Shown here in pieces: positions 1-64,000 of a stretch of DNA of 64,000 nt. The stretch covers positions 620,001 through 684,000 of the forward strand of contig NZ_CP042172.1 in assembly GCF_005937985.2 (NCBI RefSeq), in the 5' to 3' direction. The translations under genes were made by a program, and so were the position numbers. The stretch's first letter is position 1, and each line of letters opens with the position of its first letter. Below the pieces are notes generated by a model that worked only from the letters and a program-made list of their open reading frames with translations, was not told the origin of the DNA and did not search any database. Source of the DNA: Arthrobacter sp. KBS0702. Lineage in GTDB: Bacteria > Actinomycetota > Actinomycetes > Actinomycetales > Micrococcaceae.

Positions 1-623
1 GCGTCCCGCATGGCCTTGGTGAAACCACCCTGGCGGGTGCCCGGCAGCCGGAAGTCCTTCTCGTACGCCGCATCGCCGGTCATATGCGCGATCCTGCTGT
101 GGCCGAGCTGGATCAGGTGCCGGGCCGCGGCTTCGGCGATGCCTGAATCGTTGATCCGGATCGTCGAGGCCCCCGGCAGGGGCCCGCCGATCCCGACGAT
201 GGGCCGGTGGATGGCAAGCAGTTGCTGGATCTCGGCCTCGCTGAGCTCCAAAGACACGGCGATGACCGCGTCCACGCGCTTGCGCAGCAGGAAGTCGTTG
301 AGGACGCTGTGCCGGCGCTCCTCGCCCTCACTGACGTTGTAGAGCGTGAGGTCGTAGCCGGCGTCCAGCAGGGTGGCGGAGACGCCTTCCACTACCGAGG
401 AGAAGAACCAGCGGTGCACGGAGGGAACCACGACGCCAACGTTGTGGTTCCGCCCGGACGCCAGGCTGGAGGCGTGGTAGGAGAGCACAAACCCCAGTTC
501 GGCCGCGGCTGCCTGGGCACGCTCGCGGCTCTGGGTTGAGACGTTGCCCTTGCCGCTCAAGGCGCGCGAAACGGTGGCGATGGAGAGGCCGGCCCGTTCC
601 GCGACGTCCTTGATGCCGGGCAT
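1..623 (-). CDS. LacI-family transcriptional regulator (partial, C-terminus outside window)
   Basis: The translation begins MPGIKDVAERAGLSIATVSR, the canonical LacI helix-turn-helix and hinge start, followed by a periplasmic-binding-like effector domain (for example VGVVVPSVHRWFFSSVVEG and a later IRINDSGIAEAAARHLI segment). About 207 codons are inside the window; the remainder runs off the left edge. It starts 2 nt after the stop of the upstream alpha-glucosidase gene on the same strand, so the two are probably cotranscribed. LacI-type operators lie upstream of that enzyme and upstream of the divergent sugar transporter, so this is the likely local maltodextrin/alpha-glucoside repressor. The effector is inferred. 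Confidence 0.93.
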   Translation of the reverse strand, partial: MPGIKDVAERAGLSIATVSRALSGKGNVSTQSRERAQAAAAELGFVLSYHASSLASGRNHNVGVVVPSVHRWFFSSVVEGVSATLLDAGYDLTLYNVSEGEERRHSVLNDFLLRKRVDAVIAVSLELSEAEIQQLLAIHRPIVGIGGPLPGASTIRINDSGIAEAAARHLIQLGHSRIAHMTGDAAYEKDFRLPGTRQGGFTKAMRD

Positions 624-625
624 TT

Positions 626-2362
626 TCAGCTCTCCGTGTCCTCGATGTAGATATCCAGCCAAACAGTTTCACCTGAGCTTAACCGATGGGTAGCCCCGTC
701 AGGTTCGGACGACGCTGCGCTGCGCAGCAGCACCTCGCCGGCGGGCAGTTCGACGGAATCCGGCCCGACGTTCATCAGCACCGCAGTGGTGCCGTTCAGG
801 TAGGCCAGCGACGTGTCCGTGCACCAGTCTTCGAGCCAGGCGAGGGAGCCCTCGCCCAGGCCGAGCTCGCGCCGGAGTCCCAGCATCCGCCGGTACAGGT
901 TCAGGTGCGACGCCGGCGACGCGGCCTGCGCGTCGCGGGCCAGCGCCGCGAAGCTCGCGGGCTGGGGCAGCCAGGGGTCGGCTCCGGCGCCGAAACCCGC
1001 GTGGGCTTCGGCGGAACGCCACGGCAGCGGAACCCGGCAGCCGTCCCGGCCCAGCCGCTCGCCGTCGGTGCGCCCGAAGGTAGGGTCCTGGCGCTGGTGG
1101 TCGGGGATGTCGATGCCGTCGGGCAGCCCGAGCTCCTCGCCCTGGTACAGGTAGGCGCCGCCGGGCAGGCCCAGCATGAACATCGAGGCTGCGGCCGCGC
1201 GGGAGCGACCGAGCTCCTCGTCCGGCTGCACATCGGCCGGGCCGATGCCGTCGCCGTCGCGGGGCGCCGGACCGTCGTAGCCGAAACGGGTGGCGTGGCG
1301 GACGACGTCGTGGTTGGACAGCACCCAGGTGCTGGGGGCTCCGACGGCGTCCAGGGCGGTCAGCGAGTCCGTGATGACTCCGCGCATGCGGTGCGCGTCC
1401 AGGCCGGCGTGCAGGTACGGGAAGTTGAAGGCCTGGTGCATCTCGTCCGGGCGGACCCAGTCGGCCAGCCGGGGGAGCGGGTCCACGTTGGCCTCGGCGC
1501 AGAGGATCCGGTCGGGGCCGTATTCGGCCAGGATCCGGCGCCAGGTGCGGTAGATGTCGTGCAGCGCCGGCTGGCCGAACATCGGGGCCTCGTGCCCGGG
1601 GAAGCCGTGCGAGCTGTTGCCGTCGGCGCGCCCGCCCCACTCCGGCAGGCCCGGGGCCTTGACGAGCGCGTGCGCCACGTCGACGCGGAAGCCGGAGACC
1701 CCGCGGTCCAGCCAGAAACGCAGGACGCGCTCGAACTCGGCGTGGACGGCGTCGTTGTCCCAGTTGAAGTCCGGCTGGGAGGTGTCGAACAGGTGCAGGT
1801 ACCACTGGCCGGGGGTTCCGTCCGGTTCGGTGATCCGGGTCCAGGCCGGTCCGCCGAAGTGTGACTGCCAGTTGTTCGGCGGCTCGTCGCCGGACTCGCC
1901 GCGGCCGTCACGGAAGATGAACATGTCCCGTTCCGGGCTGCCCGCGGGGGCGGCCAGCGCCGCCTGGAACGCGGTGTGCTGGTCCGAGCAGTGGTTGGGC
2001 ACCAGGTCCACGATCAGCCGCAGGCCGAGGCGGGTGGCCTCGGCCATCATCGCGTCGAAGTCGGCCAGGGTGCCAAACAGCGGATCGACGTCGCAGTAGT
2101 CGCTGACGTCGTAGCCGGCGTCGCGCTGCGGGGAGCGGTAGAACGGCGAGAGCCAGACGGCGTCGATGTCCAGCTCCGCGAGCTGGGGCAGTTCGGCGGT
2201 GATGCCGGCAAGGTCGCCGACGCCGTCGCCGTTCAGGTCCCGGAACGAACGCGGGTACACCTGGTAAATGACGGCGGAACGCCACCACCCGGGGGTGTGG
2301 TCTGCGGCATGCACCAGGGTCAAGGGGCTGGCCAGGGCGGAGAGGACTGAATCAACGGACAT
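626..2362 (-). CDS. GH13 alpha-glucosidase
   Basis: Glycoside hydrolase family 13 enzyme of 578 aa, probably cytoplasmic, releasing glucose from maltose or related alpha-glucosides. All conserved regions are visible: DLVPNHCSD (region I), GFRVDVAHA with the nucleophile Asp (II), LCAEANVDP with the acid/base Glu (III) and LSNHDVVRH (IV). The protein opens with the usual WWRSAVIYQVYPRSF about 25 residues in. The frame stays open for 58 more codons upstream, but that extension is not GH13-like, so the ATG at 2362 (MSVDSVLSAL) is chosen. It has no signal peptide. A LacI-type operator lies about 33 bp upstream and the LacI gene follows immediately. Confidence 0.93.
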   Translation of the reverse strand: MSVDSVLSALASPLTLVHAADHTPGWWRSAVIYQVYPRSFRDLNGDGVGDLAGITAELPQLAELDIDAVWLSPFYRSPQRDAGYDVSDYCDVDPLFGTLADFDAMMAEATRLGLRLIVDLVPNHCSDQHTAFQAALAAPAGSPERDMFIFRDGRGESGDEPPNNWQSHFGGPAWTRITEPDGTPGQWYLHLFDTSQPDFNWDNDAVHAEFERVLRFWLDRGVSGFRVDVAHALVKAPGLPEWGGRADGNSSHGFPGHEAPMFGQPALHDIYRTWRRILAEYGPDRILCAEANVDPLPRLADWVRPDEMHQAFNFPYLHAGLDAHRMRGVITDSLTALDAVGAPSTWVLSNHDVVRHATRFGYDGPAPRDGDGIGPADVQPDEELGRSRAAAASMFMLGLPGGAYLYQGEELGLPDGIDIPDHQRQDPTFGRTDGERLGRDGCRVPLPWRSAEAHAGFGAGADPWLPQPASFAALARDAQAASPASHLNLYRRMLGLRRELGLGEGSLAWLEDWCTDTSLAYLNGTTAVLMNVGPDSVELPAGEVLLRSAASSEPDGATHRLSSGETVWLDIYIEDTES

Positions 2363-2394
2363 GCCGGTAATCGTAAGGCCCGCACGCCGAAATT

Positions 2395-2406
2395 GAAAAC
2401 GCTTCC
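2395..2406. promoter_or_regulatory. LacI-type operator upstream of the alpha-glucosidase
   Basis: GAAAACGCTTCC on the plus strand reads GGAAGCGTTTTC on the minus strand, matching the general LacI/CcpA-like half-site pattern around a central CG. It sits 33 bp before the alpha-glucosidase start, where binding would block transcription of the enzyme and its adjoining LacI gene. The regulator assignment is inference. Confidence 0.65.
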
Positions 2407-2543
2407 AGTTGCCGCGCGCCGCCGTGCCGAATTCACGCTCCCCGCCGAATCCCCGGCCAAAGACGGCATCCGGTCCCTGTCTGCGCGGGTTCTCGGAATC
2501 TTTGGGAACGCGGTCGTGGTCGGCAGGGGGCGACACGCCCCGC

Positions 2544-2594
2544 TAGAATGACTTTCCAAAGCGTGCATCACCGTGTAGCTTGGAAGCGCTTGCA
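2544..2594 (+). promoter_or_regulatory. Possible malE promoter with LacI-type operator
   Basis: TGGAAGCGCTTGCA at 2581-2594 contains the perfect palindrome AAGCGCTT at 2584-2591, the typical core of LacI-family operators. A possible -10 element TAGAAT is at 2544-2549 without a convincing -35, which would put the operator just downstream of the start site as a roadblock. The whole gap 2363-2686 (324 bp) is a divergent control region. Apart from this operator and the one at 2395-2406 it shows no gene. Confidence 0.6.
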
Positions 2595-2686
2595 GCTGTG
2601 AGCCACATCACCGACGATGCCACCGGGCCCGAATCCAACCGATCGGGCCCAACGCGTGGATGCAGGATTTCATGAAAGGGACACCA

Positions 2687-3985
2687 ATGAAGGTGCAGAA
2701 CACCCTCACAACCGGGACCAGCCGCCGGGTCTTCACGGCCGGCGCGCTCTCCGTGGCCGCGGCGCTGGCACTGAGTGCCTGCGGCGGCGCGGCAGCCACC
2801 GCCCCGGCCACGGCCACCGCGAAGCCGGATCTCAAGTCCGCCGGCGCAGCCACGATCACCATGTGGGTCGACGCCGAGCGCTCGCCCGCGCTGAAGGACA
2901 TCACCGCCAAGTTCCAGGCTGACACCGGAATCGAAGTAAAGCTCGTGGTCAAGGACTTCGCGGCAGTCCGCGACGACTTCATCACCCAGGTCCCCACCGG
3001 CAAGGGCCCGGACCTCATCGTCGGCCCGCACGACTGGGTAGGCAAGTTCGTCCAGAACGGCGTGATCGCCCCCGTCGAACTCGGCGACAAGAAGGCCGCC
3101 TTCCAGGATTCCTCCATCAAGGCCATGACCTACAACGGTTCGGTCTACGGCGTTCCCTACGCGATCGAGAACATCGCGCTGCTGCGCAACACCGCGATCG
3201 TGTCCGACGCGGCCAAGACCATGGACGAGGTCATCGCCAACGGCAAGAAGGCCGTCGCCGATGGCAAGGCCAAGTTCCCGTTCCTCGTCGGTATGGACCC
3301 GAAGCAGGGCGACCCCTACCACCTGTATCCGTTGCAGTCCTCGATGGGCTCGCAGGTCTTCGGCAAGGCTTCCGACGGCGGCTACGATCCGAAGCAGCTC
3401 CTCATCGGCGATGCCGCCGGCGTTGAGTTCGCCAAGAAGCTGGCCGCCTGGGGCGACGCCGGCGAGAAGATCATCAACTCCAACATCACCGGTGACATCG
3501 CCAAGGAGAAGTTCCTGGCCGGCGAGTCCCCGTACTTCCTGACCGGCCCGTGGAATGTCCCGGACGTGCAGAAGAAGGGCATCAAGTTCGCCGTCGACGC
3601 ACTGCCCACCACGGGCAGCCAGCCGGCGCAGCCGTTCATCGGTGTCAACGGCTTCTTCATCAGTGCCAAGAGCGCCAACGCGCTGGCCACCAACGAGTTC
3701 GTGACCAACTACCTCACCTCCGAGGCGGCCCAGGACTCCATGTACAAGGCAGGCGGCCGCCCGCCGGCACTGAAGTCCTCCTTCGAGAAGGCTGCAAGCG
3801 ACCCGGTTGTCGCGGCGTTCGGCAAGATCGGCGCCACCGGCGTTCCGATGCCGGCCATCCCGGAAATGAGCGCCGTCTGGGCTGACTGGGGAGCCACCGA
3901 GCTCTCCCTCATCAAGGGCCAGGGCGACCCCGCCGCTGACTGGGCCAAGATGGCAGCCAGCATCAAAACCAAAATCGGGGGCTAG
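2687..3985 (+). CDS. malE: Maltose/maltodextrin-type ABC transporter substrate-binding lipoprotein
   Basis: A 432-aa extracellular solute-binding protein of the MalE type. The N-terminus (MKVQNTLTTGTSRRVF) is followed by a hydrophobic segment ending in the lipobox LSAC, so the protein should be lipid-anchored. Mature-chain signatures include ITMWVDAERSPALKDI, GPDLIVGPHDWVGKF and SPYFLTGPWNVPDVQKKG, typical of maltodextrin binders. The ATG at 2687 is preferred over in-frame ATGs at 2660 and 2672 because GAAAGGGA lies 6-7 nt before it. It leads an operon with two permeases and a GH13 enzyme. Maltodextrin is inferred from homology and neighbours. Confidence 0.92.
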   Translation: MKVQNTLTTGTSRRVFTAGALSVAAALALSACGGAAATAPATATAKPDLKSAGAATITMWVDAERSPALKDITAKFQADTGIEVKLVVKDFAAVRDDFITQVPTGKGPDLIVGPHDWVGKFVQNGVIAPVELGDKKAAFQDSSIKAMTYNGSVYGVPYAIENIALLRNTAIVSDAAKTMDEVIANGKKAVADGKAKFPFLVGMDPKQGDPYHLYPLQSSMGSQVFGKASDGGYDPKQLLIGDAAGVEFAKKLAAWGDAGEKIINSNITGDIAKEKFLAGESPYFLTGPWNVPDVQKKGIKFAVDALPTTGSQPAQPFIGVNGFFISAKSANALATNEFVTNYLTSEAAQDSMYKAGGRPPALKSSFEKAASDPVVAAFGKIGATGVPMPAIPEMSAVWADWGATELSLIKGQGDPAADWAKMAASIKTKIGG

Positions 3986-3992
3986 CCCCCGC

Positions 3993-4075
3993 GCCGGTTC
4001 CTGACGCCTCGAGACCTGCGAGCAGCGCCAGGAACCGGCCAGCACCGGGCCGGGCGGATCAAACCGCCCGGCCCG
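3993..4075 (+). terminator. Two tandem hairpins between malE and malF
   Basis: The first stem pairs 3993-4006 with 4026-4039 (GCCGGTTCCTGACG with one mismatch). The second is a perfect 12-bp GC stem, 4046-4057 with 4064-4075, with the 6-nt loop ATCAAA. No T-run follows, so partial termination or 3'-end stabilisation of the malE message is more likely than full termination. Confidence 0.6.
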
Positions 4076-4117
4076 TTCCTGCATCACCCCAGCTTCCCCC
4101 AAGGACTGAAGACAGCT

Positions 4118-5770
4118 ATGCCAGAAACTGAACTCCGCGAGGGCCCCGGCCCCGACGCCGCGCCGGCAGCCAAGACCGCCGGCCCCTCCGTCCCCGGAAG
4201 GCAGCGCGGCACCTCCCGCCGACGTTTCGGCCCGGACGGCACCAAGGGGACGATCGCCAAAATCGTCCTGCTGGGCCTCGTGGATGCCGTGGCCGTCTAC
4301 GTCCTGATGATGCTGTTCTTCAGCCACTCCTGGACGGTCCTGGCCGTCTCCGCCGTCGTCGTGCTGGCCATCAACTGGATCTACCTGCGCAAGGGCGGCC
4401 TGCCCGCGAAGTACCTCGCGCCCGGCGTGCTGTTCCTGTTGGTCTTCCAGGTCTTTGTGGTCTTGTTCAGCGGCTACATCGCCTTCACCAACTACGGCGA
4501 TGGCCACAACAGCACCAAGGATGACGCGATCGCGGCCATCCAGCTCACCGCCCAGAAGCGCGTGCCCGACTCGCCGGCCTACAAGGCCGCCGTGCTCGCC
4601 AAAGACAACTCGTTCTACCTGCTCTTCACCGCCCCGGACGGCAAGGTCTCGCTCGGCAGCACCGACACCCCGCTGAAAAGCGTCGACGCCGCCGGCAAGG
4701 ACTCGACCGGCAAGGCCAACGCCCTGGACGGCTACCGGACCCTGAACTTCCAGGAAATCGTGGCCAACCAGCAGCAGATCCTGGGCATCACCGTCCCGGT
4801 CTCCTCCGACCCGGCCGACGGCACGCTGCGCACCGCCGACGGCAGCAACGCCTACCAGTTCAAACCGGCCCTGAAGTACGACGCCGCCGCGGACACCTTC
4901 ACCGACACCGACACCGGCGCCGTCTACCGCGACAACGGCAAGGGCGCCTTCGCCGCGGACAGCGGCGAGACGCTGTCCACCGGCTGGAAGATCGACGTCG
5001 GCATGGAAAACTTCGCCCGCGCGTTCACCGACCCGAGCCTGCGCGGTCCGCTCTTGGGCGTGATTCTCTGGACGTTCACCTTCGCTCTCGCCTCGGTCGC
5101 GCTGACCTTCGCCCTGGGCCTCTTCCTGGCCATCACGTTCAACCGCGAGGACCTCAAGGGCAAGAAGGTCTACCGGATCCTGATGATCCTCCCCTACGCC
5201 TTCCCCGCCTTCCTCACCGGCCTCGTCTGGTCCGGCATCCTGAACCCGGAGTTCGGCTGGCTCAACCAGACCCTGCTCGGCGGCGCCTCCATCGGCTGGC
5301 TTACCAACCCGGTGCTGGCCAAGATCAGCGTGCTAGTGGTCAACCTCTGGCTGGGCTATCCCTACATGTTCCTCGTCTGCACCGGCGCCCTGCAGTCGGT
5401 TCCCAGCGAGCTGGACGAGGCAGCCCGGATGGACGGCGCCGGCCCGTGGCGGGTGTTCCGTTCGATCAAGCTGCCGCTGCTGCTGGTCTCGATCGCGCCG
5501 CTGCTGATCTCGTCCTTCGCCTTCAACTTCAACAACTTCAACGTGATCTTCATGCTCACCGGCGGCGGTCCGCGCTTTGCGGACACCAACCGGGACATCG
5601 GCGCCACCGACATCCTGATCACCTTGGTGTACAAGGTGGCGTTCGGGCAGGGAACCGGCCGTGACTACGGCCTGGCCAGTGCACTGGCCATCATTATCTT
5701 CATCATCGTGGCCACCGTATCGGCCATCAGCTTCAAGCAGACCAAGGCACTCGAGGACGTGAACTCATGA
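4118..5770 (+). CDS. malF: Maltose-type ABC transporter permease, MalF-like
   Basis: A 550-aa inner-membrane permease. After a proline-rich cytoplasmic start come hydrophobic segments, then a large extracytoplasmic insert (about residues 130-290) corresponding to the MalF P2 domain, and then the transmembrane permease core. The ATPase-docking EAA loop is ELDEAARMDGAGPWRVFRSI, and the FNNFNVIFMLTGGGP stretch is also family-typical. The stop overlaps the next start (ATGA), indicating translational coupling with the MalG-like partner. The P2-type insert separates MalF from generic sugar permeases and supports a maltodextrin substrate. Confidence 0.93.
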   Translation: MPETELREGPGPDAAPAAKTAGPSVPGRQRGTSRRRFGPDGTKGTIAKIVLLGLVDAVAVYVLMMLFFSHSWTVLAVSAVVVLAINWIYLRKGGLPAKYLAPGVLFLLVFQVFVVLFSGYIAFTNYGDGHNSTKDDAIAAIQLTAQKRVPDSPAYKAAVLAKDNSFYLLFTAPDGKVSLGSTDTPLKSVDAAGKDSTGKANALDGYRTLNFQEIVANQQQILGITVPVSSDPADGTLRTADGSNAYQFKPALKYDAAADTFTDTDTGAVYRDNGKGAFAADSGETLSTGWKIDVGMENFARAFTDPSLRGPLLGVILWTFTFALASVALTFALGLFLAITFNREDLKGKKVYRILMILPYAFPAFLTGLVWSGILNPEFGWLNQTLLGGASIGWLTNPVLAKISVLVVNLWLGYPYMFLVCTGALQSVPSELDEAARMDGAGPWRVFRSIKLPLLLVSIAPLLISSFAFNFNNFNVIFMLTGGGPRFADTNRDIGATDILITLVYKVAFGQGTGRDYGLASALAIIIFIIVATVSAISFKQTKALEDVNS

Positions 5771-6732
5771 ACGGGTCAGCACCGCGCACCGCTCCGGCGG
5801 CACCCACCACGGACCACCCGACCGCCGCGGGGGGCGCCACCGACGTCGACTACCTCAAGTCGCTGCACCGCCGGCGCCCGTTCGGGGCCTGGTTCAAGGA
5901 CAAGGGCTGGCGCCACCTGGTCGGCATTGTCGTCACCATCTTCGCCGTCTTCCCGCTGCTCTACGTGCTCTCGGCGGCCCTCAACTCCACCGGCACCCTG
6001 GTGGGATCCAACGCCCTGTTCAGCAAGATCGACTTCGGAAACTTCGCGGCGCTGTTCAACATCCCCTCCCGGCCCTTTGCCCGCTGGTTCCTCAACACCT
6101 TGGTGGTGGGCGGCGTAACCTCCGCCGCCACGGTGTTCCTCGGCGCGATGGCCGCCTACGCGTTCTCCCGGATGCGCTTCACCGGCCGCCGCGTGGGCCT
6201 GCTGAGCCTGCTCCTGCTCCAGATGTTCCCGCAGCTGCTGGCGGTCGTCGCCATCTTCCTGCTGCTCAGCGGCATCTCCGAGGTCATCCCGGCACTGGGC
6301 CTGGGCAGCCAGCTGGGCCTGATCATGGTCTACCTGGGCGGCGCCCTGGGCGTGAACACCTACCTGATGTACGGCTTCTTCAACACCGTGCCGAAGTCCC
6401 TGGACGAGGCAGCCAAGATCGACGGCGCCAGCCATACCCAGATCTTCTTCGGCATCATCATGCGCCTGGTCACCCCGATCCTGGCGGTCGTGGGACTGCT
6501 GACCTACATCGCCATCTCCGGTGAATTCGTGATTGCGTCCGTGGTGCTCACCGACCCGGACAGCCAGACCCTGGCCGTCGGCCTGTACTCTTTCGTGGCG
6601 CAACAGCGTTCCGAGAACTGGGGCGTGTTCGCGGCCGGCGCCGTGATCTCCGCCCTGCCGGTGATGGCGCTGTTCCTGTTCCTGCAGCGCTACATCGTCA
6701 GCGGGCTGACGGCGGGCTCGGTGAAGGGCTAG
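5767..6732 (+). CDS. malG: Maltose-type ABC transporter permease, MalG-like
   Basis: A 321-aa permease that pairs with the MalF-like protein. It has about six transmembrane segments and the EAA motif SLDEAAKIDGASHTQIFFGI, which contacts the ATPase. The first ~45 residues are a hydrophilic cytoplasmic lead. The C-terminus ends VSGLTAGSVKG, as in typical MalG proteins whose tail reaches the ATPase. The start overlaps the malF stop by 4 nt, and the next gene begins 2 nt after its stop, so malE-F-G and the GH13 gene form one operon. No ATP-binding subunit is encoded in the operon. Confidence 0.93.
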   Translation: MNGSAPRTAPAAPTTDHPTAAGGATDVDYLKSLHRRRPFGAWFKDKGWRHLVGIVVTIFAVFPLLYVLSAALNSTGTLVGSNALFSKIDFGNFAALFNIPSRPFARWFLNTLVVGGVTSAATVFLGAMAAYAFSRMRFTGRRVGLLSLLLLQMFPQLLAVVAIFLLLSGISEVIPALGLGSQLGLIMVYLGGALGVNTYLMYGFFNTVPKSLDEAAKIDGASHTQIFFGIIMRLVTPILAVVGLLTYIAISGEFVIASVVLTDPDSQTLAVGLYSFVAQQRSENWGVFAAGAVISALPVMALFLFLQRYIVSGLTAGSVKG

Positions 6733-6734
6733 GC

Positions 6735-8609
6735 ATGCCGGCGGCGCACACGCCGGGGCCGCTTCCGCACCACGACGGCTCGGGGCTGCACGCCCCGCAG
6801 AAGGCGGCACTCGGGGAGGCGGCCCGGCTCCGGCTCCGCATCCCTGAGGTGTGGGGCCACGCGAGCCGGGTCTGGCTCCGCTCCGTGCACGACGGCGAAC
6901 CCCGGTACACGGCCGCCGCCAGCCTCGGCGTGGCGGATGGCTGGGCCTGGTGGGAAGCGGAGCTGGCCGTCACCAACCCGGTGGCCCGCTACCGCTTCCT
7001 GATTGAGGCCGGTCAGCGGTACTGGAGCCTCAATGCCCAGGGTCTCTTCAGCCGGGACGTCTCCGACTACGCCGACTTCCGGCTGACGACCTTCCCGGCC
7101 GCCCCGCGGTGGCTGCGCCAGGGCACGATGTACCAGGTCTTCCCGGACCGCTTCGCCCGCTCGTCCGCCGGAAAAAACCCGGCCGCGGCGCACCCGGCCC
7201 CGGACTGGGCCGTGCCCTGCGACTGGGACACCACCGAGGTGCAGGGCGCCTCCCCGGAGACGCCCGTGCAGTTCTACGGCGGGGACCTGCACGGCATCAC
7301 CGAGCACCTGGACCACATCCAGGCGCTCGGGACGGACATCATCTACCTGACGCCGTTCTTCCCGGCGCGCTCCAACCACCGCTACGACGCCTCCACCTTT
7401 GCCACGGTGGACCCGCTGCTCGGCGGCGATGAGGCCCTGGTGGAGCTCGTGGAGGCGGCCCACGCCCGCGGCCTGAAGGTGATGGGCGACCTCACCGCCA
7501 ACCACTCCGGCGACGCGCACGAATGGTTCCAGCGGGCCCTCGCCGACCCCGGCTCCGAGGAAGCGGGCTACTACTACTTCAACGCGGACCACACCAGCTA
7601 CGAGGCCTGGTACGGCGTCCCCTCGCTGCCCAAGCTGAACTGGGCTTCGGCTGGCCTGCGGGACAAATTCGTCCTGGCCGACGATTCCCCGGTGGCCCGC
7701 TGGCTCCGTCCGCCGTTCAACCTCGACGGATGGCGGATCGACGTCGGCAACATGACCGGGCGGCTGGGGGCAACGGACCTCAACCAGGAGGTCGCCCGGC
7801 TGATCGCAGACCGGGTCCGGGAAATCAATCCGGACGCGGCGCTGCTGGCCGAGGCAACCAACGACGCCGCCCCCGACTTCAGCGGCGAGCACTGGCACGG
7901 GGCCATGACGTACTCCAACTTCACCCGGCCGCTGTGGGCCTGGCTTAGCGGCGATGCCGGGCACGTCAACTTCTTCGGCACGCCGCTGCCGGGGCCGAAC
8001 CGGATGGAAGCGGAGGATTTCCTCGCCACGCACCAGGACCTGGCCGCCGCGTTCAGCTGGGACGTCCGGCAGCAGAACATGAACGCCCTGAACAGCCACG
8101 ACACCGCCCGAGCGGCCACGGTGATGATCGACGGCGGCCAGCGGCTGGGCGCCGTATTGATGTTCACCCTCCCCGGCGTGCCGGTGCTGTTTGCGGGCGA
8201 CGAGTTCGGACTCAAGGGCGATAACGGGGAGTTCTCCCGGACCCCCATGCCCTGGACCGACCCCGGCCGGATCCTGACCGACCTCCGCGGCACCTACGCC
8301 GCACTCACCGCGCTGCGCCGGGACCAGCAGGCGCTCACCGGCGGCGGAATCCGCTGGCTGCACGCGCAGGGGGATGCGCTGGCCTTTGTCCGGGAAACCC
8401 CGGACAGTGCGGTGCTGGTGGCGGTGGCCCGGGCCGCCGCAAACGTGCACCTCGCAGCGGGGCTGCTCTCCGACGGCCAGCTCGATGCGCTCTCCCGGCC
8501 GCCGGCCTTCGCCGTCGGAGACATTGCTGCGGCCGGGGCACGCCTCCGTGCCGGCGGCCCCGCGGCCGCCGCCTGGGTACTGCCCGGCGTCACGGTGCCG
8601 GCACCCTAG
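6735..8609 (+). CDS. GH13 maltodextrin-degrading enzyme (neopullulanase/cyclomaltodextrinase-like)
   Basis: A 624-aa cytoplasmic GH13 enzyme. Residues ~25-115 resemble a starch-binding CBM34 domain, followed by MYQVFPDRFARS at the start of the catalytic barrel. Catalytic regions seen are DLTANHSGDAHEWF (I), DGWRIDVGNM with the nucleophile Asp (II), LLAEATND with the acid/base Glu (III) and LNSHDTARA (IV). The CBM34-plus-barrel layout fits neopullulanase, cyclomaltodextrinase or maltogenic amylase. It is translationally close to malG (2-nt gap; GAAGGG serves as the ribosome binding site), so it should process the imported oligosaccharide. Confidence 0.9.
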   Translation: MPAAHTPGPLPHHDGSGLHAPQKAALGEAARLRLRIPEVWGHASRVWLRSVHDGEPRYTAAASLGVADGWAWWEAELAVTNPVARYRFLIEAGQRYWSLNAQGLFSRDVSDYADFRLTTFPAAPRWLRQGTMYQVFPDRFARSSAGKNPAAAHPAPDWAVPCDWDTTEVQGASPETPVQFYGGDLHGITEHLDHIQALGTDIIYLTPFFPARSNHRYDASTFATVDPLLGGDEALVELVEAAHARGLKVMGDLTANHSGDAHEWFQRALADPGSEEAGYYYFNADHTSYEAWYGVPSLPKLNWASAGLRDKFVLADDSPVARWLRPPFNLDGWRIDVGNMTGRLGATDLNQEVARLIADRVREINPDAALLAEATNDAAPDFSGEHWHGAMTYSNFTRPLWAWLSGDAGHVNFFGTPLPGPNRMEAEDFLATHQDLAAAFSWDVRQQNMNALNSHDTARAATVMIDGGQRLGAVLMFTLPGVPVLFAGDEFGLKGDNGEFSRTPMPWTDPGRILTDLRGTYAALTALRRDQQALTGGGIRWLHAQGDALAFVRETPDSAVLVAVARAAANVHLAAGLLSDGQLDALSRPPAFAVGDIAAAGARLRAGGPAAAAWVLPGVTVPAP

Positions 8610-8657
8610 ACTGAAGGCCACAACTGACGGCCGGATTCGACGGAGAACTGGAGACCC

Positions 8658-10028
8658 ATGCGCAGCATTGTTGAGGAGCTGACGTCCGCCCTGGGCGCGG
8701 AGAAAATCGCGGTGGATGAGGCGTCCCTGGCCGGTTATGCCGTGGACCAGGCCCCCGTGCTGGACTACCAGCTCCCGCAGGCCGTGGTCCTCGCCGAATC
8801 CGTGGCCGACGTCCAGGCTGCCGTCCGGGCCTGCGCCGCCCGCCGGGTGCCGTTGGTGGCCCGCGGTGCCGGTACCGGGGTGTCCGGTGGCGCCCACGCC
8901 AGCGAGGGCTGCGTGGTGCTGAGCCTGGAACGGATGAACCGCATCCTGGAGCTCAACCCGGACGACGAGACCGCCGTCGTCGAACCCGGCGTCATCAACG
9001 CGGACCTCAACGCCGCCGCCGCGGTGCACGGCCTGATGTACGCCCCCGATCCCGCGAGCTACAAAATCTCCACCATCGGCGGCAACGTCGCCACCAACGC
9101 CGGCGGGCTGCGCTGCGCAAAGTACGGGGTGACCCGGGATTCGGTGCTGGCGCTCGACGTCGTGCTCGCGGACGGTTCGCTCATCCACACCGGGCACCAG
9201 ACCTTCAAGGGCGTGGCAGGCTACGACCTCACCGGGCTGTTCGTGGGGTCGGAGGGGACCCTCGGGATCGTCGTCGGGGTCACGGTGCGGCTGAAGTACC
9301 TGCCGCGGGAGGTCCACACCATCGCGGCCTTCTACCCGGACTTCCGCAGCGCCGCGGCCGGGGTCCTTGCGGTGGGCCGCGCACGGGTCCAGCCGGCCAT
9401 CATGGAACTGCTCGACGGCGGCACCCTCGCCCGGCTCGATGCGGTCCACGGCTCGGACCTGGCCTCCCGGGGCGCCTCGCTGCTGCTGATCCAGACCGAC
9501 GGTTTCGGCGCCGAAGCGGAGGCGGCCGCGATCCGGCCGCTGCTGGCCGCTGGCGGGGCCGTGGTGACCATGGAGGCGAACGCGGAAGCGGAGCAGCTCG
9601 TGGAATTGCGCCGCAACAGCCGTGGCGTGGAGGTCGACGACGAATACCGGGTGGGCGAGGACGTCGCCGTGCCGCGCTCGCGGCTGGTGGACTACGTCGA
9701 AGAGCTCGAGGCCATGGCCGTGCGGCACGAGGTCAAGCTCAAGGTGGTGGCGCACGCCGGCGACGGCAACCTGCACCCCACCTTCTGGGTAGACCGGACC
9801 GGCGACGCGGTGGATGCCGCGGCCATGGAGCGGCTCGGCGCCGCCCTGGACGATTCCGTCACGGTGGCCCTGGCGATGGGCGGCACCATCACGGGGGAGC
9901 ACGGCGTGGGCCAGTACAAGCTGCGCTGGCTGGGCCTGGAGCAGAAGGAACCGGTACGGGAATTGCAGCGCCGGATCAAGGAGCTCTTCGACCCGGCCGG
10001 CATCCTGAACCCCGGCAAGGCGATTTAG
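8658..10028 (+). CDS. FAD-linked oxidase, GlcD/D-lactate dehydrogenase type
   Basis: A 456-aa flavoprotein. The N-terminal PCMH-type FAD-binding domain (about residues 30-220) contains VARGAGTGVSGG and PDPASYKISTIGGNVATNAGG. The C-terminal FAD-oxidase domain includes KVVAHAGDGNLHPTFW and GGTITGEHGVGQYK, the substrate- and flavin-contacting motifs of glycolate/D-lactate oxidases. The start ATG follows a GGAG site. No GlcE/GlcF partner is adjacent, so it may act alone on a 2-hydroxy acid. It differs from the large FAD/Fe-S enzyme at 18636-21464. The substrate cannot be fixed from sequence. Confidence 0.9.
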   Translation: MRSIVEELTSALGAEKIAVDEASLAGYAVDQAPVLDYQLPQAVVLAESVADVQAAVRACAARRVPLVARGAGTGVSGGAHASEGCVVLSLERMNRILELNPDDETAVVEPGVINADLNAAAAVHGLMYAPDPASYKISTIGGNVATNAGGLRCAKYGVTRDSVLALDVVLADGSLIHTGHQTFKGVAGYDLTGLFVGSEGTLGIVVGVTVRLKYLPREVHTIAAFYPDFRSAAAGVLAVGRARVQPAIMELLDGGTLARLDAVHGSDLASRGASLLLIQTDGFGAEAEAAAIRPLLAAGGAVVTMEANAEAEQLVELRRNSRGVEVDDEYRVGEDVAVPRSRLVDYVEELEAMAVRHEVKLKVVAHAGDGNLHPTFWVDRTGDAVDAAAMERLGAALDDSVTVALAMGGTITGEHGVGQYKLRWLGLEQKEPVRELQRRIKELFDPAGILNPGKAI

Positions 10029-10055
10029 CCCGGCCGTGCTTCTTCGCGCCCGTCA

Positions 10056-10079
10056 CCCAACTGACTCGCAATAGTTGGG
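10056..10079. repeat. Short hairpin element CCCAACTGACTCGCA...AGTTGGG
   Basis: CCCAACT (10056-10062) pairs with AGTTGGG (10073-10079) between two convergent genes. The core CCAACTGACTCGCA recurs exactly on the other strand at 13404-13417, and a related CCCAACTGGGG occurs at 63387. It may serve as a bidirectional terminator or be a dispersed intergenic repeat. Confidence 0.55.
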
Positions 10080-10094
10080 CCGGGGAGGGGGTGT

Positions 10095-11507
10095 TCAGTC
10101 GTCGGCGTCGGGGTACTCTTCGGCCGACTCGTCGTCGCCGTAGCGGGACTCCTCGGTTTCCACTTCGAGGATCTTCAGCAGCTCGGTGTCCGGATTAAGC
10201 ATGATCGCGGCTTCGTCCCGGCGGTGCCGGAGCTCGGAATCGATGTAGGACTGCACGGCCTCGGCCAGCGGGATGTGCCGGTTCTCCTTCTCGGACATGT
10301 ACCAGCGGTGCTCCAGAATCTCGTGCACGGCTTCCGCCGGCTCCAGCTTCCCGGACAGGTCCCGTGGGATTGAGCGGACGATCGGCTCGAAGATCTGGCT
10401 TACCCAGAGGTGCGCGCTGTATTCCTCGTCCATGCCCGGGTTGTTGTCCGCCCGGAAGGAGTCCATGTCGTTGAGCAGCCGCCGGGCCTGGTTTTCCTGG
10501 GCGTCCAGGCCGGTCAGGCGCAGCAGGCGCCGCTGGTGGTGCCCGGCGTCGACCACTTTGGGCTGCAGCTGGATGGTGGAGCCGTTCTGGGTGGTCTTGA
10601 TGGCGTACTCCTCGACGTCGAAGCCGAGTTCATTGAGCCGCCGGATGCGGGCGGCCACGCGCCAGCGTTCGCCGATCTCGAAGGACTCCTTCTCGGTCAG
10701 CTCGGTCCAGAGCCGCCGGTAGCTCTCCATGATCAGCTCGCTGGTGGCAACGGGATCGACCTTCTCCTCGATCAGGCCGCCGTCGAGCAGGTCCATCAGT
10801 TCGCCGGCGATGTTCACCCGGGCAATTTCCAGGTCGTACTCGCGCTGGCCAGTGGACAGGTCCGGGTACAGCTCGCCGGTTTCGGCGTCCACGAGGTAGG
10901 CGGCGAAGGCGCCGGCGTCGCGGCGGAACAAGGTGTTGGAGAGGGACACATCGCCCCAGTAGAAGCCGATGAGGTGGAGCCGGACCAGCAACAGGGCCTG
11001 CGCGTCGATCAGGCGCGTCAGGGTGTCCTTGCGCAGCATCTGGGAAAACAGTGCGCGGTAGGGCATGGAGAACTTCAGGTGCCGGGTGACCAGCACGGGG
11101 TTCAGCGGCCGGCCCTCGGGGGTGGTGCGGCCGGTGATGACCGCCACCGGCTCCACGCAGGGGACGTCCAGACGGGCGAGCTTGCGGAGCATGTGGTACT
11201 CGTGCCGGGCGATGTGCTCCGAGGTCTCCTTGATGGCGATCACGGATCCGCCGAGGTGGGCGAACCGCACGATGTGCCGGGAGATGCCGCGGGGGAGCGC
11301 GGCGAGGTACTCCGCCGGCCAGTCCTCCAGCGCGATGTGCCAGGGCAGGTCCAGCAGCTCGGGCTCCGTGGCGGCGGCCGTGATGCTCAGCGAACTGGAG
11401 ACGGCCTTGTCGTCGTTGGCGCTAGCAGCCTCGTACCGAGGCAGCTTGCCGATCTGCCCGTAGTCAGTGGGTTCGTCGTGCCACTGGGCACCGTTGTCCT
11501 CGCTCAT
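10095..11507 (-). CDS. DUF4032-domain protein (LPS-kinase-like fold)
   Basis: A 470-aa protein of the actinobacterial DUF4032 family. The N-terminal half shows kinase-like features: VIAIKETSEHIARHEYHML (a Lys/Glu ATP-site pair) and LHLIGFYWGDVSLSNTLF, resembling the catalytic loop of LPS/RIO-type kinases (GDxxxxN). The C-terminal half (about 270-470) is the DUF4032 part, with ENRHIPLAEAVQSYIDSELRHRRDEAAIML, and ends in an acidic tail. Its function is unknown; a protein or small-molecule kinase role is inference. It is convergent with the FAD oxidase and stands alone on the minus strand. Confidence 0.85.
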   Translation of the reverse strand: MSEDNGAQWHDEPTDYGQIGKLPRYEAASANDDKAVSSSLSITAAATEPELLDLPWHIALEDWPAEYLAALPRGISRHIVRFAHLGGSVIAIKETSEHIARHEYHMLRKLARLDVPCVEPVAVITGRTTPEGRPLNPVLVTRHLKFSMPYRALFSQMLRKDTLTRLIDAQALLLVRLHLIGFYWGDVSLSNTLFRRDAGAFAAYLVDAETGELYPDLSTGQREYDLEIARVNIAGELMDLLDGGLIEEKVDPVATSELIMESYRRLWTELTEKESFEIGERWRVAARIRRLNELGFDVEEYAIKTTQNGSTIQLQPKVVDAGHHQRRLLRLTGLDAQENQARRLLNDMDSFRADNNPGMDEEYSAHLWVSQIFEPIVRSIPRDLSGKLEPAEAVHEILEHRWYMSEKENRHIPLAEAVQSYIDSELRHRRDEAAIMLNPDTELLKILEVETEESRYGDDESAEEYPDADD

Positions 11508-11560
11508 GAGCCAATTCTCCCGTACGCGGGGGTACCGCGCCTAAAATCTGCCGCTTAACG

Positions 11561-11598
11561 GCCGACGGCGGCCCTCCCGGAGGAGGACCGCCGTCGGT
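11561..11598 (-). terminator. Hairpin downstream of the ABC ATPase gene
   Basis: A 17-bp stem (11561-11577 with 11582-11598; one G-T pair and one mismatch) lies just after the ATPase stop on the minus strand. It probably ends that transcript before the DUF4032 promoter region. It has no pronounced T-tract. Confidence 0.6.
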
Positions 11599-11613
11599 CT
11601 CTAAGCCGGACCG

Positions 11614-12696
11614 TCAGTCGCCGAGGCGCAGGCCCGTCTTGGTGTCGAACAGGTGCACGTGGCCCGACTGGGGGCGGACCCAGACGGTCTCGCCCTTCAT
11701 CGGGGGACGGCGGCCGTCGACGCGGGCCACGATGTCGTGGTCCTTGCCGTCGAGGGTGGTGTGGCCGTAGACGTAGGCGTCGGCGCCGAGTTCCTCGACG
11801 ACGTCGACCTCCACCTGGAGGCCTTCGCCCTCAGGGGCGGTCTCAAGGTCCTCCGGACGGCTGCCCAGCGTGACGGTCTTGCCACTGGCCTCTTCGAGGA
11901 CATCGTGCGGGACCGGGTAGATAGTGCCGCCGAACTGCACGCCGCCGTCGACGACGGGAAGCTCCAGCAGGTTCATCGCGGGGGAGCCGATAAAGCCGGC
12001 CACGAAGACGTTCTTCGGCTTGTCGTAGAGGTTGCGCGGGGTGTCCACCTGCATCAGCACGCCGTCTTTGAGCACGGCGACCCGGTCGCCCATGGTCATG
12101 GCTTCGACCTGGTCGTGGGTCACGTAGACGGTGGTGACGCCGAGGCGGCGGGTCAGCGACGCGATCTGCGTGCGGGTCTGCACGCGGAGCTTGGCATCAA
12201 GGTTGGACAGCGGCTCGTCCATCAGGAAGACCTGCGGGTTACGCACGATCGCGCGGCCCATGGCGACACGCTGGCGCTGGCCGCCGGAGAGGGCCTTCGG
12301 CTTGCGGTCGAGGTACGGCTCGAGGTCCAGCAGCTTGGCGGCCTCACGGACACGCTCGGCGCGCTCTTCCTTGCTGACGCCGGCGATCTTCAGCGCGAAG
12401 CCCATGTTGTCCGCCACCGTCATGTGCGGGTAGAGGGCGTAGTTCTGGAAGACCATGGCGATGTCACGGTCCTTCGGCGGGACGTCGGTGACATCGCGGT
12501 CGCCAATCAGGATCCGGCCGGAGTTGACGTCTTCCAGGCCCGCGAGCATACGCAGGGAGGTGGACTTTCCGCAGCCGGAGGGTCCAACGAGGACCAGGAA
12601 CTCGCCGTCGGCGATTTCAATGTTGAGCTTGTCAACAGCGGGCTTCTCTGTGCCCGGGTACAGACGCGTAGCGTTATCAAAAGTAACTGTAGCCAC
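11614..12696 (-). CDS. ugpC: Sugar ABC transporter ATP-binding protein, MsmX/UgpC/MalK type
   Basis: A 360-aa ATPase. The nucleotide-binding domain has Walker A GPSGCGKST, Q-loop FQNYALYPHMTV, signature LSGGQRQRVAMGRAI, Walker B VFLMDEPLSNLDA and switch His in VYVTHDQVEAM. The C-terminal ~130 residues form the MalK-type TOBE regulatory domain. GTG codons at 12714 and 12696 are both possible starts; 12696 (protein MATVTFDNATRLYPG) has AAGGGA about 9 nt upstream and matches usual family starts. It is monocistronic, so it is a good candidate for a shared ATPase energising several sugar permeases, including the ATPase-less malEFG system at 2.7-6.7 kb. Confidence 0.93.
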   Translation of the reverse strand: MATVTFDNATRLYPGTEKPAVDKLNIEIADGEFLVLVGPSGCGKSTSLRMLAGLEDVNSGRILIGDRDVTDVPPKDRDIAMVFQNYALYPHMTVADNMGFALKIAGVSKEERAERVREAAKLLDLEPYLDRKPKALSGGQRQRVAMGRAIVRNPQVFLMDEPLSNLDAKLRVQTRTQIASLTRRLGVTTVYVTHDQVEAMTMGDRVAVLKDGVLMQVDTPRNLYDKPKNVFVAGFIGSPAMNLLELPVVDGGVQFGGTIYPVPHDVLEEASGKTVTLGSRPEDLETAPEGEGLQVEVDVVEELGADAYVYGHTTLDGKDHDIVARVDGRRPPMKGETVWVRPQSGHVHLFDTKTGLRLGD

Positions 12697-12850
12697 AGTT
12701 ATCAATCCCTTCACCGGCAGGTACGTGCCGGACGATCCGTAGTGAATGGTTCTTTTTATTCAGTTGTGGCATCCGGAGGTGGATGCGCATGCTCCCCGGC
12801 CGAAGCCGAGGAGCATCCAATGACGCCGCACGGTAGTTGTGCGCCACATC

Positions 12851-12865
12851 ACATACAGAGTATGT
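12851..12865. promoter_or_regulatory. Palindrome ACATAC-AGA-GTATGT upstream of the ABC ATPase
   Basis: A perfect 6-bp inverted repeat with a 3-nt spacer sits about 155 bp before the ATPase start and about 90 bp before the VOC gene. It overlaps an AT-rich patch, so it may be an operator or promoter part. No regulator can be named. Confidence 0.4.
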
Positions 12866-12942
12866 CAGATTTTTGGTTTTGGGGCTAAAAGGTTACGGAT
12901 CTCACAGGTGGGCTCGGTCACGGAGCGTCCGAGCCGGCTGTG

Positions 12943-12954
12943 TATACTCTGCGC
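12943..12954 (+). promoter_or_regulatory. -10 element implying a leaderless mRNA for the VOC gene
   Basis: TATACT at 12943-12948 matches the sigma-70-type -10 consensus and lies only 6 nt before the ATG at 12955, with no Shine-Dalgarno sequence. Transcription would therefore begin at or next to the start codon. The -35 region is poor. Confidence 0.65.
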
Positions 12955-13356
12955 ATGACGGCCCTCCAGATCTATGTCAGTTTCCCCGGCACGGCGCGGG
13001 AAGCCCTTGGCTTCTATGCGGACGTTTTCGGCGGCGAGCTGGCCATGTTCACGTATGAGCAGTTCAACCGCACCGACGGACCGCCGGATGCCATCGCCCA
13101 CGGCCAGCTGACCGGCGCGGTCGCCCTTGCAGGCTCGGATGCGGCGGCGGGCGAGAAAAGTGTCCGTTTCGAAGGCCTGATGCTCTCGCTGCTCGGGACC
13201 GCCGAGCCCGCAGTGCTGCACGAGTGGTTCGACAAGCTCGCCGTTGAGGGCAGCGTGATCGACCCCCTCGCCCCGAAGCCCTGGGGCGCGTCGGATGGCC
13301 AGGTCGTGGACCGTCACGGACTGCATTGGCTCATTGGCTACGAACATGAGTCCTGA
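12955..13356 (+). CDS. VOC/glyoxalase-fold (PhnB-like) protein
   Basis: A 133-aa single-domain protein. The start MTALQIYVSFPGTAREALGFYADVFGGEL is characteristic of the PhnB-like branch of the vicinal oxygen chelate superfamily, as are the spaced beta strands and the closing VVDRHGLHWLIGYE. Such proteins can be metal-dependent lyases, dioxygenases or resistance proteins; the reaction is not predictable here. In-frame codons extend 15 nt upstream, but they overlap the TATACT promoter element, so the ATG at 12955 is preferred and the mRNA is probably leaderless. It is convergent with the repeat protein gene. Confidence 0.82.
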   Translation: MTALQIYVSFPGTAREALGFYADVFGGELAMFTYEQFNRTDGPPDAIAHGQLTGAVALAGSDAAAGEKSVRFEGLMLSLLGTAEPAVLHEWFDKLAVEGSVIDPLAPKPWGASDGQVVDRHGLHWLIGYEHES

Positions 13357-13358
13357 CC

Positions 13359-13417
13359 CAACTGGGTCGCGTTCGTTGCCGTTTTGAGGGCTGAAGTCGG
13401 CCTACTGCGAGTCAGTT
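13359..13417. repeat. Imperfect inverted repeat related to the element at 10056
   Basis: CCCAACTGGGTCGCGT at the left and ACTGCGAGTCAGTTGG at the right (13402-13417) form an imperfect inverted repeat between convergent genes. The right arm, read on the minus strand, contains the same CCAACTGACTCGCA as 10057-10070. The right arm overlaps the last codons of the minus-strand gene. Confidence 0.5.
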
Positions 13418-13803
13418 GGTGTTGGTTTCGTGTCACTGCTGGTGCGTGGTTTGCGCGTCGGGTCCACGGTTCCGTCCGCCCCATAGTTGCCCTCGGAGTA
13501 GCGTCCGATCTCAGATTCCGCGGTGCGTCCGGGCGCCGATCCTGCCTGGCCGTAATTGGCCTTGACGTACCGCCCTGATTCCTGGGCCTTGTCGCCGAGC
13601 GGCTCGGGGATGCCGCCTTCGCTCCCGGCTTCACCGTAGTCGCCTTCGATGTACCGGCCTTCTTCGTCATCTGCATGGCGGCCACGTTCGGAGCCGGCCT
13701 TGCCGAAGTTGCCCTCGACGTATCGCCCCCGCAGGTCCTCTTCCTCGGGGCCAACCTCCGAGCCGGCTGCATCTGGGGTGTTCTTGCCGCTGTTGTCACT
13801 CAT
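13402..13803 (-). CDS. Small hydrophilic protein with four GRYxxGNYGxAGS repeats
   Basis: A 133-aa, highly charged, probably disordered protein without signal peptide or membrane segment. Four copies of a 13-residue unit are visible: GRYVEGNFGKAGS (26-38), GRYIEGDYGEAGS (49-61), GRYVKANYGQAGS (77-89) and GRYSEGNYGADGT (100-112), separated by acidic or Pro-rich linkers. I recognise no named family. The Gly/Arg/Tyr-rich composition resembles stress or desiccation proteins, and it lies 154 bp after the trehalose genes on the same strand, which hints at a stress role (inference). The GAAGGGAA ribosome binding site supports the ATG at 13803. Confidence 0.8.
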   Translation of the reverse strand: MSDNSGKNTPDAAGSEVGPEEEDLRGRYVEGNFGKAGSERGRHADDEEGRYIEGDYGEAGSEGGIPEPLGDKAQESGRYVKANYGQAGSAPGRTAESEIGRYSEGNYGADGTVDPTRKPRTSSDTKPTPTDSQ

Positions 13804-13957
13804 GATCGTTCCCTTCCCGAAACGAAATCTGCGTCATGTGCGGCGCACTTCCAGTTTAGCGACGCCGACCCCGAACTTCAGGGCTTTTCGCCTGGTCGGT
13901 CGGATGGGGGCACGCCACCCGTCCCCGGAACCGACAAGGGCGGCCGCGATCTGGCGC

Positions 13958-14770
13958 TTAGCCGCCGACGGCCTTCCGCCGTTCGCGCAGCAGCGCCTCC
14001 AGAAAATCGGAGACGTGCGTGGGAGCCTCCACCCGGAACTCTGCCTGGGTGAAGTCCAGGCCCACCTTGACGCCCAGGTCCCCTCGGATGAGGCTGCCCA
14101 GGGCGTCCTCGTCCGTGGTGTCATCGCCGGCGAACACGACGGCGGTGGCCCCGGTGGCCTGGCGGAGGAAGGAGATCCCTTCGCCTTTGGAGGCGTGGAC
14201 AACGGAGGTCTCCAGCACGCGGTTTCCAGTCTTGAGGAAGACCCCCGGCCGGTCCTGCAGGGCGGCCTTGGCCGCCGCAACGGCGTCCTCGGCGACGTCG
14301 TTGGCGGCCAGCCGGGTGTGCAGCACGACGCCGGCTGGCTTGTCCTCGAGCAGGGTTCCGGGCGCCTGCTCCACGATCTCCGCCAGGATCCGGCGCACGT
14401 CGGCGAGCAGCTCCCGCTGGGCGTCTTCCAGCACGAGCTCGGTTGAACCGGGGCCCATCCAGACCTCGGCGCCGTGGCTGCCGATCAGCAGCGTCTGCTC
14501 CGGGGGCGAGGCGACGGCCCGCAGGCTGTCCAGAGCGCGGCCGGAGATGAGCGCCGTCGTCGTCCGCGGAAGCTCAGCCAGGGCGGCGAAGGCCGCGGCG
14601 GAACGGGGAAGTGCCCGAGAGTCCTCCGCATGGTCCACCAGCGGGGCCATGGTGCCGTCGAAATCCATCGCGACCAGCAGTTCCTCGGTGCCGGCCACGC
14701 GGTGCACGGCCTCCAGCAGTTCGGGGGAGAGCGAGAGCGAGGTCTTGGCGGGGTCGGCGTCAGGAGTCAT
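13958..14770 (-). CDS. otsB: Trehalose-6-phosphate phosphatase
   Basis: A 270-aa HAD-superfamily phosphatase that releases trehalose from trehalose-6-phosphate. HAD motif I is LVAMDFDGTMAPLV (nucleophile Asp about residue 36), motif II is in TTALISGRALDSL, and motif IV is VVFAGDDTTDEDALG. It overlaps the end of otsA by 11 nt, indicating coupled translation. Trehalose serves as osmo- and desiccation protectant in related actinobacteria. Confidence 0.95.
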   Translation of the reverse strand: MTPDADPAKTSLSLSPELLEAVHRVAGTEELLVAMDFDGTMAPLVDHAEDSRALPRSAAAFAALAELPRTTTALISGRALDSLRAVASPPEQTLLIGSHGAEVWMGPGSTELVLEDAQRELLADVRRILAEIVEQAPGTLLEDKPAGVVLHTRLAANDVAEDAVAAAKAALQDRPGVFLKTGNRVLETSVVHASKGEGISFLRQATGATAVVFAGDDTTDEDALGSLIRGDLGVKVGLDFTQAEFRVEAPTHVSDFLEALLRERRKAVGG

Positions 14771-16298
14771 CGCGGACCACCTTTTCCTGCAGCGCGCGAA
14801 GGAAGTCAGCGGACCAGAGGTCGACGTCGTTGGTCAGGATCTGCTTCCGCATGGCGCGCATCCGTCGTGCGGCCTCGGCGGGCTGCATGTTGACCGCGCG
14901 CATGATGGTGTCCTTGAGCCCGTCGATGTCGTGCGGGTTCATCAGGAGGGCCTGCTTGAGCTGGTCCGCGGCGCCGGCGAATTCGCTGAGCACCAGGGCG
15001 CCGTCGTTGTTTGTCCGGGCCGTGACATATTCCTTGGCGACCAGGTTCATGCCGTCGCGCAGGGCGGTGACGAGCATGACGTCGGCGGCCAGGTACAGCG
15101 CGACCATTTCCTCGATCGGGTAGCTGTGGTGCAGATACCGGACGGCGGTGTTCTGCATCGTGTCGTAGGTGCCGTTGATGTGGCCGACGGTGCCCTCGAC
15201 TTCCTCGCGCAGCAGGCGGTACTGTTCGACGCGCTCGCGGCTGGGGCTGGCCACCTGGATCAGGGACGCGTCCTCCACCGTGACTTTGCCGTCCTCCAGG
15301 AGTTCCTCGTAGGCCTTGAGCCGGTGCCGGATGCCCTTGGTGTAGTCCAACCGGTCGACGCCGAGCAGGATCGTCTTGGGGTTGCCGAGGTCGCGCCGGA
15401 TCTGCCGGGCACGCTCGATGATCTCCGGCTTGTGGGCCAGTTCGGTGATCTGTTTGACATCGATGGAGATCGGGAAAGCCTGGGCGCGGGCAATGTGGGT
15501 GGTTTCGCCGTCGGCGCCCTTGACGTGGACCTGCTGCTGCTTGACGCTGGCGCCGAGGAAGCGGCGGGCGGAGCGCATGAAGTTTCCGGCGTCGCTGCTG
15601 CGCTGGAAGCCCACCAGGTCCGCGCCGAGCAGTCCGTCGATGATCGCGCGGCGCCACGGCAGCTGCGCGAAGATCTCCGGCGGCGGGAAGGGGATGTGGT
15701 TGAAGAAGCCGATCTTGAGGTCCGGGCGCGCCTCGCGGAGCATCTTGGGCACCAACTGAAGCTGGTAGTCCTGGACCCAGACCGTGGCGCCCTGCGCCGC
15801 GTGGCGGACGACGGCGTCCGCGAACCGCTTGTTGACCTTACGGTACGAGTCCCACCAGGCGCGGTGGAACTCCGGCGGCGCAATCACGTCGTGGTAGAGC
15901 GGCCAGAGCGTGGCGTTGGAGAAGCCTTCGTAGAACAGCTCGATGTCCCGGGTGCTGAGCTGGACGGGGATGAGGTCGATGCCGCGGTGGCTGAAGGGCT
16001 CGAGGTGCTCGTCCGGGGCGCCGTGCCAGCCCACCCAGGCGCCGTCGGTCTTGGTCATCATGGGGGCCAGCGCCGTCACGAGGCCGCCGGGGGAGCGGCG
16101 CCAGCCGTCCTCGCAGCCGGGCTCATCCGGGGAGCAGCGGTCCACGGGCAGGCGGTTGGACACGACCATGAAATCGAACGTGTCGGCTGCTTCCGAAACA
16201 CCGGGGTGCTTGTCCGCCGCCGACGGGGCGTCCTGCTCCCCGTCGGCTGTCTGTGCAGTGTGGTGCTCGGCGCGTTCGGCGCTCTGGCTTGCTTGCAT
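14760..16298 (-). CDS. otsA: Trehalose-6-phosphate synthase
   Basis: A 512-aa GT20 glycosyltransferase joining UDP-glucose (or a related donor) to glucose-6-phosphate. Family landmarks are FMVVSNRLPVDR near residue 45, VWVQDYQLQLVPKMLRE, FFNHIPFPPPEIFAQLPWR, LLGVDRLDYTKGIRHRLKAY and RDGMNLVAKEYV. The N-terminal ~40 residues are a hydrophilic extension. The ATG at 16298 is chosen over the GTG at 16334 because AGGGGG lies 5 nt before it. It is the first gene of otsA-otsB. Confidence 0.95.
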   Translation of the reverse strand: MQASQSAERAEHHTAQTADGEQDAPSAADKHPGVSEAADTFDFMVVSNRLPVDRCSPDEPGCEDGWRRSPGGLVTALAPMMTKTDGAWVGWHGAPDEHLEPFSHRGIDLIPVQLSTRDIELFYEGFSNATLWPLYHDVIAPPEFHRAWWDSYRKVNKRFADAVVRHAAQGATVWVQDYQLQLVPKMLREARPDLKIGFFNHIPFPPPEIFAQLPWRRAIIDGLLGADLVGFQRSSDAGNFMRSARRFLGASVKQQQVHVKGADGETTHIARAQAFPISIDVKQITELAHKPEIIERARQIRRDLGNPKTILLGVDRLDYTKGIRHRLKAYEELLEDGKVTVEDASLIQVASPSRERVEQYRLLREEVEGTVGHINGTYDTMQNTAVRYLHHSYPIEEMVALYLAADVMLVTALRDGMNLVAKEYVTARTNNDGALVLSEFAGAADQLKQALLMNPHDIDGLKDTIMRAVNMQPAEAARRMRAMRKQILTNDVDLWSADFLRALQEKVVRDDS

Positions 16299-16477
16299 TG
16301 GTGCCCCCTGGGGTTGCTTGTGGCTCTGATCCACCCTAGCCGGGCGGAATCTTCTGTGCTATTCGCCCGTTAGGCACACGGAGGGAAACTTGAAGGCGCA
16401 AGCTCCCGGGTTTCTCCCCTAAAATGATGGAGTTGCCACCCAGTGGACCATCCCAGGCCGATCGACACGAGGAACTA

Positions 16478-17368
16478 ATGAGCCCCGCAAACGAACCCCG
16501 TCAGTCCAAAGCGGAGCGCACCGCCGCGGCGCGCGAGAAAGCCCGTGAGATCCGCGAGGCGCAGCTGAAGAAGGAAAAGCGGAACAAGCTGCTGATCGGC
16601 TGGGGCATCGTGGCCGCCGTCGTTGCCATCATCGTGATTGTCGCCCTGGTGGTCACCTCGAACATCCAAAAGAACGCACCGATCGCCGATTCCGGTCCGA
16701 CGCCGGCAAACGGCAACGTCAACGGCGGCGTGACCCTGCTGGCCAACACCGAGGTGGCGAAGTCGGCCCCGGCCACCGTCAAGCTCGCGGACGTGCCGTC
16801 TGCCCCCGCCACGCCGCCGGCAGAGATCAAGGCGCCCGGAGCCGACGCCGAGGCCGGCAAGCCGGTCAAGGTGGTCCTCTACATCGACTTCATCTGCCCG
16901 GTGTGCAAGGACTTCGAATCCCGGTACAACCAGACCCTCACCAAGCTCCGCAACGACGGCAAGATCACCGTCGAGTACCGGCCGCTGGGCTTCCTGGACA
17001 GCCGCTCCAGCACGAACTACTCCTCGCGGGCAGCCAACGCCGCGGCCTGCGTGGTCAATGAGTCCCCGGAGAAGTACTCGGACTTCGTCGACGCGCTGTT
17101 CGCCAAGCAGCCGGCCGAGGGCAGCGCGGGCCTCTCCGACTCGGACTTGAAGAAGCTGGCCACCGACACCGGGGCCAAGAGCATCGACAAGTGCGTTGAT
17201 GACAAGACCTACCGCCCGTACGTGAAATATACGACCCAGCAGGCTGCGGCCATCGGGGTCACCGGAACGCCTACCGTCTTTGTCGAGGGCAAGCAGTGGG
17301 GCAAGGGCGACAGCGCCCAGACTCCGTTCGACCAGTACCTCCAGGCAGCGGTGGACGCCAAGAAGTAG
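16478..17368 (+). CDS. Membrane-anchored DsbA-like thioredoxin-fold protein
   Basis: A 296-aa protein with a basic, coiled-coil-prone cytoplasmic N-terminus (KAERTAAAREKAREIREAQLKK), one transmembrane helix (about residues 39-61), a Pro/Ala-rich linker and an external thioredoxin-fold domain. The active site is CPVC in DFICPVCKDFESRYN, with a cis-Pro motif in GVTGTPTVFVEG, as in DsbA/DSBA_4 proteins of Gram-positive bacteria. It probably oxidises or isomerises disulfides outside the membrane. The ATG at 16478 has GAGGA 6-7 nt upstream. A strong terminator follows. Confidence 0.9.
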   Translation: MSPANEPRQSKAERTAAAREKAREIREAQLKKEKRNKLLIGWGIVAAVVAIIVIVALVVTSNIQKNAPIADSGPTPANGNVNGGVTLLANTEVAKSAPATVKLADVPSAPATPPAEIKAPGADAEAGKPVKVVLYIDFICPVCKDFESRYNQTLTKLRNDGKITVEYRPLGFLDSRSSTNYSSRAANAAACVVNESPEKYSDFVDALFAKQPAEGSAGLSDSDLKKLATDTGAKSIDKCVDDKTYRPYVKYTTQQAAAIGVTGTPTVFVEGKQWGKGDSAQTPFDQYLQAAVDAKK

Positions 17369-17385
17369 CCGCCGCGCATCGGATG

Positions 17386-17427
17386 CAGCCCGGCCCCGGA
17401 TTCGTCCGGGCCGGGCTGTCTCTCTTT
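17386..17427 (+). terminator. Rho-independent terminator after the DsbA-like gene
   Basis: A GC-rich stem (17386-17400 with 17405-17418, short loop) is followed by the pyrimidine tail TCTCTCTTT. Confidence 0.82.
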
Positions 17428-17528
17428 CGGCAGGGTGCCGCATTTTTTACCGGCAGGCCTCCGTGGGCTACCCTTATCTAGCGCTTAGCGTCAGGCCCCT
17501 TGAGCGGCCCGGCGACGACGGCGAAACT

Positions 17529-17605
17529 GCCTCCTTAGCTCAGTTGGCCAGAGCACCGCTCTTGTAAAGCGGGGGTCGTCGGTTCGAATCCGACAGGGGG
17601 CTCCA
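17529..17605 (+). tRNA. tRNA-Thr (anticodon UGU)
   Basis: The full cloverleaf is visible. The acceptor stem GCCTCCT pairs with AGGGGGC, the D-arm contains TAGCTCAGTTGG, the anticodon stem CCGCT/AGCGG carries loop CTTGTAA with anticodon TGT (17563-17565), and the T-arm has GGTTCGAATCC. The discriminator base is T at 17602 and CCA is encoded at 17603-17605. Confidence 0.96.
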
Positions 17606-17607
17606 CG

Positions 17608-17651
17608 AACCCCTCCGTTCCGGCGATTCTGCCCGGGACGGAGGGGTTTTT
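17608..17651 (+). terminator. Terminator after tRNA-Thr
   Basis: The 11-bp stem AACCCCTCCGT (17608-17618) pairs with 17638-17648, and TTTTT runs to 17651: a standard intrinsic terminator. Confidence 0.88.
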
Positions 17652-17670
17652 CCGTGCCCGGGGCCTGGCG

Positions 17671-17774
17671 GGTCCGCCGGTTCGACGGTTCCGTGCCCAC
17701 ACGACGCTTCCAGGCATCGAGTGGGCGCGGAACCGTCGAAACGGCGCCGTGGGTCGGTCAGGAACGTTGCCCGG
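17671..17774. repeat. 104-bp palindromic element, copy 1
   Basis: This is 104 bp long and differs at only four positions from 18526-18629. Its core is an inverted repeat containing TTCGACGGTTCCGTGCCCAC and its complement, with a 20-nt loop; this copy has two mismatches in the arms. It encodes nothing. The pair brackets the secreted-protein gene at 17895-18488. Confidence 0.9.
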
Positions 17775-17894
17775 GCCAGTCCCTCGGTCGCCGGGCCCGC
17801 CGAAAGACCCTAGCCCGCTCCACACGCGGCACGGACAATGCGGGAATCGGCCTTGTCGGGGCGAACCGGACCACATGAAAGCAGAGGCCAGTCC

Positions 17895-18488
17895 ATGTAT
17901 TTCAGAAACCCGCGTCTTAGGACCCGCATCGCAGCGCTCGTGGCGGGCCTGCTGACGGCCTTGGGAAGCGCATTCGTGGTGGCATCGCCGGCATCGGCCG
18001 CCACCACCGTCTCCAGGGAGAACTACAAATCCGTGTCCACAGGGGGCTTCACAAACACCACATCGTCCGACGGGTGCAGGTCCACCTCCACGGCCGCCAG
18101 CGCCGGAACGTCATCCCAGGGCGACGGCGGCAGCACCATGTACTACTCTTCCAGCACCTACGACAGGTGCACGGCGCAGAGCTACTCCGTCCACGGCAGT
18201 GGTCCGACCCAGGTCTTCACCTTCAATCACACTTCGGTGCACGCCATCGCCACAGTCCCGCTCTCTGACGGAACCCGGATCTACCTGGACCTCACGTGGC
18301 ACGGCACTGGAACTGCGGAGCGCGATGCCACCGCCACGCGGGACGTGCAGCCCGGACAGTTCGTGGCGCATACCGCCGCCCATGTCACGCTCCAGGACGC
18401 CGTCGTGACAGGCACGCTCTCACTCGATGACGCCTACATAGCGGCTACAAAGGTCTCATCGCTGGCAGTGACGATCGGCAAGCCATAA
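17895..18488 (+). CDS. Secreted protein of unknown function
   Basis: A 197-aa protein with a clear Sec signal peptide: basic start MYFRNPRLRTR, a hydrophobic stretch, and cleavage predicted after SPASA near residue 36. The mature part is Ser/Thr-rich with two cysteines (DGCRSTS and DRCTAQS, possibly a disulfide) and alternating beta-type stretches such as TQVFTFNHTSVHAIATV and RIYLDLTWHGTG. I recognise no named family. AGAGG precedes the ATG at 17895. The gene is isolated, lies just past tRNA-Thr, and is flanked on both sides by copies of a palindromic element, so it may be a recently acquired or mobile unit (inference). Confidence 0.75.
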   Translation: MYFRNPRLRTRIAALVAGLLTALGSAFVVASPASAATTVSRENYKSVSTGGFTNTTSSDGCRSTSTAASAGTSSQGDGGSTMYYSSSTYDRCTAQSYSVHGSGPTQVFTFNHTSVHAIATVPLSDGTRIYLDLTWHGTGTAERDATATRDVQPGQFVAHTAAHVTLQDAVVTGTLSLDDAYIAATKVSSLAVTIGKP

Positions 18489-18525
18489 GAGTGCAGCAGG
18501 CGGGTGAGAGCTCGGGGGTCTGTCT

Positions 18526-18629
18526 GGTCCGCCGTTTCGACGGTTCCGTGCCCACACGACGCTTCCCGGCATCGAGTGGGCACGGAACCGTCGAAACGGC
18601 GCGGTGGGTCGGTCAGGAACGTTGCCCGG
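18526..18629. repeat. 104-bp palindromic element, copy 2
   Basis: Four mismatches in 104 bp relative to 17671-17774, in direct orientation. Its 25-bp arms (18531-18555 and 18576-18600) are perfectly complementary around a 20-nt loop, making a very stable cruciform or hairpin. It ends 7 bp before the stop of the minus-strand D-lactate dehydrogenase gene and could also end transcripts there. Confidence 0.92.
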
Positions 18630-18635
18630 CACTCC

Positions 18636-21464
18636 TCACCCCGCCGGCCGGGTGGCCTCCTCGAGGATTTCCAGCAGGTGCCGGTAGGAGTGGCCGGTGG
18701 CCTTGGACATGCCCAGTTCGCAGGTGCGGTTCGTTGAGGCGTAGGCGTCGAATTCGCGCTCGTTGATTTCCCGGGCCTGCTTGTCCGTGGCGGAGTCGGT
18801 CAGTTCCGGGTGGAGCAGGCCGCGGTCACCGGCGAATGCGCAGCAGCCCCAGTTCAGCGGCACGAACACGTCTCCGGTCACGGCCAGGGCGATGTCCATC
18901 AGCGCGTCGTTGGTCCCCAGCTGCGTGGAGGAGCAGGTGGGGTGCAGGGCCATGGAACCCACCGGGGCGGTGACGGTCAGCTGCCCGAGCACGTGCTGGT
19001 GCACGAACTCCACTGAGTCCACGAACCGCAGCCCGGCGTAGCGTTCCCCGCCCTCGGCGGCGAGCCGCTTCATCGTCTCCAGGCCCTCGGTGCAGGAGGC
19101 GGCGTCGCACACCACCGGCAGCCGGCCCTGGCCGCTTGCCTGGTAGAGCCCGTCCAGAACCTTCGCGGACATCGCCGCGTAGCCCTGCGAGAAGCCCTTG
19201 GATTTCCACGGGGTGCCGCAGCACAGGCCGCCGATCTCCTCCGGGACGGTCAGCCCCACGCCGGCGCGCTCGCAGAGTTCCAGGAAGGCCTGGGCCGAGC
19301 CTTTGGCGTCACCCGGCGCGTCCGCGGGGCCGAACATGGTGCCGATGCAGGCCGGGAAGAACACGGCGACGCTGTCCGGGTCCCGGCGCGGCCGGCGCTT
19401 GGAGCCGCCGCCCGGCAACACGGAGTCGTAGGCGGGAACGGTCTCCGCGCCCAGCACGGCCCGGCCGATGGCGGTCGCCGCCTTGGCCAGCGGCGCGGGC
19501 ATCGCCTTCGCCACCGTCATGGCCAGGCCGCCGCCGGCGGTGACGGCGCCCCAACGATCCGCGGCGGCGCTCCAGCCGGCCTCCGCGACGGCGTTCGCGT
19601 TTTCCGTCCGCAGCCGCCGCACCAGGTCCCCGGTGTTGATCAGCACCGGGCAGGCGGTGACGCACATGCCGTCGGCCGCGCAGGTCTGCACGCCGTCGTA
19701 CTCGTAGTCCTTGCGCAGCCGGGCGGCCAGGGCGTCGTCGCCGCGCTGTTCCGCGGCGGCCATCTCGCGCCGCAGCACGATGCGCTGGCGGGGCGTGAGG
19801 GTGATGTCTTTGCTCGGGCAGACCGGTTCGCAGTAGCCGCACTCGACGCAGCGGTCCACCTCTTCCTCCACCGTCGGCGCCACCTTGAGGTTCTGCACGT
19901 AGGACAGCGGATCCTCCGCGAGCAGCACCCCCGGGTTGAGGAGGTTGGCGGGGTCGATCAGCCGTTTGATCTCCTGCATGACTTCGTAGAGCTCGTCACC
20001 GTACTGGCGGCGGACGAACGGGGCCATGATGCGCCCGGTGCCGTGCTCGGCCTTGAGCGAGCCGCCCGCGCCGAGGACCAGATCCACCATGTCGTCCGTA
20101 AACGCCTGGTAGCGGAGGAGCTGCGCGGGGTCGTCGAAGCGCTCGTTGAGCATGAAGTGGACGTTGCCGTCCTTCGCGTGCCCGAAGATGACCGATTCCT
20201 CGTAGCGGTGTTCGGCAAAGAGCCGGGTCAGTTCGCCACAGGTGTCCGCCAGGGCTGGCACCGGAACCACAATGTCTTCCAGCAGCGCGTTGGTGCCGGA
20301 GGGGCGGGCGCCGGCCACCGTGGTGTAGAGGCCCTTGCGCACGTGCCAGAGTGCCGCGCGGTCCTTCGGGTCCGTGGTCAGCGCGAACGGCGAGGCCAGC
20401 TCCAGGGACGCGAAGAGCGGCTGCGAGTTTTGCCGCTTGTCGGTCAGCTCCGCGGCGTCGGCGCCCTGGTGTTCCACCAGCAGTGCGGTGTGTCCCTGGA
20501 CCGGGAGCGAACGGATGGCCGCGGGCGCGTCGGCAGCGAGCTGCGCGACCTTCAACGCGGCGGCGTCCATCAGTTCAATGGTCGCCAGGCCGGAGGCCAC
20601 CAGCTCGGGCAGGGCGGCCGTGGCCGCGGCGAGCGTGTTGAAGACCAACAGCCCGGTGGCGACGGCGGGCTTGACCTCCACGGTGCGGAAGACTGCCTCC
20701 GCCACGAAGCCGAGGGTGCCTTCGCTGCCGATCATGAGGTGCATCAGGATGTCGACGGCACGTTCGTAGTCCAGGAACGAGTTCACCCCGTAGCCCATCG
20801 TGTTCTTCATCGAGAACAGCGAGGTGATGGTGCGCACCGACTCCGCGTTCCCGGCTACCCGCCGCCGCAGCCGCAGCAGGCCCTCGTGGAGGTCCGGCTC
20901 CAGCTGCCGCAGGCGAGCGTCCGCATCGGCGTCGGCGGTGTCGATGACCGTGCCCGAGGGCAGTACCAGGACCATGGATTCCAGGGTGCGGTAGGTGTTG
21001 AACTCCGTGCCGCAGGCCATCCCGGAGGAATTGTTCGCGATCACGCCGCCCACGGTGCAGGCGATCTCGCTCGCCGGGTCGGGGCCGAGTTTGCGGCCGA
21101 ACGCTGCCAGCCGGGCGTTGACGCTGCGGATGGTGGCGCCGGGTTGGACGCGGACGCGGGCGCCGCCGTCGAGGACCTCGATGCCGCGGAAGTGCTGGCG
21201 GGTGTTGATGAGCAGGCTGTCGCTGAGCGCCTGGCCGGAGAGGCTCGTGCCGCCGGAACGGAAGGTGGCGGGCAGCTTGAGCTCGCGGCTGCGGCGCAGC
21301 AGCTGCCCGACGTCGTCGGCGTTGCGCGGGGTGGCGACGGCCTGGGGGATCAGCAGGTAGTGGGACGCGTCGTGCGCCATGGCCCGGCGGTCCAGGTCCC
21401 TTGTACTGACTGTATCGAGGTCAAGCTGGTCGATCAGGGGTGCGGCGGCGGCCGTGGAGGTCAT
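18636..21464 (-). CDS. dld: FAD- and Fe-S-containing D-lactate dehydrogenase (GlcD-GlpC fusion)
   Basis: A 942-aa fusion enzyme. The N-terminal FAD-binding PCMH domain (about 25-270) has TFRSGGTSLSGQ and GGVIANNSSGM. The FAD-oxidase C domain (about 270-540) includes GHAKDGNVHFML and KAEHGTGR. Next come ferredoxin-like motifs CVECGYCEPVCPS and CAADGMCVTACPV, then a C-terminal CCG-type domain with GGLCCGTPWKSKG and WGCCAFAGDRG. This architecture is that of quinone-linked D-lactate/2-hydroxyacid dehydrogenases. The ATG at 21464 (MTSTAAAAPLIDQ) has GGAG about 7 nt upstream; the frame upstream overlaps lldR and is not homologous. It is last in the lctP-lldR-dld operon, complementing the L-lactate LutABC system. 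Confidence 0.92.
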   Translation of the reverse strand: MTSTAAAAPLIDQLDLDTVSTRDLDRRAMAHDASHYLLIPQAVATPRNADDVGQLLRRSRELKLPATFRSGGTSLSGQALSDSLLINTRQHFRGIEVLDGGARVRVQPGATIRSVNARLAAFGRKLGPDPASEIACTVGGVIANNSSGMACGTEFNTYRTLESMVLVLPSGTVIDTADADADARLRQLEPDLHEGLLRLRRRVAGNAESVRTITSLFSMKNTMGYGVNSFLDYERAVDILMHLMIGSEGTLGFVAEAVFRTVEVKPAVATGLLVFNTLAAATAALPELVASGLATIELMDAAALKVAQLAADAPAAIRSLPVQGHTALLVEHQGADAAELTDKRQNSQPLFASLELASPFALTTDPKDRAALWHVRKGLYTTVAGARPSGTNALLEDIVVPVPALADTCGELTRLFAEHRYEESVIFGHAKDGNVHFMLNERFDDPAQLLRYQAFTDDMVDLVLGAGGSLKAEHGTGRIMAPFVRRQYGDELYEVMQEIKRLIDPANLLNPGVLLAEDPLSYVQNLKVAPTVEEEVDRCVECGYCEPVCPSKDITLTPRQRIVLRREMAAAEQRGDDALAARLRKDYEYDGVQTCAADGMCVTACPVLINTGDLVRRLRTENANAVAEAGWSAAADRWGAVTAGGGLAMTVAKAMPAPLAKAATAIGRAVLGAETVPAYDSVLPGGGSKRRPRRDPDSVAVFFPACIGTMFGPADAPGDAKGSAQAFLELCERAGVGLTVPEEIGGLCCGTPWKSKGFSQGYAAMSAKVLDGLYQASGQGRLPVVCDAASCTEGLETMKRLAAEGGERYAGLRFVDSVEFVHQHVLGQLTVTAPVGSMALHPTCSSTQLGTNDALMDIALAVTGDVFVPLNWGCCAFAGDRGLLHPELTDSATDKQAREINEREFDAYASTNRTCELGMSKATGHSYRHLLEILEEATRPAG

Positions 21465-21480
21465 GCGGTGCTCCAGAGGG

Positions 21481-22233
21481 TTACGGGGTGGGAGGGGATT
21501 GCGGCGGGGTGGCTTCCTGCGCCCGAACGTAGAACCATTCGATGTGTTCGCGCAGCAGGCGGGCCGCAAGCTCGCCGTCGTGCGCCTGGACGGCATCAAA
21601 GATGCCGTGGTGCTGGCTCCGCAGTTCGCACAGGACATCCGGCCAGGACTCCATCGCGTCCATGGCGCCCTTGACGTAGCCGACGATCGCCCCGCTTAGG
21701 GACTCCATCATGGTGGCGACGACGGCGTTCCCGGCGAGCGAGCTCAGCGCGACATGGAACCGCGCATCGAGTTCGTGGAAGGTGGCCCGGTCAATTCCGG
21801 GGTTGTCCATCGCGTCCAGCAGCGCGGCGGCCTGCTTCAGCTCTTCCTCCGTGCCGCCGCGGGCAGCCCCGGCCTGGGCGGACCAGGTCTCGAGCAGGAT
21901 GCGGGTCTGCACGATGTCCTCGACGGGCAACCGGCTGCTGGCCACATGCAGGCGCAGGGCGGAGGAGAGGCCGGCGGAGGGATCCGAGATGACGATGGCC
22001 CCGGAAGTGGGCCCGGAGCCGACGGAACTGCGCAACACGCCCATTGCGTCCAGGATCCGGATGGCTTCGCGGACCGAGGCGCGGGAGATCCCGTAGCTTT
22101 CCGCCAGGGTCCGTTCGCCCGGGAGACGGTCGCCGAGCTTGATCTTGCCGGAGCGCAGATCGGCCTCAATGTCCTGCAGGAGCGCGTCATAGGTTCGACG
22201 GCGGGGGCCTGCTCCTGCTTCGGCGGTTGTCAC
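21481..22233 (-). CDS. lldR: FadR/LldR-type GntR-family regulator
   Basis: A 250-aa regulator starting with GTG after GGAAGG. The N-terminal winged helix (about 14-80) contains LGDRLPGERTLAESYGISRASVREAIRIL, the signature of the GntR FadR subgroup. The C-terminal FCD effector domain (about 95-235) has metal-site-type segments such as FHELDARFHVALSSLAGN and LRSQHHGIFDAVQAHD. It sits between lctP and dld, and three TGGTCNGACCA operators occur in the lctP-lutA gap, so it most likely controls both divergent lactate operons, with lactate as effector (inference). Confidence 0.9.
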   Translation of the reverse strand: MTTAEAGAGPRRRTYDALLQDIEADLRSGKIKLGDRLPGERTLAESYGISRASVREAIRILDAMGVLRSSVGSGPTSGAIVISDPSAGLSSALRLHVASSRLPVEDIVQTRILLETWSAQAGAARGGTEEELKQAAALLDAMDNPGIDRATFHELDARFHVALSSLAGNAVVATMMESLSGAIVGYVKGAMDAMESWPDVLCELRSQHHGIFDAVQAHDGELAARLLREHIEWFYVRAQEATPPQSPPTP

Positions 22234-22306
22234 GGGCGTTTCCTTCCGGGCGGGAGTGCGGGCCGCGGTGTGCGGCCCGCACTCTTGATGGCGTGAAGGC
22301 TGGCGG

Positions 22307-24052
22307 CTAAGGCAGCATCCAGCCCAGGACGGGGGTGGACTGCAGGAAGGCGAGGGTGCACAGGACCAGCAGGAGAGCCACGCTCCACCCGACCACCTTA
22401 CGCAGGATCACCGACTCCTGGCCGTCAAGGTTGACGGCGGTCGCCGCGATGGCGAGGTTCTGCGGACTGATCAGCTTGCCCACGACGCCGCCGGAGGTGT
22501 TGGCGGCCACCAGCAGGTTCGGATCGATGCCGGCCTTCAGGCCCGCCGTCTGCTGCAGCTTGGCGAACAGCGCATTGGCGGAGGTGTCCGAGCCGGTCAC
22601 GGCAGTGCCCAGCCAGCCGAGCACGGGCGAAAGGAAGGCGAAGAAGCTGCCGGTGCCGGCCAGCCAGGTGCCGATCGAGACCGTCTGCCCCGAGTTGTTC
22701 ATGACGTAGGCCAGGGCGAGCACCGTGATGATGGTGAGTCCTGCCCAGCGCATCTTGAAGATGGTCCGTCCGATCTCCTGGACCGCGTCGCCGAAGGAGA
22801 GGCGGAAGCGGCCGCCGTCGTCGTACTTGGAGTACACCAACGCGACCAGCAACCCGGTGATTAGCAGCAGCGTGCCCGGGCTGGACAGCCACTGGAAGGT
22901 GTACACGGTGGAGGAGACGGGCTTGCCGTCGGCGCTGACGAGGGCGTCGTGCAGGATCGGCCAGGGGATCTTGATGTCCGTGGCGGCGAGGAACGCGGGC
23001 AGGTCGACCCCGAGCTTCCACAGCTTGGCGATGCCGAACACGACGATCACGAGGAAGTACGGAAAGAGGGCCAGCCACGTGCGCGTCGGCGTGAGGCCGC
23101 CGTCGGTGGCCTTTTCGGCGGTCACGACGCCGGCCTTGCCGGCATCCTGCGAGCCCCGGCTCTGTGCGGCGGTGCCGCCGGCAACAGCGTCAGTGGCCAC
23201 GCCGAGGCGCTCGCGGGCGGCGGCGCTGCCCTTCGGCTTCCACATCCGGAAGAACACGACGGCGGCGCCGAGGCCGACCAGCGAGGCCAGAATGTCGGTG
23301 AGTTCGTAGGAGAAGAAGTTGGAGCACAGGAACTGGGCGACGGCGAAGGAGCCGCCGACCACCAGCGCTGCGGGCCAGCAGTCCTTCAGGCCGCGGCGGC
23401 CGTCGATGATGTAGAGCAGGATCAGCGGCACGAAGGTGGCAAGCAGGGGAGCCTGGCGGCCCACGATGGAGGCGATGTCCGTCGCGTGCAGTCCGGTCAG
23501 GCCGGCGGCCGTGGTGATCGGGATGGCCATGGCGCCGAACGCGACCGGTGCGGTGTTGGCCACCAGCACGGCGGCGGCCGCGCGCAGCGGCGGGAGTCCC
23601 AAGGCCAGCAGCATGGTGGCGGTAATGGCCACCGGGGCGCCGAAGCCGGCCAGGGCCTCCAGCAGCCCGCCGAAGCAGAAGGCCACCAGAACGGCCTGCA
23701 GGCGTACGTCGCCGCCGCCGATCACGTCGAAGACCCGGCGCAGGTCCTCGAACCTGCCGCTGAGGACGGTCACCTGGTAGAGCCAGACGGCCATCACGAC
23801 GATCCAGAGCACGGGGAAGGCGCCGAAGACCCCGCCCTGGGTTGCGGACAGGACCGCCAGCCCAGCCGGCATGTGGAAGGCGGCGATGCCGACCACGAGG
23901 GCGACCAGCAGGGCGAAGGCCCCGGCCACGTGGGCCTTGGTCTTCACGACGGCCAGCAGGATGAAGAAGGTGAGCAGCGGCAGCAGGCCGACGATGGCCG
24001 ACCAGGCCACGCTGTTCAGCACCGGGTCGGTGGTGGGGGTGAAGTGGTCCAC
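22307..24052 (-). CDS. lctP: L-lactate permease
   Basis: A 581-aa, multi-spanning permease of the LctP family that imports lactate (and possibly glycolate) with protons. Typical segments are CFGGLLEALAGFGAPVAITATML, ANTAPVAFGAMAIPITTAAGL and TGSDTSANALFAKLQ near the C-terminus. The frame is open far upstream, but homology begins at MDHFTPTTDPVLNSVAW. GTG at 24052 preceded by AGAGGAA is the start. First gene of lctP-lldR-dld. Confidence 0.93.
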   Translation of the reverse strand: MDHFTPTTDPVLNSVAWSAIVGLLPLLTFFILLAVVKTKAHVAGAFALLVALVVGIAAFHMPAGLAVLSATQGGVFGAFPVLWIVVMAVWLYQVTVLSGRFEDLRRVFDVIGGGDVRLQAVLVAFCFGGLLEALAGFGAPVAITATMLLALGLPPLRAAAAVLVANTAPVAFGAMAIPITTAAGLTGLHATDIASIVGRQAPLLATFVPLILLYIIDGRRGLKDCWPAALVVGGSFAVAQFLCSNFFSYELTDILASLVGLGAAVVFFRMWKPKGSAAARERLGVATDAVAGGTAAQSRGSQDAGKAGVVTAEKATDGGLTPTRTWLALFPYFLVIVVFGIAKLWKLGVDLPAFLAATDIKIPWPILHDALVSADGKPVSSTVYTFQWLSSPGTLLLITGLLVALVYSKYDDGGRFRLSFGDAVQEIGRTIFKMRWAGLTIITVLALAYVMNNSGQTVSIGTWLAGTGSFFAFLSPVLGWLGTAVTGSDTSANALFAKLQQTAGLKAGIDPNLLVAANTSGGVVGKLISPQNLAIAATAVNLDGQESVILRKVVGWSVALLLVLCTLAFLQSTPVLGWMLP

Positions 24053-24087
24053 GGAAGTTCCTCTGCGTTGAGAGACGACGAGTTCTT

Positions 24088-24098
24088 TGGTCAGACCA
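24088..24098. promoter_or_regulatory. LldR-type operator 1 (TGGTCAGACCA)
   Basis: An 11-bp perfect palindrome matching the FadR-subfamily pattern (TGGTCNGACCA), 36 bp before the lctP start. Identical to the site at 24201-24211. Confidence 0.78.
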
Positions 24099-24101
24099 CT
24101 G

Positions 24102-24112
24102 TGGTCGGACCA
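24102..24112. promoter_or_regulatory. LldR-type operator 2 (TGGTCGGACCA)
   Basis: The same palindrome with a different central base, 3 bp from operator 1; the centres are 14 bp apart. Confidence 0.72.
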
Positions 24113-24200
24113 TGCGAGTGTAGCGCAGATCTCATGCAGTGTGTGAGGGGGTTCACTTTTCGTCCGGCAGTGGAAGTGGCGGCCATCACGTGCTTTACTA

Positions 24201-24211
24201 TGGTCAGACCA
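24201..24211. promoter_or_regulatory. LldR-type operator 3 (TGGTCAGACCA)
   Basis: The palindrome lies 31 bp before the lutA start, on the other side of the divergent intergenic region, so one regulator can silence both operons. Confidence 0.78.
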
Positions 24212-24241
24212 CATAACTACGGCGTTGCCCGAAAGGCTGTT

Positions 24242-25045
24242 ATGAGAATCGCTTTGTTCGCCACCTGCATCGTGGATGCGATGTATCCGCGCACCGCGCA
24301 GGCCACCGTGAGCATCCTGGAGCGGCTGGGGCACGAGGTCGTGTTCCCGTCCGGCCAGGCCTGCTGCGGGCAGATGCACGTCAACAGCGGCTACCTCAAG
24401 GAAGCCGTCCCGGTCGTCGCCAACCATGTGCACGCCTTTGACACCAAGGACTACGACGTCGCCGTCGCGCCGTCCGGGTCCTGCGTCGCCTCCGTGAAGC
24501 ACCAGCACCCGATGGTGGCCCGCTCCTGCGGCGACACAGCGCTGGAAGCCCGGGCCGCCGCCGTCGGTGCCAGGACGTATGAGCTGTCCGAGCTGCTGGT
24601 GGACGTGCTGGGCGTGACCGACGCCGGCGCCCAGCTGGGCTCCTACTTCCCGCACCGGGTCACGTACCACCCCAGCTGCCACGGCATGCGCCTGCTCCGC
24701 CTCGGCGACCGCCAGGCCCGGCTGCTGCGCAGCGTCCATGGAATCGAGCTGGCCGAACTCCCGGAAGCGGACCAGTGCTGCGGCTTCGGCGGCACCTTCT
24801 CGATGAAAAACGCCGACGTGTCCTCGGCCATGCTTGAGGACAAGACGGCGAACATACGCTCCACCGGCGCCGCGTTGTGTACGGGCGGGGACGCCTCCTG
24901 CCTGATGCACATCGGCGGCGGCCTGTCCCGCCAAGGCAGCGACGTGACCACCCTGCACCTGGCCGAAATTCTCGCCAGCACCGCGGAAGCGCCGGCGTCC
25001 GTCACCGGCGAGATACGCGTCGCCACCGGAAAGGCAACACGATGA
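24242..25045 (+). CDS. lutA: L-lactate oxidation Fe-S protein LutA
   Basis: A 267-aa protein with two CCG (cysteine-rich) domains: FATCIVDAMYP...GQACCGQMHVN in the first half and YHPSCHGMRL...DQCCGFGGTFSMKN in the second. These bind a heterodisulfide-reductase-type cluster. With LutB and LutC it forms the cytoplasmic complex oxidising L-lactate to pyruvate. The ATG at 24242 is preceded by GAAAGG; an in-frame ATG at 24200 overlaps operator 3 and is less likely. The stop overlaps the lutB start (ATGA). Confidence 0.94.
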   Translation: MRIALFATCIVDAMYPRTAQATVSILERLGHEVVFPSGQACCGQMHVNSGYLKEAVPVVANHVHAFDTKDYDVAVAPSGSCVASVKHQHPMVARSCGDTALEARAAAVGARTYELSELLVDVLGVTDAGAQLGSYFPHRVTYHPSCHGMRLLRLGDRQARLLRSVHGIELAELPEADQCCGFGGTFSMKNADVSSAMLEDKTANIRSTGAALCTGGDASCLMHIGGGLSRQGSDVTTLHLAEILASTAEAPASVTGEIRVATGKATR

Positions 25046-26604
25046 GCACCTTCCTGGGCATGCCCTCCCTTCCCGTCTTCGGCACGGGCAACCTGCACGC
25101 CGCCGAATCGTTCCCGACGGCGGCGCACCGCGAGCTGGGCAACGCACAACTGCGCGCCAACCTCGGCCACGCCACCCACACGATCCGCGACAAGCGCCTC
25201 CAGGTGGTCTCCGAACTGCCCGATTGGGAACAGCTGCGCGACGCCGGGTCCGCCATCAAGGAATCCGTGATGGCCCGGCTCCCCGAACTCCTCGAACAGT
25301 TCGAGCAGAACTTCACCGCCCGCGGCGGAGTCATCCACTGGGCGCGCGACGCCGGCGAGGCCAACGACATCGTCGCGGGACTGATCCGGGACACCGGCGA
25401 AACCGAGGTGGTCAAGGTCAAGTCCATGGCCACCCAGGAAATCGGGCTCAACGAGTACCTCGAAGAGCAGGGGATTACGGCCTTCGAAACGGACCTGGCC
25501 GAGCTGATCGTGCAGCTGGACCACGACAAGCCCAGCCACATCCTGGTTCCCGCCATCCACAAGAACCGCACCGAAATCCGGGACATCTTCCTGCGCGAGA
25601 TGCCCGGCGCGGACCCGGCGCTGACCGACAACCCCGCGGTGCTGGCCATGGCGGCCCGCGCGCACCTGCGCCGCAAGTTCCTCACGGCGAAGGTGGCCGT
25701 GTCCGGGGCCAACTTCGCGCTCGCCGATTCCGGCACCCTGGCCGTCGTCGAATCCGAAGGCAACGGCCGGATGTGCCTGACCCTGCCGGAGACCCTGATC
25801 ACCGTGATGGGCGTGGAAAAACTGCTGCCGACCTGGCAGGACCTCGAGGTGTTTATGCAGCTGCTCCCGCGCTCCTCCACCGGGGAACGGATGAACCCCT
25901 ACACCTCGCTGTGGACTGGCGTCACGGACGGCGACGGGCCACGAAACGTGCACCTGGTACTGCTCGACAACGGACGCAGCGCCGCCCTGGCGGACGAGAT
26001 GGGCCGCTCCGCGCTGCACTGCATCCGCTGCAGTGCCTGCATGAACGTCTGCCCGGTCTACGAGCGGACCGGCGGCCACGCCTACGGCTCCACCTATCCC
26101 GGCCCGATCGGCGCCATCCTTTCGCCGCTGCTGACCGGCATCGAGTCGGAGGAAAACAGCTCGTTGCCGTACGCCTCCTCGCTATGCGGGGCCTGCTACG
26201 ACGCCTGCCCGGTGAAAATCAACATTCCGGACATCCTGGTGCACCTGCGCAGCGTCGACGTGGACAGCAAGCGCGGAAAGAAGAAGCTGCCCAGCCAGAT
26301 GGACGTCGGCATGAAGGCGGCATCCTGGGCGCTGTCCTCCGGGAAGCGGCTCGGGCTGGTCGAAAAGGGTCTTCCCCTGGGGCGCCTGGCGGCCGGCCCG
26401 GATCACAAGATCACCAAGCTGCCCGGCATTGCCGCCGGCTGGACCCAAAGCCGGGACATCCCGGCGCCCCCGCAGAAATCCTTCCGGGACTGGTGGGCCA
26501 AGGAACACCACGGGCCGGAAACCGGCGGCACCAACGCTCCGGCCCGGGGCACCGCCCGGGCGGATGCCCACCTCAATGCCCAGGACAAGGAAGACGGAGC
26601 ATGA
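25042..26604 (+). CDS. lutB: L-lactate oxidation Fe-S protein LutB
   Basis: A 520-aa protein with an LUD-type domain (about 60-300, e.g. KVKSMATQEIGLNEYLE and SGANFALADSGTLAVVESEGN) and two 4Fe-4S motifs, CIRCSACMNVCPVYE and CGACYDACPVKINIP, followed by a C-terminal DUF3390-like tail. It transfers electrons from lactate oxidation. It is coupled to both neighbours by ATGA overlaps. Confidence 0.94.
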   Translation: MSTFLGMPSLPVFGTGNLHAAESFPTAAHRELGNAQLRANLGHATHTIRDKRLQVVSELPDWEQLRDAGSAIKESVMARLPELLEQFEQNFTARGGVIHWARDAGEANDIVAGLIRDTGETEVVKVKSMATQEIGLNEYLEEQGITAFETDLAELIVQLDHDKPSHILVPAIHKNRTEIRDIFLREMPGADPALTDNPAVLAMAARAHLRRKFLTAKVAVSGANFALADSGTLAVVESEGNGRMCLTLPETLITVMGVEKLLPTWQDLEVFMQLLPRSSTGERMNPYTSLWTGVTDGDGPRNVHLVLLDNGRSAALADEMGRSALHCIRCSACMNVCPVYERTGGHAYGSTYPGPIGAILSPLLTGIESEENSSLPYASSLCGACYDACPVKINIPDILVHLRSVDVDSKRGKKKLPSQMDVGMKAASWALSSGKRLGLVEKGLPLGRLAAGPDHKITKLPGIAAGWTQSRDIPAPPQKSFRDWWAKEHHGPETGGTNAPARGTARADAHLNAQDKEDGA

Positions 26605-27236
26605 GCGCACGCGAAGATATCCTCGGCCGGATCCGCTCCGCGCTGCGGGACGCACCCGTAGCACCGCAGATTCCGCGGGCATACCGCACATCATCCGAGC
26701 TGGACCACGACGCGCTGATCCATCTGCTGGTGGACCGCCTGGTCGACTACAAAGCCAGGGTCTGCGTGCTGGACGCGGCCGAGGTGCCCGAACGGATCGC
26801 CGAGCTGCTCGCGGACGCCCGCAGCTACGTTATCCCGGCGGGGCTCGACCCCGACTGGACCGCGGGCCCGCACTTCGCTCCCGACGGCGACCGCCGCCGC
26901 GTGGATTCCGTGTCTGCGCCGCTGACCGTTGCCGAACTGGACGGCGTTGACGCCGTCGTGACCGGCAGCGCCGTCGCCGTCGCCGAAACGGGGACGATCA
27001 TCCTCGACGGCAGTCCCAACCAGGGCCGCCGTGCCATCAGCCTCGTTCCGGATTACCATATCTGCGTCGTGAACGCCGCCGATATCGCCGGCATCCTCCC
27101 CGAGGCGCTGCGGCGGATCGATGGCACCCGGCCGCTCACCATGATCAGCGGACCGAGCGCCACCAGTGACATTGAACTCGAGCGCGTCGAGGGGGTCCAC
27201 GGCCCGCGCATCCTCGACGTCATCATCGCGCGGTAG
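26601..27236 (+). CDS. lutC: Lactate utilization protein LutC
   Basis: A 211-aa LUD-domain protein. It starts MSAREDILGRIRSAL and contains VTGSAVAVAETGTIILDG and SGPSATSDIELERVEGVHGP, the typical nucleotide-binding-like end of LutC. Third subunit of the L-lactate oxidation complex; its start overlaps the lutB stop (ATGA). No strong terminator is visible after it. Confidence 0.94.
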   Translation: MSAREDILGRIRSALRDAPVAPQIPRAYRTSSELDHDALIHLLVDRLVDYKARVCVLDAAEVPERIAELLADARSYVIPAGLDPDWTAGPHFAPDGDRRRVDSVSAPLTVAELDGVDAVVTGSAVAVAETGTIILDGSPNQGRRAISLVPDYHICVVNAADIAGILPEALRRIDGTRPLTMISGPSATSDIELERVEGVHGPRILDVIIAR

Positions 27237-27364
27237 CCGCGACGCCGTCATTTATCCCGCCGGAAGGGGGCGTTCGTGGCCCATTATCGCCGTCACACTT
27301 AGCACGACTTGGGCGGCTGCCGGTCCCTGTCGTGTCGTACCGCGTGCAGTCATGCCGCACTCTT

Positions 27365-27378
27365 ATGCACCAGTGCAT
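27365..27378. promoter_or_regulatory. Palindrome ATGCAC-CA-GTGCAT
   Basis: A perfect 14-bp dyad, about 76 bp before the GyrI-like gene, with an AT-rich stretch following it. It could be an operator; no regulator can be assigned. Confidence 0.4.
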
Positions 27379-27453
27379 ATTCTGCACAAACGCAAGGGCT
27401 GCCGGGCCGTTAGGCCCTTGACCAGCCCGAGGGCGGCGGCGGAGGCTGTTCAG

Positions 27454-27972
27454 ATGAGCGATACGAATCCGGATACGACGCCCGACATTAACTCGCCCGA
27501 CGTCAACTCTGCCGACATCAAGTCAGCCGATTTGAAGGAACAGCCGACCGCGGTGCTGCGTGAAACCGTGCCCATGAATGACCTGCGGGAATTCTTCGGC
27601 CGCGCCTACTCGGCGGTGATGGCGGCCGTCCAGCAGCAGCACGTCCAGCTGGCGGGACCGCCGTTTGCGCTGTACCGGGGCATGCCCACCGACGTCGTCG
27701 ACGTCGAGGCGGGCTTCCCGCTCGCAGCCCCCTTCCCGGGCGGGGGCGACGGCGGTGTGACAGCCGGCGTGCTTCCTGCCGGGCGCGCCCTGGAAGCGCT
27801 GCACGTGGGCCCGTACGAGACCTTGCCGGAGACGTATGGCAAGGTGATGGCGCGGATGGAGGCGGAGGGCCTGACGCCGGGCGACAGCATGTGGGAGTAC
27901 TACCTCAGCGACCCCGGCACCGAGCCGGATCCGGCGGTGTGGAAGACCCTTATCGTCTGGCCGGTCGCCTGA
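27454..27972 (+). CDS. GyrI-like/AraC-effector-binding-domain protein
   Basis: A 172-aa protein whose C-terminal ~130 residues match the GyrI-like small-molecule-binding fold: a YSAVMAAVQQQ helix, GPPFALYRGMPTDVVDVEAGFPL, ALEALHVGPYETLPETYGKVMARM and a closing WEYYLSDPGTEPD...TLIVWPV. The first ~32 residues are a low-complexity run of Asp/Asn/Ser units (TPDINSPDVNSADIKSADLK). GGAGG lies 8 nt before the ATG at 27454. Such proteins bind drugs or metabolites; the ligand here is unknown. Confidence 0.82.
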   Translation: MSDTNPDTTPDINSPDVNSADIKSADLKEQPTAVLRETVPMNDLREFFGRAYSAVMAAVQQQHVQLAGPPFALYRGMPTDVVDVEAGFPLAAPFPGGGDGGVTAGVLPAGRALEALHVGPYETLPETYGKVMARMEAEGLTPGDSMWEYYLSDPGTEPDPAVWKTLIVWPVA

Positions 27973-27991
27973 TTCCGAATGTCATCCGACG

Positions 27992-28339
27992 CTAGTCGGC
28001 GTCGATCTCTTCGAGGAGTTTCCTGGCTGCGTCGGCGATGTCGTCATGACCATGTTGCGCGGCCCGGCTCTCGAGCGAAATGACGGCGCAGCGGTGGACC
28101 TTCTTGAAGTCGCCGAAGGGAAACGTCACGCTGCCCTTGGTGCCTTCGGAAGCGTCCGGGTCCAGCCCCAGATGCCAGTGGGAGAACTCCGCGAATCCGT
28201 TCTTTTCGATGAACGTGTTTTCCTCCTCGGCTGACGGTGCGTGCTCGCTCCAGTCGTCCCGGGTGTCGCGCTGGACCTTCCCGTCCTTGACCAGGCGGCG
28301 CGCGTGGGAGAGCGCTTGTTTGTTGAGTTTCGTAGCCAT
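27992..28339 (-). CDS. Conserved hypothetical protein (115 aa)
   Basis: A small soluble protein starting MATKLNKQALSHARRLVKDGKVQRDTRDDWSEHAP, with FSHWHLGLDP and SVTFPFGDFKKVHRCAVISLESRA. I recognise the type as a widely conserved hypothetical found in many bacteria, without known activity. Adjacent ATGs at 28342 and 28339 follow GGAGG; the second has the better spacing. Convergent with the GyrI-like gene. Confidence 0.8.
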   Translation of the reverse strand: MATKLNKQALSHARRLVKDGKVQRDTRDDWSEHAPSAEEENTFIEKNGFAEFSHWHLGLDPDASEGTKGSVTFPFGDFKKVHRCAVISLESRAAQHGHDDIADAARKLLEEIDAD

Positions 28340-28480
28340 CATTGCCTCCAGATTCACCCTGTCCGGCGACGCGGAATGTCGCTTTAAACACAGTATTCTC
28401 CAACTCCGGGCATGATGGCCTAAACTGCTTCACTGAGGTGCCTGAAATGGCGCTGCGCAGCAACGAAAGTGAATCCCGCT

Positions 28481-28783
28481 ATGGCTACCGATTACGACGC
28501 CCCACGCAAGACAGAAGAAGAGTCTCCCGCTGAATCGCTGGAGGCCCTCCAGGCGTCCCGTGGCGGCGGCGCCCAGACTGCTGTTATCGACGTCGACGAG
28601 AACGACACCGCTGAAGGCATCGACCTTCCCGGCGCCGACCTTTCCGGCGAAGAACTGACTGTCATTGTTGTTCCCGAGCAGTCCGATGAATTCACCTGTT
28701 CCTCCTGCTTCCTGGTCCGCCACCGGTCCCAGGTCGCCAAGGAGAAGAACGGCCTGAAGTATTGCCGCGACTGCGAAGGCTAA
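28481..28783 (+). CDS. DUF4193-family zinc-ribbon protein
   Basis: A 100-aa acidic actinobacterial protein. The start MATDYDAPRKTEEE and the C-terminal pair FTCSSCFLVRHRSQVA...YCRDCEG (two CxxC motifs, probable zinc ribbon) identify DUF4193. Its function is unknown. The ATG at 28481 is chosen over GTG 28469 from family starts. A hairpin terminator follows about 55 bp downstream. Confidence 0.88.
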   Translation: MATDYDAPRKTEEESPAESLEALQASRGGGAQTAVIDVDENDTAEGIDLPGADLSGEELTVIVVPEQSDEFTCSSCFLVRHRSQVAKEKNGLKYCRDCEG

Positions 28784-28838
28784 AACCTTCCAGCGTGCGA
28801 GTCCTCCGCGGGCCCGTTCCAAGAATTTCGATATAAAA

Positions 28839-28875
28839 GCAAAGCGCCGGCCTCCCGCAAGGGTCCGGCGCTTTG
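28839..28875. terminator. Hairpin terminator after the DUF4193 gene
   Basis: GCAAAGCGCCGG (28839-28850) pairs with CCGGCGCTTTGC (28864-28875). A-rich sequence precedes it and a short T-containing tail follows. Confidence 0.7.
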
Positions 28876-29031
28876 CTGTATCCCCCGGCCCCGAAGCCGG
28901 ACACCGTGTCGCTTTCGTGACCAGTGCCGCTGCCCGCTAACGGTTGAACGCCGATGCGGCCCTGGCCCTCGTCAACGACGGCGCCCGATCCTACGCTTGA
29001 GGTGTCTGAATGACTTGAGGGGGCGGCCCGC

Positions 29032-29592
29032 GTGATGCGATTGCTGGGGAAGAAACTCACCGTCTGGTTGGCGGCAGTACTGATGGCGGCAGGGCTGGGG
29101 CTCTTGGCGCCGGGGCCGGCCGCGGCCGAGCCGTACTGCGGATTCGTCTGGGGGTCGCTGGCCAGGACCGACGCCGACATGAGCCAGGCGAAGGTGGTAA
29201 ACGTCCGCACCGGTCAGCACTATTGCTTCGACCGGATCGTCATCGACCTCAGCGGCCCGGTGGCCGGCTACACGGTGCGGTACGTCCCCCAGGTCGCGCA
29301 GGACGGGTCCGGATTGCCAATCCCGTTGCGGGGCCAGGCCTTCCTCCAGCTCACCGTCAACGCCCCCGCCTACGACGACGCCGGCCAGCCCAGCTACACA
29401 CCGGGCACGAAATCGGAGGTCAGCAACGTCGGCGGATACCAGACCCTCCGGCAGGTGGCGTGGGCCGGGAGCTTCGAGGGCTACACCAGCCTTGGTGTTG
29501 GCGTCCGGGCTCGGCTGCCTTTCCGAGTCTTCGCGCTGCCAGGACCCGGCACCGGCTCACGCCTGGTGGTCGACGTGGCGCACTTCTGGTGA
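29032..29592 (+). CDS. Secreted AMIN-like-domain protein
   Basis: A 186-aa protein with a Sec signal peptide (MRLLGKKLTVWLAAVLMAAG, cleavage likely after PAAA) and one beta-rich domain. CFDRIVIDLSGPVAGYTVRYVPQV, QAFLQLTVNAPAYD and the final FRVFALPGPGTGSRLVVDVAHFW resemble AMIN-like proteins of actinobacteria, which are linked to the cell envelope. GTG 29032 and ATG 29035 are both possible starts; GAGGGGG lies 8 nt before the GTG. Unrelated in strand to the adjoining flagellar genes. Confidence 0.75.
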   Translation: MMRLLGKKLTVWLAAVLMAAGLGLLAPGPAAAEPYCGFVWGSLARTDADMSQAKVVNVRTGQHYCFDRIVIDLSGPVAGYTVRYVPQVAQDGSGLPIPLRGQAFLQLTVNAPAYDDAGQPSYTPGTKSEVSNVGGYQTLRQVAWAGSFEGYTSLGVGVRARLPFRVFALPGPGTGSRLVVDVAHFW

Positions 29593-29632
29593 ACGGCTTC
29601 CGTGAGTCTGTGACCCCCGACGGCGGTAGCGC

Positions 29633-30022
29633 CTAGAGCGCGCCGAGTTCCGCCCGCAGCGGGTACTCCTTGCCGTCCAGCACCAGCTGGGCGCAACGCC
29701 GGGCGGCCGGGTTGAACACGATCGGCGCCATCAAGTTGACCGTGGTGGCGGCGGGGGAGTGGTTGACCACCACGAGCACTTGGGGCGCCTCGCCGTCGCC
29801 GACTTCCAGGTCCTCCAGCGCGGAGCCGGGGAGGGGCGGGGCGTAGCCCGGAACGAAGACCGCCGCGTCCGCGAGGAACAGCCGCACCGGAGCCGAAGCG
29901 GACTCAAGGGCGTACAGGCCCGGGGCGCTATCGATGCTCCGCAGAGCGAAGTCGTGGATGTTATCCAGTCCCGGCATCGGGGCGGTAAAGGTCACCGGCG
30001 TGCTGCTCATGACGGAGTTCAT
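29633..30022 (-). CDS. fliW: Flagellar assembly factor FliW
   Basis: A 129-aa FliW family protein, with FTAPMPGLDNIHDFALRSID, VFVPGYAPPLPGSALEDLEVG and TTVNLMAPIVFNPAARRCAQLVLDGKEYPLRAEL. In Bacillus, FliW binds both flagellin and CsrA, releasing CsrA repression of flagellin translation once flagellin is exported. It is last in flgN-flgK-flgL-fliW, with its start overlapping the flgL stop (ATGA). CsrA is encoded at 58650, so both partners are present in the cluster. Confidence 0.93.
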   Translation of the reverse strand: MNSVMSSTPVTFTAPMPGLDNIHDFALRSIDSAPGLYALESASAPVRLFLADAAVFVPGYAPPLPGSALEDLEVGDGEAPQVLVVVNHSPAATTVNLMAPIVFNPAARRCAQLVLDGKEYPLRAELGAL

Positions 30023-30909
30023 CGCAGGAAATCCATCAGGGTGGGCTGCAAGACCTTCGCCGTGGCGGCCAGGGCCACCTGGTAGTTGGTTTCCTGAAGC
30101 TTCAGGTCCATGATCACGCTGCCGAGGTCAGCTTTTTCAATGCCGGTCCGCTGGGCGTCCAAGGAAGCCTCCAATTCGGTGTTGACGTTGCCAGCACGTT
30201 CCAGCTGTGCCTGCCGTGTTCCAATTTCAGCACGGCCGTTGACGATGCTCTTGAAGGCGTCGTCAAGGGTGCTGGCCTGGCTGGTGGAGGGGGACCCGCC
30301 AGCAGTTAAGGTATCGGCGATCGACTTGACGGCGTCGAAGACCGACCCGGCTCCGCTGCCGAAGATCTTTTGCCCGTCGGCGTCCACCCGGACCGTCTGG
30401 GTGGCGCTGATCCGCCGCTCCACCGGGCTGGCGCCGGCCCCGTTGAAGGTCGGCGGAACGGCGCCGCTGAACGCTTCGACGGCGTCGGAGTTCCCGGCAA
30501 AGATGTTCCTGCCCAGATGCTTGGCGTTAGCGACGGAGACGAGGTCGTTATTCAGCGACTTCAGCTCGATGGCGATGGCGTCCTTGCCCGACTGCGGCAG
30601 GGAATCGTTGCCGGCCATGACAGTGAGGTCTTTGATCCGGCGCATCACGTTCGTGGCCTGTTCCAGGGCCGTGTCCGCAGCGGTGAGCCAAGTGTTGCCG
30701 TCGTCGATGTTCCGGCCGTACTGGGCGTTGGCCGCTTGAAGGGACCGGGTCGCCAGGGCCTGGGCCGTGGCGGCGGGATCGTCCGAGGGCCGGGAGATCT
30801 TGTTGAGCGAGGTGGCCTTGTCCTGCAAGTCGGCCAGCTTTGCCTGCTGGGTCTGCAGGCTCCGCTGCGCGGCGGCGCTCATGGTCAGGTTTGTTACCCG
30901 GTTCAGCAT
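30019..30909 (-). CDS. flgL: Hook-filament junction protein FlgL
   Basis: A 296-aa flagellin-like protein. The N-terminus MLNRVTNLTMSAAAQRSLQTQQAKLADLQDKATSLNKISRPSDDP and the C-terminal helix DLGSVIMDLKLQETNYQVALAATAKVLQPTLMDFLR are the D0/D1 pair typical of FlgL (HAP3). It forms the distal junction between hook and filament. The gap to flgK is 2 nt. Confidence 0.94.
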   Translation of the reverse strand: MLNRVTNLTMSAAAQRSLQTQQAKLADLQDKATSLNKISRPSDDPAATAQALATRSLQAANAQYGRNIDDGNTWLTAADTALEQATNVMRRIKDLTVMAGNDSLPQSGKDAIAIELKSLNNDLVSVANAKHLGRNIFAGNSDAVEAFSGAVPPTFNGAGASPVERRISATQTVRVDADGQKIFGSGAGSVFDAVKSIADTLTAGGSPSTSQASTLDDAFKSIVNGRAEIGTRQAQLERAGNVNTELEASLDAQRTGIEKADLGSVIMDLKLQETNYQVALAATAKVLQPTLMDFLR

Positions 30910-30911
30910 GG

Positions 30912-32321
30912 CTATCTTCCTACCAGTCCGGTGCGGTTGATCAGGACGTCCAGGGCCTCGTCGACGGCGGTCATCACGCGGGCCGCCGCCTGGTAGGCGT
31001 GCTGGTTGGTGAGCAGGCTGACGTTCTCTTCATCCAGGCTCACAGACGCCTGCGACGCGCGGCCGGTCACGGCGGACGCCTGCGCCGCGGACGTGAGCGC
31101 CTCGTGCTGCTGGGCGCCGCGGGACTCCACGCCAATTCCGGTGACGATGCCGGACCAGAGCTTGTCCGGGGAGGTTGCCCCGGTGCCGAGCTGGGAGATC
31201 GTGTCCGCGATGCTGGTGTCGAGGGCACCCTGGTTGGGCAGCTTGAGCGCGATGTCCGCGGTGCTGGACGGGGCCTTGATGCCGAGCGCGGCCGGTCCGG
31301 CGCCGAGGGTGAAGAAGTTCTGGGCCGTCATGCCGTTGGGAAGCTGGCCCAGCTGGTGGACGTCGTTCACGGCCTTGGCCAACTCTTTTGCGAAACCGTT
31401 GTACTTCTCGGCTGCCTCGGCGATGGCGCCGCCGGAGCCGCCGGCGGCCGGAGCCAGGACGGAAAGGGCGCCGGCGATTTCGCCGCCGTCGGCGGAGGCC
31501 ACGCCGGCCGGATCCGTCCAGAGCAGCTGCACGGTGGATCCCAGTGTGTCCGCGGACTGGCTGCCGGAGAGCTGAAGGCCCCGGACGGACGTGCCCATCA
31601 CGAGGGCGTTGCCGCCGATGTGGACGTCCACGGTGCCGTCAGGCTGTTCCCGCACCGTGCCGCCCGCCAGCCGCGAGATGGTGTCGGTGAGTTTGGCGCG
31701 GGCGTCGATCAGCTCGTTCGCGGATCCGCCGGCATTCAGGGTGGAGCGGATGGTGGCGTTGTAGGCAGCCACCTGGTTGGCGGCGGCGTTGACGGCGGTA
31801 ACGGCGTCGGCGGCCTGGGCCCGAACGCTGCTCCACTGCCCCTGGAGGGCCTGGTAGGCGGAGGAGATCTTGTCCGTCAGCGAGTTGGCCGCGTTGAGCA
31901 GCAAGCCCTTGGGGCCGTCCTCCGCCGGCTGCCTGGCTGCACCCTGCCATGCGGACCAGAACCCTTGGAGCGCGGTGGAGATACCGTTGTCCCCGGGTTC
32001 CTGCAGGATGCCTTCGATGCCCTGCAGGGCCGAGGACCGGACGCCGGCGTAGCCTGCCTGCGCGCTCGCGGAGCGGACGCTGGCGTCGAGGACACTGCTC
32101 CCGAGCCGTGTGATGGCGTCCACCGAGACACCCTGGCCCGTCTGGACTGTGCCGCTGCTGAACATCCCCGGGGCCGGGGCGCCGATGGCGGACTGCTGGA
32201 CGCGCTGGCGGGTGTAGCCCTCGGTGGCGGCGTTGGCGATGTTCTGGCCGGCCACGTTCATGCCCTGCTGGGCTGCGGTCAGCCCACGGTAGGCGGTGTT
32301 CAGGGCGCCGAAGGTGCTCAT
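30912..32321 (-). CDS. flgK: Hook-filament junction protein FlgK
   Basis: A 469-aa protein (HAP1). The N-terminus MSTFGALNTAYRGLTAAQQGMNVAGQNIANAATEGYTRQRV carries the flagellar rod/hook ANxxTxGY motif. The C-terminus SLDEENVSLLTNQHAYQAAARVMTAVDEALDVLINRTGLVGR is the conserved D0 helix. Exported by the flagellar secretion system, probably with an FlgN-type chaperone encoded just upstream. Confidence 0.95.
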   Translation of the reverse strand: MSTFGALNTAYRGLTAAQQGMNVAGQNIANAATEGYTRQRVQQSAIGAPAPGMFSSGTVQTGQGVSVDAITRLGSSVLDASVRSASAQAGYAGVRSSALQGIEGILQEPGDNGISTALQGFWSAWQGAARQPAEDGPKGLLLNAANSLTDKISSAYQALQGQWSSVRAQAADAVTAVNAAANQVAAYNATIRSTLNAGGSANELIDARAKLTDTISRLAGGTVREQPDGTVDVHIGGNALVMGTSVRGLQLSGSQSADTLGSTVQLLWTDPAGVASADGGEIAGALSVLAPAAGGSGGAIAEAAEKYNGFAKELAKAVNDVHQLGQLPNGMTAQNFFTLGAGPAALGIKAPSSTADIALKLPNQGALDTSIADTISQLGTGATSPDKLWSGIVTGIGVESRGAQQHEALTSAAQASAVTGRASQASVSLDEENVSLLTNQHAYQAAARVMTAVDEALDVLINRTGLVGR

Positions 32322-32331
32322 GGTCGCTTCC

Positions 32332-32817
32332 TTAGAATTGCTTGTCGAAGATGCGGGAGCCGGCGGATTCCCCGGTCTTGCCGTGGGCGTCGTAGGTGCC
32401 GGCGCTGGCCGGACGCAGATCGGCGAGGGATTCCTGGGTGGAGCGGACGGCGCTGCGCAAATACTGTTCGTTCGCGTCGCGCAGTTCCTTGATCAGGGCG
32501 GTCTGGCGGGTGAGGGCTGCGAGGTGCGCGCTGAGGACCTCGGCCCAGGCGCCTTCCGGAGCGGCCTCGGCGAGTTCACCCAGGGTGGCGTCGGTGGGCA
32601 GTCCCCACATTTCGGCGACGACGGCGGCCTCGATGGTGCGCGCCAGGCTCGCCTGGGAGAGGTGGCCCAGCACCTGCTCCACCTCCCTGGTCCCGTGCGG
32701 AAGCCAGCGGGACTTGCCGGCGGTGAGCAGGAGCTGCTCTTCCTCCAGCTTAAAAGTCAGTACGTCCAGAAGTTCACGCTCCCGCCACAGCAGGGCAGAA
32801 AGTTCGTGGATGGCCAT
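32332..32817 (-). CDS. flgN: FlgN-like flagellar chaperone (copy 1)
   Basis: A 161-aa, mostly helical protein starting MAIHELSALLWRERELLDVLTFKLEEEQLLLTAGKSRWL. Its size, charge and place just before flgK fit FlgN, the export chaperone of FlgK/FlgL. A clear paralogue lies at 58917-59432; shared features include LSxxLWxER, EVExVL and WGLPxxATLxEL. It is first in flgN-flgK-flgL-fliW and is preceded by a sigma-FliA-type promoter at 32908-32935. Confidence 0.85.
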   Translation of the reverse strand: MAIHELSALLWRERELLDVLTFKLEEEQLLLTAGKSRWLPHGTREVEQVLGHLSQASLARTIEAAVVAEMWGLPTDATLGELAEAAPEGAWAEVLSAHLAALTRQTALIKELRDANEQYLRSAVRSTQESLADLRPASAGTYDAHGKTGESAGSRIFDKQF

Positions 32818-32907
32818 GGTCCGGACGGCTCCCTCATGAGTGCGAATGGTGCGAAGGCCGGGAAATCGTCGTGCGGACGACGAGGCCTTCTGCAGGGTTC
32901 GTACAAA

Positions 32908-32935
32908 CTATCGGCAGGATTGCCGCACCCGTTAG
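32908..32935 (-). promoter_or_regulatory. FliA-type promoter of flgN-flgK-flgL-fliW
   Basis: On the minus strand CTAAC (32931-32935) is followed by exactly 15 nt and then GCCGATAG (32908-32915). This matches the sigma-28 -10 element GCCGATAA at seven of eight positions, and the layout recurs at 33004, 36437 and 48074. Confidence 0.82.
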
Positions 32936-33003
32936 CAGGAATAAGGCTGATAACACGCGGATTTCGGCGGGAGGGAAATTCCGAAAAGAATTTTGGAATT
33001 CTC

Positions 33004-33031
33004 CTTACCTCGGCAGTCCGGATGGCGATAA
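33004..33031 (+). promoter_or_regulatory. FliA-type promoter of flagellin
   Basis: CTTAC (33004-33008), 15 nt, then GGCGATAA (33024-33031), one mismatch to GCCGATAA. The start site should be near 33038, giving a leader of about 55 nt. Confidence 0.75.
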
Positions 33032-33042
33032 CTACTGCTGAA

Positions 33043-33086
33043 GGCCCACGGACGGGCCATCGCACACAGTCCCAAATCACGGAGGA
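33043..33086 (+). promoter_or_regulatory. Probable CsrA-binding leader of flagellin
   Basis: A GGCCC/GGGCC stem (33043-33047 and 33054-33058) presents the loop ACGGAC, and a second ACGGA begins at 33079 inside the Shine-Dalgarno sequence GGAGGA (33081-33086). Two GGA sites, one in a hairpin loop and one covering the ribosome binding site, are the known arrangement for CsrA repression of flagellin in Bacillus. csrA and fliW are both in this window. Binding itself is inferred. Confidence 0.65.
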
Positions 33087-33092
33087 AATACC

Positions 33093-33941
33093 ATGGGCTT
33101 CGTTATTAACAACAACCTCGCGGCTAACACGTCTTACCGCAACCTCAACGCCACGCAGGGCGACCTCTCCAAGTCCCTGGAGAAGCTGTCCACCGGCCTG
33201 CGCATCAACCGCGCCGGCGACGACGCAGCAGGCCTGTCCATCTCCGAGGGCCTGAAGGCACAGATCACCGGTTCGGCACAGGCCGCCCGCAACGCTCAGG
33301 ACGGCATCAGCGTCATCCAGACGACTGAAGGCGCCCTGACCGAGGTCCACTCCATCCTGCAGCGCGTGCGTGACCTTGCTGTTCAGGCCGGTAACGACTC
33401 GAACAACACGGATTCCCGCAAGGCCATCACCGCGGAGGCCACCAGCCTGGTGGACGAACTGGACCGCATGTCCTCCTCGACCAACTTCAACGGCATCAAG
33501 CTGCTGGACAAGTCCGCAGGCACCGCGGGCGTTATGTCCATGCAGGTCGGCGCCGGCAGCGGTGACCAGATCAAGGTTGACCTCTCGGGCGCGGACATCA
33601 AGACCCTTGCCACGAACCTGAAGACCAGCATCATCACCACCGACGGTTTCGCCAGCAGCACGGTGGCGGCCACCACCATCACTTCCCTCGACACGGCCAT
33701 TGGCACCGTCTCCTCGGCCCGCGCTGGCCTGGGTGCTACCCAGAACCGCCTCGAGCACACCGTCAAGGCACTGAACATCGCCGGTGAGAACCTGCAGGCT
33801 GCCCAGTCCCGCATCGCCGACGTCGACATGGCTTCGGAAATGGTCAAGTTCACCAAGGCCAACATCCTGTCCCAGGCCGGCACCGCGATGCTGGCCCAGG
33901 CCAACCAGTCCAGCCAGGGCGTTCTTTCGCTCCTGCGCTAG
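33093..33941 (+). CDS. fliC: Flagellin
   Basis: A 282-aa filament subunit. The N-terminal D0/D1 (MGFVINNNLAANTSYRNLNATQGDLSKSLEKLSTGLRINRAGDDAAGLSISEGL, residues 1-54) and C-terminal D1/D0 (ENLQAAQSRIADVDMASEMVKFTKANILSQAGTAMLAQANQSSQGVLSLLR) are complete. The central variable region is short, so there is essentially no outer D2/D3 domain. It stands alone, with its own FliA-type promoter, a putative CsrA-controlled leader with strong ribosome binding site GGAGGA, and a 16-bp stem terminator. Confidence 0.97.
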   Translation: MGFVINNNLAANTSYRNLNATQGDLSKSLEKLSTGLRINRAGDDAAGLSISEGLKAQITGSAQAARNAQDGISVIQTTEGALTEVHSILQRVRDLAVQAGNDSNNTDSRKAITAEATSLVDELDRMSSSTNFNGIKLLDKSAGTAGVMSMQVGAGSGDQIKVDLSGADIKTLATNLKTSIITTDGFASSTVAATTITSLDTAIGTVSSARAGLGATQNRLEHTVKALNIAGENLQAAQSRIADVDMASEMVKFTKANILSQAGTAMLAQANQSSQGVLSLLR

Positions 33942-34022
33942 GCAAACCCGGCAGTCTGGCAGTCAATGGTCAGCCTGCCACCCTGATCGGACGAAGAGAC
34001 ACCCCCGATCATTCAGCTGCGG

Positions 34023-34059
34023 AAGGGCCGGACGATGGCAAAACCATCGTCCGGCCCTT
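34023..34059 (+). terminator. Strong hairpin after flagellin
   Basis: AAGGGCCGGACGATGG (34023-34038) is perfectly complementary to 34044-34059 with the 5-nt loop CAAAA. No T-run follows; it may act as a transcript 3'-end stabiliser as well as a terminator. Confidence 0.8.
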
Positions 34060-34125
34060 ACGTGCAAAACCCTGACTTCAGATCACCGAACATTTTTTGA
34101 CAGTTATTGCCAAGGAGAGGCACCG

Positions 34126-35454
34126 ATGGGAATCTCACTCGACGGACTGGCCAGCGGGCTCGACACCACCGCGCTTATCAGCTCAATCATGCAGTCCGAA
34201 GCCCTCCCGCAAACCCTGCTCAAGAACAAGTCCTACGACATCCAGTCCATGGTCTCCGCCCTCCAGGGACTCAACGGCAAGGTTGCCGCGCTCGCAACAC
34301 AGGCCACGGCAGCCGCCAAACCCGGCGCCCTGGACCTCTACGCCGCGACCACGAACAGTGACAAGGTCGTCGCCACGACCACCGCGGCCGCGAAGGCGGG
34401 TTCCCTCGACTTCCAGGTCACCCAGTTGGCGCAGGCCCAGGTCACTGTCACGCCCAAGGTGAACGCGGTGACGGGCTGGCCGTACACCACGATGACGATC
34501 AACAGCGGCGGAGCGAATTACACGATCACCCCCGCCTCCAACAGCCTCGACGACGTCGTTTCTGCGGTCAACGCCGCGGGCGCCGGTGTCACCGCCAGCA
34601 AGGTCGACGTCGGCGGCGGCGACTTCCGGATCCAGTTCACCGCGACGAAGTCCGGTGCGGCCGGCGCGTTCACTATTACGGACCCAGGCACCACCTACAC
34701 CGACGTCAAGACCGCGCAGGACGCCACGATTTCGCTCTGGCCCGGCACCGCCGCCGCGCAGACGGTGACGTCGTCCACGAACACGTTCACTGATCTCCTG
34801 CCCGGCGTCTCCATCACCGCCAAGGACGTGACCGCGGCTCCCGTGACCCTGACGGTGTCCCGCGACGACGCCGGTATCACGAAAGTCGCCTCCGGCCTGG
34901 TCGACGGGGTCAACGGCATCTTCTCGCTTATCGCCCGCCAGAGCGCGGTCAGCACCAGCACGAACAGCGGCGGCACCACCACCTCCGCGGGCGTCTTCGC
35001 CGGTGACAGCACGGTCCGCTCCGTGAACCAGAACATCCTCTCCGCCGCGTCGCTGCCGGTGGGGACCCCGCCGCGGTCGCCGTCGGAAATCGGCATCAGC
35101 ATCACCAAGTCGGGCACGATGGAGTTCGATGCCACCAAGTTCGGCGCGGCCCTCGCCGCGGACCCCACGGGCACCGCCGCCAAGGTGCAGGAAATTGCCG
35201 GGCGCATCGCCACCGCTGCGACAGCCGCCTCGGACAAATACACCGGCACCCTGACCACCACGATCACCGGGCAGCAGTCCGAGGTCCGGGACCTCGCCGA
35301 CCGGATCAGCGACTGGGACACCCGGCTCGCCGCCCGCCAGGCGACGCTGAAAAGCACCTACTCGGCCCTCGAAGTGGCACTGAGCAACATGAAGGCCCAG
35401 CAAACCTGGCTGTCCTCGCAGCTCGCTGGCCTTGCCGGCGGGAGCGCCAAGTAA
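34126..35454 (+). CDS. fliD: Flagellar filament cap protein FliD
   Basis: A 442-aa protein. The N-terminus MGISLDGLASGLDTTALISSIMQSEALPQTLLK is the FliD_N domain. The C-terminus TGQQSEVRDLADRISDWDTRLAARQATLKSTYSALEVALSNMKAQQTWLSSQLAGL is the FliD_C helical region. It caps the filament and guides flagellin assembly. AAGGAGAGG precedes the ATG at 34126. The stop overlaps the fliS start (TAATG). Confidence 0.94.
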   Translation: MGISLDGLASGLDTTALISSIMQSEALPQTLLKNKSYDIQSMVSALQGLNGKVAALATQATAAAKPGALDLYAATTNSDKVVATTTAAAKAGSLDFQVTQLAQAQVTVTPKVNAVTGWPYTTMTINSGGANYTITPASNSLDDVVSAVNAAGAGVTASKVDVGGGDFRIQFTATKSGAAGAFTITDPGTTYTDVKTAQDATISLWPGTAAAQTVTSSTNTFTDLLPGVSITAKDVTAAPVTLTVSRDDAGITKVASGLVDGVNGIFSLIARQSAVSTSTNSGGTTTSAGVFAGDSTVRSVNQNILSAASLPVGTPPRSPSEIGISITKSGTMEFDATKFGAALAADPTGTAAKVQEIAGRIATAATAASDKYTGTLTTTITGQQSEVRDLADRISDWDTRLAARQATLKSTYSALEVALSNMKAQQTWLSSQLAGLAGGSAK

Positions 35455-36002
35455 TGACCAGCGCCCCCTTTGGGAATGGCTTCGGCGGCTACGGCAACTC
35501 GCTGGGCAACGGAGGCGCCGCCCAGCGGAACCAGTACCTGGCGGACTCCGTCCTCTCGGCCCCGCCGGCGCGCCTCCTGACCATGCTCTACGACCGGCTC
35601 CTGCTGGATCTGGGCCGCGCCGAGGCCGCACAGCAGGCCGCCAACTGGCCGGTCGCCTCGGAGAACCTGCTGCACGGCCAGGCGATCATCGCAGAGCTCA
35701 TTTCGTCGCTCAAGACGGATGCCTGGGACGGCGCGGACGGACTGCTGGGGCTTTATAACTACGCCTTCACCGCGTTGGTCAATGCCAACATCCAGCGGGA
35801 CGCGGCCCTCACACGCGAAGCGATCGAACTGCTGGAACCCCTCCGCCAGGCCTGGCACGAGGCCGCCGCGGCCATCCCCGTGGCCCAGCCGGCTGCCGCC
35901 CCGGCCGCAACACAAGCCGGACCGGCGTCGTCCGCCTTCGCAGCCGCCGGTGCCTGGGCCTCGCAGCCGGGTGCCGCCGGTGGGAGCCTTGGCTTTGGCT
36001 GA
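35454..36002 (+). CDS. fliS: Flagellin export chaperone FliS
   Basis: A 182-aa protein. Residues ~24-140 match FliS (NQYLADSVLSAPPARLLTMLYDRLLLDLGRAEAA, then helices through YNYAFTALVNANIQRD and EAIELLEPLRQAWHEAA). The C-terminal ~45 residues are an Ala/Pro-rich tail not normal for FliS (about 125-135 aa). It binds unfolded flagellin before export. It overlaps fliD by 1 nt and the next small gene by a few codons. Confidence 0.92.
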   Translation: MTSAPFGNGFGGYGNSLGNGGAAQRNQYLADSVLSAPPARLLTMLYDRLLLDLGRAEAAQQAANWPVASENLLHGQAIIAELISSLKTDAWDGADGLLGLYNYAFTALVNANIQRDAALTREAIELLEPLRQAWHEAAAAIPVAQPAAAPAATQAGPASSAFAAAGAWASQPGAAGGSLGFG

Positions 36003-36381
36003 GCAAGCCCATTGGGGGGACCAAACAGCCGAACCATTCCAGAAGGACCCCGCCCTCGCCGCGTGGTCCCTGGTACTGGACGTGCTGGAAATGGCCGTTG
36101 TCGCTGCGGAGAAGACCCTCAAGGACCCGTTGGGTCCACTCTCTGCGCGGGATCAGCCGGTGGCCGCGCTGCCCGCGGAACGCTGGTCCCCGCCGTCTCT
36201 GAATGCCCCGCTGCCTCCCGAGGCGCGCCGGCGGGCCTTGGCGTTGGCTGAGGCCCAGGAGCGTGTAGCCCGGCGGCTGGAGGCCGCCAAGCACGACGTC
36301 GTCCGTCAGCTACACGCCGTCAGTTCGGTGCCCGGTGTCGGCGACCCGTCCGGGGCGATTTACCTCGACGTCAACGGGTAA
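35995..36381 (+). CDS. Small helical protein at the fliT position
   Basis: About 128 aa, starting with TTG at 35995 (8 nt after GGGAG) inside the end of fliS; GTG at 35971 or 35980 are alternatives. The sequence has two helical stretches, LAAWSLVLDVLEMAVVAAEKTL near the start and PPEARRRALALAEAQERVARRLEAAKHDVVRQLHAV near the end, separated by a Pro-rich segment. I recognise no family. Its place after fliD-fliS is where FliT, the FliD chaperone, is often encoded, so a FliT-like role is possible but unproven. Confidence 0.6.
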   Translation: MAEQAHWGDQTAEPFQKDPALAAWSLVLDVLEMAVVAAEKTLKDPLGPLSARDQPVAALPAERWSPPSLNAPLPPEARRRALALAEAQERVARRLEAAKHDVVRQLHAVSSVPGVGDPSGAIYLDVNG

Positions 36382-36436
36382 AACCGGCGCCGAGCCGCGG
36401 CTCAAAAGAACCCGCATAAACGTTTCACATATTTTG

Positions 36437-36464
36437 CTAACGCGGCGCTGAACTGTGCCGATAA
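36437..36464 (+). promoter_or_regulatory. FliA-type promoter of the flgB operon
   Basis: CTAAC (36437-36441), 15 nt, then a perfect GCCGATAA (36457-36464), about 74 nt before the flgB start. The best sigma-28 match in the window. Confidence 0.87.
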
Positions 36465-36537
36465 CCACAGTAAGAGCACGGATCGCTCATTTACCGGCCA
36501 CGGATCGGCCACCCCACAATTCCCCAGGCAGGACTCT

Positions 36538-36879
36538 GTGCTCGAATCCGTGACTTCCGCCGCTCTGGCCAGCGCCCTGAACGGGCTGTCCCTGCGCCAG
36601 CGCACGATCGCGAACAACATCGCGAACGTCAACACGCCGAACTACCATGCCCAGCGCGTCAGCTTCGAAGATGCACTGGCCCAATCGGTACAGTCCGGCG
36701 ACGGCCACGTCCAGGCCACCACAGCGTCCTCCCTGGAACCCACCCAGCTCAACGGCAACAACGTCAACCTGGACACGGAAACTCTCTCCAACATCGATAC
36801 CGTGCTGCGCTTTCAGTTCGCCTCCCGCGCTGTTGGCTATGAGTTCAGTGCCGTCCGCGCAGCAATGAGGACCAACTAA
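36538..36879 (+). CDS. flgB: Flagellar proximal rod protein FlgB
   Basis: A 113-aa rod protein starting with GTG. Diagnostic stretches are LNGLSLRQRTIANNIANVNTPNYHAQRVSFEDAL and the C-terminal LRFQFASRAVGYEFSAVRAAM. First gene of the large rod/MS-ring/export operon; its stop overlaps the flgC ATG (TAATG). Confidence 0.94.
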   Translation: MLESVTSAALASALNGLSLRQRTIANNIANVNTPNYHAQRVSFEDALAQSVQSGDGHVQATTASSLEPTQLNGNNVNLDTETLSNIDTVLRFQFASRAVGYEFSAVRAAMRTN

Positions 36880-37271
36880 TGACCTTCGACGCCATCGGCA
36901 TCGCCGGCTCTGCCCTCACCGTGCACCGCAAGTGGCTCGACGCCGTCTCGGACAACCTGGCCAACATGAACAACGCCTCGGCCACGTCGGGCCCGGCGTT
37001 CCGCGCCAAGTACGTCGAGGCCGCCGAGGGCGCCGGGGGTACCGGCGTGTACGTCAAGAGCACGCAGCTGGGCGACGGTGCGGGACGCATCGTCTACCAA
37101 CCGGACCACCCGCTGGCCGACGCCAACGGCAACGTGAAGTACCCGGACATCGACATGGCCGAGCAGATGGGTGCACTGATCATTGCCCAGCGCGGCTACC
37201 AGGCCAATGCCCAGGTCGTGGACCGCGCCCGCGAAACCTACCTCGCCGCCCTTGAGATTGGAAGATCCTGA
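36879..37271 (+). CDS. flgC: Flagellar proximal rod protein FlgC
   Basis: A 130-aa rod protein with the N-terminal FDAIGIAGSALTVHRKWLDAVSDNLANMNNASATSGPAFRAKYV and C-terminal ALIIAQRGYQANAQVVDRARETYLAALEIGR typical of FlgC. Overlaps flgB and fliE by 1 nt each. Confidence 0.94.
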   Translation: MTFDAIGIAGSALTVHRKWLDAVSDNLANMNNASATSGPAFRAKYVEAAEGAGGTGVYVKSTQLGDGAGRIVYQPDHPLADANGNVKYPDIDMAEQMGALIIAQRGYQANAQVVDRARETYLAALEIGRS

Positions 37272-37576
37272 TGCCTGTTTCCCCCATCGCGCCGGTCCAG
37301 GGTGTCGTTCCCACGGACTACCTCTCCGGCGCCTCGGCCGTGCCCAGCACGGGCGGATCCGGCTTCGCGGCATCCCTCGCCGGGGCCGTGGATAACCTCC
37401 AGCAGCTGCAGTCGACGTCGAACCAGCTCGCCGTCTCGGCCGTCACCGGCAACCTCAACGACATCCAGGACGCCACCATCGCGGCCACCCGGGCACAGGT
37501 AACCCTGGAGCTCGTGGCATCCATGCGCAACAAGGGCGTTGACGCGTTCAACGAGATCATGAGGATGCAGGCCTGA
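37271..37576 (+). CDS. fliE: MS-ring/rod adaptor FliE
   Basis: A 101-aa protein. FAASLAGAVDNLQQLQSTSNQLAVSAVTGNLNDIQDATIAATRAQVTLELVASMRNKGVDAFNEIMRMQ is the FliE signature, including the conserved YxEIMRMQ-like end. Joins the MS-ring to the rod. Overlaps fliF by 1 nt (TGATG). Confidence 0.94.
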   Translation: MPVSPIAPVQGVVPTDYLSGASAVPSTGGSGFAASLAGAVDNLQQLQSTSNQLAVSAVTGNLNDIQDATIAATRAQVTLELVASMRNKGVDAFNEIMRMQA

Positions 37577-39186
37577 TGCCTCCGCAGATTACCGTCTTCT
37601 TCCAGCGCTTCGGCGCGGGCCTCAAGGGCTTCACCACCGGCCAGCGCACGCTGGCCGTCCTCGGCGGCGCCCTGCTCGTGGTGGGCATCATCGCGCTGTC
37701 AGCGTGGCTGTCCAAGCCCACCATGACGCCGCTGTTCTCCGGCCTCAAGAACACCGACGCGAACGGCATCGTGGAGCAGCTGCGCAAGGACAACGTGCCC
37801 TACGAACTCAGCGACGGCGGCGCCACCATCCTCGTCCCGCAGGACAAGGTCTACGACGAGCGTCTCAAGGCCGCGGCCGCAGGCCTCCCCACCGCCGCAG
37901 CCACCGGGTACTCGCTGCTGGACAAGATGGGCGTCACGTCCTCGGAGTTCCAGCAGTCCGTCACCTACAAACGCGCGCTCGAAGGCGAACTGGCCAGCAC
38001 CATTTCCGCCATGGAAGGCGTGAAGACCGCCGCCGTCCGGCTGGCGATCCCGGAAAAGACCGTCTTCGTCTCCAAAACCCCGGACACCACGGCCTCGGTC
38101 TTCATCGAGACCGCCCCCGGCGTCACGCTCTCCGGCGACAAGGTCCAGGCCATTGTGCACCTCACCTCCGCCGCGATCGAGAACCTCAAACCCGCCAACG
38201 TCTCCGTGGTCGACTCGCAGGGCAACGTCCTCTCCGCCGTGGGCGGCGGGGCCGCCGGTTCCTCCTCCAAGCAGGCCGCCGACTACCAACAGCGCACCGG
38301 CGACGCCGTCCGCGCCGTCCTGGACCGTGTGGTGGGCCCGGGCAACTCAACCGTGGCGGTCGCCGCGGACGTCACCGGCGAATCCGCCCAGCAGAAGAGC
38401 GAAACGTTCTCCAACACCCCCGGCGCGCTGCCGCTGAGTGAGTCCTCCAAGACCGAAAAGTACAGCGGAACCGGGGGAGGGGCCGCCGGCGTCCTGGGCC
38501 CGGACAACATCGCCGTCCCCGGTGGCACCAGCGGCAACGGCAACTTCGACTCCACCACGGCGACCAAGAACAACGCCGTCAACAAGGTCACCGAGGACCG
38601 GGTCATCCCGCCGGGCGCCGTCAAGCGCCAGACCATCTCCGTGGCTGTCAGCCAGTCCGCCGCCGGCGGGCTGAACCTCGGCTCGCTGACCGCGCTGGTC
38701 ACCTCCGCGGCCGGCGTCGACCGGGCCCGCGGCGACGTCGTCACCGTCGAGGTGATCCCGTTCAGCACGGCCGCAGCGGACCAGGCCAATGCCTCCCTCG
38801 ACGCGGCCAAGGCCGAAATCGAGGCGCAGAAGCAGGCGGCGTTCTTCGGCACCCTCGTCACCGCCGGAAGCATCCTGCTCGGGCTGCTGATCCTGGCCCT
38901 GATCGTCACCATCATCCTGCGCCGCCGGCAGAAGCGTGAACCGGTGGACCTCGGCGAACGCCTGGACCTGCTGCCGCCGCTGCCCGCCGTGACCGCCTTC
39001 GACCCGGCGCCCGCGACCTCGGCCATCCCGCTGACCGCGCTGCCGCTGCAGCCGCTGCCGGCCCCGCCGATGGAAGTACTCGAGGCCGAGCGCCGGATGC
39101 AGGAAATCGACAACATGGTCGCCGCCAACCCGGAAAAGGCCGCCGACTACCTCCGCGGCCTGATGGATGACAGGCAGCCCGCATGA
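37576..39186 (+). CDS. fliF: Flagellar MS-ring protein FliF
   Basis: A 536-aa membrane-ring protein. TM1 is near residues 23-45, followed by PTMTPLFSGLKNTDANGIVEQLRKDNVPYELSDGGATILVP and the ring-building domains (GVTSSEFQQSVTYKRALEGELASTISAMEGVKTAAVRLAIP). TM2 is near 435-458, and the cytoplasmic tail ends VAANPEKAADYLRGLMDD, which binds FliG. The base on which rotor and export gate assemble. Confidence 0.95.
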   Translation: MPPQITVFFQRFGAGLKGFTTGQRTLAVLGGALLVVGIIALSAWLSKPTMTPLFSGLKNTDANGIVEQLRKDNVPYELSDGGATILVPQDKVYDERLKAAAAGLPTAAATGYSLLDKMGVTSSEFQQSVTYKRALEGELASTISAMEGVKTAAVRLAIPEKTVFVSKTPDTTASVFIETAPGVTLSGDKVQAIVHLTSAAIENLKPANVSVVDSQGNVLSAVGGGAAGSSSKQAADYQQRTGDAVRAVLDRVVGPGNSTVAVAADVTGESAQQKSETFSNTPGALPLSESSKTEKYSGTGGGAAGVLGPDNIAVPGGTSGNGNFDSTTATKNNAVNKVTEDRVIPPGAVKRQTISVAVSQSAAGGLNLGSLTALVTSAAGVDRARGDVVTVEVIPFSTAAADQANASLDAAKAEIEAQKQAAFFGTLVTAGSILLGLLILALIVTIILRRRQKREPVDLGERLDLLPPLPAVTAFDPAPATSAIPLTALPLQPLPAPPMEVLEAERRMQEIDNMVAANPEKAADYLRGLMDDRQPA

Positions 39187-40199
39187 AACTTGCCGAATCG
39201 ACCCTCACCGGGACCCAGCGTGCCGCCGTCGTCCTGATGCAGATGAGCCCCGCCAACGCGGCGCGGGTGATGGCCCAGTTCACCGACAACGAGGCGGAGG
39301 AAATCGCCGCCGAGATTGTCCGGCTCCGCAAGGTGGACCCCGAGGTCGCCGAGCAGATCATGAAGGACTTCCACGAGGCTGCCCTGAGCAGCCCGCGGCA
39401 GGCCCGCGGCGGCCGGGAGCTCGCCGAAGGCCTGCTCGAGGCGTCGTTCGGCTCCGAGAAGGCTGCCGGCCTGATCAACCGGCTGACGGTGAACATGGCC
39501 GGCAAGTCCTTCGAGTTCCTCGAAGACATCGAACCGGTGCAGATCCTCGCCCTGATCGACGGCGAACTGCCACAGACCATCGCCCTGGTCCTGGCCCACC
39601 TGAGCCCGCGCAAGGCCTCGGCCGTGATGTCCGGCCTGCCCGGCTCGCTCCGGGCCGATGTCGCGCTGAGCATCGCCACGATGGGCTCCGGCGCTCCGGA
39701 AGCCATCGGCATCGTGGCGGACACGCTGAAACTGCGTGGCGGCGCCGCCGTCTCGCAGCAGGCCTCCAAGGTGGTCGGCGGCATCCAGCCGCTGCTCGAA
39801 ATCATCAACCGGACCGACGCCGGCACCGAACGGTCAGTCCTGGACGGCCTGGACCTGCTCGATCCGGACCTCGCCGTGGAGATCCGCGCCCAGATGGTGA
39901 CTTTCGAGGACATCGTGAAGCTGGAACGCCGCGACGTTCAGCTGGTGCTCCGCGGCCTGGACGCCTCTGTGCTGGCCGTGGCCATGAAGGGTGCCACGGA
40001 ACCGGTCCTGGAGACCATCACCACCAACGTTTCGGGACGCAACCTCGAAATCCTCGAATCCGAGATGGCTGCGCTGGGACCGTTGCGCGCCTCGCAGATC
40101 GAGGAGGCGCGTGCCGCCGTCGTCCGCTCCATCCGCGAACTCGAGGCCGACGGCCAGATCACGATCCAGCGCGGGGACGAAGAAGACTATGTCTACTGA
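39183..40199 (+). CDS. fliG: Flagellar motor switch protein FliG
   Basis: A 338-aa protein with the three FliG domains. The start TGTQRAAVVLMQMSPANAARVMAQFTDNE is the N domain, QILALIDGELPQTIALVLAHLSPRKASAVMSGLP the middle domain, and FEDIVKLERRDVQLVLRGLDASVLAVAMKGA the C domain, whose charged helix contacts MotA. ATGA overlap with fliF. Confidence 0.96.
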   Translation: MKLAESTLTGTQRAAVVLMQMSPANAARVMAQFTDNEAEEIAAEIVRLRKVDPEVAEQIMKDFHEAALSSPRQARGGRELAEGLLEASFGSEKAAGLINRLTVNMAGKSFEFLEDIEPVQILALIDGELPQTIALVLAHLSPRKASAVMSGLPGSLRADVALSIATMGSGAPEAIGIVADTLKLRGGAAVSQQASKVVGGIQPLLEIINRTDAGTERSVLDGLDLLDPDLAVEIRAQMVTFEDIVKLERRDVQLVLRGLDASVLAVAMKGATEPVLETITTNVSGRNLEILESEMAALGPLRASQIEEARAAVVRSIRELEADGQITIQRGDEEDYVY

Positions 40200-40842
40200 G
40201 GGGGCCGCGCCGGCCCGCATCGTCTTCCCCTCCCTGCGCTCCAGCGGACCCGCCAGCGAGCAGGCCGGCTATACCGAGGGCCACGCCGCCGGCTACGCCG
40301 CGGGAGTGCGTGCCGCCGCGAAGGAACAGCGCCGCTGGCGCGACCGGATGGCGGCCGAGCAGGCCGCCTCGCTCGCCGCGGGGCAGCAGGACCTGGACCG
40401 TGCCGTCCGCGCCCTCGCGGTAGCCCGCACCGACTTTGCGCACCGCAACGTCCAGGCACTGCACGACGCGGAGGAGGTCCTGGCCCGCACCGCGCTGGAA
40501 CTCGCCGAGGCGATCCTGGGCTACGAACTGGCCGAGGGGACCCGGACCGCCCGCGCCGCCCTGGACCGTGCCCTCTCCGGCAACGACGCCGCAACCGTGC
40601 TGGCCATCCGCCTGCACCCGGCCGACATCGAAGTCCTCGCCAAGGAAGGCCAGGACCACCCGGCCGGCCTGCCGCTGCTCGCGGATGCGTCGCTGCAGCG
40701 CGGCGACGCCAAGGTGGAGTACCAGCAGGGCTGGCTCGACGCCAGCCTCGGCAGCGCGCTGGCCCGCGCCAAGGCGGCCCTGCTGGGGGACCAGCCGTGG
40801 TCCCCGAGTGCGGCCGATGACTACCAGGGCGGCCAGCCATGA
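40189..40842 (+). CDS. fliH: Flagellar export regulator FliH
   Basis: A 217-aa protein with features of FliH: GYTEGHAAGYAAGVRAAAKEQRRW (GxxxG-type helix), a central coiled coil, and a V-ATPase E-subunit-like C-terminal half including LARTALELAEAILGYEL and DASLQRGDAKVEYQQGWLDASLGSALARAKAALL. It restrains the FliI ATPase. The start ATG at 40189 overlaps fliG by 11 nt; it ends with an ATGA overlap into fliI. Confidence 0.9.
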   Translation: MSTEGAAPARIVFPSLRSSGPASEQAGYTEGHAAGYAAGVRAAAKEQRRWRDRMAAEQAASLAAGQQDLDRAVRALAVARTDFAHRNVQALHDAEEVLARTALELAEAILGYELAEGTRTARAALDRALSGNDAATVLAIRLHPADIEVLAKEGQDHPAGLPLLADASLQRGDAKVEYQQGWLDASLGSALARAKAALLGDQPWSPSAADDYQGGQP

Positions 40843-42167
40843 TCGCCCAGTGGCGCCCCAAGGGGGACGACTTCGCGACCGCCCTCGCCGCCGCCTCGCC
40901 GCAGCGGGTCGGCACCGTCACTTCCGTGATGGGCCTGGGCCTTGAGGTGTCCGGCCTGGACTGCGCGCTCGGCGACCTCCTCACCGTGGGGGAGCACCCC
41001 GGGCTCGACGCCGAAGTCGTGGCTGCCCTCGACGGCGCCGTGCGCTGCATGCCGCTGGGACGCCTCGCCGGCGTCGCCGCCGGCGACCCCGTCCGCGCCA
41101 AGGGCGGCACCGTGCTGGTCCCCACCGGCGCCGGGCTCTTCGGCCGCGTTCTCGACGGCCTCGGCCGGCCGATCGACGGCAAGGGCCCGCTGCTCAGCGG
41201 CCCGCGGGTCCCGATCGACAACGAGGCGCCGAACGCCATGAAACGCGCCCGGATCAATACCGCGCTGCAGACCGGCGTCCGGGTGCTGGACACCATGACC
41301 ACTCTGGGCAAGGGCCAGCGCATGGGCCTCTTCGCCGGCTCCGGCGTCGGCAAGTCCTCGCTGCTGTCCATGATCGCCCGCGGCACCGACGCCGAAGTGT
41401 CCGTCATCGCCCTCGTGGGGGAGCGCGGCCGCGAAGTCCGCGAATTCCTCGAGGACGACTTGGGCCCTGCCGGGCTGGCCCGCTCCGTGGTGGTGGTCGC
41501 CACCTCCGACGAGCCGGCCTTGATGCGCATGCGCGCCGCGTTCACGGCCACCCGCATCGCCGAGTCCTTCCGCGACCAGGGCCGGGATGTCGTCCTGATG
41601 ATGGACTCCCTCACCCGTGTGGCCATGGCCCAGCGCGAGATCGGCCTCTCTGCCGGCGAACCGCCCGCCACCCGCGGCTACCCGCCGTCGACCTTCTCCA
41701 TCCTCGCGCGGCTGCTCGAGCGCGCCGGCACCGCCGAAACCGGCTCCGTCACCGGCATCTACACCGTGCTGGTGGACGGCGACGACCACAACGAACCCAT
41801 CGCCGACGCCGCCCGGTCGATCCTCGACGGCCACGTGGTGCTGGACCGGAAACTCGCCGTGACAGGGCATTTCCCCTCCGTGGACGTGCTCGGGTCGGTC
41901 TCCCGCGTGGCCTCGAAGGTCAACGCCCGGCCCCATCTGGAGGCCGCCTCCACACTGCGCCGGGTCCTCGCGGCCCGCAAGTCCGCCCAGGACCTGATCG
42001 ACGTCGGCGCCTACCAGGCCGGGACCAACCCGCTGGTGGACGCCGCCCTGGCGCACGAGCACGCCATCAGCGGGTTCCTGCAGCAGCCGATGGACGAGTC
42101 CACCCCCCATCCCGAGTCCTGGCGCCAGCTGGACCACCTCACTTCGATCCTGGGAGCCGCGGCATGA
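40839..42167 (+). CDS. fliI: Flagellar export ATPase FliI
   Basis: A 442-aa ATPase homologous to F1-beta. Walker A is GSGVGKSS (about 167-174), Walker B DVVLMMDSLTRVAMAQREIG, followed by GEPPATRGYPPSTFSILARLLERAG. The N-terminus MIAQWRPKGDDFATALAAASPQRVG is short. Energises or times export through the FlhAB gate. Confidence 0.96.
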   Translation: MIAQWRPKGDDFATALAAASPQRVGTVTSVMGLGLEVSGLDCALGDLLTVGEHPGLDAEVVAALDGAVRCMPLGRLAGVAAGDPVRAKGGTVLVPTGAGLFGRVLDGLGRPIDGKGPLLSGPRVPIDNEAPNAMKRARINTALQTGVRVLDTMTTLGKGQRMGLFAGSGVGKSSLLSMIARGTDAEVSVIALVGERGREVREFLEDDLGPAGLARSVVVVATSDEPALMRMRAAFTATRIAESFRDQGRDVVLMMDSLTRVAMAQREIGLSAGEPPATRGYPPSTFSILARLLERAGTAETGSVTGIYTVLVDGDDHNEPIADAARSILDGHVVLDRKLAVTGHFPSVDVLGSVSRVASKVNARPHLEAASTLRRVLAARKSAQDLIDVGAYQAGTNPLVDAALAHEHAISGFLQQPMDESTPHPESWRQLDHLTSILGAAA

Positions 42168-42598
42168 GCCGGCAATTTTCACTGGCGGGGCTGTTGCGCC
42201 TCCGCCAGATCCAGCAGGACCAGGCCGCCTCCGGGCTGGCCCGGGCCCGGTCCCGGTCCAGCTCAGTCCGCGCCCGGGAAGCCTCGGCGCGCCGGCAACT
42301 GACCGCCGCCGACGAGGAAGTCGTCAGCTCGGCGTCGCTGCGCGCCGTGGCCGCCGCCCGGTCGGCCTCGCACAGCATGCTCGCGGACCTGCAAAACCTC
42401 GCCCGCATCGCCGAGACCGACGAGGCCACGGCCCGCGAGGAATTCATCGCCGCCCGCACCCGCTCCGTCGGCCTGGAGAAGCTGCAGGCCCGGCACCACG
42501 CCGAGGTCACCACCGCCGAGCTGCGGGCCGAACAGTCCACCCTGGACGAGATCTCCTCGACGATCTGGCACCGGGACGAGCAGCAGGTGCGCTCATGA
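42164..42598 (+). CDS. fliJ: FliJ-like flagellar export component
   Basis: A 144-aa, all-helical, Arg/Ala-rich coiled-coil protein starting MSRQFSLAGLLRLRQIQQDQAASGLARARSRSSS. FliJ is poorly conserved in sequence, so the call rests on size, coiled coil and position directly after fliI (ATGA overlap). Confidence 0.82.
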   Translation: MSRQFSLAGLLRLRQIQQDQAASGLARARSRSSSVRAREASARRQLTAADEEVVSSASLRAVAAARSASHSMLADLQNLARIAETDEATAREEFIAARTRSVGLEKLQARHHAEVTTAELRAEQSTLDEISSTIWHRDEQQVRS

Positions 42599-43293
42599 GC
42601 ATGACCGAGGCGCTGGGCCGCATGCAGGGCATCCAGTCGATGATCGCGGAACTGAGCCGCCCGGCCCAGACCGAAAGCACAGCCGCGGCCCTGAAGTCCG
42701 GCGCCGCGACCTCCCTCGCCACCGGCACGGGAACCGGCGACGCCGCCTCGTTCACCGACGCCCTCACCGCGGCGCTCGGCGGGAGCGGCCTGGCGTCCGG
42801 CACGGACGTCTCCTCGCTGGCCAAGGGCCTGGGGCTGGGAGGAACCACCGGGCTCGGCGCGCTGACCGGGCTCACCCCGCCGGCCTCCCTCGGCCCCTCG
42901 TCGTTGCCGGCCGGCACCGCCACCGGCACGGACGTGGTCGCCATGGCCAAGAAATACATCGGCGTGCCCTACGTCTGGGGCGGCACCAACCCGGCCACCG
43001 GCATGGACTGCTCCGGCTTCACCCAGCGGGTGTTCAAGGACCTGGGCATCGAGCTTCCCCGGGTGGTCAGCGACCAGATGAAGCAGGGAACTCCCGTGGC
43101 GTCCCTCGCGCAGGCCAAGCCCGGGGACCTGCTGATCAGTTTCGGCGGGAACCACATTTCCATCTACCTCGGCAACGGCAAAGCCATCGACGCGCCCGTG
43201 CCGGGCAAGACCATCCAGATCCGCGACGCCTGGGAGCAGCAGTCCAACCTGACCTCCATCCGGCGGATCGTTCCGGCAGGAGGCGCCTCATGA
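42595..43293 (+). CDS. NlpC/P60 peptidoglycan hydrolase in the flagellar operon
   Basis: A 232-aa protein. The C-terminal ~125 residues are an NlpC/P60 domain: VVAMAKKYIGVPYVWGGTNPATGMDCSGFTQ with catalytic Cys ~139, GNHISIYLGNG with His ~187, and AIDAP for the third polar position. The first ~105 residues are Gly/Ala/Ser-rich, and MTEALGRMQGIQSMIAEL begins the protein. No Sec signal peptide or membrane helix is present. It sits between fliJ and fliK with ATGA overlaps on both sides. The likely job is to open peptidoglycan for the growing rod, as the FlgJ muramidase does elsewhere, with export through the flagellar apparatus itself (inference). Confidence 0.9.
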   Translation: MSMTEALGRMQGIQSMIAELSRPAQTESTAAALKSGAATSLATGTGTGDAASFTDALTAALGGSGLASGTDVSSLAKGLGLGGTTGLGALTGLTPPASLGPSSLPAGTATGTDVVAMAKKYIGVPYVWGGTNPATGMDCSGFTQRVFKDLGIELPRVVSDQMKQGTPVASLAQAKPGDLLISFGGNHISIYLGNGKAIDAPVPGKTIQIRDAWEQQSNLTSIRRIVPAGGAS

Positions 43294-44867
43294 AAGGCAT
43301 GGCTTCGGCGGACCTGGCTTCGGCGCTCGCCGCGGCCCCCGCGCAGACCCGCGGCCCCCAGCAGGGGAGCCGTGGCCGCTCCGAGGCCGGAGCAGCCGGC
43401 GGCTTCGGAACGGTACTGAACGACGCCGTGACCCACGAGGCGGCCACCGCGGCGGGCCAGGCCGGCCAGACTCCCGCCGACGCCTCGACAAAGCGCGACG
43501 CGGCCGAGGCCACCGGGCCGGACACCGCAGCTTCCGCTCCGGCCGGCCCTGCTCCGGCCGCCGACGCCGGCATCCTCGCCGCCTCGGCCCTGTTCGCGGC
43601 CGGAATTCAGCCCGCTGCGGACACGGCCGAAAACACGCCCATGACGGCGGGGCAGCAGGCCGCCGTGCCGGCTGGCGGCCAGGTCATCGCAGCTTCCGCC
43701 CAGGCGCTTGCCGACCCACGACTCGCTGCCCCGGCCGCGGCCGGATCCGCTGCGCCCGTTGCGTCCGGCCCGGCACTCCAGGTCGCGGCATCCCAGGCCG
43801 CCGTCCCGTCTGCCGTCCCGTCCGCCGCGACGGCCCCCGGCAGCGGCGCAGCGGCCGCGGCAGCTGCGTTCTCCGTCCCCGGCGCTGTCGCGGCCTCCCG
43901 CGAATCGGGAACCAGCGCAGCCGGCGGCCTCACGGCGTCGATGCCGGACACCCAGCTTTCGGGCGCCGTCGTCCTCCCAACGGCCGCTGGCCAAAGCGGA
44001 GCGAGTGGCCAAGGCGCCGGCGGCCGCGCATCCGACCAGACCGCCCCGGGCTCGGCTGCCGCCGCCCCGGGACAGCAGGTTGCTCCCCTGGCAGCAGGAC
44101 AGGGCCTGTCCCCGGCGCCTGCTCTTCCCGCAGCGACGGGAGCCGCGGGAGCTGCTCCTGCGGCCGCACCGGCACCCGGCGCGGCGGGCGCCGCCGCCGC
44201 CGGTCCGCTTTCCGGCCTCGCACCGGCAGCCCCCGCGGACAGCCTCCCCGCAGCGACCGCGGCCGCACCCGTCGACGGCCTGGCCGCCGCCGGCGTCGCG
44301 GGTTCCGCGGTACCGGCGCCGACGCCCGGACCGGTGCCGTCGGCCGCCGCTCCCCAGCCCGCCGCCCCGGCATCGGCCCCGCAGCCTGCCCTCCAGCCGC
44401 AGCTGGCCAAGCCGCTCTTCACCCTCGCCGGGGCACCGCACGGCCAGCACATTATGACCCTGAAGGTCACCCCGGAAGACCTGGGACCGCTGACCGTGCG
44501 CGCCCACATCGACGGAACCGGAGTACGGATCGAACTGTTCGCCCCGGGAGATTCCGGCCGGGAAGCGCTGCGGGCGATCCTCCCGGAGCTGCGCAAGGAA
44601 CTTGCGGACTCCGGGTTTGGTGCAAGCCTGGACCTTTCGGACCAGAACGGACCCCCCGGTCAGGGACAGGAGCCCTGGCAGGACGCCGGCCAGGACCCGG
44701 GCCGGAACGGTTTCGGAACCGGTTCGGGCGGCAACGGCCCCGGCCGCGGCGGCCTCCACGGAGACCCGCGTCCGGGTCACCGCTGGGACGCCCTGGCCGA
44801 TGAATCCGCGCTGCGCACCGCCAGGATCTTGAATGGCCCCCAGACCACCCTCGACATTCTCGTCTGA
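43290..44867 (+). CDS. fliK: Flagellar hook-length control protein FliK
   Basis: A 525-aa protein. About residues 20-370 are Ala/Pro/Gly-rich low complexity, typical of the FliK ruler region. The conserved C-terminal domain (about 385-450) is HIMTLKVTPEDLGPLTVRAHIDGTGVRIELFA...LRAILPELRKELADSGF. It measures hook length and switches export specificity at FlhB. The tail is Gly/Asn/Gln-rich. Confidence 0.92.
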   Translation: MKGMASADLASALAAAPAQTRGPQQGSRGRSEAGAAGGFGTVLNDAVTHEAATAAGQAGQTPADASTKRDAAEATGPDTAASAPAGPAPAADAGILAASALFAAGIQPAADTAENTPMTAGQQAAVPAGGQVIAASAQALADPRLAAPAAAGSAAPVASGPALQVAASQAAVPSAVPSAATAPGSGAAAAAAAFSVPGAVAASRESGTSAAGGLTASMPDTQLSGAVVLPTAAGQSGASGQGAGGRASDQTAPGSAAAAPGQQVAPLAAGQGLSPAPALPAATGAAGAAPAAAPAPGAAGAAAAGPLSGLAPAAPADSLPAATAAAPVDGLAAAGVAGSAVPAPTPGPVPSAAAPQPAAPASAPQPALQPQLAKPLFTLAGAPHGQHIMTLKVTPEDLGPLTVRAHIDGTGVRIELFAPGDSGREALRAILPELRKELADSGFGASLDLSDQNGPPGQGQEPWQDAGQDPGRNGFGTGSGGNGPGRGGLHGDPRPGHRWDALADESALRTARILNGPQTTLDILV

Positions 44868-44885
44868 CACAAAGGAACGCGACAT

Positions 44886-45347
44886 ATGACGATTCAACCG
44901 ATCGCATCACAGCCGATCGCTCCCCAGCCGGTCACGCCGCAGCTTGTCGGGGGCACCGCCTCCGCGCCGGCGTCGGCCGTACGCTCGCCCGTTCAGAGCA
45001 TGGACGCCAATGTGTTCATGACGCTGTTGGTGGCGCAGATGAAAAACCAGAACCCCAGCGCTCCGATGGACACCAACCAGATGATGAGCCAGACCATCCA
45101 GCTCTCCATGATGGAAAAGACCACCGAGATGACCACCAACAGCAAGGAGGCGTTCTCCCTCCAGATGCGGTCGGCCGCCGCGCAACTGGTGGGCCACAAC
45201 GTCGACTACACGCTCAGCGACGGCACCACCGGCAGCGGACTCGCCTCTTCGGTGACTTTTGCCGGCGCAGTTCCGGCCGTCAAGGTCGGTACCCTTTCCA
45301 TCCCGCTCGACTCGATTTCCGGCATTACGGCGCCCGCCGCCTCCTAA
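44886..45347 (+). CDS. flgD: Hook assembly scaffold FlgD (short form)
   Basis: A 153-aa protein. The core VFMTLLVAQMKNQNPSAPMDTNQMMSQTIQLSMMEKTTEM is the diagnostic FlgD segment, and GHNVDYTLSDGTTGSGLASSVTF matches the following strand region. It is shorter than the usual ~220 aa, lacking most of the C-terminal Tudor/Fn3-like part. It caps the hook during growth. Confidence 0.92.
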   Translation: MTIQPIASQPIAPQPVTPQLVGGTASAPASAVRSPVQSMDANVFMTLLVAQMKNQNPSAPMDTNQMMSQTIQLSMMEKTTEMTTNSKEAFSLQMRSAAAQLVGHNVDYTLSDGTTGSGLASSVTFAGAVPAVKVGTLSIPLDSISGITAPAAS

Positions 45348-45378
45348 TCAGTGCTTCACCCGTAGAAAGGCAGTTCCC

Positions 45379-46569
45379 ATGCTCCGCTCGCTGTACTCCG
45401 GAATCTCCGGCCTCCGTGCCCACCAGACCATGCTGGATGTCACCGGCAACAACATTGCCAACGTCAACACCGCCGGCTTCAAGTCTTCGACCACCCAGTT
45501 CCAGGACACCCTCTCGCAGATGACCCAGGGGGCCTCCGCGCCGCAGGGCGAATCCGGCGGCAGCAACCCGGCGCAGATCGGCCTCGGCGTCCGGGTCGCC
45601 GGCGTCAGCACCAACTTCGCCCAGGGCTCCTCGCAGAGCACCGGCCGCGCCACCGACATGATGATCTCCGGCGACGGCTTCTTCGTCACCAGCAAAGGCG
45701 GACAGCAGCTGTTCACCCGCGCCGGGTCCATGACCTTCGACGCTAACAGCCAGCTGGTCAGCCCCGACGGCGGCATCCTCCAGGGCTGGACCGCCGACCA
45801 GACCGGCGTCGTGAACCAGGGCGGCGCCATCGGCAACATCACGCTCAACCCCAACACCATGATCGCCAACGCCACGAGCAAGGTCACGCTGGACGGAAAC
45901 CTGCCCAGTGACGCCGCCGTCGGCAGCCCCGACCTGCAGCGCGTCGTCAAGGTGTACGACGCCACGGGCGCCGCGCGCGACGTAACCCTCACCTTCTCCA
46001 AGACCGCAACGGGATGGAGTGCGGCAGGGAGCGACGCCAACGGCGCTACGGCCAGTGTCACGCTCAACCAGAACCCCGACGGCACCCTGACGCCCAGCGG
46101 CCCCTTCCAGCTCGGTGCGGGTGCATCTGCCATCACGGTGGACCTGTCGAAGGTCTCCGGCTACGCCACGATGAACTCCCTCACGGTCGCCGGCCAGAAC
46201 GGCGCGGCCGTCGGCAAGCTCGAATCCTTCACCCTCGGCAACGACGGCTCCCTGATCGGGTCCTTCAGCAACGGCACCAAGCAGGTGCTGGCCAAGATCG
46301 CGCTGGCGAAGTTCACCAACCCGGCCGGCCTGGAGAAAGCCGGCGGCTCGTCCTACGTCGCCACCGCCAACTCCGGCAACGTCCAGCTGGGCGCGGCCGG
46401 CGACCCGGGCATCGGCACCCTGGCCGGCGGCTCGCTGGAAATGTCCAACGTGGACCTCTCCCAGGAGTTCACTAACCTGATCGTCGCCCAGCGCGGTTTC
46501 CAGGCCAATGCCCGCATCATCACCACCTCCGACGAGGTCCTGCAGGAGCTGACCCAGCTCAAGCGCTAA
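45379..46569 (+). CDS. flgE: Flagellar hook protein FlgE
   Basis: A 396-aa protein. N-terminal MLRSLYSGISGLRAHQTMLDVTGNNIANVNTAGFKSS and C-terminal ISNVDLSQEF-like LEMSNVDLSQEFTNLIVAQRGFQANARIITTSDEVLQELTQLKR are the hook/rod D0 pair, and the length and central domains (DGFFVTSKGGQQLFTRAGSMTFD) fit FlgE. The ATG at 45379 follows GAAAGG. It is the only FlgE/F/G-type gene in the window. Last gene before the P450 insertion. Confidence 0.93.
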   Translation: MLRSLYSGISGLRAHQTMLDVTGNNIANVNTAGFKSSTTQFQDTLSQMTQGASAPQGESGGSNPAQIGLGVRVAGVSTNFAQGSSQSTGRATDMMISGDGFFVTSKGGQQLFTRAGSMTFDANSQLVSPDGGILQGWTADQTGVVNQGGAIGNITLNPNTMIANATSKVTLDGNLPSDAAVGSPDLQRVVKVYDATGAARDVTLTFSKTATGWSAAGSDANGATASVTLNQNPDGTLTPSGPFQLGAGASAITVDLSKVSGYATMNSLTVAGQNGAAVGKLESFTLGNDGSLIGSFSNGTKQVLAKIALAKFTNPAGLEKAGGSSYVATANSGNVQLGAAGDPGIGTLAGGSLEMSNVDLSQEFTNLIVAQRGFQANARIITTSDEVLQELTQLKR

Positions 46570-46589
46570 TCTCCGGCGCACCACCCCGG

Positions 46590-46650
46590 GTTGCCCTATC
46601 ACGTATAGCTGCCAAAAGCAGGCCCAAGCAGCCATACGTGATAGGGCAAC
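46590..46650. repeat. 23-bp near-perfect inverted repeat after flgE
   Basis: The left arm starts GTTGCCCTATCACGTATAG (46590-46612) and the right arm (46628-46650) is its complement with a single mismatch, around a 15-nt loop. It lies between the convergent flgE and P450 genes. There is no T-run; it could be a bidirectional terminator, a protein site or a dispersed palindromic repeat. Confidence 0.8.
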
Positions 46651-46687
46651 GGGTTGGGTGCGGGCAACGGCCGCGCGTCGGCGGTGC

Positions 46688-47848
46688 TCAGGCGGCCTGC
46701 CAGCGCACCGGAAGCTGTTTCACCCCGAAGACGATCGTGCTGTCCATCCGCTCCAGCCGCGCCCCAGGTTCCACTGCCAGCCCCGGCAACCGGGAGAGCA
46801 CGGCCTGCAGCGCGATCTTTGCTTCGAGCCGGGCCAGCGGCGCCCCGAGGCAGAAGTGGATGCCCTGCCCAAAGGCGAGGTGGCGGTTCGGCGAGCGGAC
46901 GACGTCGAACACGTCCGGATGCGGGAACTGGTGCTCATCGCGGTTTGCCGAGCCGATCCAGGCCACGATCGGCGAGCCCGCCGGGATCGGCCGGCCGTGC
47001 AGCTCGGTGTCTACGGCGGCGACCCGGTACATGGACTGGACGGGGGAGCGGTAGCGGAGCACCTCTTCGATCGCCTGGGGAAGCAGCTCCGGCTCGGCTG
47101 CCAGCCGCTCCGCCGTGCCCGGCGCTTCGGTGAAGCACAGCACGGCGTTGCCAATCAGGTTGGTGGTGGTTTCGTTGCCCGCGACGAGCAGGAGGGCGCA
47201 GAATCCCAGCAGCTCCATGACGCTGAGTTTCTGCCCGTCGATCTCCGCCATGAGGAGGCTGCTGATCAAGTCCTGGCCCGGCCGGTGCCGCCGTTCCTCG
47301 ATCATCCCCAAAAAGTACTCGACCATGTCCTGGTTGCCGGGGGACCGGTCCTCGTCGCCGTCCGGGCGTTGGCTCACGATCACGTCGGACCAGAGCTTGA
47401 ACCGGTCCCGGTCCGCGGCAGGGATGCCCATCAGCTCCGCGATCACGATCACCGGGAGCGGATACGCCAGCTGCTCGATCAGATCGGTGCTGCCGGCGGG
47501 AACCACTGGTTCCAGCAAGCCCTCCGTGAGCGCCGCGATGCGCGGGGCGAGCGCCTCCACGGCCCGCGGCGTGAACGCCTGAGTCACCAGCGAACGCAGC
47601 TGGCGGTGCCGCGGCGGATCCGTGTTGATCAGGCTCGCTGCGAAGAGCTGGCCCGTCTCGGAGGGACTGTCACCGCTGAACCGGGAAGAAAACGCGGCGT
47701 GGTCGGACAGGACACGCTGCACGTCCGCATAGCCGAAGGCGTGCCAGACCCCGCTCTCCGGATCCTGGAAAACCGGATCACTGCGGCGCATCGCTTCGTA
47801 GTGCGGAAACGGGTTCAGCGGCTGCTCAAGAGCCGGAAATGACACCAT
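46688..47848 (-). CDS. Cytochrome P450
   Basis: A 386-aa soluble bacterial P450. The heme-binding motif is FGQGIHFCLGAPLARLE with ligand Cys ~333, the I-helix oxygen motif is LLVAGNETTTNLIG, and the K-helix ExxR is EEVLRYRSPV. The ATG at 47848 follows AGGAGG about 7 nt upstream. It lies in reverse orientation inside the flagellar cluster, between flgE and flbD, with no ferredoxin or reductase partner nearby. The substrate is unknown. The position suggests a later insertion (inference). Confidence 0.93.
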   Translation of the reverse strand: MVSFPALEQPLNPFPHYEAMRRSDPVFQDPESGVWHAFGYADVQRVLSDHAAFSSRFSGDSPSETGQLFAASLINTDPPRHRQLRSLVTQAFTPRAVEALAPRIAALTEGLLEPVVPAGSTDLIEQLAYPLPVIVIAELMGIPAADRDRFKLWSDVIVSQRPDGDEDRSPGNQDMVEYFLGMIEERRHRPGQDLISSLLMAEIDGQKLSVMELLGFCALLLVAGNETTTNLIGNAVLCFTEAPGTAERLAAEPELLPQAIEEVLRYRSPVQSMYRVAAVDTELHGRPIPAGSPIVAWIGSANRDEHQFPHPDVFDVVRSPNRHLAFGQGIHFCLGAPLARLEAKIALQAVLSRLPGLAVEPGARLERMDSTIVFGVKQLPVRWQAA

Positions 47849-47942
47849 GGCTGGCCCTCCTCTTGGGGCGGGCGGCCGTGTTTGTGGCTCTATGCGGCGC
47901 CCGTGGACCAACGATCATCCAACCGTGTCGGGCCAGGGGTTT

Positions 47943-47968
47943 AACGGGGCGGGCCGCGCGGCCCCGTT
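47943..47968. repeat. Hairpin AACGGGGC...GCCCCGTT
   Basis: An 8-bp GC stem with a 10-nt loop in the 321-bp gene-free region 47849-48169 between the divergent P450 and flbD genes. The rest of that region holds the flbD promoter at 48074-48101 and nothing else I can identify. Confidence 0.4.
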
Positions 47969-48073
47969 GGCTTCCACCCTAGTCCCGTGCAGCCGCGGCC
48001 GCACCGGGAACGGCGAAATTCAGCTGATCCTGGCCTCCGGCCACGCGGCGGCGGGCGGCTCCCTGCCAGGTGC

Positions 48074-48101
48074 CTAACGAAAGCGCGCCGGCGGCCGACA
48101 G
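48074..48101 (+). promoter_or_regulatory. FliA-type promoter of flbD-motAB-fliM...flhA
   Basis: CTAAC (48074-48078), 15 nt, then GCCGACAG (48094-48101). The -35 and spacing equal those at flgN and flgB; the -10 has two changes from GCCGATAA. It lies 69 nt before flbD. Confidence 0.68.
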
Positions 48102-48169
48102 TAAGGGGAGAACACTCATCCCCGCCGCTTGGCCGCCCAGCCGAGCAGTCCCCAAAGCAGAATCGGCCC

Positions 48170-48457
48170 ATGATCGTTGTCACACGCCTCAACGGAACGC
48201 GCTTCGCGGTCAATCCGGACCTGATCGAACGGATCCACGAGAGCCCGGACACCCACCTGGTCACGCTCGACGGCGCCGCGTACGTGGTGCTCGAAAGCCT
48301 CGCCGAGGTGGTCGAGCTGATCGCCGACTACCGCGCCTATGTGCTGAGCAAGGCGCGGGACTTTCCCGCGGTCACCGGGTACCCGTTGAGCCTGGTCCCG
48401 CCGGCCGGACCGGACGACGAGTCCGGCGCCCCTGCACCTGAACCACCTAGGAAGTAA
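48170..48457 (+). CDS. flbD: FlbD-family flagellar protein
   Basis: A 95-aa protein. MIVVTRLNGTRFAVNPDLIERIHESPDTHLVTLDGAAYVVLESLAEVVELIADYR is the FlbD (SwrD-like) fold that in Bacillus increases motor torque. The C-terminal ~30 residues are a Pro-rich tail. It is followed 3 nt later by motA, consistent with a motor role. Confidence 0.9.
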   Translation: MIVVTRLNGTRFAVNPDLIERIHESPDTHLVTLDGAAYVVLESLAEVVELIADYRAYVLSKARDFPAVTGYPLSLVPPAGPDDESGAPAPEPPRK

Positions 48458-48460
48458 GCC

Positions 48461-49282
48461 ATGGATCCCGCAACAATCATTGGACTGCTCCTGGCCTTTG
48501 GGTCCGTCATCACGATGGTGCTCATTGAAGGCGGCAGCATCACCGCCCTGCTGCTGCCCGGGCCCCTGGTCCTGGTCTTCGGCGCAACCCTGGCCGTCGG
48601 GCTGGCCGGCAACACCCTCAAGGACGTGCTCCAGGCGTTCAAGTCCGTGCCGGGAATGTTCATGGGCAAAACATCGAAGCCGCAGGAAAGCATCGACCAG
48701 ATGGTCCGCTTTGCTGAAAAGGCGCGCGCCGAGGGTCTGCTCTCCCTCGAGGAGGAGGCGACGAGCGTCAAGGACCCCTTCCTCGCCCGCGCCCTGCAAA
48801 ACATCGCCGACGGCACCGACGCCGAGGACCTCCGGATGCAGATGGAGGACGAGATCGACACAAAGTCCCGCAGCGACCACGCCTCCTCAAAGTTCTTCGC
48901 CAGCCTCGGCGGCTACGCCCCGACCATCGGCATTGTCGGAACTGTCGTCTCCCTGACCCACGTCCTGGAAAACCTTTCGAAGCCGGACGAGCTGGGGCAC
49001 ATGATCGCCGCCGCGTTCGTCGCGACCCTGTGGGGCCTGCTCTCTGCCAACTTCATCTGGCTGCCGTTCAGTTCGCGCCTGGCCAGGCTCTCCGAGCTGG
49101 ACATCGAACGCATGACGCTGGTGATGGAGGGCATGCTCGCCGTGCAGTCCGGCGCCCAGCCGCTGCTGCTGGCCGAACGGCTCCGCTCCATGGTCCCCGA
49201 ACACCAGCTCAAGGGCGCCGACAAGGGCCGGAAGGCGCCCAGCGGGGTCGACTCTGCAGAGCCGATGGACGCGGCCGCGTGA
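48461..49282 (+). CDS. motA: Flagellar motor stator protein MotA
   Basis: A 273-aa stator subunit with four membrane segments. MDPATIIGLLLAFGSVITMVLIEGG opens TM1. The cytoplasmic loop has FAEKARAEGLLSLEEEATSV and DPFLARALQNIADG. TM3/4 contain GGYAPTIGIVGTVVSLTHVLENL and AAAFVATLWGLLSANFIWLPFSSRL. Forms the ion channel with MotB; its stop overlaps the motB GTG start. Confidence 0.95.
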   Translation: MDPATIIGLLLAFGSVITMVLIEGGSITALLLPGPLVLVFGATLAVGLAGNTLKDVLQAFKSVPGMFMGKTSKPQESIDQMVRFAEKARAEGLLSLEEEATSVKDPFLARALQNIADGTDAEDLRMQMEDEIDTKSRSDHASSKFFASLGGYAPTIGIVGTVVSLTHVLENLSKPDELGHMIAAAFVATLWGLLSANFIWLPFSSRLARLSELDIERMTLVMEGMLAVQSGAQPLLLAERLRSMVPEHQLKGADKGRKAPSGVDSAEPMDAAA

Positions 49283-50106
49283 GCGGCCGCCGCCGGCCGC
49301 GCAAGAAACCCGAGGCGCACCACGTCGATGAACGCTGGATGGCCTCCTACATGGACATGGTCACCGTGCTCATGTGCCTGTTCATCGTCCTGTACGCCAT
49401 GTCCACCGTCGACGCGAACAAGTTCGAAAAGCTGCGCAACTCGCTTGCCACCGGCTTCGGCGCGGTGGCCTCGGAAACAGTGGACACGGCCTCCGGAACG
49501 GTGGTGCCCCCCGAATTCGTGGACAAGAACCTCGAAGCCTTCTCCGCCGTCCCCTCTCCAGGCCCCGCGGCGTCGCAGGCAGCCCTCGAGGAAGCTAAGA
49601 AAGAAGTAGACCGGCTGCGCGCCCTGGAAGCCAAAATGAAGGCCGGCCTCGCCGCTGCCGGGCTCACTGACAACGTCGAGTTCCAGATCGACCAGCGCGG
49701 CCTGACGGTCAAGCTGATCGGCTCCCAGGCCTTTTTCGCCGCGGACCGGCCCGAACTCACGGACCGGGCCTCCCAGGTGCTGCACATTATCTCGCCGATC
49801 CTCGGCCCGGCCGCCCTGGAAATTATGGTGGAGGGCCACGCGGCCAACGGCATCACGTCCTACCCGTCCACCTGGGAACTGTCCTCGGCCCGGGCGGTCA
49901 ACGTGCTGCGCTACATGGTGGACCGCGGCGGGATCCCCCCGGGACGGATCGGGGCCGTTGCGTTCGGCTCCGCCCGGCAGGTCAACGACGATTCGACGCC
50001 GGAGCTGATGGAACGGAACCGGCGGGTGGACATTGTGGTGATTTCGGACAAGCCCGACGTCGTCCGCGCCCTCATTCCCGAGGCGATGAAGCTGACCCAG
50101 AAATAG
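49279..50106 (+). CDS. motB: Flagellar motor stator protein MotB
   Basis: A 275-aa protein starting with GTG (GTGA overlap with motA). The N-terminal basic stretch is followed by RWMASYMDMVTVLMCLFIVLYAMS, a single TM with the conserved ion-carrying Asp ~26. The C-terminal OmpA-like domain (about 145-260) has VEGHAANGITSYPSTWELSSARAVNVLRYMVD for peptidoglycan anchoring. Confidence 0.95.
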   Translation: MSGRRRPRKKPEAHHVDERWMASYMDMVTVLMCLFIVLYAMSTVDANKFEKLRNSLATGFGAVASETVDTASGTVVPPEFVDKNLEAFSAVPSPGPAASQAALEEAKKEVDRLRALEAKMKAGLAAAGLTDNVEFQIDQRGLTVKLIGSQAFFAADRPELTDRASQVLHIISPILGPAALEIMVEGHAANGITSYPSTWELSSARAVNVLRYMVDRGGIPPGRIGAVAFGSARQVNDDSTPELMERNRRVDIVVISDKPDVVRALIPEAMKLTQK

Positions 50107-50148
50107 GCCGGTATTGCCTCGGGCGGATGGCTTACGGCGGCTGATCCC

Positions 50149-51063
50149 TTGCCGATAGTGGCAACCGTGAGTGTTCTGGATGAGCGGGAAGTGGCACGGG
50201 AGCGGACCGTCAGCGTCTATGACTTCCGGCGTCCCGCGACGCTGGCGCGCGAGCACAGCCGCGTCCTGGAACTCGCCTTCGAAACCTTCGCCCGCCAGTG
50301 GGGAACCCAGCTGACCGCCAAGGTCCGGGTGAAATCCGTGGTGCGGCTCGAAGACGTCGGCATGCAGAGCTACGACGAGTACGCCGCTTCCCTGCCGGCC
50401 GTGACGGCGATGGTCCTGTGCACCGTCGAAGCACACGATTCCAAGCTCGTTGTGCAGTTCCCCGCCCCCTCGGCCCTGGGCTGGATCAACCGGATGCTGG
50501 GCGCCTCGAACGACACGGTGATGCCGGACCGGAAGTTCACCCAGATTGAACAGGCCCTGGTCAAGGGACTCATGGACGAGGCACTCGAGGACCTCGGCTA
50601 CTCGCTCGGGCCGCTGCTGAGCGAAACCATCCGGGTGGACACCGTGCAGTACAACTCCCAGTTCGCCCAGGCCGCAGCACCGAGCGAACTCATGATTGTC
50701 GCCGCCTTCACCATCAACGTCGGCAACATCAGTGCCCCGGCCACCCTGGCGGTGCCGGCGGGGATCCTGCTGGGCCGGCTGAAGAAGGTCAATCCGACGG
50801 ACGACCGCGGCAACGCGGCGGCCCGCGTCAGTGCGCAACTGGAGCGCGTCCCGGTGGAACTCTCGGTGCGGCTCTCGACGTCGTACGTCACCCCCAGCCA
50901 GGTCCTGGGCCTCGCGGTCGGGGACGTCCTGACCCTCCCGCACCTGGAAAACCGGCCCTTTGACCTCACCCTGGACGGCACGAGGCTGGCCACCGCCGCC
51001 CCGGCCCGCAACGGGTCCCGGGCCGCGGCCGTCATTGTCACAATCGAGGAGAACAACCAATGA
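50149..51063 (+). CDS. fliM: Flagellar motor switch protein FliM (short N-terminus)
   Basis: About 304 aa. VSVYDFRRPATLAREHSRVLELAFETFARQWGTQLTA, YDEYAASLPAVTAMVLCTVEAHDSKLVVQFP and the C-terminal SpoA-like region (LERVPVELSVRLSTSYVTPSQVLGLAVGDVLTL) identify FliM. The usual N-terminal CheY-P-binding EIDALL-type peptide is not seen; the protein enters almost directly into the YDFRRP segment. The start is uncertain: TTG 50149, GTG 50158 or GTG 50167, none with a strong ribosome binding site. Confidence 0.92.
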   Translation: MPIVATVSVLDEREVARERTVSVYDFRRPATLAREHSRVLELAFETFARQWGTQLTAKVRVKSVVRLEDVGMQSYDEYAASLPAVTAMVLCTVEAHDSKLVVQFPAPSALGWINRMLGASNDTVMPDRKFTQIEQALVKGLMDEALEDLGYSLGPLLSETIRVDTVQYNSQFAQAAAPSELMIVAAFTINVGNISAPATLAVPAGILLGRLKKVNPTDDRGNAAARVSAQLERVPVELSVRLSTSYVTPSQVLGLAVGDVLTLPHLENRPFDLTLDGTRLATAAPARNGSRAAAVIVTIEENNQ

Positions 51064-51788
51064 GCATCACCCTGACCAAGCACGAATCGTCGGCGGAACG
51101 GCTCGTTGAGGAGCTGCCGAGCCCGGTGGCGCTGAAGGTTGTTGCCCTGGTCCCCGCCCGCGCCGCGGCCCCCTACACCCGGCAGGCCGTCACAGCGACC
51201 TTTGTCGGATCGGTGACCGCCGACCTGGCCCTCATGCTCAGCGACCGCACCTTCCTGGACGAAGCGGCCGGCGGCATGGCCGGCGGCCAGCTCGGCGTCG
51301 TCTCCGTCACCGACGTGCTCCGCCCGGCGATGGAAAGCGCCAGCTCCGTCTTCGGCGCCGGCGTGCTGTCCGACCTGCGCGAATCCGACGCCTCCGGATT
51401 GCTCTCGGACCCGGACACCGCCGTCTTCGAACTCTCCGACGGCACCAGCCCGGCGGCCTGGTTCGCCGTCCGGCTGCGCGAACACGGCACCGGCCAGGAC
51501 CGCGCCGGCGACCTCTTCGGCGGCGGCGACACGGTGGCCGGCCGGCTGGGCCGCATCAACAACATCGAGATGGCCCTGACCGTGGAGATCGGCCGCACCC
51601 GCATGTCCGTCCGCGACGTGCTCTCGCTCGAACCCGGCAAGATCATTGAACTCGACCGCTCCGCGGGCGCCCCGGCCGACGTGCTCCTCAACGGGCGGCT
51701 GATCGCGCACGGCGAGGTCGTCGTCCTGGACCAGGACTACGCCGTGCGGATCACCCGGATCCTCGACGTGGCCGAGGGGCTCAGCTGA
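51060..51788 (+). CDS. fliN: Flagellar motor switch protein FliN (extended)
   Basis: A 242-aa protein. The last ~80 residues (RINNIEMALTVEIGRTRMSVRDVLSLEPGKIIELDRSAGAPADVLLNGRLIAHGEVVVLDQDYAVRITRIL) are the FliN SpoA domain. About 150 residues precede it and form an additional alpha/beta domain, loosely reminiscent of the CheC-like part of FliY but without clear phosphatase motifs. Coupled to fliM by ATGA. Confidence 0.92.
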   Translation: MSITLTKHESSAERLVEELPSPVALKVVALVPARAAAPYTRQAVTATFVGSVTADLALMLSDRTFLDEAAGGMAGGQLGVVSVTDVLRPAMESASSVFGAGVLSDLRESDASGLLSDPDTAVFELSDGTSPAAWFAVRLREHGTGQDRAGDLFGGGDTVAGRLGRINNIEMALTVEIGRTRMSVRDVLSLEPGKIIELDRSAGAPADVLLNGRLIAHGEVVVLDQDYAVRITRILDVAEGLS

Positions 51789-52379
51789 ATGGACTCGCTG
51801 ATCCTCGGGCTGCGGGTAGCCGTAGCCCTGGGCGCGGTGCTTGGCCTGATCTGGTTGCTGCAACGCCGTCTCGGCAAAGGCCCGGGACGACGCCGCGCTG
51901 ACGCCGCGCTGAGCGTCGTCAGCCGCCAAAGCCTCGGCCAGCGAGCCTCCGTCGTGGTGGTCGACGCCGGCGGCCACCGTTTCCTGCTCGGCGTCACCGA
52001 CCACGCCGTCAACGTCCTCCACACCGGCGACATCCCGGAAGAAGCCGTCGAAGATCTCGCCCCGGAGCCCCGCCGCGGCGGGGCAGCCGGCGCCTTCGCC
52101 CAGATCCTCGCGGGCGCCGCCGCCGCACCCCGGAACGACGCCGAGGCCCCGCTGCCGGCCGGGGGCCAGCCCACGATCGGCACGACGCCGGAGCTGCCGC
52201 TGTCCCGCCGCAGTTCAATCCACCGCGATTCCCATGCCCGGACCGGCCCGGGGCGGTCCGGGCTGCCCAGCGCCGCAGCGCACCCGCCGCTGCAGGGGTC
52301 ACGTCTGGCCGGATCGATCCTCGCCGGTTCCACCTGGAAGCAGGCCGCTGCCGCTCTCAGGAGCGGACGCCGCAATTGA
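51789..52379 (+). CDS. fliO: Flagellar biosynthesis protein FliO
   Basis: A 196-aa protein with one N-terminal TM (LILGLRVAVALGAVLGLIWLLQRRL) and a short beta domain (LSVVSRQSLGQRASVVVVDAGGHRFLLGVTDHAVNVLH) typical of FliO. The last ~90 residues are a disordered Pro/Ala-rich tail. It helps FliP ring assembly. The stop overlaps the fliP TTG start. Confidence 0.88.
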   Translation: MDSLILGLRVAVALGAVLGLIWLLQRRLGKGPGRRRADAALSVVSRQSLGQRASVVVVDAGGHRFLLGVTDHAVNVLHTGDIPEEAVEDLAPEPRRGGAAGAFAQILAGAAAAPRNDAEAPLPAGGQPTIGTTPELPLSRRSSIHRDSHARTGPGRSGLPSAAAHPPLQGSRLAGSILAGSTWKQAAAALRSGRRN

Positions 52380-53299
52380 TCTGCTCCATCAACACCCGTA
52401 CCGCCCCCGCCCCTTCCACCGGCGCAACCGCGACGAGCGCAGTTTCGACCGGCGCAGTTTCGGCCGGCGCCGTTTCGGCCGGCGCCGCGGGCCGTGCCGG
52501 CCGAATCCTGGCCCTCGGGCTGGCCGCCTTGCTCCTCGCCGTCCTGGTGCTGTGGCTCAACGCGTCCGCCGGGCACGCCGCCCCCGTCCCGCCGGTTCCG
52601 CCCACCCCGCCGGCCAGCCCGGACACCGGCAGCGTCAACATTGAGATCAACGGCATGGACGGGAAGCCCTCAACAGCGGTCCTGACCCTGATCGGGATCA
52701 CCCTGCTGTCCGTGGCGCCGGCGCTGCTGCTGATGATGACCTCGTTCACTAAGATCTTCGTGGTCCTCGCCATGACCCGCAACGCGCTCTCGCTGCCCTC
52801 CATCCCGCCCAACCAGGTACTCGCGGGACTGGCCCTGTTCCTGTCGATCTTCGTCATGTGGCCGGTCATCAACGAGATGAACACCATCGGCGTGCAGCCC
52901 TACCTCAACGGCACCCTCGACTTCAACGGCGCGCTCAGCGCCGGCTCGGGGCCGCTGCAGCACTTCATGCTGGCGCACACCCGCGAGGAAGACATCGCCC
53001 TGATGACCCGCGCCGCCGGCATGGAGAACCCGGCGACCCCGGAGTCGGTGCCGCTGCAGACACTGATCCCGGCGTTCATGATCTCCGAACTCCGCGCGGC
53101 CTTCATCATCGGCTTCGTCATCTTCATCCCGTTCCTCGTGATCGACCTTGTCGTCTCCGCGGCCCTGATGTCCATGGGCATGATGATGCTCCCGCCGGTC
53201 ATGATCTCGCTGCCGTTCAAAATCCTGCTCTTCATCCTCGTGGACGGCTGGGGCCTGATCATCACCTCGCTGATCCAGAGTTATGCGGGCACGGGATGA
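52376..53299 (+). CDS. fliP: Flagellar export gate protein FliP (N-terminally extended)
   Basis: A 307-aa protein; FliP is usually about 245 aa. The FliP core runs from INGMDGKPSTAVLTLIGITLLSVAPALLLMMTSFTKIFVVLAMTRNAL through IPAFMISELRAAFIIGFVIFIPFLVIDLVVSAALMSMGMMMLPP to the final LPFKILLFILVDGWGLIITSL. The first ~55 residues are an Ala/Ser/Gly-rich lead with a 15-bp tandem repeat at DNA level, then a hydrophobic signal-like segment ending near GHAAP. It starts with TTG overlapping the fliO stop. Confidence 0.93.
   Translation: MICSINTRTAPAPSTGATATSAVSTGAVSAGAVSAGAAGRAGRILALGLAALLLAVLVLWLNASAGHAAPVPPVPPTPPASPDTGSVNIEINGMDGKPSTAVLTLIGITLLSVAPALLLMMTSFTKIFVVLAMTRNALSLPSIPPNQVLAGLALFLSIFVMWPVINEMNTIGVQPYLNGTLDFNGALSAGSGPLQHFMLAHTREEDIALMTRAAGMENPATPESVPLQTLIPAFMISELRAAFIIGFVIFIPFLVIDLVVSAALMSMGMMMLPPVMISLPFKILLFILVDGWGLIITSLIQSYAGTG
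52436..52480 (+). repeat. 15-bp tandem repeat in the fliP 5' region
   Basis: Three imperfect units, AGCGCAGTTTCGACC, GGCGCAGTTTCGGCC and GGCGCCGTTTCGGCC, give the peptide pattern (S/T)GAVS repeated, with partial units on either side. Confidence 0.75.
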
Positions 53300-53571
53300 A
53301 CGCCAACGCCGTCCTGGACATCTGCCTCCAGGCCATGATCGTGGCTGCCAAACTCTCCGCCCCGGTGCTCGTGACGGCGCTGGTGGTGGGCCTGGCCATC
53401 TCCCTCCTGCAGTCCATCACCCAGCTCCAGGAAGCCACCCTCTCCTTCGTGCCCAAACTCGCCGCCGTAGCGGTGGCCCTGGTGATCTGCGGTCACTGGA
53501 TGATCACGGAGATGGTCGCTTTCACCAACGACCTGTTCGCCAAGATTCCGTCCCTGCTCGGGGGCCTGTGA
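53296..53571 (+). CDS. fliQ: Flagellar export gate protein FliQ
   Basis: A 91-aa protein with two TM helices: AVLDICLQAMIVAAKLSAPVLVTALVVGLAISLLQSITQLQEATLSFVPKLAAVAVALVICGHWM is characteristic of FliQ. ATGA overlap with fliP. Confidence 0.95.
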   Translation: MNANAVLDICLQAMIVAAKLSAPVLVTALVVGLAISLLQSITQLQEATLSFVPKLAAVAVALVICGHWMITEMVAFTNDLFAKIPSLLGGL

Positions 53572-53572
53572 A

Positions 53573-54331
53573 GTGGGCATCCCGATCGACCAGACGTGGC
53601 TGGAAGTCCTCCTGCTGGCCACCGTCCGGATGACGGCTTTCCTGATTGTGGCGCCGCCTTTCGCGCACCAGGCGTTTCCCGGACGGATTAAGGCCATGCT
53701 GGGCGTGGGCCTGGGCCTGGCCGTGTCGCAGCGGCTTTCCGCCGGCTACGTCGCGCGCGACACGGCGGGATTCCTCACCGGGGTGGTCCTGGAACTCGTC
53801 ACCGGCCTGGTCCTGGGCTTCCTGGTCATGCTGGTCTTCGCCGCGGTCCAGTCCGCTGGCTCCCTGGTGGACCTCTTCAGCGGCTTCCAGATGGCCCAGG
53901 CCTTCGACCCCCAGATGATGGTCAACGGCGCGCAGTTCACCCGGCTGCTGCAGATGGCCGCGCTGGCCCTGTTGTTTTCCTCGGACGGCTACCAGCTCGT
54001 CATCGGCGGCCTGACCGGCAGCTTCACCGCGCTGCCGCTGGCCGGCGGCCTTGACCTCGCCCAGCCGGTCCAGGCCATGACGTCCGCGGTGACCGGCATG
54101 TTCCTCGCCGCCGTCCAGATCGCCGGGCCGCTGCTCGTGGTGCTCTTCCTCGCCGACGTCGGACTGGGCCTGCTGACCCGCGTGGCCCCCGCGCTGAACG
54201 CCTTCTCGCTGGGCTTCCCGCTGAAGATCATGCTGACCCTCTCACTGGCCGGGTTCCTCTTCCTCGCGCTGCCCAGGATCGTCTCCACCCTCGCCGGGCA
54301 GGCTGCCAAGACCGTGCTGGGGGTGGGCTGA
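53573..54331 (+). CDS. fliR: Flagellar export gate protein FliR
   Basis: A 252-aa, multi-TM protein starting with GTG one nt after the fliQ stop. VRMTAFLIVAPPFAHQAFPGRIKAMLGVGLGLAVSQRL, SAGSLVDLFSGFQMAQAFDPQMMVNGAQFTRLLQM and DVGLGLLTRVAPALNAFSLGFPLKIM are FliR signatures. Overlaps flhB (TGATG). Confidence 0.95.
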   Translation: MGIPIDQTWLEVLLLATVRMTAFLIVAPPFAHQAFPGRIKAMLGVGLGLAVSQRLSAGYVARDTAGFLTGVVLELVTGLVLGFLVMLVFAAVQSAGSLVDLFSGFQMAQAFDPQMMVNGAQFTRLLQMAALALLFSSDGYQLVIGGLTGSFTALPLAGGLDLAQPVQAMTSAVTGMFLAAVQIAGPLLVVLFLADVGLGLLTRVAPALNAFSLGFPLKIMLTLSLAGFLFLALPRIVSTLAGQAAKTVLGVG

Positions 54332-55413
54332 TGTCGGATTCACAGGAAAAGACCGAACAGGCCACCGACAAACGCATGCGGGAGGTCCGCTCCAAGGGCC
54401 AGCTCTCCCGCTCCCAGGACCTCACCGCGTGGCTGGCGGTCGGTGCCGCCGCGGTCATGATTCCCTCCACCGTCGAGCGCGGGGCCAGCGCCGCCACGGA
54501 CCAGGTTTTCAGCGTCAAGGGCGTGATGGCGCAGCCGGACCCGGCAAAGGCCCTCAAAGCCCTGGAAGTGGGGCTCGGCTCGCTGGCCGGGATCCTCGGC
54601 CCCATGATGATCGTGGTGCTCGTCGTCGTCCTGGTCGGCTCCGCGCTGCAGGGCGGCGTCCACCTGAAGAAGTTCCGCCTGGACTTCGATAACTTCAAGC
54701 TGCTGAGCGGGCTGAAGCGTATTTTCGGGACCCAGGCCCTCTGGGGCGGCGTCAAAGCCCTGCTCAAGGTCGGCGTTGTGGGCCTCGTGCTCTACTCCGT
54801 GGTGCAGGGCCTGATCCCGGTGCTGCTCACGGCGGGCGGCCTGCCGGTGGCCGGCGTCGTCGCGGCCGCAGGCGGCGGCATCTCCTCACTGGTCCAGTTC
54901 GCCGTCTTCGCCGGCATTGCGCTGGCCGCGGTGGACTTCTTTGTGGTGATGCGCCGGAACCGGAAGAAAACCCGGATGTCCAAGAAGGAAGTCCAGGACG
55001 AGAACAAGAGCAGCGAAGGCGACCCGCTGATCCGGTCCCAGCGCCGGGCCCGGCAGCTGGCCATGAGCCGGAACCGCATGATCGCTGCGATCGGCGACGC
55101 CGACGTCGTCCTCGTCAACCCCACGCACGTCGCCGTCGCGCTGAAATACGAGCCGGGAAAGTCCGCTCCGCGGGTGGTGGCCAAAGGCGCCGGCCACGTC
55201 GCGGCACGCATCCGGCAGGAGGCCGAGGAGAAAAACGTGCCGATGGTCCAGGACATCCCGCTCGCCCGGGCGCTGCACGGCGCCTGCGAGCTGGGGCAGG
55301 AGATCCCCGTGGATTTCTACCACGCCGTGGCCGGGGTGCTCGCCTTCGTTATGTCCCTCAAGGCCCGCGGCGCCGGCGCCGGGCTGCACCGCATGGCAGG
55401 GGCCGCGCTGTGA
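54331..55413 (+). CDS. flhB: Flagellar export switch protein FlhB
   Basis: A 360-aa protein. KTEQATDKRMREVRSKGQLSRSQDL at the N-terminus, four TM segments, and the cytoplasmic autocleavage motif NPTH (DVVLVNPTHVAVALKYE) are all present. Self-cleavage there, together with FliK, switches export from hook to filament proteins. Confidence 0.96.
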   Translation: MSDSQEKTEQATDKRMREVRSKGQLSRSQDLTAWLAVGAAAVMIPSTVERGASAATDQVFSVKGVMAQPDPAKALKALEVGLGSLAGILGPMMIVVLVVVLVGSALQGGVHLKKFRLDFDNFKLLSGLKRIFGTQALWGGVKALLKVGVVGLVLYSVVQGLIPVLLTAGGLPVAGVVAAAGGGISSLVQFAVFAGIALAAVDFFVVMRRNRKKTRMSKKEVQDENKSSEGDPLIRSQRRARQLAMSRNRMIAAIGDADVVLVNPTHVAVALKYEPGKSAPRVVAKGAGHVAARIRQEAEEKNVPMVQDIPLARALHGACELGQEIPVDFYHAVAGVLAFVMSLKARGAGAGLHRMAGAAL

Positions 55414-55474
55414 ACATTGCCAGGCACATCGTTGAGCACACTTTTCGAACCAGCGTCTGTGAAAGGACCGCATC

Positions 55475-57523
55475 ATGAACAACAGGCTCGCCCGGCTTGC
55501 GGTGCCCATCGGCATCGTAGGCATCGTGCTGCTGCTGGTGGTTCCCGTGCCCGCGCCGCTGCTGGATTTCCTGATCGTGTGCAACATCCTGCTCGCGCTG
55601 CTGGTGCTGCTGACCAGCATGTTCGTGAGGAAGCCGCTGGACTTCTCCGTGTTCCCGTCGCTGCTGCTGGTGGCCACGCTGTTCCGGCTGGGCCTGAACG
55701 TCGCCTCCACCCGCCTGGTGCTGGGCAACGGCTACGCCGGGCAGGTCATCGAGGCCTTCGGCAAGGTGACCGTGGGCGGCTCCATGATCATCGGCGCCGT
55801 CGTCTTCCTGATCCTGGTGGTGATCCAGTTCGTCGTGGTCACCAAGGGCGCCGAGCGCGTCGCGGAGGTGGGGGCGCGCTTCACCCTGGACGCCATGCCC
55901 GGCAAGCAGATGGCGATCGACGCCGACCTCAACGGCGGCCTGATCACGGACACCCAGGCCCGGGCGCGGCGCGCGGAGGTCTCGGCGGAAGCCGACTTCT
56001 ACGGCGCCATGGACGGCGCCTCCAAGTTCGTCAAGGGCGATGCCATCGCCGGCATCATCATCATCATCATCAACTTCATCGGCGGCATCGCCATCGGCAT
56101 GCTGCAGCGCGGCATGCAAATCGGCGACGCCCTCAACACCTACGGCCTGCTGACCATGGGCGACGGCCTCGTCACACAGATTCCGGCGCTGCTCATGGCG
56201 GTCTCCACCGGCATGATCGTGACCCGGTCCAACACCGAAGCGGACATGGGCCGGACGGCCTCCACCCAGCTGCTGCAGTCACCGAATGCCCTGCTGATCG
56301 CCGGCGTGGCCGCCATCGCCATGGCGCTCATCCCCGGCATGCCACCCATCCCGTTCATCCTCGTCGGCGCCGGGCTGATCCTGGCCTCCCGCCGCACCGC
56401 CGCCAGCCAGAAGGAGGCGGAGCGGGCCCGCGACGCCGAGGCTGCGGCCTTGAACTCCCCGGAGCTGGACCCGAACGAGAAGCTGCTCGAGGACATGCGC
56501 ATCCACCCCGTGGAGATCCTGCTGGCTCCGGACCTGGTGGACATGGTCTCCGGCGCCTCTGATGACCTGTTGGCCCGGGTCCGGTCGCTCCGGCACAAGA
56601 TCGCCATGGAACTGGGCCTGGTCATCCCGCCGGTCCGCACCAGGGACAGCGTGGACCTGCCGCCGGCCACCTACGCCATCCGGATCGCGGGCGTGGAAGC
56701 CGGCCGCGGCACCGCCCCGGCCGGCCAGATGCTGGCCCTCGGCGATTCGCTGGACTCGCTGCCCGGCGTCGCGATGATCGAACCGGTCTTCGGCCTCGCC
56801 GGGAAGTGGATTCCGGCCGAGATGCGGCACAACGCCGAAATGACCGGGGCCACCGTGATCGACCGCGTCTCGGTGCTTGTCACCCACCTGTCCTCCATCG
56901 TCACGGCCAACGCCGCCCGGCTGCTCTCCCGCGAAGATGTCCGGGTGCTGACCGAGGGCGTCCGCAAGCAGAGCCCCTCGGCCGTCGACGAACTCACCCC
57001 GGCACTGCTCTCGCTCGCCGAGCTGCAGCGCGTGCTCCAGGGCCTGCTCGACGAACAGGTCCCCATCAACGACCTGGCCCGCATCTACGAGGCGCTCACC
57101 CTCCGGGCCAAGATCTCCACGGACCCCGAATCGCTGGTGGAGGCCGCCCGCCAGTCCCTGGGACCGGCGCTGACTGCCAAGTTCATGGAGGGCCCCGTGC
57201 TCAACGTGATCATGATCGATCCGCTGCTGGAACAGTCCATGCTCGAGGATATGCGCCCGGCCGAGGGCGGCAGCCAGATTGTGATGGGGCAGGACAGGCT
57301 CGACGCCGTACTCCGCTCGGTGCGCAACGCGGTTGACTCCGCGGCCGCCGCCAACCGGCAGGCCGTCCTGGTCTGCGCCCCCGCGTTGCGCCCGGCCATC
57401 CACCGGCTCGTCGGAGCGCAGCCGGGTTCCCTGCCGGTGCTGTCCTACCGCGAAGTCACCTCCGCCAATGTCCGGATCGAAACCGTAGGAGTCGTGCGCC
57501 ATGCCGAACCGCTATCGGCTTAA
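55475..57523 (+). CDS. flhA: Flagellar export gate protein FlhA
   Basis: A 682-aa protein. About eight TM helices occupy residues 1-310, with the FHIPEP-type signature RFTLDAMPGKQMAIDADLNGGLI and AEADFYGAMDGASKFVKGDAIAG. The cytoplasmic domain (about 345-682) binds chaperone-cargo complexes. AAAGGA precedes the ATG. A 61-bp gap separates it from flhB, so a secondary promoter cannot be excluded. Confidence 0.96.
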   Translation: MNNRLARLAVPIGIVGIVLLLVVPVPAPLLDFLIVCNILLALLVLLTSMFVRKPLDFSVFPSLLLVATLFRLGLNVASTRLVLGNGYAGQVIEAFGKVTVGGSMIIGAVVFLILVVIQFVVVTKGAERVAEVGARFTLDAMPGKQMAIDADLNGGLITDTQARARRAEVSAEADFYGAMDGASKFVKGDAIAGIIIIIINFIGGIAIGMLQRGMQIGDALNTYGLLTMGDGLVTQIPALLMAVSTGMIVTRSNTEADMGRTASTQLLQSPNALLIAGVAAIAMALIPGMPPIPFILVGAGLILASRRTAASQKEAERARDAEAAALNSPELDPNEKLLEDMRIHPVEILLAPDLVDMVSGASDDLLARVRSLRHKIAMELGLVIPPVRTRDSVDLPPATYAIRIAGVEAGRGTAPAGQMLALGDSLDSLPGVAMIEPVFGLAGKWIPAEMRHNAEMTGATVIDRVSVLVTHLSSIVTANAARLLSREDVRVLTEGVRKQSPSAVDELTPALLSLAELQRVLQGLLDEQVPINDLARIYEALTLRAKISTDPESLVEAARQSLGPALTAKFMEGPVLNVIMIDPLLEQSMLEDMRPAEGGSQIVMGQDRLDAVLRSVRNAVDSAAAANRQAVLVCAPALRPAIHRLVGAQPGSLPVLSYREVTSANVRIETVGVVRHAEPLSA

Positions 57524-58640
57524 GGGAGCCTCGCTGGAGGAAATCCGCAGCAAGGCGGAAGCCCAGTACGGCCCCGCGGCCCGCATCGTGTCCGCGGAAC
57601 GTGTCATCAGCCCCGGCATCGCCGGGCTCTTCGCCGCCAACCGCTATGAAGCCATCATCGAGGTCCAGCCCCGGCACGACGTCGTGACCGGTGAAGTCGT
57701 CCCGGACGCCGACATCCTGTCCGAAGGCGAGATCGTCGACATGCCCGGCGACACGCCGCGGCCCACCGGCGGCGACACGCCCCGGGCCACCCCCCGGCCC
57801 ACGAGGCCGGGCGTCCAGCGGCTCGGCGCCGCTCCCGGCCACGAGCTGCAAGGCGATGCGATCGCTGCCCTGCTGGCCGAGGCCGACGCCGCCGAACTGA
57901 CCCTGCACCGGACGGCCGCCCACGGCGTCTCCACCGAGTCGCCGGGCTTCGCCGAACTGCTGGACCAGCTCGGTTCCGGGCTCCGGCCGCAGGCAGCCGA
58001 GCCCGCACAGCCCGCACCCGTGGTTTCGGCGCGCCCGGGGGACGGAGACGGGGAGCGCCCCGCGACATCCGCCGGCCAGGCGGCACCCCCGCCGTCGTCG
58101 CGGGCCGCCGCGCCGGCCCGCGAGACTGTCCCCGTCCCGCTGGGCGGCACCGGCGACCTGGTGGTGCTGGTGGGCCTCGACGACGACGCACTCGACACCG
58201 CCCTGGCCATGTCCATCGCCGCCGGCGGTGCGGACGTCCGCACCGCGGGGGAGCTAAGCGCCTACGGCCACCTGCACCTGGACGGACGCCAGAGCGCGAC
58301 GGCGGCCCGCGCCCACGCCGTGGAAACCGAGCAGACGGTGCTGGCGGCCTTCGGGCTGGGCAAGGCACGCAACACCCTGGCCCGGCTCCAGACGATCGCG
58401 GCGCTGTCGCCGGACCAGCTCTGGGTCGTCGTGGACGCCGGCCGCAAGCACGAGGATTCGGCCCGTTGGGTGGGCCTGCTGAGGGCGCGGCTCGACGTGG
58501 CCGCGGTGGCCGTGGTGGGCGCCGCGGACACCGCCACCCCCGAAAGCGTTGACGCCCTCGGGCTGCCCGTGGGCTGGATCGATGGCCGGCCGGCGACCCG
58601 GCCGCTGCCGTGGGACGCAGCGCCGGGCCGCGAAGGGTAG
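57501..58640 (+). CDS. FlhF-like protein with degenerate GTPase region
   Basis: A 379-aa protein. The first ~55 residues (YRLKGASLEEIRSKAEAQYGPAARIVSAERVISPGIAGLFAANRYEAIIEV) match the N-terminal B domain of FlhF, and the gene follows flhA as flhF normally does. After a Pro/Ala-rich linker, the C-terminal half keeps an alpha/beta NTPase-like layout starting GDLVVLVGLDDDALDTALAMSIAAGG, where FlhF has its GxxGxGKTT P-loop; here no Walker A lysine is present. It overlaps the end of flhA by 23 nt. Confidence 0.8.
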   Translation: MPNRYRLKGASLEEIRSKAEAQYGPAARIVSAERVISPGIAGLFAANRYEAIIEVQPRHDVVTGEVVPDADILSEGEIVDMPGDTPRPTGGDTPRATPRPTRPGVQRLGAAPGHELQGDAIAALLAEADAAELTLHRTAAHGVSTESPGFAELLDQLGSGLRPQAAEPAQPAPVVSARPGDGDGERPATSAGQAAPPPSSRAAAPARETVPVPLGGTGDLVVLVGLDDDALDTALAMSIAAGGADVRTAGELSAYGHLHLDGRQSATAARAHAVETEQTVLAAFGLGKARNTLARLQTIAALSPDQLWVVVDAGRKHEDSARWVGLLRARLDVAAVAVVGAADTATPESVDALGLPVGWIDGRPATRPLPWDAAPGREG

Positions 58641-58649
58641 ATTGAGAGA

Positions 58650-58910
58650 ATGCTGGTACTTACACGCAAGCCGGGCGAACAGATCATGATCGGCGACGGC
58701 ATCGTCATCACTGTTCTGGAAGGCCGCGGAGACGGCGTCCGGATCGGCATCGAGGCGCCCCGCGGCGTCCCGATCCAGCGGCGGGAAGTCATCGAGGCCA
58801 TCGCGGCGGCGAACCTGGCAGCCGCTGAAGCGGGCGCGGAAGCCGGCGCGGGAACCGAAGACGCCCTGCGCGGCTTGCTTCCCCCGGCGGCCGCCCGACC
58901 CGTTGACTGA
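58650..58910 (+). CDS. csrA: Carbon storage/translation regulator CsrA
   Basis: An 86-aa RNA-binding protein. MLVLTRKPGEQIMIGDGIVITVLEGRGDGVRIGIEAPRGVPIQRREV is canonical CsrA, including the Arg in VPIQRREV (44-position class) that contacts GGA motifs. The C-terminal ~30 residues are an Ala/Glu-rich extension beyond the usual ~65-75 aa. It is last in the motor/export operon; with FliW it probably controls flagellin translation. Confidence 0.95.
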   Translation: MLVLTRKPGEQIMIGDGIVITVLEGRGDGVRIGIEAPRGVPIQRREVIEAIAAANLAAAEAGAEAGAGTEDALRGLLPPAAARPVD

Positions 58911-58916
58911 CGGCGG

Positions 58917-59432
58917 TTAGTGGGAGTTCGCGTCGTCGCCGAGGTACTGGGCCATCAGCGGCTGGCTGGCGCGGCGCGTAATGGCCAAGGCCCGTTCAAT
59001 GTTTCCCGCCGTCGTCAGTTGCTCCAGCATCCCGGCCGGATCGCCGGAACCGGCGGGCAGCTGCAGGCCCTGAAGCATCTCCTCGCTGGCGCGGGCCGTG
59101 TCGCCGAGCCGGGCCAACAACTGGCGCAGACCGTCCAGATGCTCCTGCAGGACCGTCGGCCAGGAACCCGGCGGGGCGGCCGCAATCAGTTCAACCAGCG
59201 TCGCCTGCGCCGGCAGGCCCCACTCGGCCGCCACGGCCGCCGACTCGACATTCCTGGCCAGGGCTTCGAATCGCAGACGGTCCAGTACCGACTCCACCTC
59301 GGACGCGGTAAAGGTCAGCCAGTGGGTGTTGCCGGCAGCCACGTGCAGGCGCTGGGTTTCCAGCCTGAACAGGAGTAGTTCCAACTGCCGCCGCTCCTGC
59401 CACAGCGCCGCCGAAAGATCCCCTGCACCCAT
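58917..59432 (-). CDS. FlgN-like protein (copy 2)
   Basis: 171 aa, starting MGAGDLSAALWQERRQLELLLFRLETQRL at the ATG 59432; the ATG at 59441 is 1 nt from the AAGGG site, too close to be used. It aligns end to end with the flgN-like protein at 32332 (LSxxLWxER, AGxxxWL, SEVExVLxxL, LARxxExAxVAxxWGLPxxATLxELxAAAPxGxW). It is convergent with csrA (6-nt gap) and divergent from the sigma gene. A chaperone for another hook-associated or filament protein is likely. Confidence 0.8.
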   Translation of the reverse strand: MGAGDLSAALWQERRQLELLLFRLETQRLHVAAGNTHWLTFTASEVESVLDRLRFEALARNVESAAVAAEWGLPAQATLVELIAAAPPGSWPTVLQEHLDGLRQLLARLGDTARASEEMLQGLQLPAGSGDPAGMLEQLTTAGNIERALAITRRASQPLMAQYLGDDANSH

Positions 59433-59657
59433 GGGCCCCATTCCCTTGCCATCCCGGCCAAATTACGGCATTCCGCATTTTCCGCCAAGCTTTTCCCTGA
59501 GGCTACACGCAGATTCCAGATCAGGTGATAGGTTTCGTTCTGGGTGCTGCGCCCGAGCTTCGAACACCGCCTCCCATGGGGGGAGCGCGGGACCGTTTGC
59601 GGGTGCGGCTCTCAGGGTTTTAAAGCTCCTGATCCGGTCTCATGGGGGGACACACTA

Positions 59658-60476
59658 TTGAATCGCGTGGAACGCAACGAGATGGTCACCCAGCACCTTC
59701 CGCTGGTGGGTTATCTCGTCTCAGATTTGTGCTCGAAGGCGTCCCACCTCTCGCGCGATGATTTGGCGTCGGCTGGCGCCGTTGCCTTGATTACGTCGGC
59801 AGACTCCTTCGACCCGGACCTTGGCGTGCCCTTCGGCGCCTTCGCACGGCGTCGCATCCTTGGCGCCTTCGCGGACGAGATGCGGGCCAGCGACTGGGCC
59901 ACCCGCTCCGCGCGCCGCCGGATCAAAGAGACCATGTCCGTCCAGGAGACCCTCGCCGCCGCCCTCGGCCGCACGCCTTCGGTGGATGAGATTGCCTCCG
60001 CGCTGGGCGTCCAGCAAAGCGTGGTGGAAGCGGCGCTGGCAGATGCGTCCCGCACGCTCACGCCGCTCGACGACGCCGTTGTGGACACGCTGGCGGCGGA
60101 AACCCTGTCGCCGGAGCACTCGGTGCTTGCTGACGAACGTCTCCAGTACCTCCGGGCCGCCGTGAAGTCCCTGCCCGAGCGGATGCGCTACGTGGTCGAG
60201 GAGATCTACTTCGGCGACCGCACCGTCAAGGACCTGGCAGCTGAACTGGGTTCCACGCACGCGGCCGTGTCGCAGCAGCGCGCCGAAGCGATCCGGCTGA
60301 TGCGCGACGGCCTCACCGCCCACTACGCAGACGACCCGGACCAGGGCTTCGAACCGCAGTCGCGGATCACGCCGCGCCGCCGGAACGATTACCTTGCCCA
60401 GTTGTCCGAAGCGACCGCCGGAGGGATCACCCGGGCCATCTTCCCGCAGGGGCCGATGCTGAACCAGGCCGTCTAA
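59658..60476 (+). CDS. fliA: FliA/WhiG-type flagellar sigma factor
   Basis: About 272 aa; TTG at 59658 lies 7-8 nt after GGGGGGA and fits the family start, with ATG 59682 as alternative. Regions: VTQHLPLVGYLVSDLCSKASHLSRDDLASAGAVALITSADSFDPDLGVPFGAFARRRILGAFADEMR (sigma region 2), ALGRTPSVDEIASALGV (region 3), and LPERMRYVVEEIYFGDRTVKDLAAELGSTHAAVSQQRAEAIRLMRDGL (region 4). It probably reads the four CTWAC-N15-GCCGATAA-type promoters here. No FlgM-like anti-sigma gene is adjacent. Confidence 0.92.
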   Translation: MNRVERNEMVTQHLPLVGYLVSDLCSKASHLSRDDLASAGAVALITSADSFDPDLGVPFGAFARRRILGAFADEMRASDWATRSARRRIKETMSVQETLAAALGRTPSVDEIASALGVQQSVVEAALADASRTLTPLDDAVVDTLAAETLSPEHSVLADERLQYLRAAVKSLPERMRYVVEEIYFGDRTVKDLAAELGSTHAAVSQQRAEAIRLMRDGLTAHYADDPDQGFEPQSRITPRRRNDYLAQLSEATAGGITRAIFPQGPMLNQAV

Positions 60477-60491
60477 GGCCGATCCGGTCCG

Positions 60492-60511
60492 TTACTAAGC
60501 TCACTTAGTAA
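60492..60511. promoter_or_regulatory. Palindrome TTACTAAG-CTCA-CTTAGTAA
   Basis: A perfect 8-bp dyad with a 4-nt centre, about 100 bp before dps and just after the sigma gene. A likely operator for dps, for example of a MarR-type regulator; also possibly a terminator of fliA, though it lacks a T-tract. Confidence 0.5.
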
Positions 60512-60611
60512 GCTGACCGTGAAATTCAGCCGCGGCCATCGCGGGTGCGTTCTCACTGGGGTAGCGTCTGAGGCATAACGACGTACCAGCCGTTCCAATC
60601 AAGGAGGATGC

Positions 60612-61094
60612 ATGAAAGCAACACCCACCCTGACAAGCAACCTGCAGGCCGTTCTCGTGGACCTGATTGAACTCCACGTTCAGGGCAAGCAGGCACACTG
60701 GAACATCGTGGGCACGAACTTCCGCGACCTCCACCTCCAGCTGGATGAGATTATCGAAGCTGCCCGCGGTTTCGCTGACGACCTCGCCGAGCGGATGCGC
60801 GCCCTCCACGCGCTGCCTGACGGCCGCAGCTCGACGGTTTCCAAGTCCACCGCGCTGGCGGAATTCCCTGCCGGCTTGATCAACACCAAGGACGCGATCG
60901 ACAAGATCGTCGCCGCGCTTGAGGCCGCCGTCGGCACCATGCGCAAGGTGCACGACGAGGTGGATGAGGAAGACCCCACCACTGCCGACCTGCTGCATGA
61001 ATTCATTGCCAAGTTCGAGCAGTTCGCCTGGATGGTGAACGCCGAAACCATGCGTGCGTCCGCCAGCGTCACCACGCCGGACACCAAGAAGTAG
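60612..61094 (+). CDS. dps: Dps-family ferritin-like DNA-protection protein
   Basis: A 160-aa four-helix protein. VDLIELHVQGKQAHWNIVGTNFRDLHLQLDEIIEAARGFADDLAERM contains the Dps ferroxidase-site residues (His 30 region, HLQLDE with Asp/Glu), and DLLHEFIAKFEQFAWMVNAE the final helix. It oxidises and stores iron and protects DNA during oxidative stress. Ideal ribosome binding site AAGGAGG 5-6 nt before the ATG; terminator follows. Confidence 0.94.
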   Translation: MKATPTLTSNLQAVLVDLIELHVQGKQAHWNIVGTNFRDLHLQLDEIIEAARGFADDLAERMRALHALPDGRSSTVSKSTALAEFPAGLINTKDAIDKIVAALEAAVGTMRKVHDEVDEEDPTTADLLHEFIAKFEQFAWMVNAETMRASASVTTPDTKK

Positions 61095-61113
61095 CAGGCC
61101 AGCGCCTTCCAAG

Positions 61114-61155
61114 CGTCCGGCGCCGGGTTCCCACCCGGCGTCGGACGTTCGCTTT
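61114..61155 (+). terminator. Terminator after dps
   Basis: A 15-bp stem (61114-61128 with 61133-61147, one G-T pair, loop TCCC) is followed by a T-rich tail TTCGCTTTT. Confidence 0.85.
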
Positions 61156-61191
61156 TAAGCGACCGGGCAAGGCGCCGGCTGGCGCTGACGG

Positions 61192-62769
61192 TCAGTGCGC
61201 CGTCGGCACTTTACGCAGGACGACGGCGGCCAGGACGGCAGCGCCGGCCATCAGCACCAGTGCGATGGCGGCCGTGATGTGGACGCCGGAATCGAAGGCG
61301 CTCCTGGCGGCAGCCGTCACGGCCTCCGCCAGCGGTGCCGGGAGGGTCCGGGCCAGCTCGGCCGCGCCGGCAAGGGTTTCGCCCGCCTTGTGGACCGCCC
61401 CGGGGCCGGCCTGGGCGACGCCGGCGGGAAGCTGCAGGTTGCGCTGGTACGATGCCGTGAGAATGGAACCGAGGATGGCTGTGCCGAGCAGGGAACCGAC
61501 CTCGTAGCCGGTTTCCGAAATGGCCGCCGCGGCGCCCGATTTCGCTGCCGGGACCGACCCCAGGATGAGGTCGTTGGAGATAGTTTCGGCCGCGCCGACG
61601 CCCAGGCAGAGCACCAGCAGGGCTGCCAGCAACAGCCCTGGGCCGGCACCGTGGTCGCCCAGGGCCACCAAGGCATATCCCGTAGCGCTCAGCAGTAGTC
61701 CGCCCGCGACCACAATGCCCGGGCGGATCTTGCGCACCAGCGGGACCACGAGCAGGCCCGCGACGACCGTGGCGGCCAGGGCCGGGACCATCGCCAGGCC
61801 GGACTCCGACGGCGACTGGCCCTCCAGCAGCTGCAGGTGCTGGGCGAGGAAGAGGATGAAACCGTTGTAGGAAAACAGGGCCAGGACGTTGGCTGTGATG
61901 GCGGGGCTGAAAACAGGATTGCCAAAGAGGCTGAGGTCCAGCAGGGGAGCGGCCGACGCCGATGCCGCCAGCCGGCGCTGGCGGCGGACGAAGGCGTAGC
62001 CCATCAGCAGGCCGACGCCGAGGGCAGCCAGCGGTTCCGGCGCCGGGCCGTGGGTCGCCAGGATCTTAATGGCGTAGACCGCCGGGACCATGGCCAGCAG
62101 GGACAGCGCGATACTGGGCGCGTCCACGGGGCCTGGGTTTGGGTCGCGCGATTCCGGAATCAGGGCGGGGCCCAGGACCAGCAGCGGCAGGATGATGGGC
62201 ACCGCGACGAGCAGGACAGCACCCCACCAGAGGTGTTCCACCAGCCAGCCGCCCAGGATCGGTCCCAGCGCGGCGCCACCGGAGAAGCCGGCAGCCCAGA
62301 TCGCCACCGCGAGCCGGCGCCGGTTGGGTTCCGGGAAGATGTTCCTGATCAGCGACAGCGTGGATGGCATCAGCATGGCGCCGAAGAAGCCGAGCCCGGC
62401 CCGGCCGGCGATCAGCCACGCCGCACCGGGGGCGAAGGCCGTCACCGCGGAGACTGCTGCGAAGCCAGCACTGCCGACAAACAGCAGCCGGCGCCGGCCG
62501 ATCCTGTCGCCCAGGCTGCCCATCCCCACGAGCAGGCCGGCCAGGACCAGCGGGTACGCATCGACAATCCAGAGCAGTTCCACGCCGGTGGCATCCAGGC
62601 TGCGGGCAATCGCCGGCAGCGCGAAGGTCAGGGCCGTGTTGTCCACGGCCACCAGCAGCACCGGGAACATCAGCAGGGACAACGCCAGCCAGTCGTGCCA
62701 GGGTGCGCGTGGCGCCGGCGTGGAGGCCGCCGCCGGGCGGGCGTGTGCGGACAGGGGTGCGGTGTTCAT
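61192..62769 (-). CDS. MFS multidrug exporter, DHA2 (14-TM) type
   Basis: A 525-aa transporter with about 14 TM helices. DNTALTFALPAIARSLDATGVELLWIVDAYPLVLAGLLVGMGSLGDRIGRRRLLFVGS contains motif D1 and the motif A G-x-L-x-D-R-x-G-R. Motif C-type glycines occur in FFGAMLMPSTLSLIRNIF and FSGGAALGPILGGWLVEHLWW. Resembles QacA/SmvA proteins. The divergent TetR gene and the shared palindrome indicate drug-inducible expression. Confidence 0.92.
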   Translation of the reverse strand: MNTAPLSAHARPAAASTPAPRAPWHDWLALSLLMFPVLLVAVDNTALTFALPAIARSLDATGVELLWIVDAYPLVLAGLLVGMGSLGDRIGRRRLLFVGSAGFAAVSAVTAFAPGAAWLIAGRAGLGFFGAMLMPSTLSLIRNIFPEPNRRRLAVAIWAAGFSGGAALGPILGGWLVEHLWWGAVLLVAVPIILPLLVLGPALIPESRDPNPGPVDAPSIALSLLAMVPAVYAIKILATHGPAPEPLAALGVGLLMGYAFVRRQRRLAASASAAPLLDLSLFGNPVFSPAITANVLALFSYNGFILFLAQHLQLLEGQSPSESGLAMVPALAATVVAGLLVVPLVRKIRPGIVVAGGLLLSATGYALVALGDHGAGPGLLLAALLVLCLGVGAAETISNDLILGSVPAAKSGAAAAISETGYEVGSLLGTAILGSILTASYQRNLQLPAGVAQAGPGAVHKAGETLAGAAELARTLPAPLAEAVTAAARSAFDSGVHITAAIALVLMAGAAVLAAVVLRKVPTAH

Positions 62770-62773
62770 GGAG

Positions 62774-62805
62774 CTTAACTATACCGTCTGGCCGGTATAG
62801 TTAAG
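62774..62805. promoter_or_regulatory. TetR-type operator between the exporter and regulator
   Basis: Perfect 13-bp arms CTTAACTATACCG (62774-62786) and CGGTATAGTTAAG (62793-62805) around TCTGGC. It begins 5 bp before the exporter start and ends 33 bp before the regulator start, and contains TATAGT/TATACC promoter-like sequence on both strands. Confidence 0.85.
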
Positions 62806-62837
62806 AAATGCACTTCCTGACAGGCATGATGTAACCC

Positions 62838-63377
62838 ATGGCCAGAAAACCCGTCGCCCGCGAAGCCGTCCTCGACGCCTTCGAATCCCTGCTCATCGCC
62901 GAGGGGGAACGCGCCGCGACGCTGGATGCGGTGGCCCGGCTGGCAGGCGTCTCCAAGGGCGGCCTGCTGTACCACTTCCCGAACAAGGAGGCCATGGTCT
63001 CGGTGCTGCTGGAGCGCCTGGACCGGCTCCTCGCGGCGGACCTCGACGCCATGGCGGCCGCTCCCGAAGGCGCCGCGGCCTACTTCATCAAGTCCTCGGT
63101 GTGGGCCGACACACCGCTGGACCGGGTGTTCGTGGCCGCCACCCGGCTGGCCGAAGTCGCGCACGCCGAGACCCTGCGCCGGATGGCCGGCGTCCAGGCC
63201 AGCTGGCTGGCGCTGCTGGCGGCCGACGTCGGCCCCGCGATGGCGAAGGCCGTGCTGTACATGGGGGACGGGCTGTACTTCAACGCCATGCTGGCGCGGA
63301 GCCCCGGTGAGGCGCCACTGACGGAAGCCAGCGACGTCGAGAGGCTGCTGGCCGCCGTCGAGCGGCTGCGCGCCTGA
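62838..63377 (+). CDS. TetR-family transcriptional regulator
   Basis: A 179-aa repressor. The N-terminal helix-turn-helix (about 1-50) reads VLDAFESLLIAEGERAATLDAVARLAGVSKGGLLYHFPNKEAMV. The C-terminal domain is a TetR_C-like helical ligand domain. It is divergent from the DHA2 exporter with a 32-bp palindrome between them, so it very likely represses the exporter and itself. Confidence 0.92.
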   Translation: MARKPVAREAVLDAFESLLIAEGERAATLDAVARLAGVSKGGLLYHFPNKEAMVSVLLERLDRLLAADLDAMAAAPEGAAAYFIKSSVWADTPLDRVFVAATRLAEVAHAETLRRMAGVQASWLALLAADVGPAMAKAVLYMGDGLYFNAMLARSPGEAPLTEASDVERLLAAVERLRA

Positions 63378-63480
63378 GCGAGCGTCCCAACTGGGGTCTG
63401 CGGCGGCGCCCGGAGCGTAACCTGAACCGCGCCGGGTGCCGGAGTTTGCGGACGCGTCTCCGGCATAGGACAATGGAAGT

Positions 63481-63496
63481 TGTGACTGCGGTCACG
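63481..63496. promoter_or_regulatory. CRP/GlxR-like site upstream of the glycine riboswitch
   Basis: TGTGA-CTGCGG-TCACG matches the CRP-family consensus TGTGA-N6-TCACA with one mismatch. It lies about 35 bp before the riboswitch, where a promoter for the gcv transcript is expected. Confidence 0.5.
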
Positions 63497-63518
63497 AGCA
63501 ACTGAATATGCCTTTGAT

Positions 63519-63728
63519 CTGCGGCGGGAGAGTTCTGCAAGTAGGTACAAGCAGGCGCCGTAGGAGCAAACCCTCCCCAGGAATCTCTCAGGCCCATGTA
63601 CCGCCGCGGCAAGGCAACTCTGGAAAGCAGCAAGCGCGTCTCGTGACGCGCCGTGCTCACCGACGGTGCAAGCGGAGCCCTGCGAAAGCGGCTGCGCGGA
63701 AACTCTCAGGTCCAATACAGAGCGGGGA
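63519..63728 (+). promoter_or_regulatory. Tandem glycine riboswitch
   Basis: Two gcvT-type aptamers lie in tandem. The first (about 63519-63629) has GCGGGAGAG at its start, CCAGGAATCTCTCAGG in the middle and AACTCTGGAAAGCAG at its end. The second (about 63631-63728) has GGTGCAAGCGGAG, GGAAACTCTCAGG and ends CAGAGCGGGGAGG. The gene that follows is gcvP, so it activates glycine cleavage when glycine is abundant. The 404-bp gap 63378-63781 holds this, the CRP-like site and no gene. Confidence 0.93.
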
Positions 63729-63781
63729 GGAACCCGAATCAATGTGGCGTACCCTGCGCCGCCTTAGTTATGGAGTTCCTT

Positions 63782-64000
63782 GTGACTGTTACCTCAGCCT
63801 CCACGTCCTTCGTTGACCGGCACATCGGCGCGCGCCGCCAGGCCGACCTCGACACCATGCTGAAGGCCGTCGGCTACGACACCGTCGACGCGCTGGTGGA
63901 TACCGCCGTTCCGAAGGACATCCGGCAGGACTCCGACTTGGCGCTCGCAGCAGCGCTGAGCGAAGTCGAAGTGCTGGCCGAACTGCGCAAGCTGGCAGCC
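63782..64000 (+). CDS. gcvP: Glycine dehydrogenase (decarboxylating) GcvP, N-terminus only
   Basis: 73 codons up to the window edge. TSFVDRHIGARRQADLDTMLKAVGYDTVDALVDTAVPKDIR is the conserved GcvP start. P-protein of the glycine cleavage system, PLP-dependent. GTG at 63782 with TGGAG 6 nt upstream is preferred; an in-frame ATG at 63770 lacks a ribosome binding site. Controlled by the riboswitch immediately upstream. Confidence 0.93.
   Translation, partial: MTVTSASTSFVDRHIGARRQADLDTMLKAVGYDTVDALVDTAVPKDIRQDSDLALAAALSEVEVLAELRKLAA

Follow-up and report, generated by a model that had tools for sequence, protein, structure and literature searches.

Sigma-28-type promoter boxes and GGA-hairpin leaders in the flagellar cluster of Arthrobacter sp. 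KBS0702

The flagellar cluster of Arthrobacter sp. KBS0702 raises the question of how early and late genes are set apart when boxes of the same type stand before both. In the available part of PMC4255298, simple motile actinobacteria are described as having no FlgM-like protein and the role of WhiG-type sigma factors in their motility as still without analysis, and a section of PMC2587704 asks how FliA is controlled without FlgM. The window analysed here is the whole 64-kb stretch of DNA that contains the cluster. A preliminary description of it had named four promoters and proposed that one FliA-type factor drives early as well as late genes, so that the usual class II/class III split may be absent.

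Five boxes and their conservation

The four promoters named in the preliminary description were all recovered as exact boxes on their strands and with the 15-nt spacer; their number was too low, a fifth exact site before fliM having been missed. The boxes, the units behind them and the first gene of each unit are:

32908..32935, minus strand: FliA-type promoter of flgN-flgK-flgL-fliW (hook-filament junction), CTAAC-N15-GCCGATAG, exact in 26 of 26 group A genomes
32332..32817, minus strand: flgN (PF05130)
33004..33031, plus strand: FliA-type promoter of fliC (flagellin), CTTAC-N15-GGCGATAA, exact in 26 of 27 group A genomes, one mismatch in the other
33093..33941, plus strand: fliC, flagellin (a flagellin model scores highest in NCBIfam, 268.5 with the cut-off at 352)
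36437..36464, plus strand: FliA-type promoter of flgB...flgE (rod, MS ring, export ATPase, hook; the rod/export/hook unit), CTAAC-N15-GCCGATAA, exact in 27 of 27
36538..36879, plus strand: flgB, first gene of the early unit (TIGR01396 above cut-off)
48074..48101, plus strand: FliA-type promoter of flbD-motA-motB (motor), CTAAC-N15-GCCGACAG, exact in 25 of 25
48170..48457, plus strand: flbD (PF06289, in agreement with the name given before)
50131..50158, plus strand: FliA-type promoter of the fliM...csrA genes (switch/export), directly 5' of fliM, exact in 20 of 20
50167..51063, plus strand: fliM read from the GTG that follows the box (the ORF beginning at 50149 matches PF02154; TIGR01397 in 50167-51060, below cut-off)

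Family searches covered selected proteins, and the names fliE-fliK, flgC-flgE, fliO-fliR, flhA-flhB and others come from gene order and sequence reading. Sigma-28-type boxes are common to all five units. Each of the five sites has a TAAA-like -35 and a GCCGATAA-like -10 box 15 nt apart, a spacing kept in group A; the consensus used for comparison, TAAA and GCCGATAA, is that given in the available text of PMC8325347. At fliM the -10 box lies 8 nt from the GTG at 50167 in all 20 group A loci, and because of this short distance the mRNA is probably leaderless.

Five exact matches of the TWAC-N15-GSCGAYAR type were identified in the window against a mean of 0.01 in shuffles, none of 100 reaching five. 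The genome scan proposed in the preliminary description gave seven matches to the two-box pattern in the 3.65 Mb of this genome and none to the reversed pattern; the two outside the flagellar set are a box starting 276 nt 5' of the ftsZ start and another within a 409-codon ORF. A looser scan (CTWAC-N15-GCCGATAA, up to two mismatches) found 37 matches, fewer than the 46 of the reversed pattern, and was discarded; the information therefore lies in near-exact matches only. Outside the flagellar set, FliA-type boxes were seen at L006 (inside an ORF) and near TetR-like genes in two relatives.

Group A comprises 27 genomes including this one, being those of the 28 in the genus sample with FliG at least 85% identical after leaving out G156 (short contig). 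In this group 124 of the 125 testable flgN, fliC, flgB, flbD and fliM starts are exact and the last has one mismatch, while none of the 104 control starts (motA, flgC, fliF, fliG) and 1 of 2700 random windows fall within one mismatch of the box. Three remoter groups had 35 of 39, 39 of 52 and, in group D, 9 of 23 starts within one mismatch. Across the genus sample, at least three sites were found in 52 of 56 flagellated genomes and in 3 of 142 others; the FliG-positive G008, G097 and G205, whose matches were partial or weak, are counted among the 142. The boxes are conserved across genera, and the match weakens with distance. At 20 remote loci, tallied by eye from the match listing, starts within one mismatch of a relaxed pattern were 4 of 13 for fliC, 6 of 20 for flgB, 7 of 20 for flbD and 0 of 4 for fliM, with 1 of 38 for controls; the best matches there often have a CTCA -35. 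At least two mismatches are present at 13 of 20 flgB starts in Curtobacterium. The 80 top-ranked of 574 confirmed candidates make up loci L178 to L257, which belong partly to the same genomes as the G set.

A box cannot show that it is the sole promoter of its unit, and in Bacillus and the enterics early flagellar units have SigA-type or activator-driven promoters, a precedent for a second promoter of either kind on the early units here, with the FliA box as a later booster and the class II/III split kept in transcription. However, the 60 nt upstream of the boxes in group A hold a mean of 0.30-0.76 bits per position against 1.86-2.00 within the boxes, no second strongly conserved block was found in that interval before the flgB, flbD and fliM boxes, and the conserved flgB hairpin starts right after the box. 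A second promoter of this kind is quite improbable.

The sigma factor gene and the search for FlgM

The gene for the candidate sigma factor and the element preceding it are:

59658..60476, plus strand: fliA, a FliA/WhiG-like sigma factor (sigma-domain, NCBIfam and PDB matches)
59499..59534, plus strand: conserved element upstream of fliA, GAG-N2-TACACGC-N15-TGRTANNTT, of extended -10 type and not a FliA box

The start at 59658 given in the preliminary description agrees with the tblastn matches, which begin at residue 1 in 24 of the 25 loci with a match. Sigma regions 2 and 4 were identified by PF04542 and PF04545 above their cut-offs, and region 3 by PF04539 just below (25 against 25.3 bits). 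The best PDB matches were 6pfv and 6pfj, labelled as sigma factor and which we take to be WhiG, followed by FliA in 1rp3 and 6pmi. TIGR02479 (FliA_WhiG) was the best-scoring family, but its 127 bits fall below the curated NCBI cut-off of 189.6, and the protein is for this reason called a diverged relative. It was the only FliA-like protein found in this genome, with 12 of 16 first-look candidates scored.

The region upstream of fliA was compared in the 24 of 40 loci taken that had a fliA match, and the extended -10 was present in all 24. Autoregulation by FliA was rejected, the best box match having at least three mismatches in every one of these regions. A regulon of the upstream element was rejected too, this being identified in one place only of the genome at up to three mismatches.

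FlgM (PF04316) was identified in none of 59 genomes, including this one, of which 20 had FliG and 39 had no full FliG match; three known genomes used as controls did match. Neither mark of a FlgM-gated class II/III hierarchy was thus present, no FlgM having been found and the early genes, from flgB as from fliM, carrying exact FliA boxes throughout group A. With boxes on all units, one FliA-like protein and no FlgM match, a two-sigma split is not visible in the sequence. From the shared conserved boxes, the distinct fliA promoter and the missing FlgM match we infer, with good support, that early and late flagellar genes alike answer to a single sigma factor. The earlier proposal of one factor for both sets therefore stands as to sigma-28-type boxes before early and late genes, conserved across genera, and as to the two-sigma split; its suggestion that the class split may be absent lacks support in that form, since it leaves out the RNA leaders.

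Hairpins in the fliC and flgB leaders

The leader elements, together with the genes of the candidate regulators, are:

33043..33058, plus strand: fliC mRNA leader hairpin GGCCC-ACGGAC-GGGCC with ANGGAN loop, CsrA-type; loop in 119 of 119 leaders
33078..33089, plus strand: fliC Shine-Dalgarno region with a second GGA (CACGGAGGAAAT); GGAGGA in 115 of 119 leaders
36474..36488, plus strand: flgB leader hairpin 1, GAGC-ACGGATC-GCTC, conserved in flgB leaders
36496..36510, plus strand: flgB leader hairpin 2, GGCC-ACGGATC-GGCC, stem nearly invariant
58650..58910, plus strand: csrA (PF02599 above cut-off, NCBIfam csrA models slightly under theirs; 5dmb chain D as best PDB match)
29633..30022, minus strand: fliW (PF02623 above cut-off, NCBIfam FliW models below; best PDB match 5dmb chain A, FliW)

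Both partners of a CsrA/FliW checkpoint are encoded in the cluster, and one PDB entry holds the best match of each, as separate chains. In its ANGGAN hairpin and the further GGA of its ribosome site, the fliC leader resembles CsrA targets. Its hairpin covaries: 427 pairs are formed against 356.0 in shuffles (sd 5.6, maximum 376), which ignore relatedness, the loop having been anchored with CC/GG flanks preferred. The folding energy of this leader is no better than that of shuffles (z -0.71) and no Rfam family matched it.

The flgB leader is of another type. At least one GGA hairpin was identified in 153 of 160 flgB leaders and two in 143, in contrast to none of 417 control leaders before motA, flgC and fliF and 4 of 161 before fliG. 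The stem of hairpin 1 starts 9 nt after the -10 box, hence near the position expected for the 5' end of the mRNA. Covariation was not above shuffles because the stems are nearly invariant: pairing is 79.1% against 79.2%, and 26 double changes against 19.2 were reached by 68 of 500 shuffles, which again ignore relatedness. Taken alone, hairpin 1 reached 378, above its shuffles (357.8, with 373 as the maximum), but had been picked by longest stem, and hairpin 2 fell under its own (315 against 322.6). Folding energy was no better than in shuffles (z 0.26). Rfam gave two sub-threshold matches, and no description of the element was found there or in the literature searched.

With nearly invariant stems, a repeated core CACGGATCG and no significant covariation, the repeats could instead act as DNA, bound by a repressor or activator shortly downstream of the start. 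However, their distance varies through insertions and deletions, unlike that of a helically phased site, their loops resemble that of the covarying fliC hairpin, and a one-column shift of the partners lowers pairing from 79% to 39% or less. We hold a DNA operator to be rather improbable, and the repeats are treated below as putative RNA hairpins.

Of 87 distinct flgB leader cores, 49 went into a covariance model (R1), namely that of the window and 48 others selected for diversity, some source genomes being later searched with it. At 32 bits or more the double-hairpin model gave 76 matches, all in FliG genomes and 70 within 6 kb of fliG. Five of the remaining six have an exact relaxed box directly 5' of the hairpins, and the four downstream proteins checked are NlpC/P60 (three) and FliP (one). 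At E 0.001 the flgB model found nothing in 22 of 106 FliG genomes, and weak matches in 16 of 290 genomes without FliG. Two of the 106, G356 and G363, have fragments, and the search behind these counts used stricter filters over more than 40 genomes, with 16 candidates scored per genome. Two weaker matches were seen elsewhere in the genome of this Arthrobacter and one in G254.

Ordering of assembly and comparison with known systems

As the fliC and flgB leaders differ and are strongly conserved, and as the cluster includes csrA and fliW, the early/late distinction may persist after transcription. In the explanation that we consider rather probable as a whole, a single FliA/WhiG-type sigma factor, made from a non-FliA promoter, would transcribe all five units, early and late, and CsrA would set the order of assembly on the mRNA. 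On fliC mRNA, CsrA attached to the hairpin and to the overlapping ribosome site would keep flagellin from being made until hook assembly is complete; export of flagellin would then free FliW, which would remove CsrA. On flgB mRNA a CsrA dimer might bridge the two hairpins near the 5' end, away from the ribosome site, and would more likely alter mRNA stability than block ribosomes. A classical FlgM gate between two sigma factors is an unlikely checkpoint here, given that FlgM was not found and that FliA boxes are already present on the early genes. The sequence itself shows the boxes with their conservation and spacing, the hairpins, the set of genes and the lack of a FlgM match; the use of the boxes by FliA, the binding of CsrA and the sign of its effects are inferred.

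It is also conceivable that FliA transcribes all units with no order of expression, switching of export-gate specificity alone ordering assembly and the flgB hairpins being unrelated to timing. The same box on five units, the absence of a FlgM match and the flgN, fliM and, near this genome, flbD leaders, which have almost no GGA hairpin, agree with it. The two distinct leader types so strongly conserved on fliC and flgB, and the presence of csrA and fliW, do not, and this alternative is judged unlikely.

Precedents for the two parts of the preferred explanation, sigma factor and CsrA, are found in Actinoplanes for the former and in Bacillus and Campylobacter for the latter. The flagellar cluster of Actinoplanes missouriensis and its FliA-family sigma factors are reportedly the subject of work by Jang in 2016 and Hashiguchi in 2020. 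Its flagellar units have a CTCA-N15-17-GCCGAA consensus upstream, whose -35 is also frequent among the best matches at the remote loci. This cluster and its factors are taken up in the part of the discussion available from PMC8325347. According to the portion of PMC11064477 at hand, the species forms zoospores and has three FliA factors together with the TcrA regulator, whereas one FliA-like protein and CTWAC boxes were found in strain KBS0702; CsrA leaders are unmentioned in the portions of both papers. No chemoreceptor was found in KBS0702.

In Bacillus subtilis CsrA works beside FlgM and a two-sigma hierarchy, whereas KBS0702 has no FlgM match and carries GGA hairpins also on the early-unit leader. 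The Hag-FliW-CsrA system, in the excerpt of PMC7652899 available, is alike in its csrA and fliW and in a flagellin leader with two CsrA-type sites, one at the ribosome site. Campylobacter jejuni flaA likewise has ANGGA loops, there in two stem-loops, one at the ribosome site, with compensatory changes; CsrA also bound class 2 mRNAs, flgB being barely enriched (1.6 x), and the classes are made by RpoD, RpoN and FliA, unlike here (PMC4894983, as far as its text was available). The motility island of Kineococcus radiotolerans, in the sections of PMC2587704 at hand, has fliA without flgM and csrA in the cluster, as here, and a CsrA site was proposed at the flagellin ribosome site; the study has no promoter analysis, the word being absent from its text, and those sections contain no conserved hairpin or flgB leader element. 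The Rubrobacter WhiG-RsiG c-di-GMP switch (PMC8325347, in part) is a further actinobacterial case with a flagellar-clade sigma factor and TAAA/GCCGATAA promoters, although WhiG there controls type IV pili.

For flagellated Micrococcales and relatives a wider reading, which we offer tentatively as a possibility, is that early and late classes have shifted from sigma factors to RNA. All messages would come from one sigma factor, and their timing would depend on which GGA-hairpin leader they carry, a double one near the 5' end for rod and export genes or a single one with a ribosome site for flagellin; FliW, CsrA and flagellin would replace the FlgM checkpoint, and free CsrA would act in opposite ways on the two leader types. 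The boxes and leaders provide named, testable sites for the open question of FliA control in simple motile actinobacteria. If the RNA part is true, the timing of a large machine can shift from control at the DNA level to control at the RNA level.

Box-headed units of the flagellar cluster

The genome from which the window comes is a single contig of 3.65 Mb, its nearest named relatives by FliG (among the matches listed) are Arthrobacter species, and a single big flagellar cluster lies within the window. The preliminary description placed CTWAC-N15-GSCGAYAR at flgN, fliC, flgB and flbD; a pattern scan of the window bore this out at all four sites and identified a fifth box directly ahead of fliM (0.01 matches expected). 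The genome-wide two-box scan that it asked for gave 7 matches, and the reversed control 0. Five transcription units were assigned by gene order, several gene names being the author's reading of sequence and order, with family searches on selected proteins only.

Box-headed transcription units in the window
32908-32935 (minus strand): box of unit 1, flgN-flgK-flgL-fliW
33004-33031: box of unit 2, fliC and the genes downstream
36437-36464: box of unit 3, flgB through flgE
48074-48101: box of unit 4, flbD-motA-motB
50131-50158: box of unit 5, fliM through csrA

Outside these units are fliA (59658-60476, plus strand) and, divergent from it, a second flgN-like gene (58917-59441), which has a box upstream in 1 of 27 loci and none in the genome pattern scan of the own (source) genome. 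A cytochrome P450 gene (46688-47911, opposite strand) is located between flgE and flbD, a gap of differing size among relatives. The gene in the flhF position (57501-58640) had no Pfam or NCBIfam match. No chemoreceptor (PF00015) was found in the own genome, its flagellar set notwithstanding; perhaps the organism swims without chemotaxis, or has a receptor of unknown type. Other RNAs in the window are the msiK RNA (12699-12757), a tRNA (17529-17602) and two adjoining glycine riboswitch aptamers (63515-63730).

Conservation of the box and the sigma factor

Group A comprises 27 genomes whose FliG is 85% or more identical, the own one included. The exact box was identified at 124 of 125 testable starts, the remaining one having one mismatch, and none of 104 neighbouring gene starts came within one mismatch. 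Three more distant groups, at up to one mismatch, gave 35/39, 39/52 and 9/23 starts. In the named loci (the best 80 of 574 FliG candidates; relaxed pattern, up to one mismatch counted) the box was present at flgN in 56/56, fliC in 64/67, flgB in 64/80, flbD in 30/31 and fliM in 23/23, and at none of 269 control starts (motA, flgC, fliF, fliG). It was weaker in the 20 remote loci: fliC 4/13, flgB 6/20, flbD 7/20 and fliM 0/4, with controls at 1/38. With CTCA and GCCGATGG or GCCGATGA frequent among the best matches there, a drift of the pattern, not its disappearance, is a possible reading. At least three matches were found in 52 of 56 flagellated genomes versus 3 of 142 others in the genus sample (198 genomes).

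Information in group A was 1.86-2.00 bits per position in the boxes, 0.76-1.57 in the spacer and 0.30-0.76 in the 60 nt upstream, with some AT-rich conservation left ahead of the two facing genes fliC and flgN. The box variant is retained promoter by promoter, GGCGATA at fliC and GCCGACAG at flbD being two examples, and this suggests tuned promoter strengths. No description of a conserved box on early units was found for Micrococcaceae and Microbacteriaceae loci in the literature searched, with subscription papers mostly outside it. FliA-type flagellar control in Actinoplanes is the subject of several papers. PMC8325347 already describes it for flagellar genes of this actinomycete.

In the own genome an exact FliA-type box (G000:C1:1438117-1438144, locus L007) begins 276 nt ahead of the ftsZ start. 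The own genome and three near relatives share it, their spacers having diverged, and in 26 other genomes none was identified in the 340 nt ahead of ftsZ; a link between motility and cell division is possible. In two close relatives (L290 and L291) a FliA-type box stands beside the start of a gene that reads as TetR-like. A contig labelled Acidobacteria MAG (L216), perhaps misbinned, encodes a FliG with 58% identity to the query.

Scoring of 12 of the 16 first-look candidates identified one FliA-like protein in the own genome at E 0.001. Its sigma regions 2 and 4 exceed their Pfam cut-offs and region 3 falls narrowly short; the protein matches solved FliA-type sigma factors and falls under the NCBI cut-off for FliA_WhiG; by resemblance, not by that cut-off, it is a relative of FliA/WhiG. 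A tail of about 50 residues (60315-60473) extends past the part aligned to the solved factors. Upstream of fliA the FliA box is absent (3 or more mismatches in each of 24 regions) and a different conserved element with an extended -10 is present in all 24, occurring once in the own genome; FliA is therefore probably the first to be made, under a promoter of another kind, before it drives the remaining units. FlgM was identified in none of 59 genomes, 20 of them with FliG, in agreement with PMC10746217, PMC4255298 and PMC2587704.

Leaders of fliC, fliM and flgB

The hairpin of the fliC leader has a loop of six nt that reads A[ACT]GGA[CT] in 119 of 119 loci. Over its 69 distinct versions, 427 out of 483 pairs are formed, against 356.0 in partner shuffles (sd 5.6, maximum 376, 2000 shuffles), a test that ignores the relatedness of the sequences; the stem is interrupted near the loop, at the second or third pair, in 7 of 119. 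A second GGA lies at the ribosome site (GGAGGA in 115/119). CsrA targets, according to PMC7652899, combine an ANGGAN hexaloop with one site on the ribosome site, and by sequence the fliC leader has this layout. Both csrA and fliW share the cluster with fliC. For Kineococcus, flagellin mRNA was already proposed to have a CsrA site (PMC2587704); a covarying flagellin hairpin was not found described in the literature searched, nor was the flgB double-hairpin leader. The -10 box and the fliM start (window 50158-50167) are separated by 8 nt in 30 of 37 loci, which probably makes the fliM mRNA leaderless.

The flgB leader contains two hairpins with GGA loops. The -10 box and the first stem are separated by 8 or 9 nt in 103 of 117 loci, and by 9 nt in the own genome, which puts this hairpin close to the expected 5' end. 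At least one hairpin was identified in 153 of 160 flgB leaders and two in 143, with controls at 2.3% (random windows), 2/95 (before flgN) and 1/66 (before fliM). Leaders of flbD carry a hairpin in 13 of the 20 remote loci but in only 3 of the 86 from closer loci. The covariance model built for the flgB leader scored 54.9 bits in the own genome, the next-best place scoring 22.2. Among 396 genomes of the order it matched, at E 0.001, 84 of the 106 FliG genomes and 16 of the 290 lacking FliG; all 76 hits of at least 32 bits were in FliG genomes, and the best hit in a FliG-less genome reached 30.4 bits.

Seventy of the 76 are within 6 kb of fliG. In the six elsewhere, the downstream proteins tested were NlpC/P60 hydrolases (3) and FliP (1), and the remaining two have a similar protein start by sequence reading; the NlpC/P60 family is also encoded in the window (42595-43293, between fliJ and fliK). 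An exact match to the relaxed FliA box (CTHAN-N15-NBCGATRR) stands 7 or 8 nt ahead of the hairpin at five of the six, and the FliP locus has it with 2 mismatches. At these six loci, then, the double hairpin again heads early-type genes, and this is, in the author's view, the strongest hint that the flgB-type leader marks a gene class.

Proposed control of early and late genes by one sigma factor

The boxes, their conservation, the hairpins and the gene content are observed in the sequence. A single sigma factor would serve all units, early and late, and CsrA leaders would sort the classes on the mRNA. The weakening of the box in remote loci counts against this proposal. The flgB repeats are possibly a DNA site and not RNA hairpins, since their stems are almost constant and covariation is no higher than in shuffles; ordinary leader folding energies, and other FliA-driven leaders near the own genome without hairpins, also count against the RNA model.

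Under the RNA model, CsrA would keep fliC repressed until the hook is complete, when exported flagellin would set FliW free. Near the 5' end of flgB mRNA, CsrA would more likely change stability; alteration of E. coli flhDC mRNA stability by CsrA is stated in PMC2587704. Opposite signs of CsrA on the fliC and flgB leaders would bring back the order of early and late genes without a second sigma factor.
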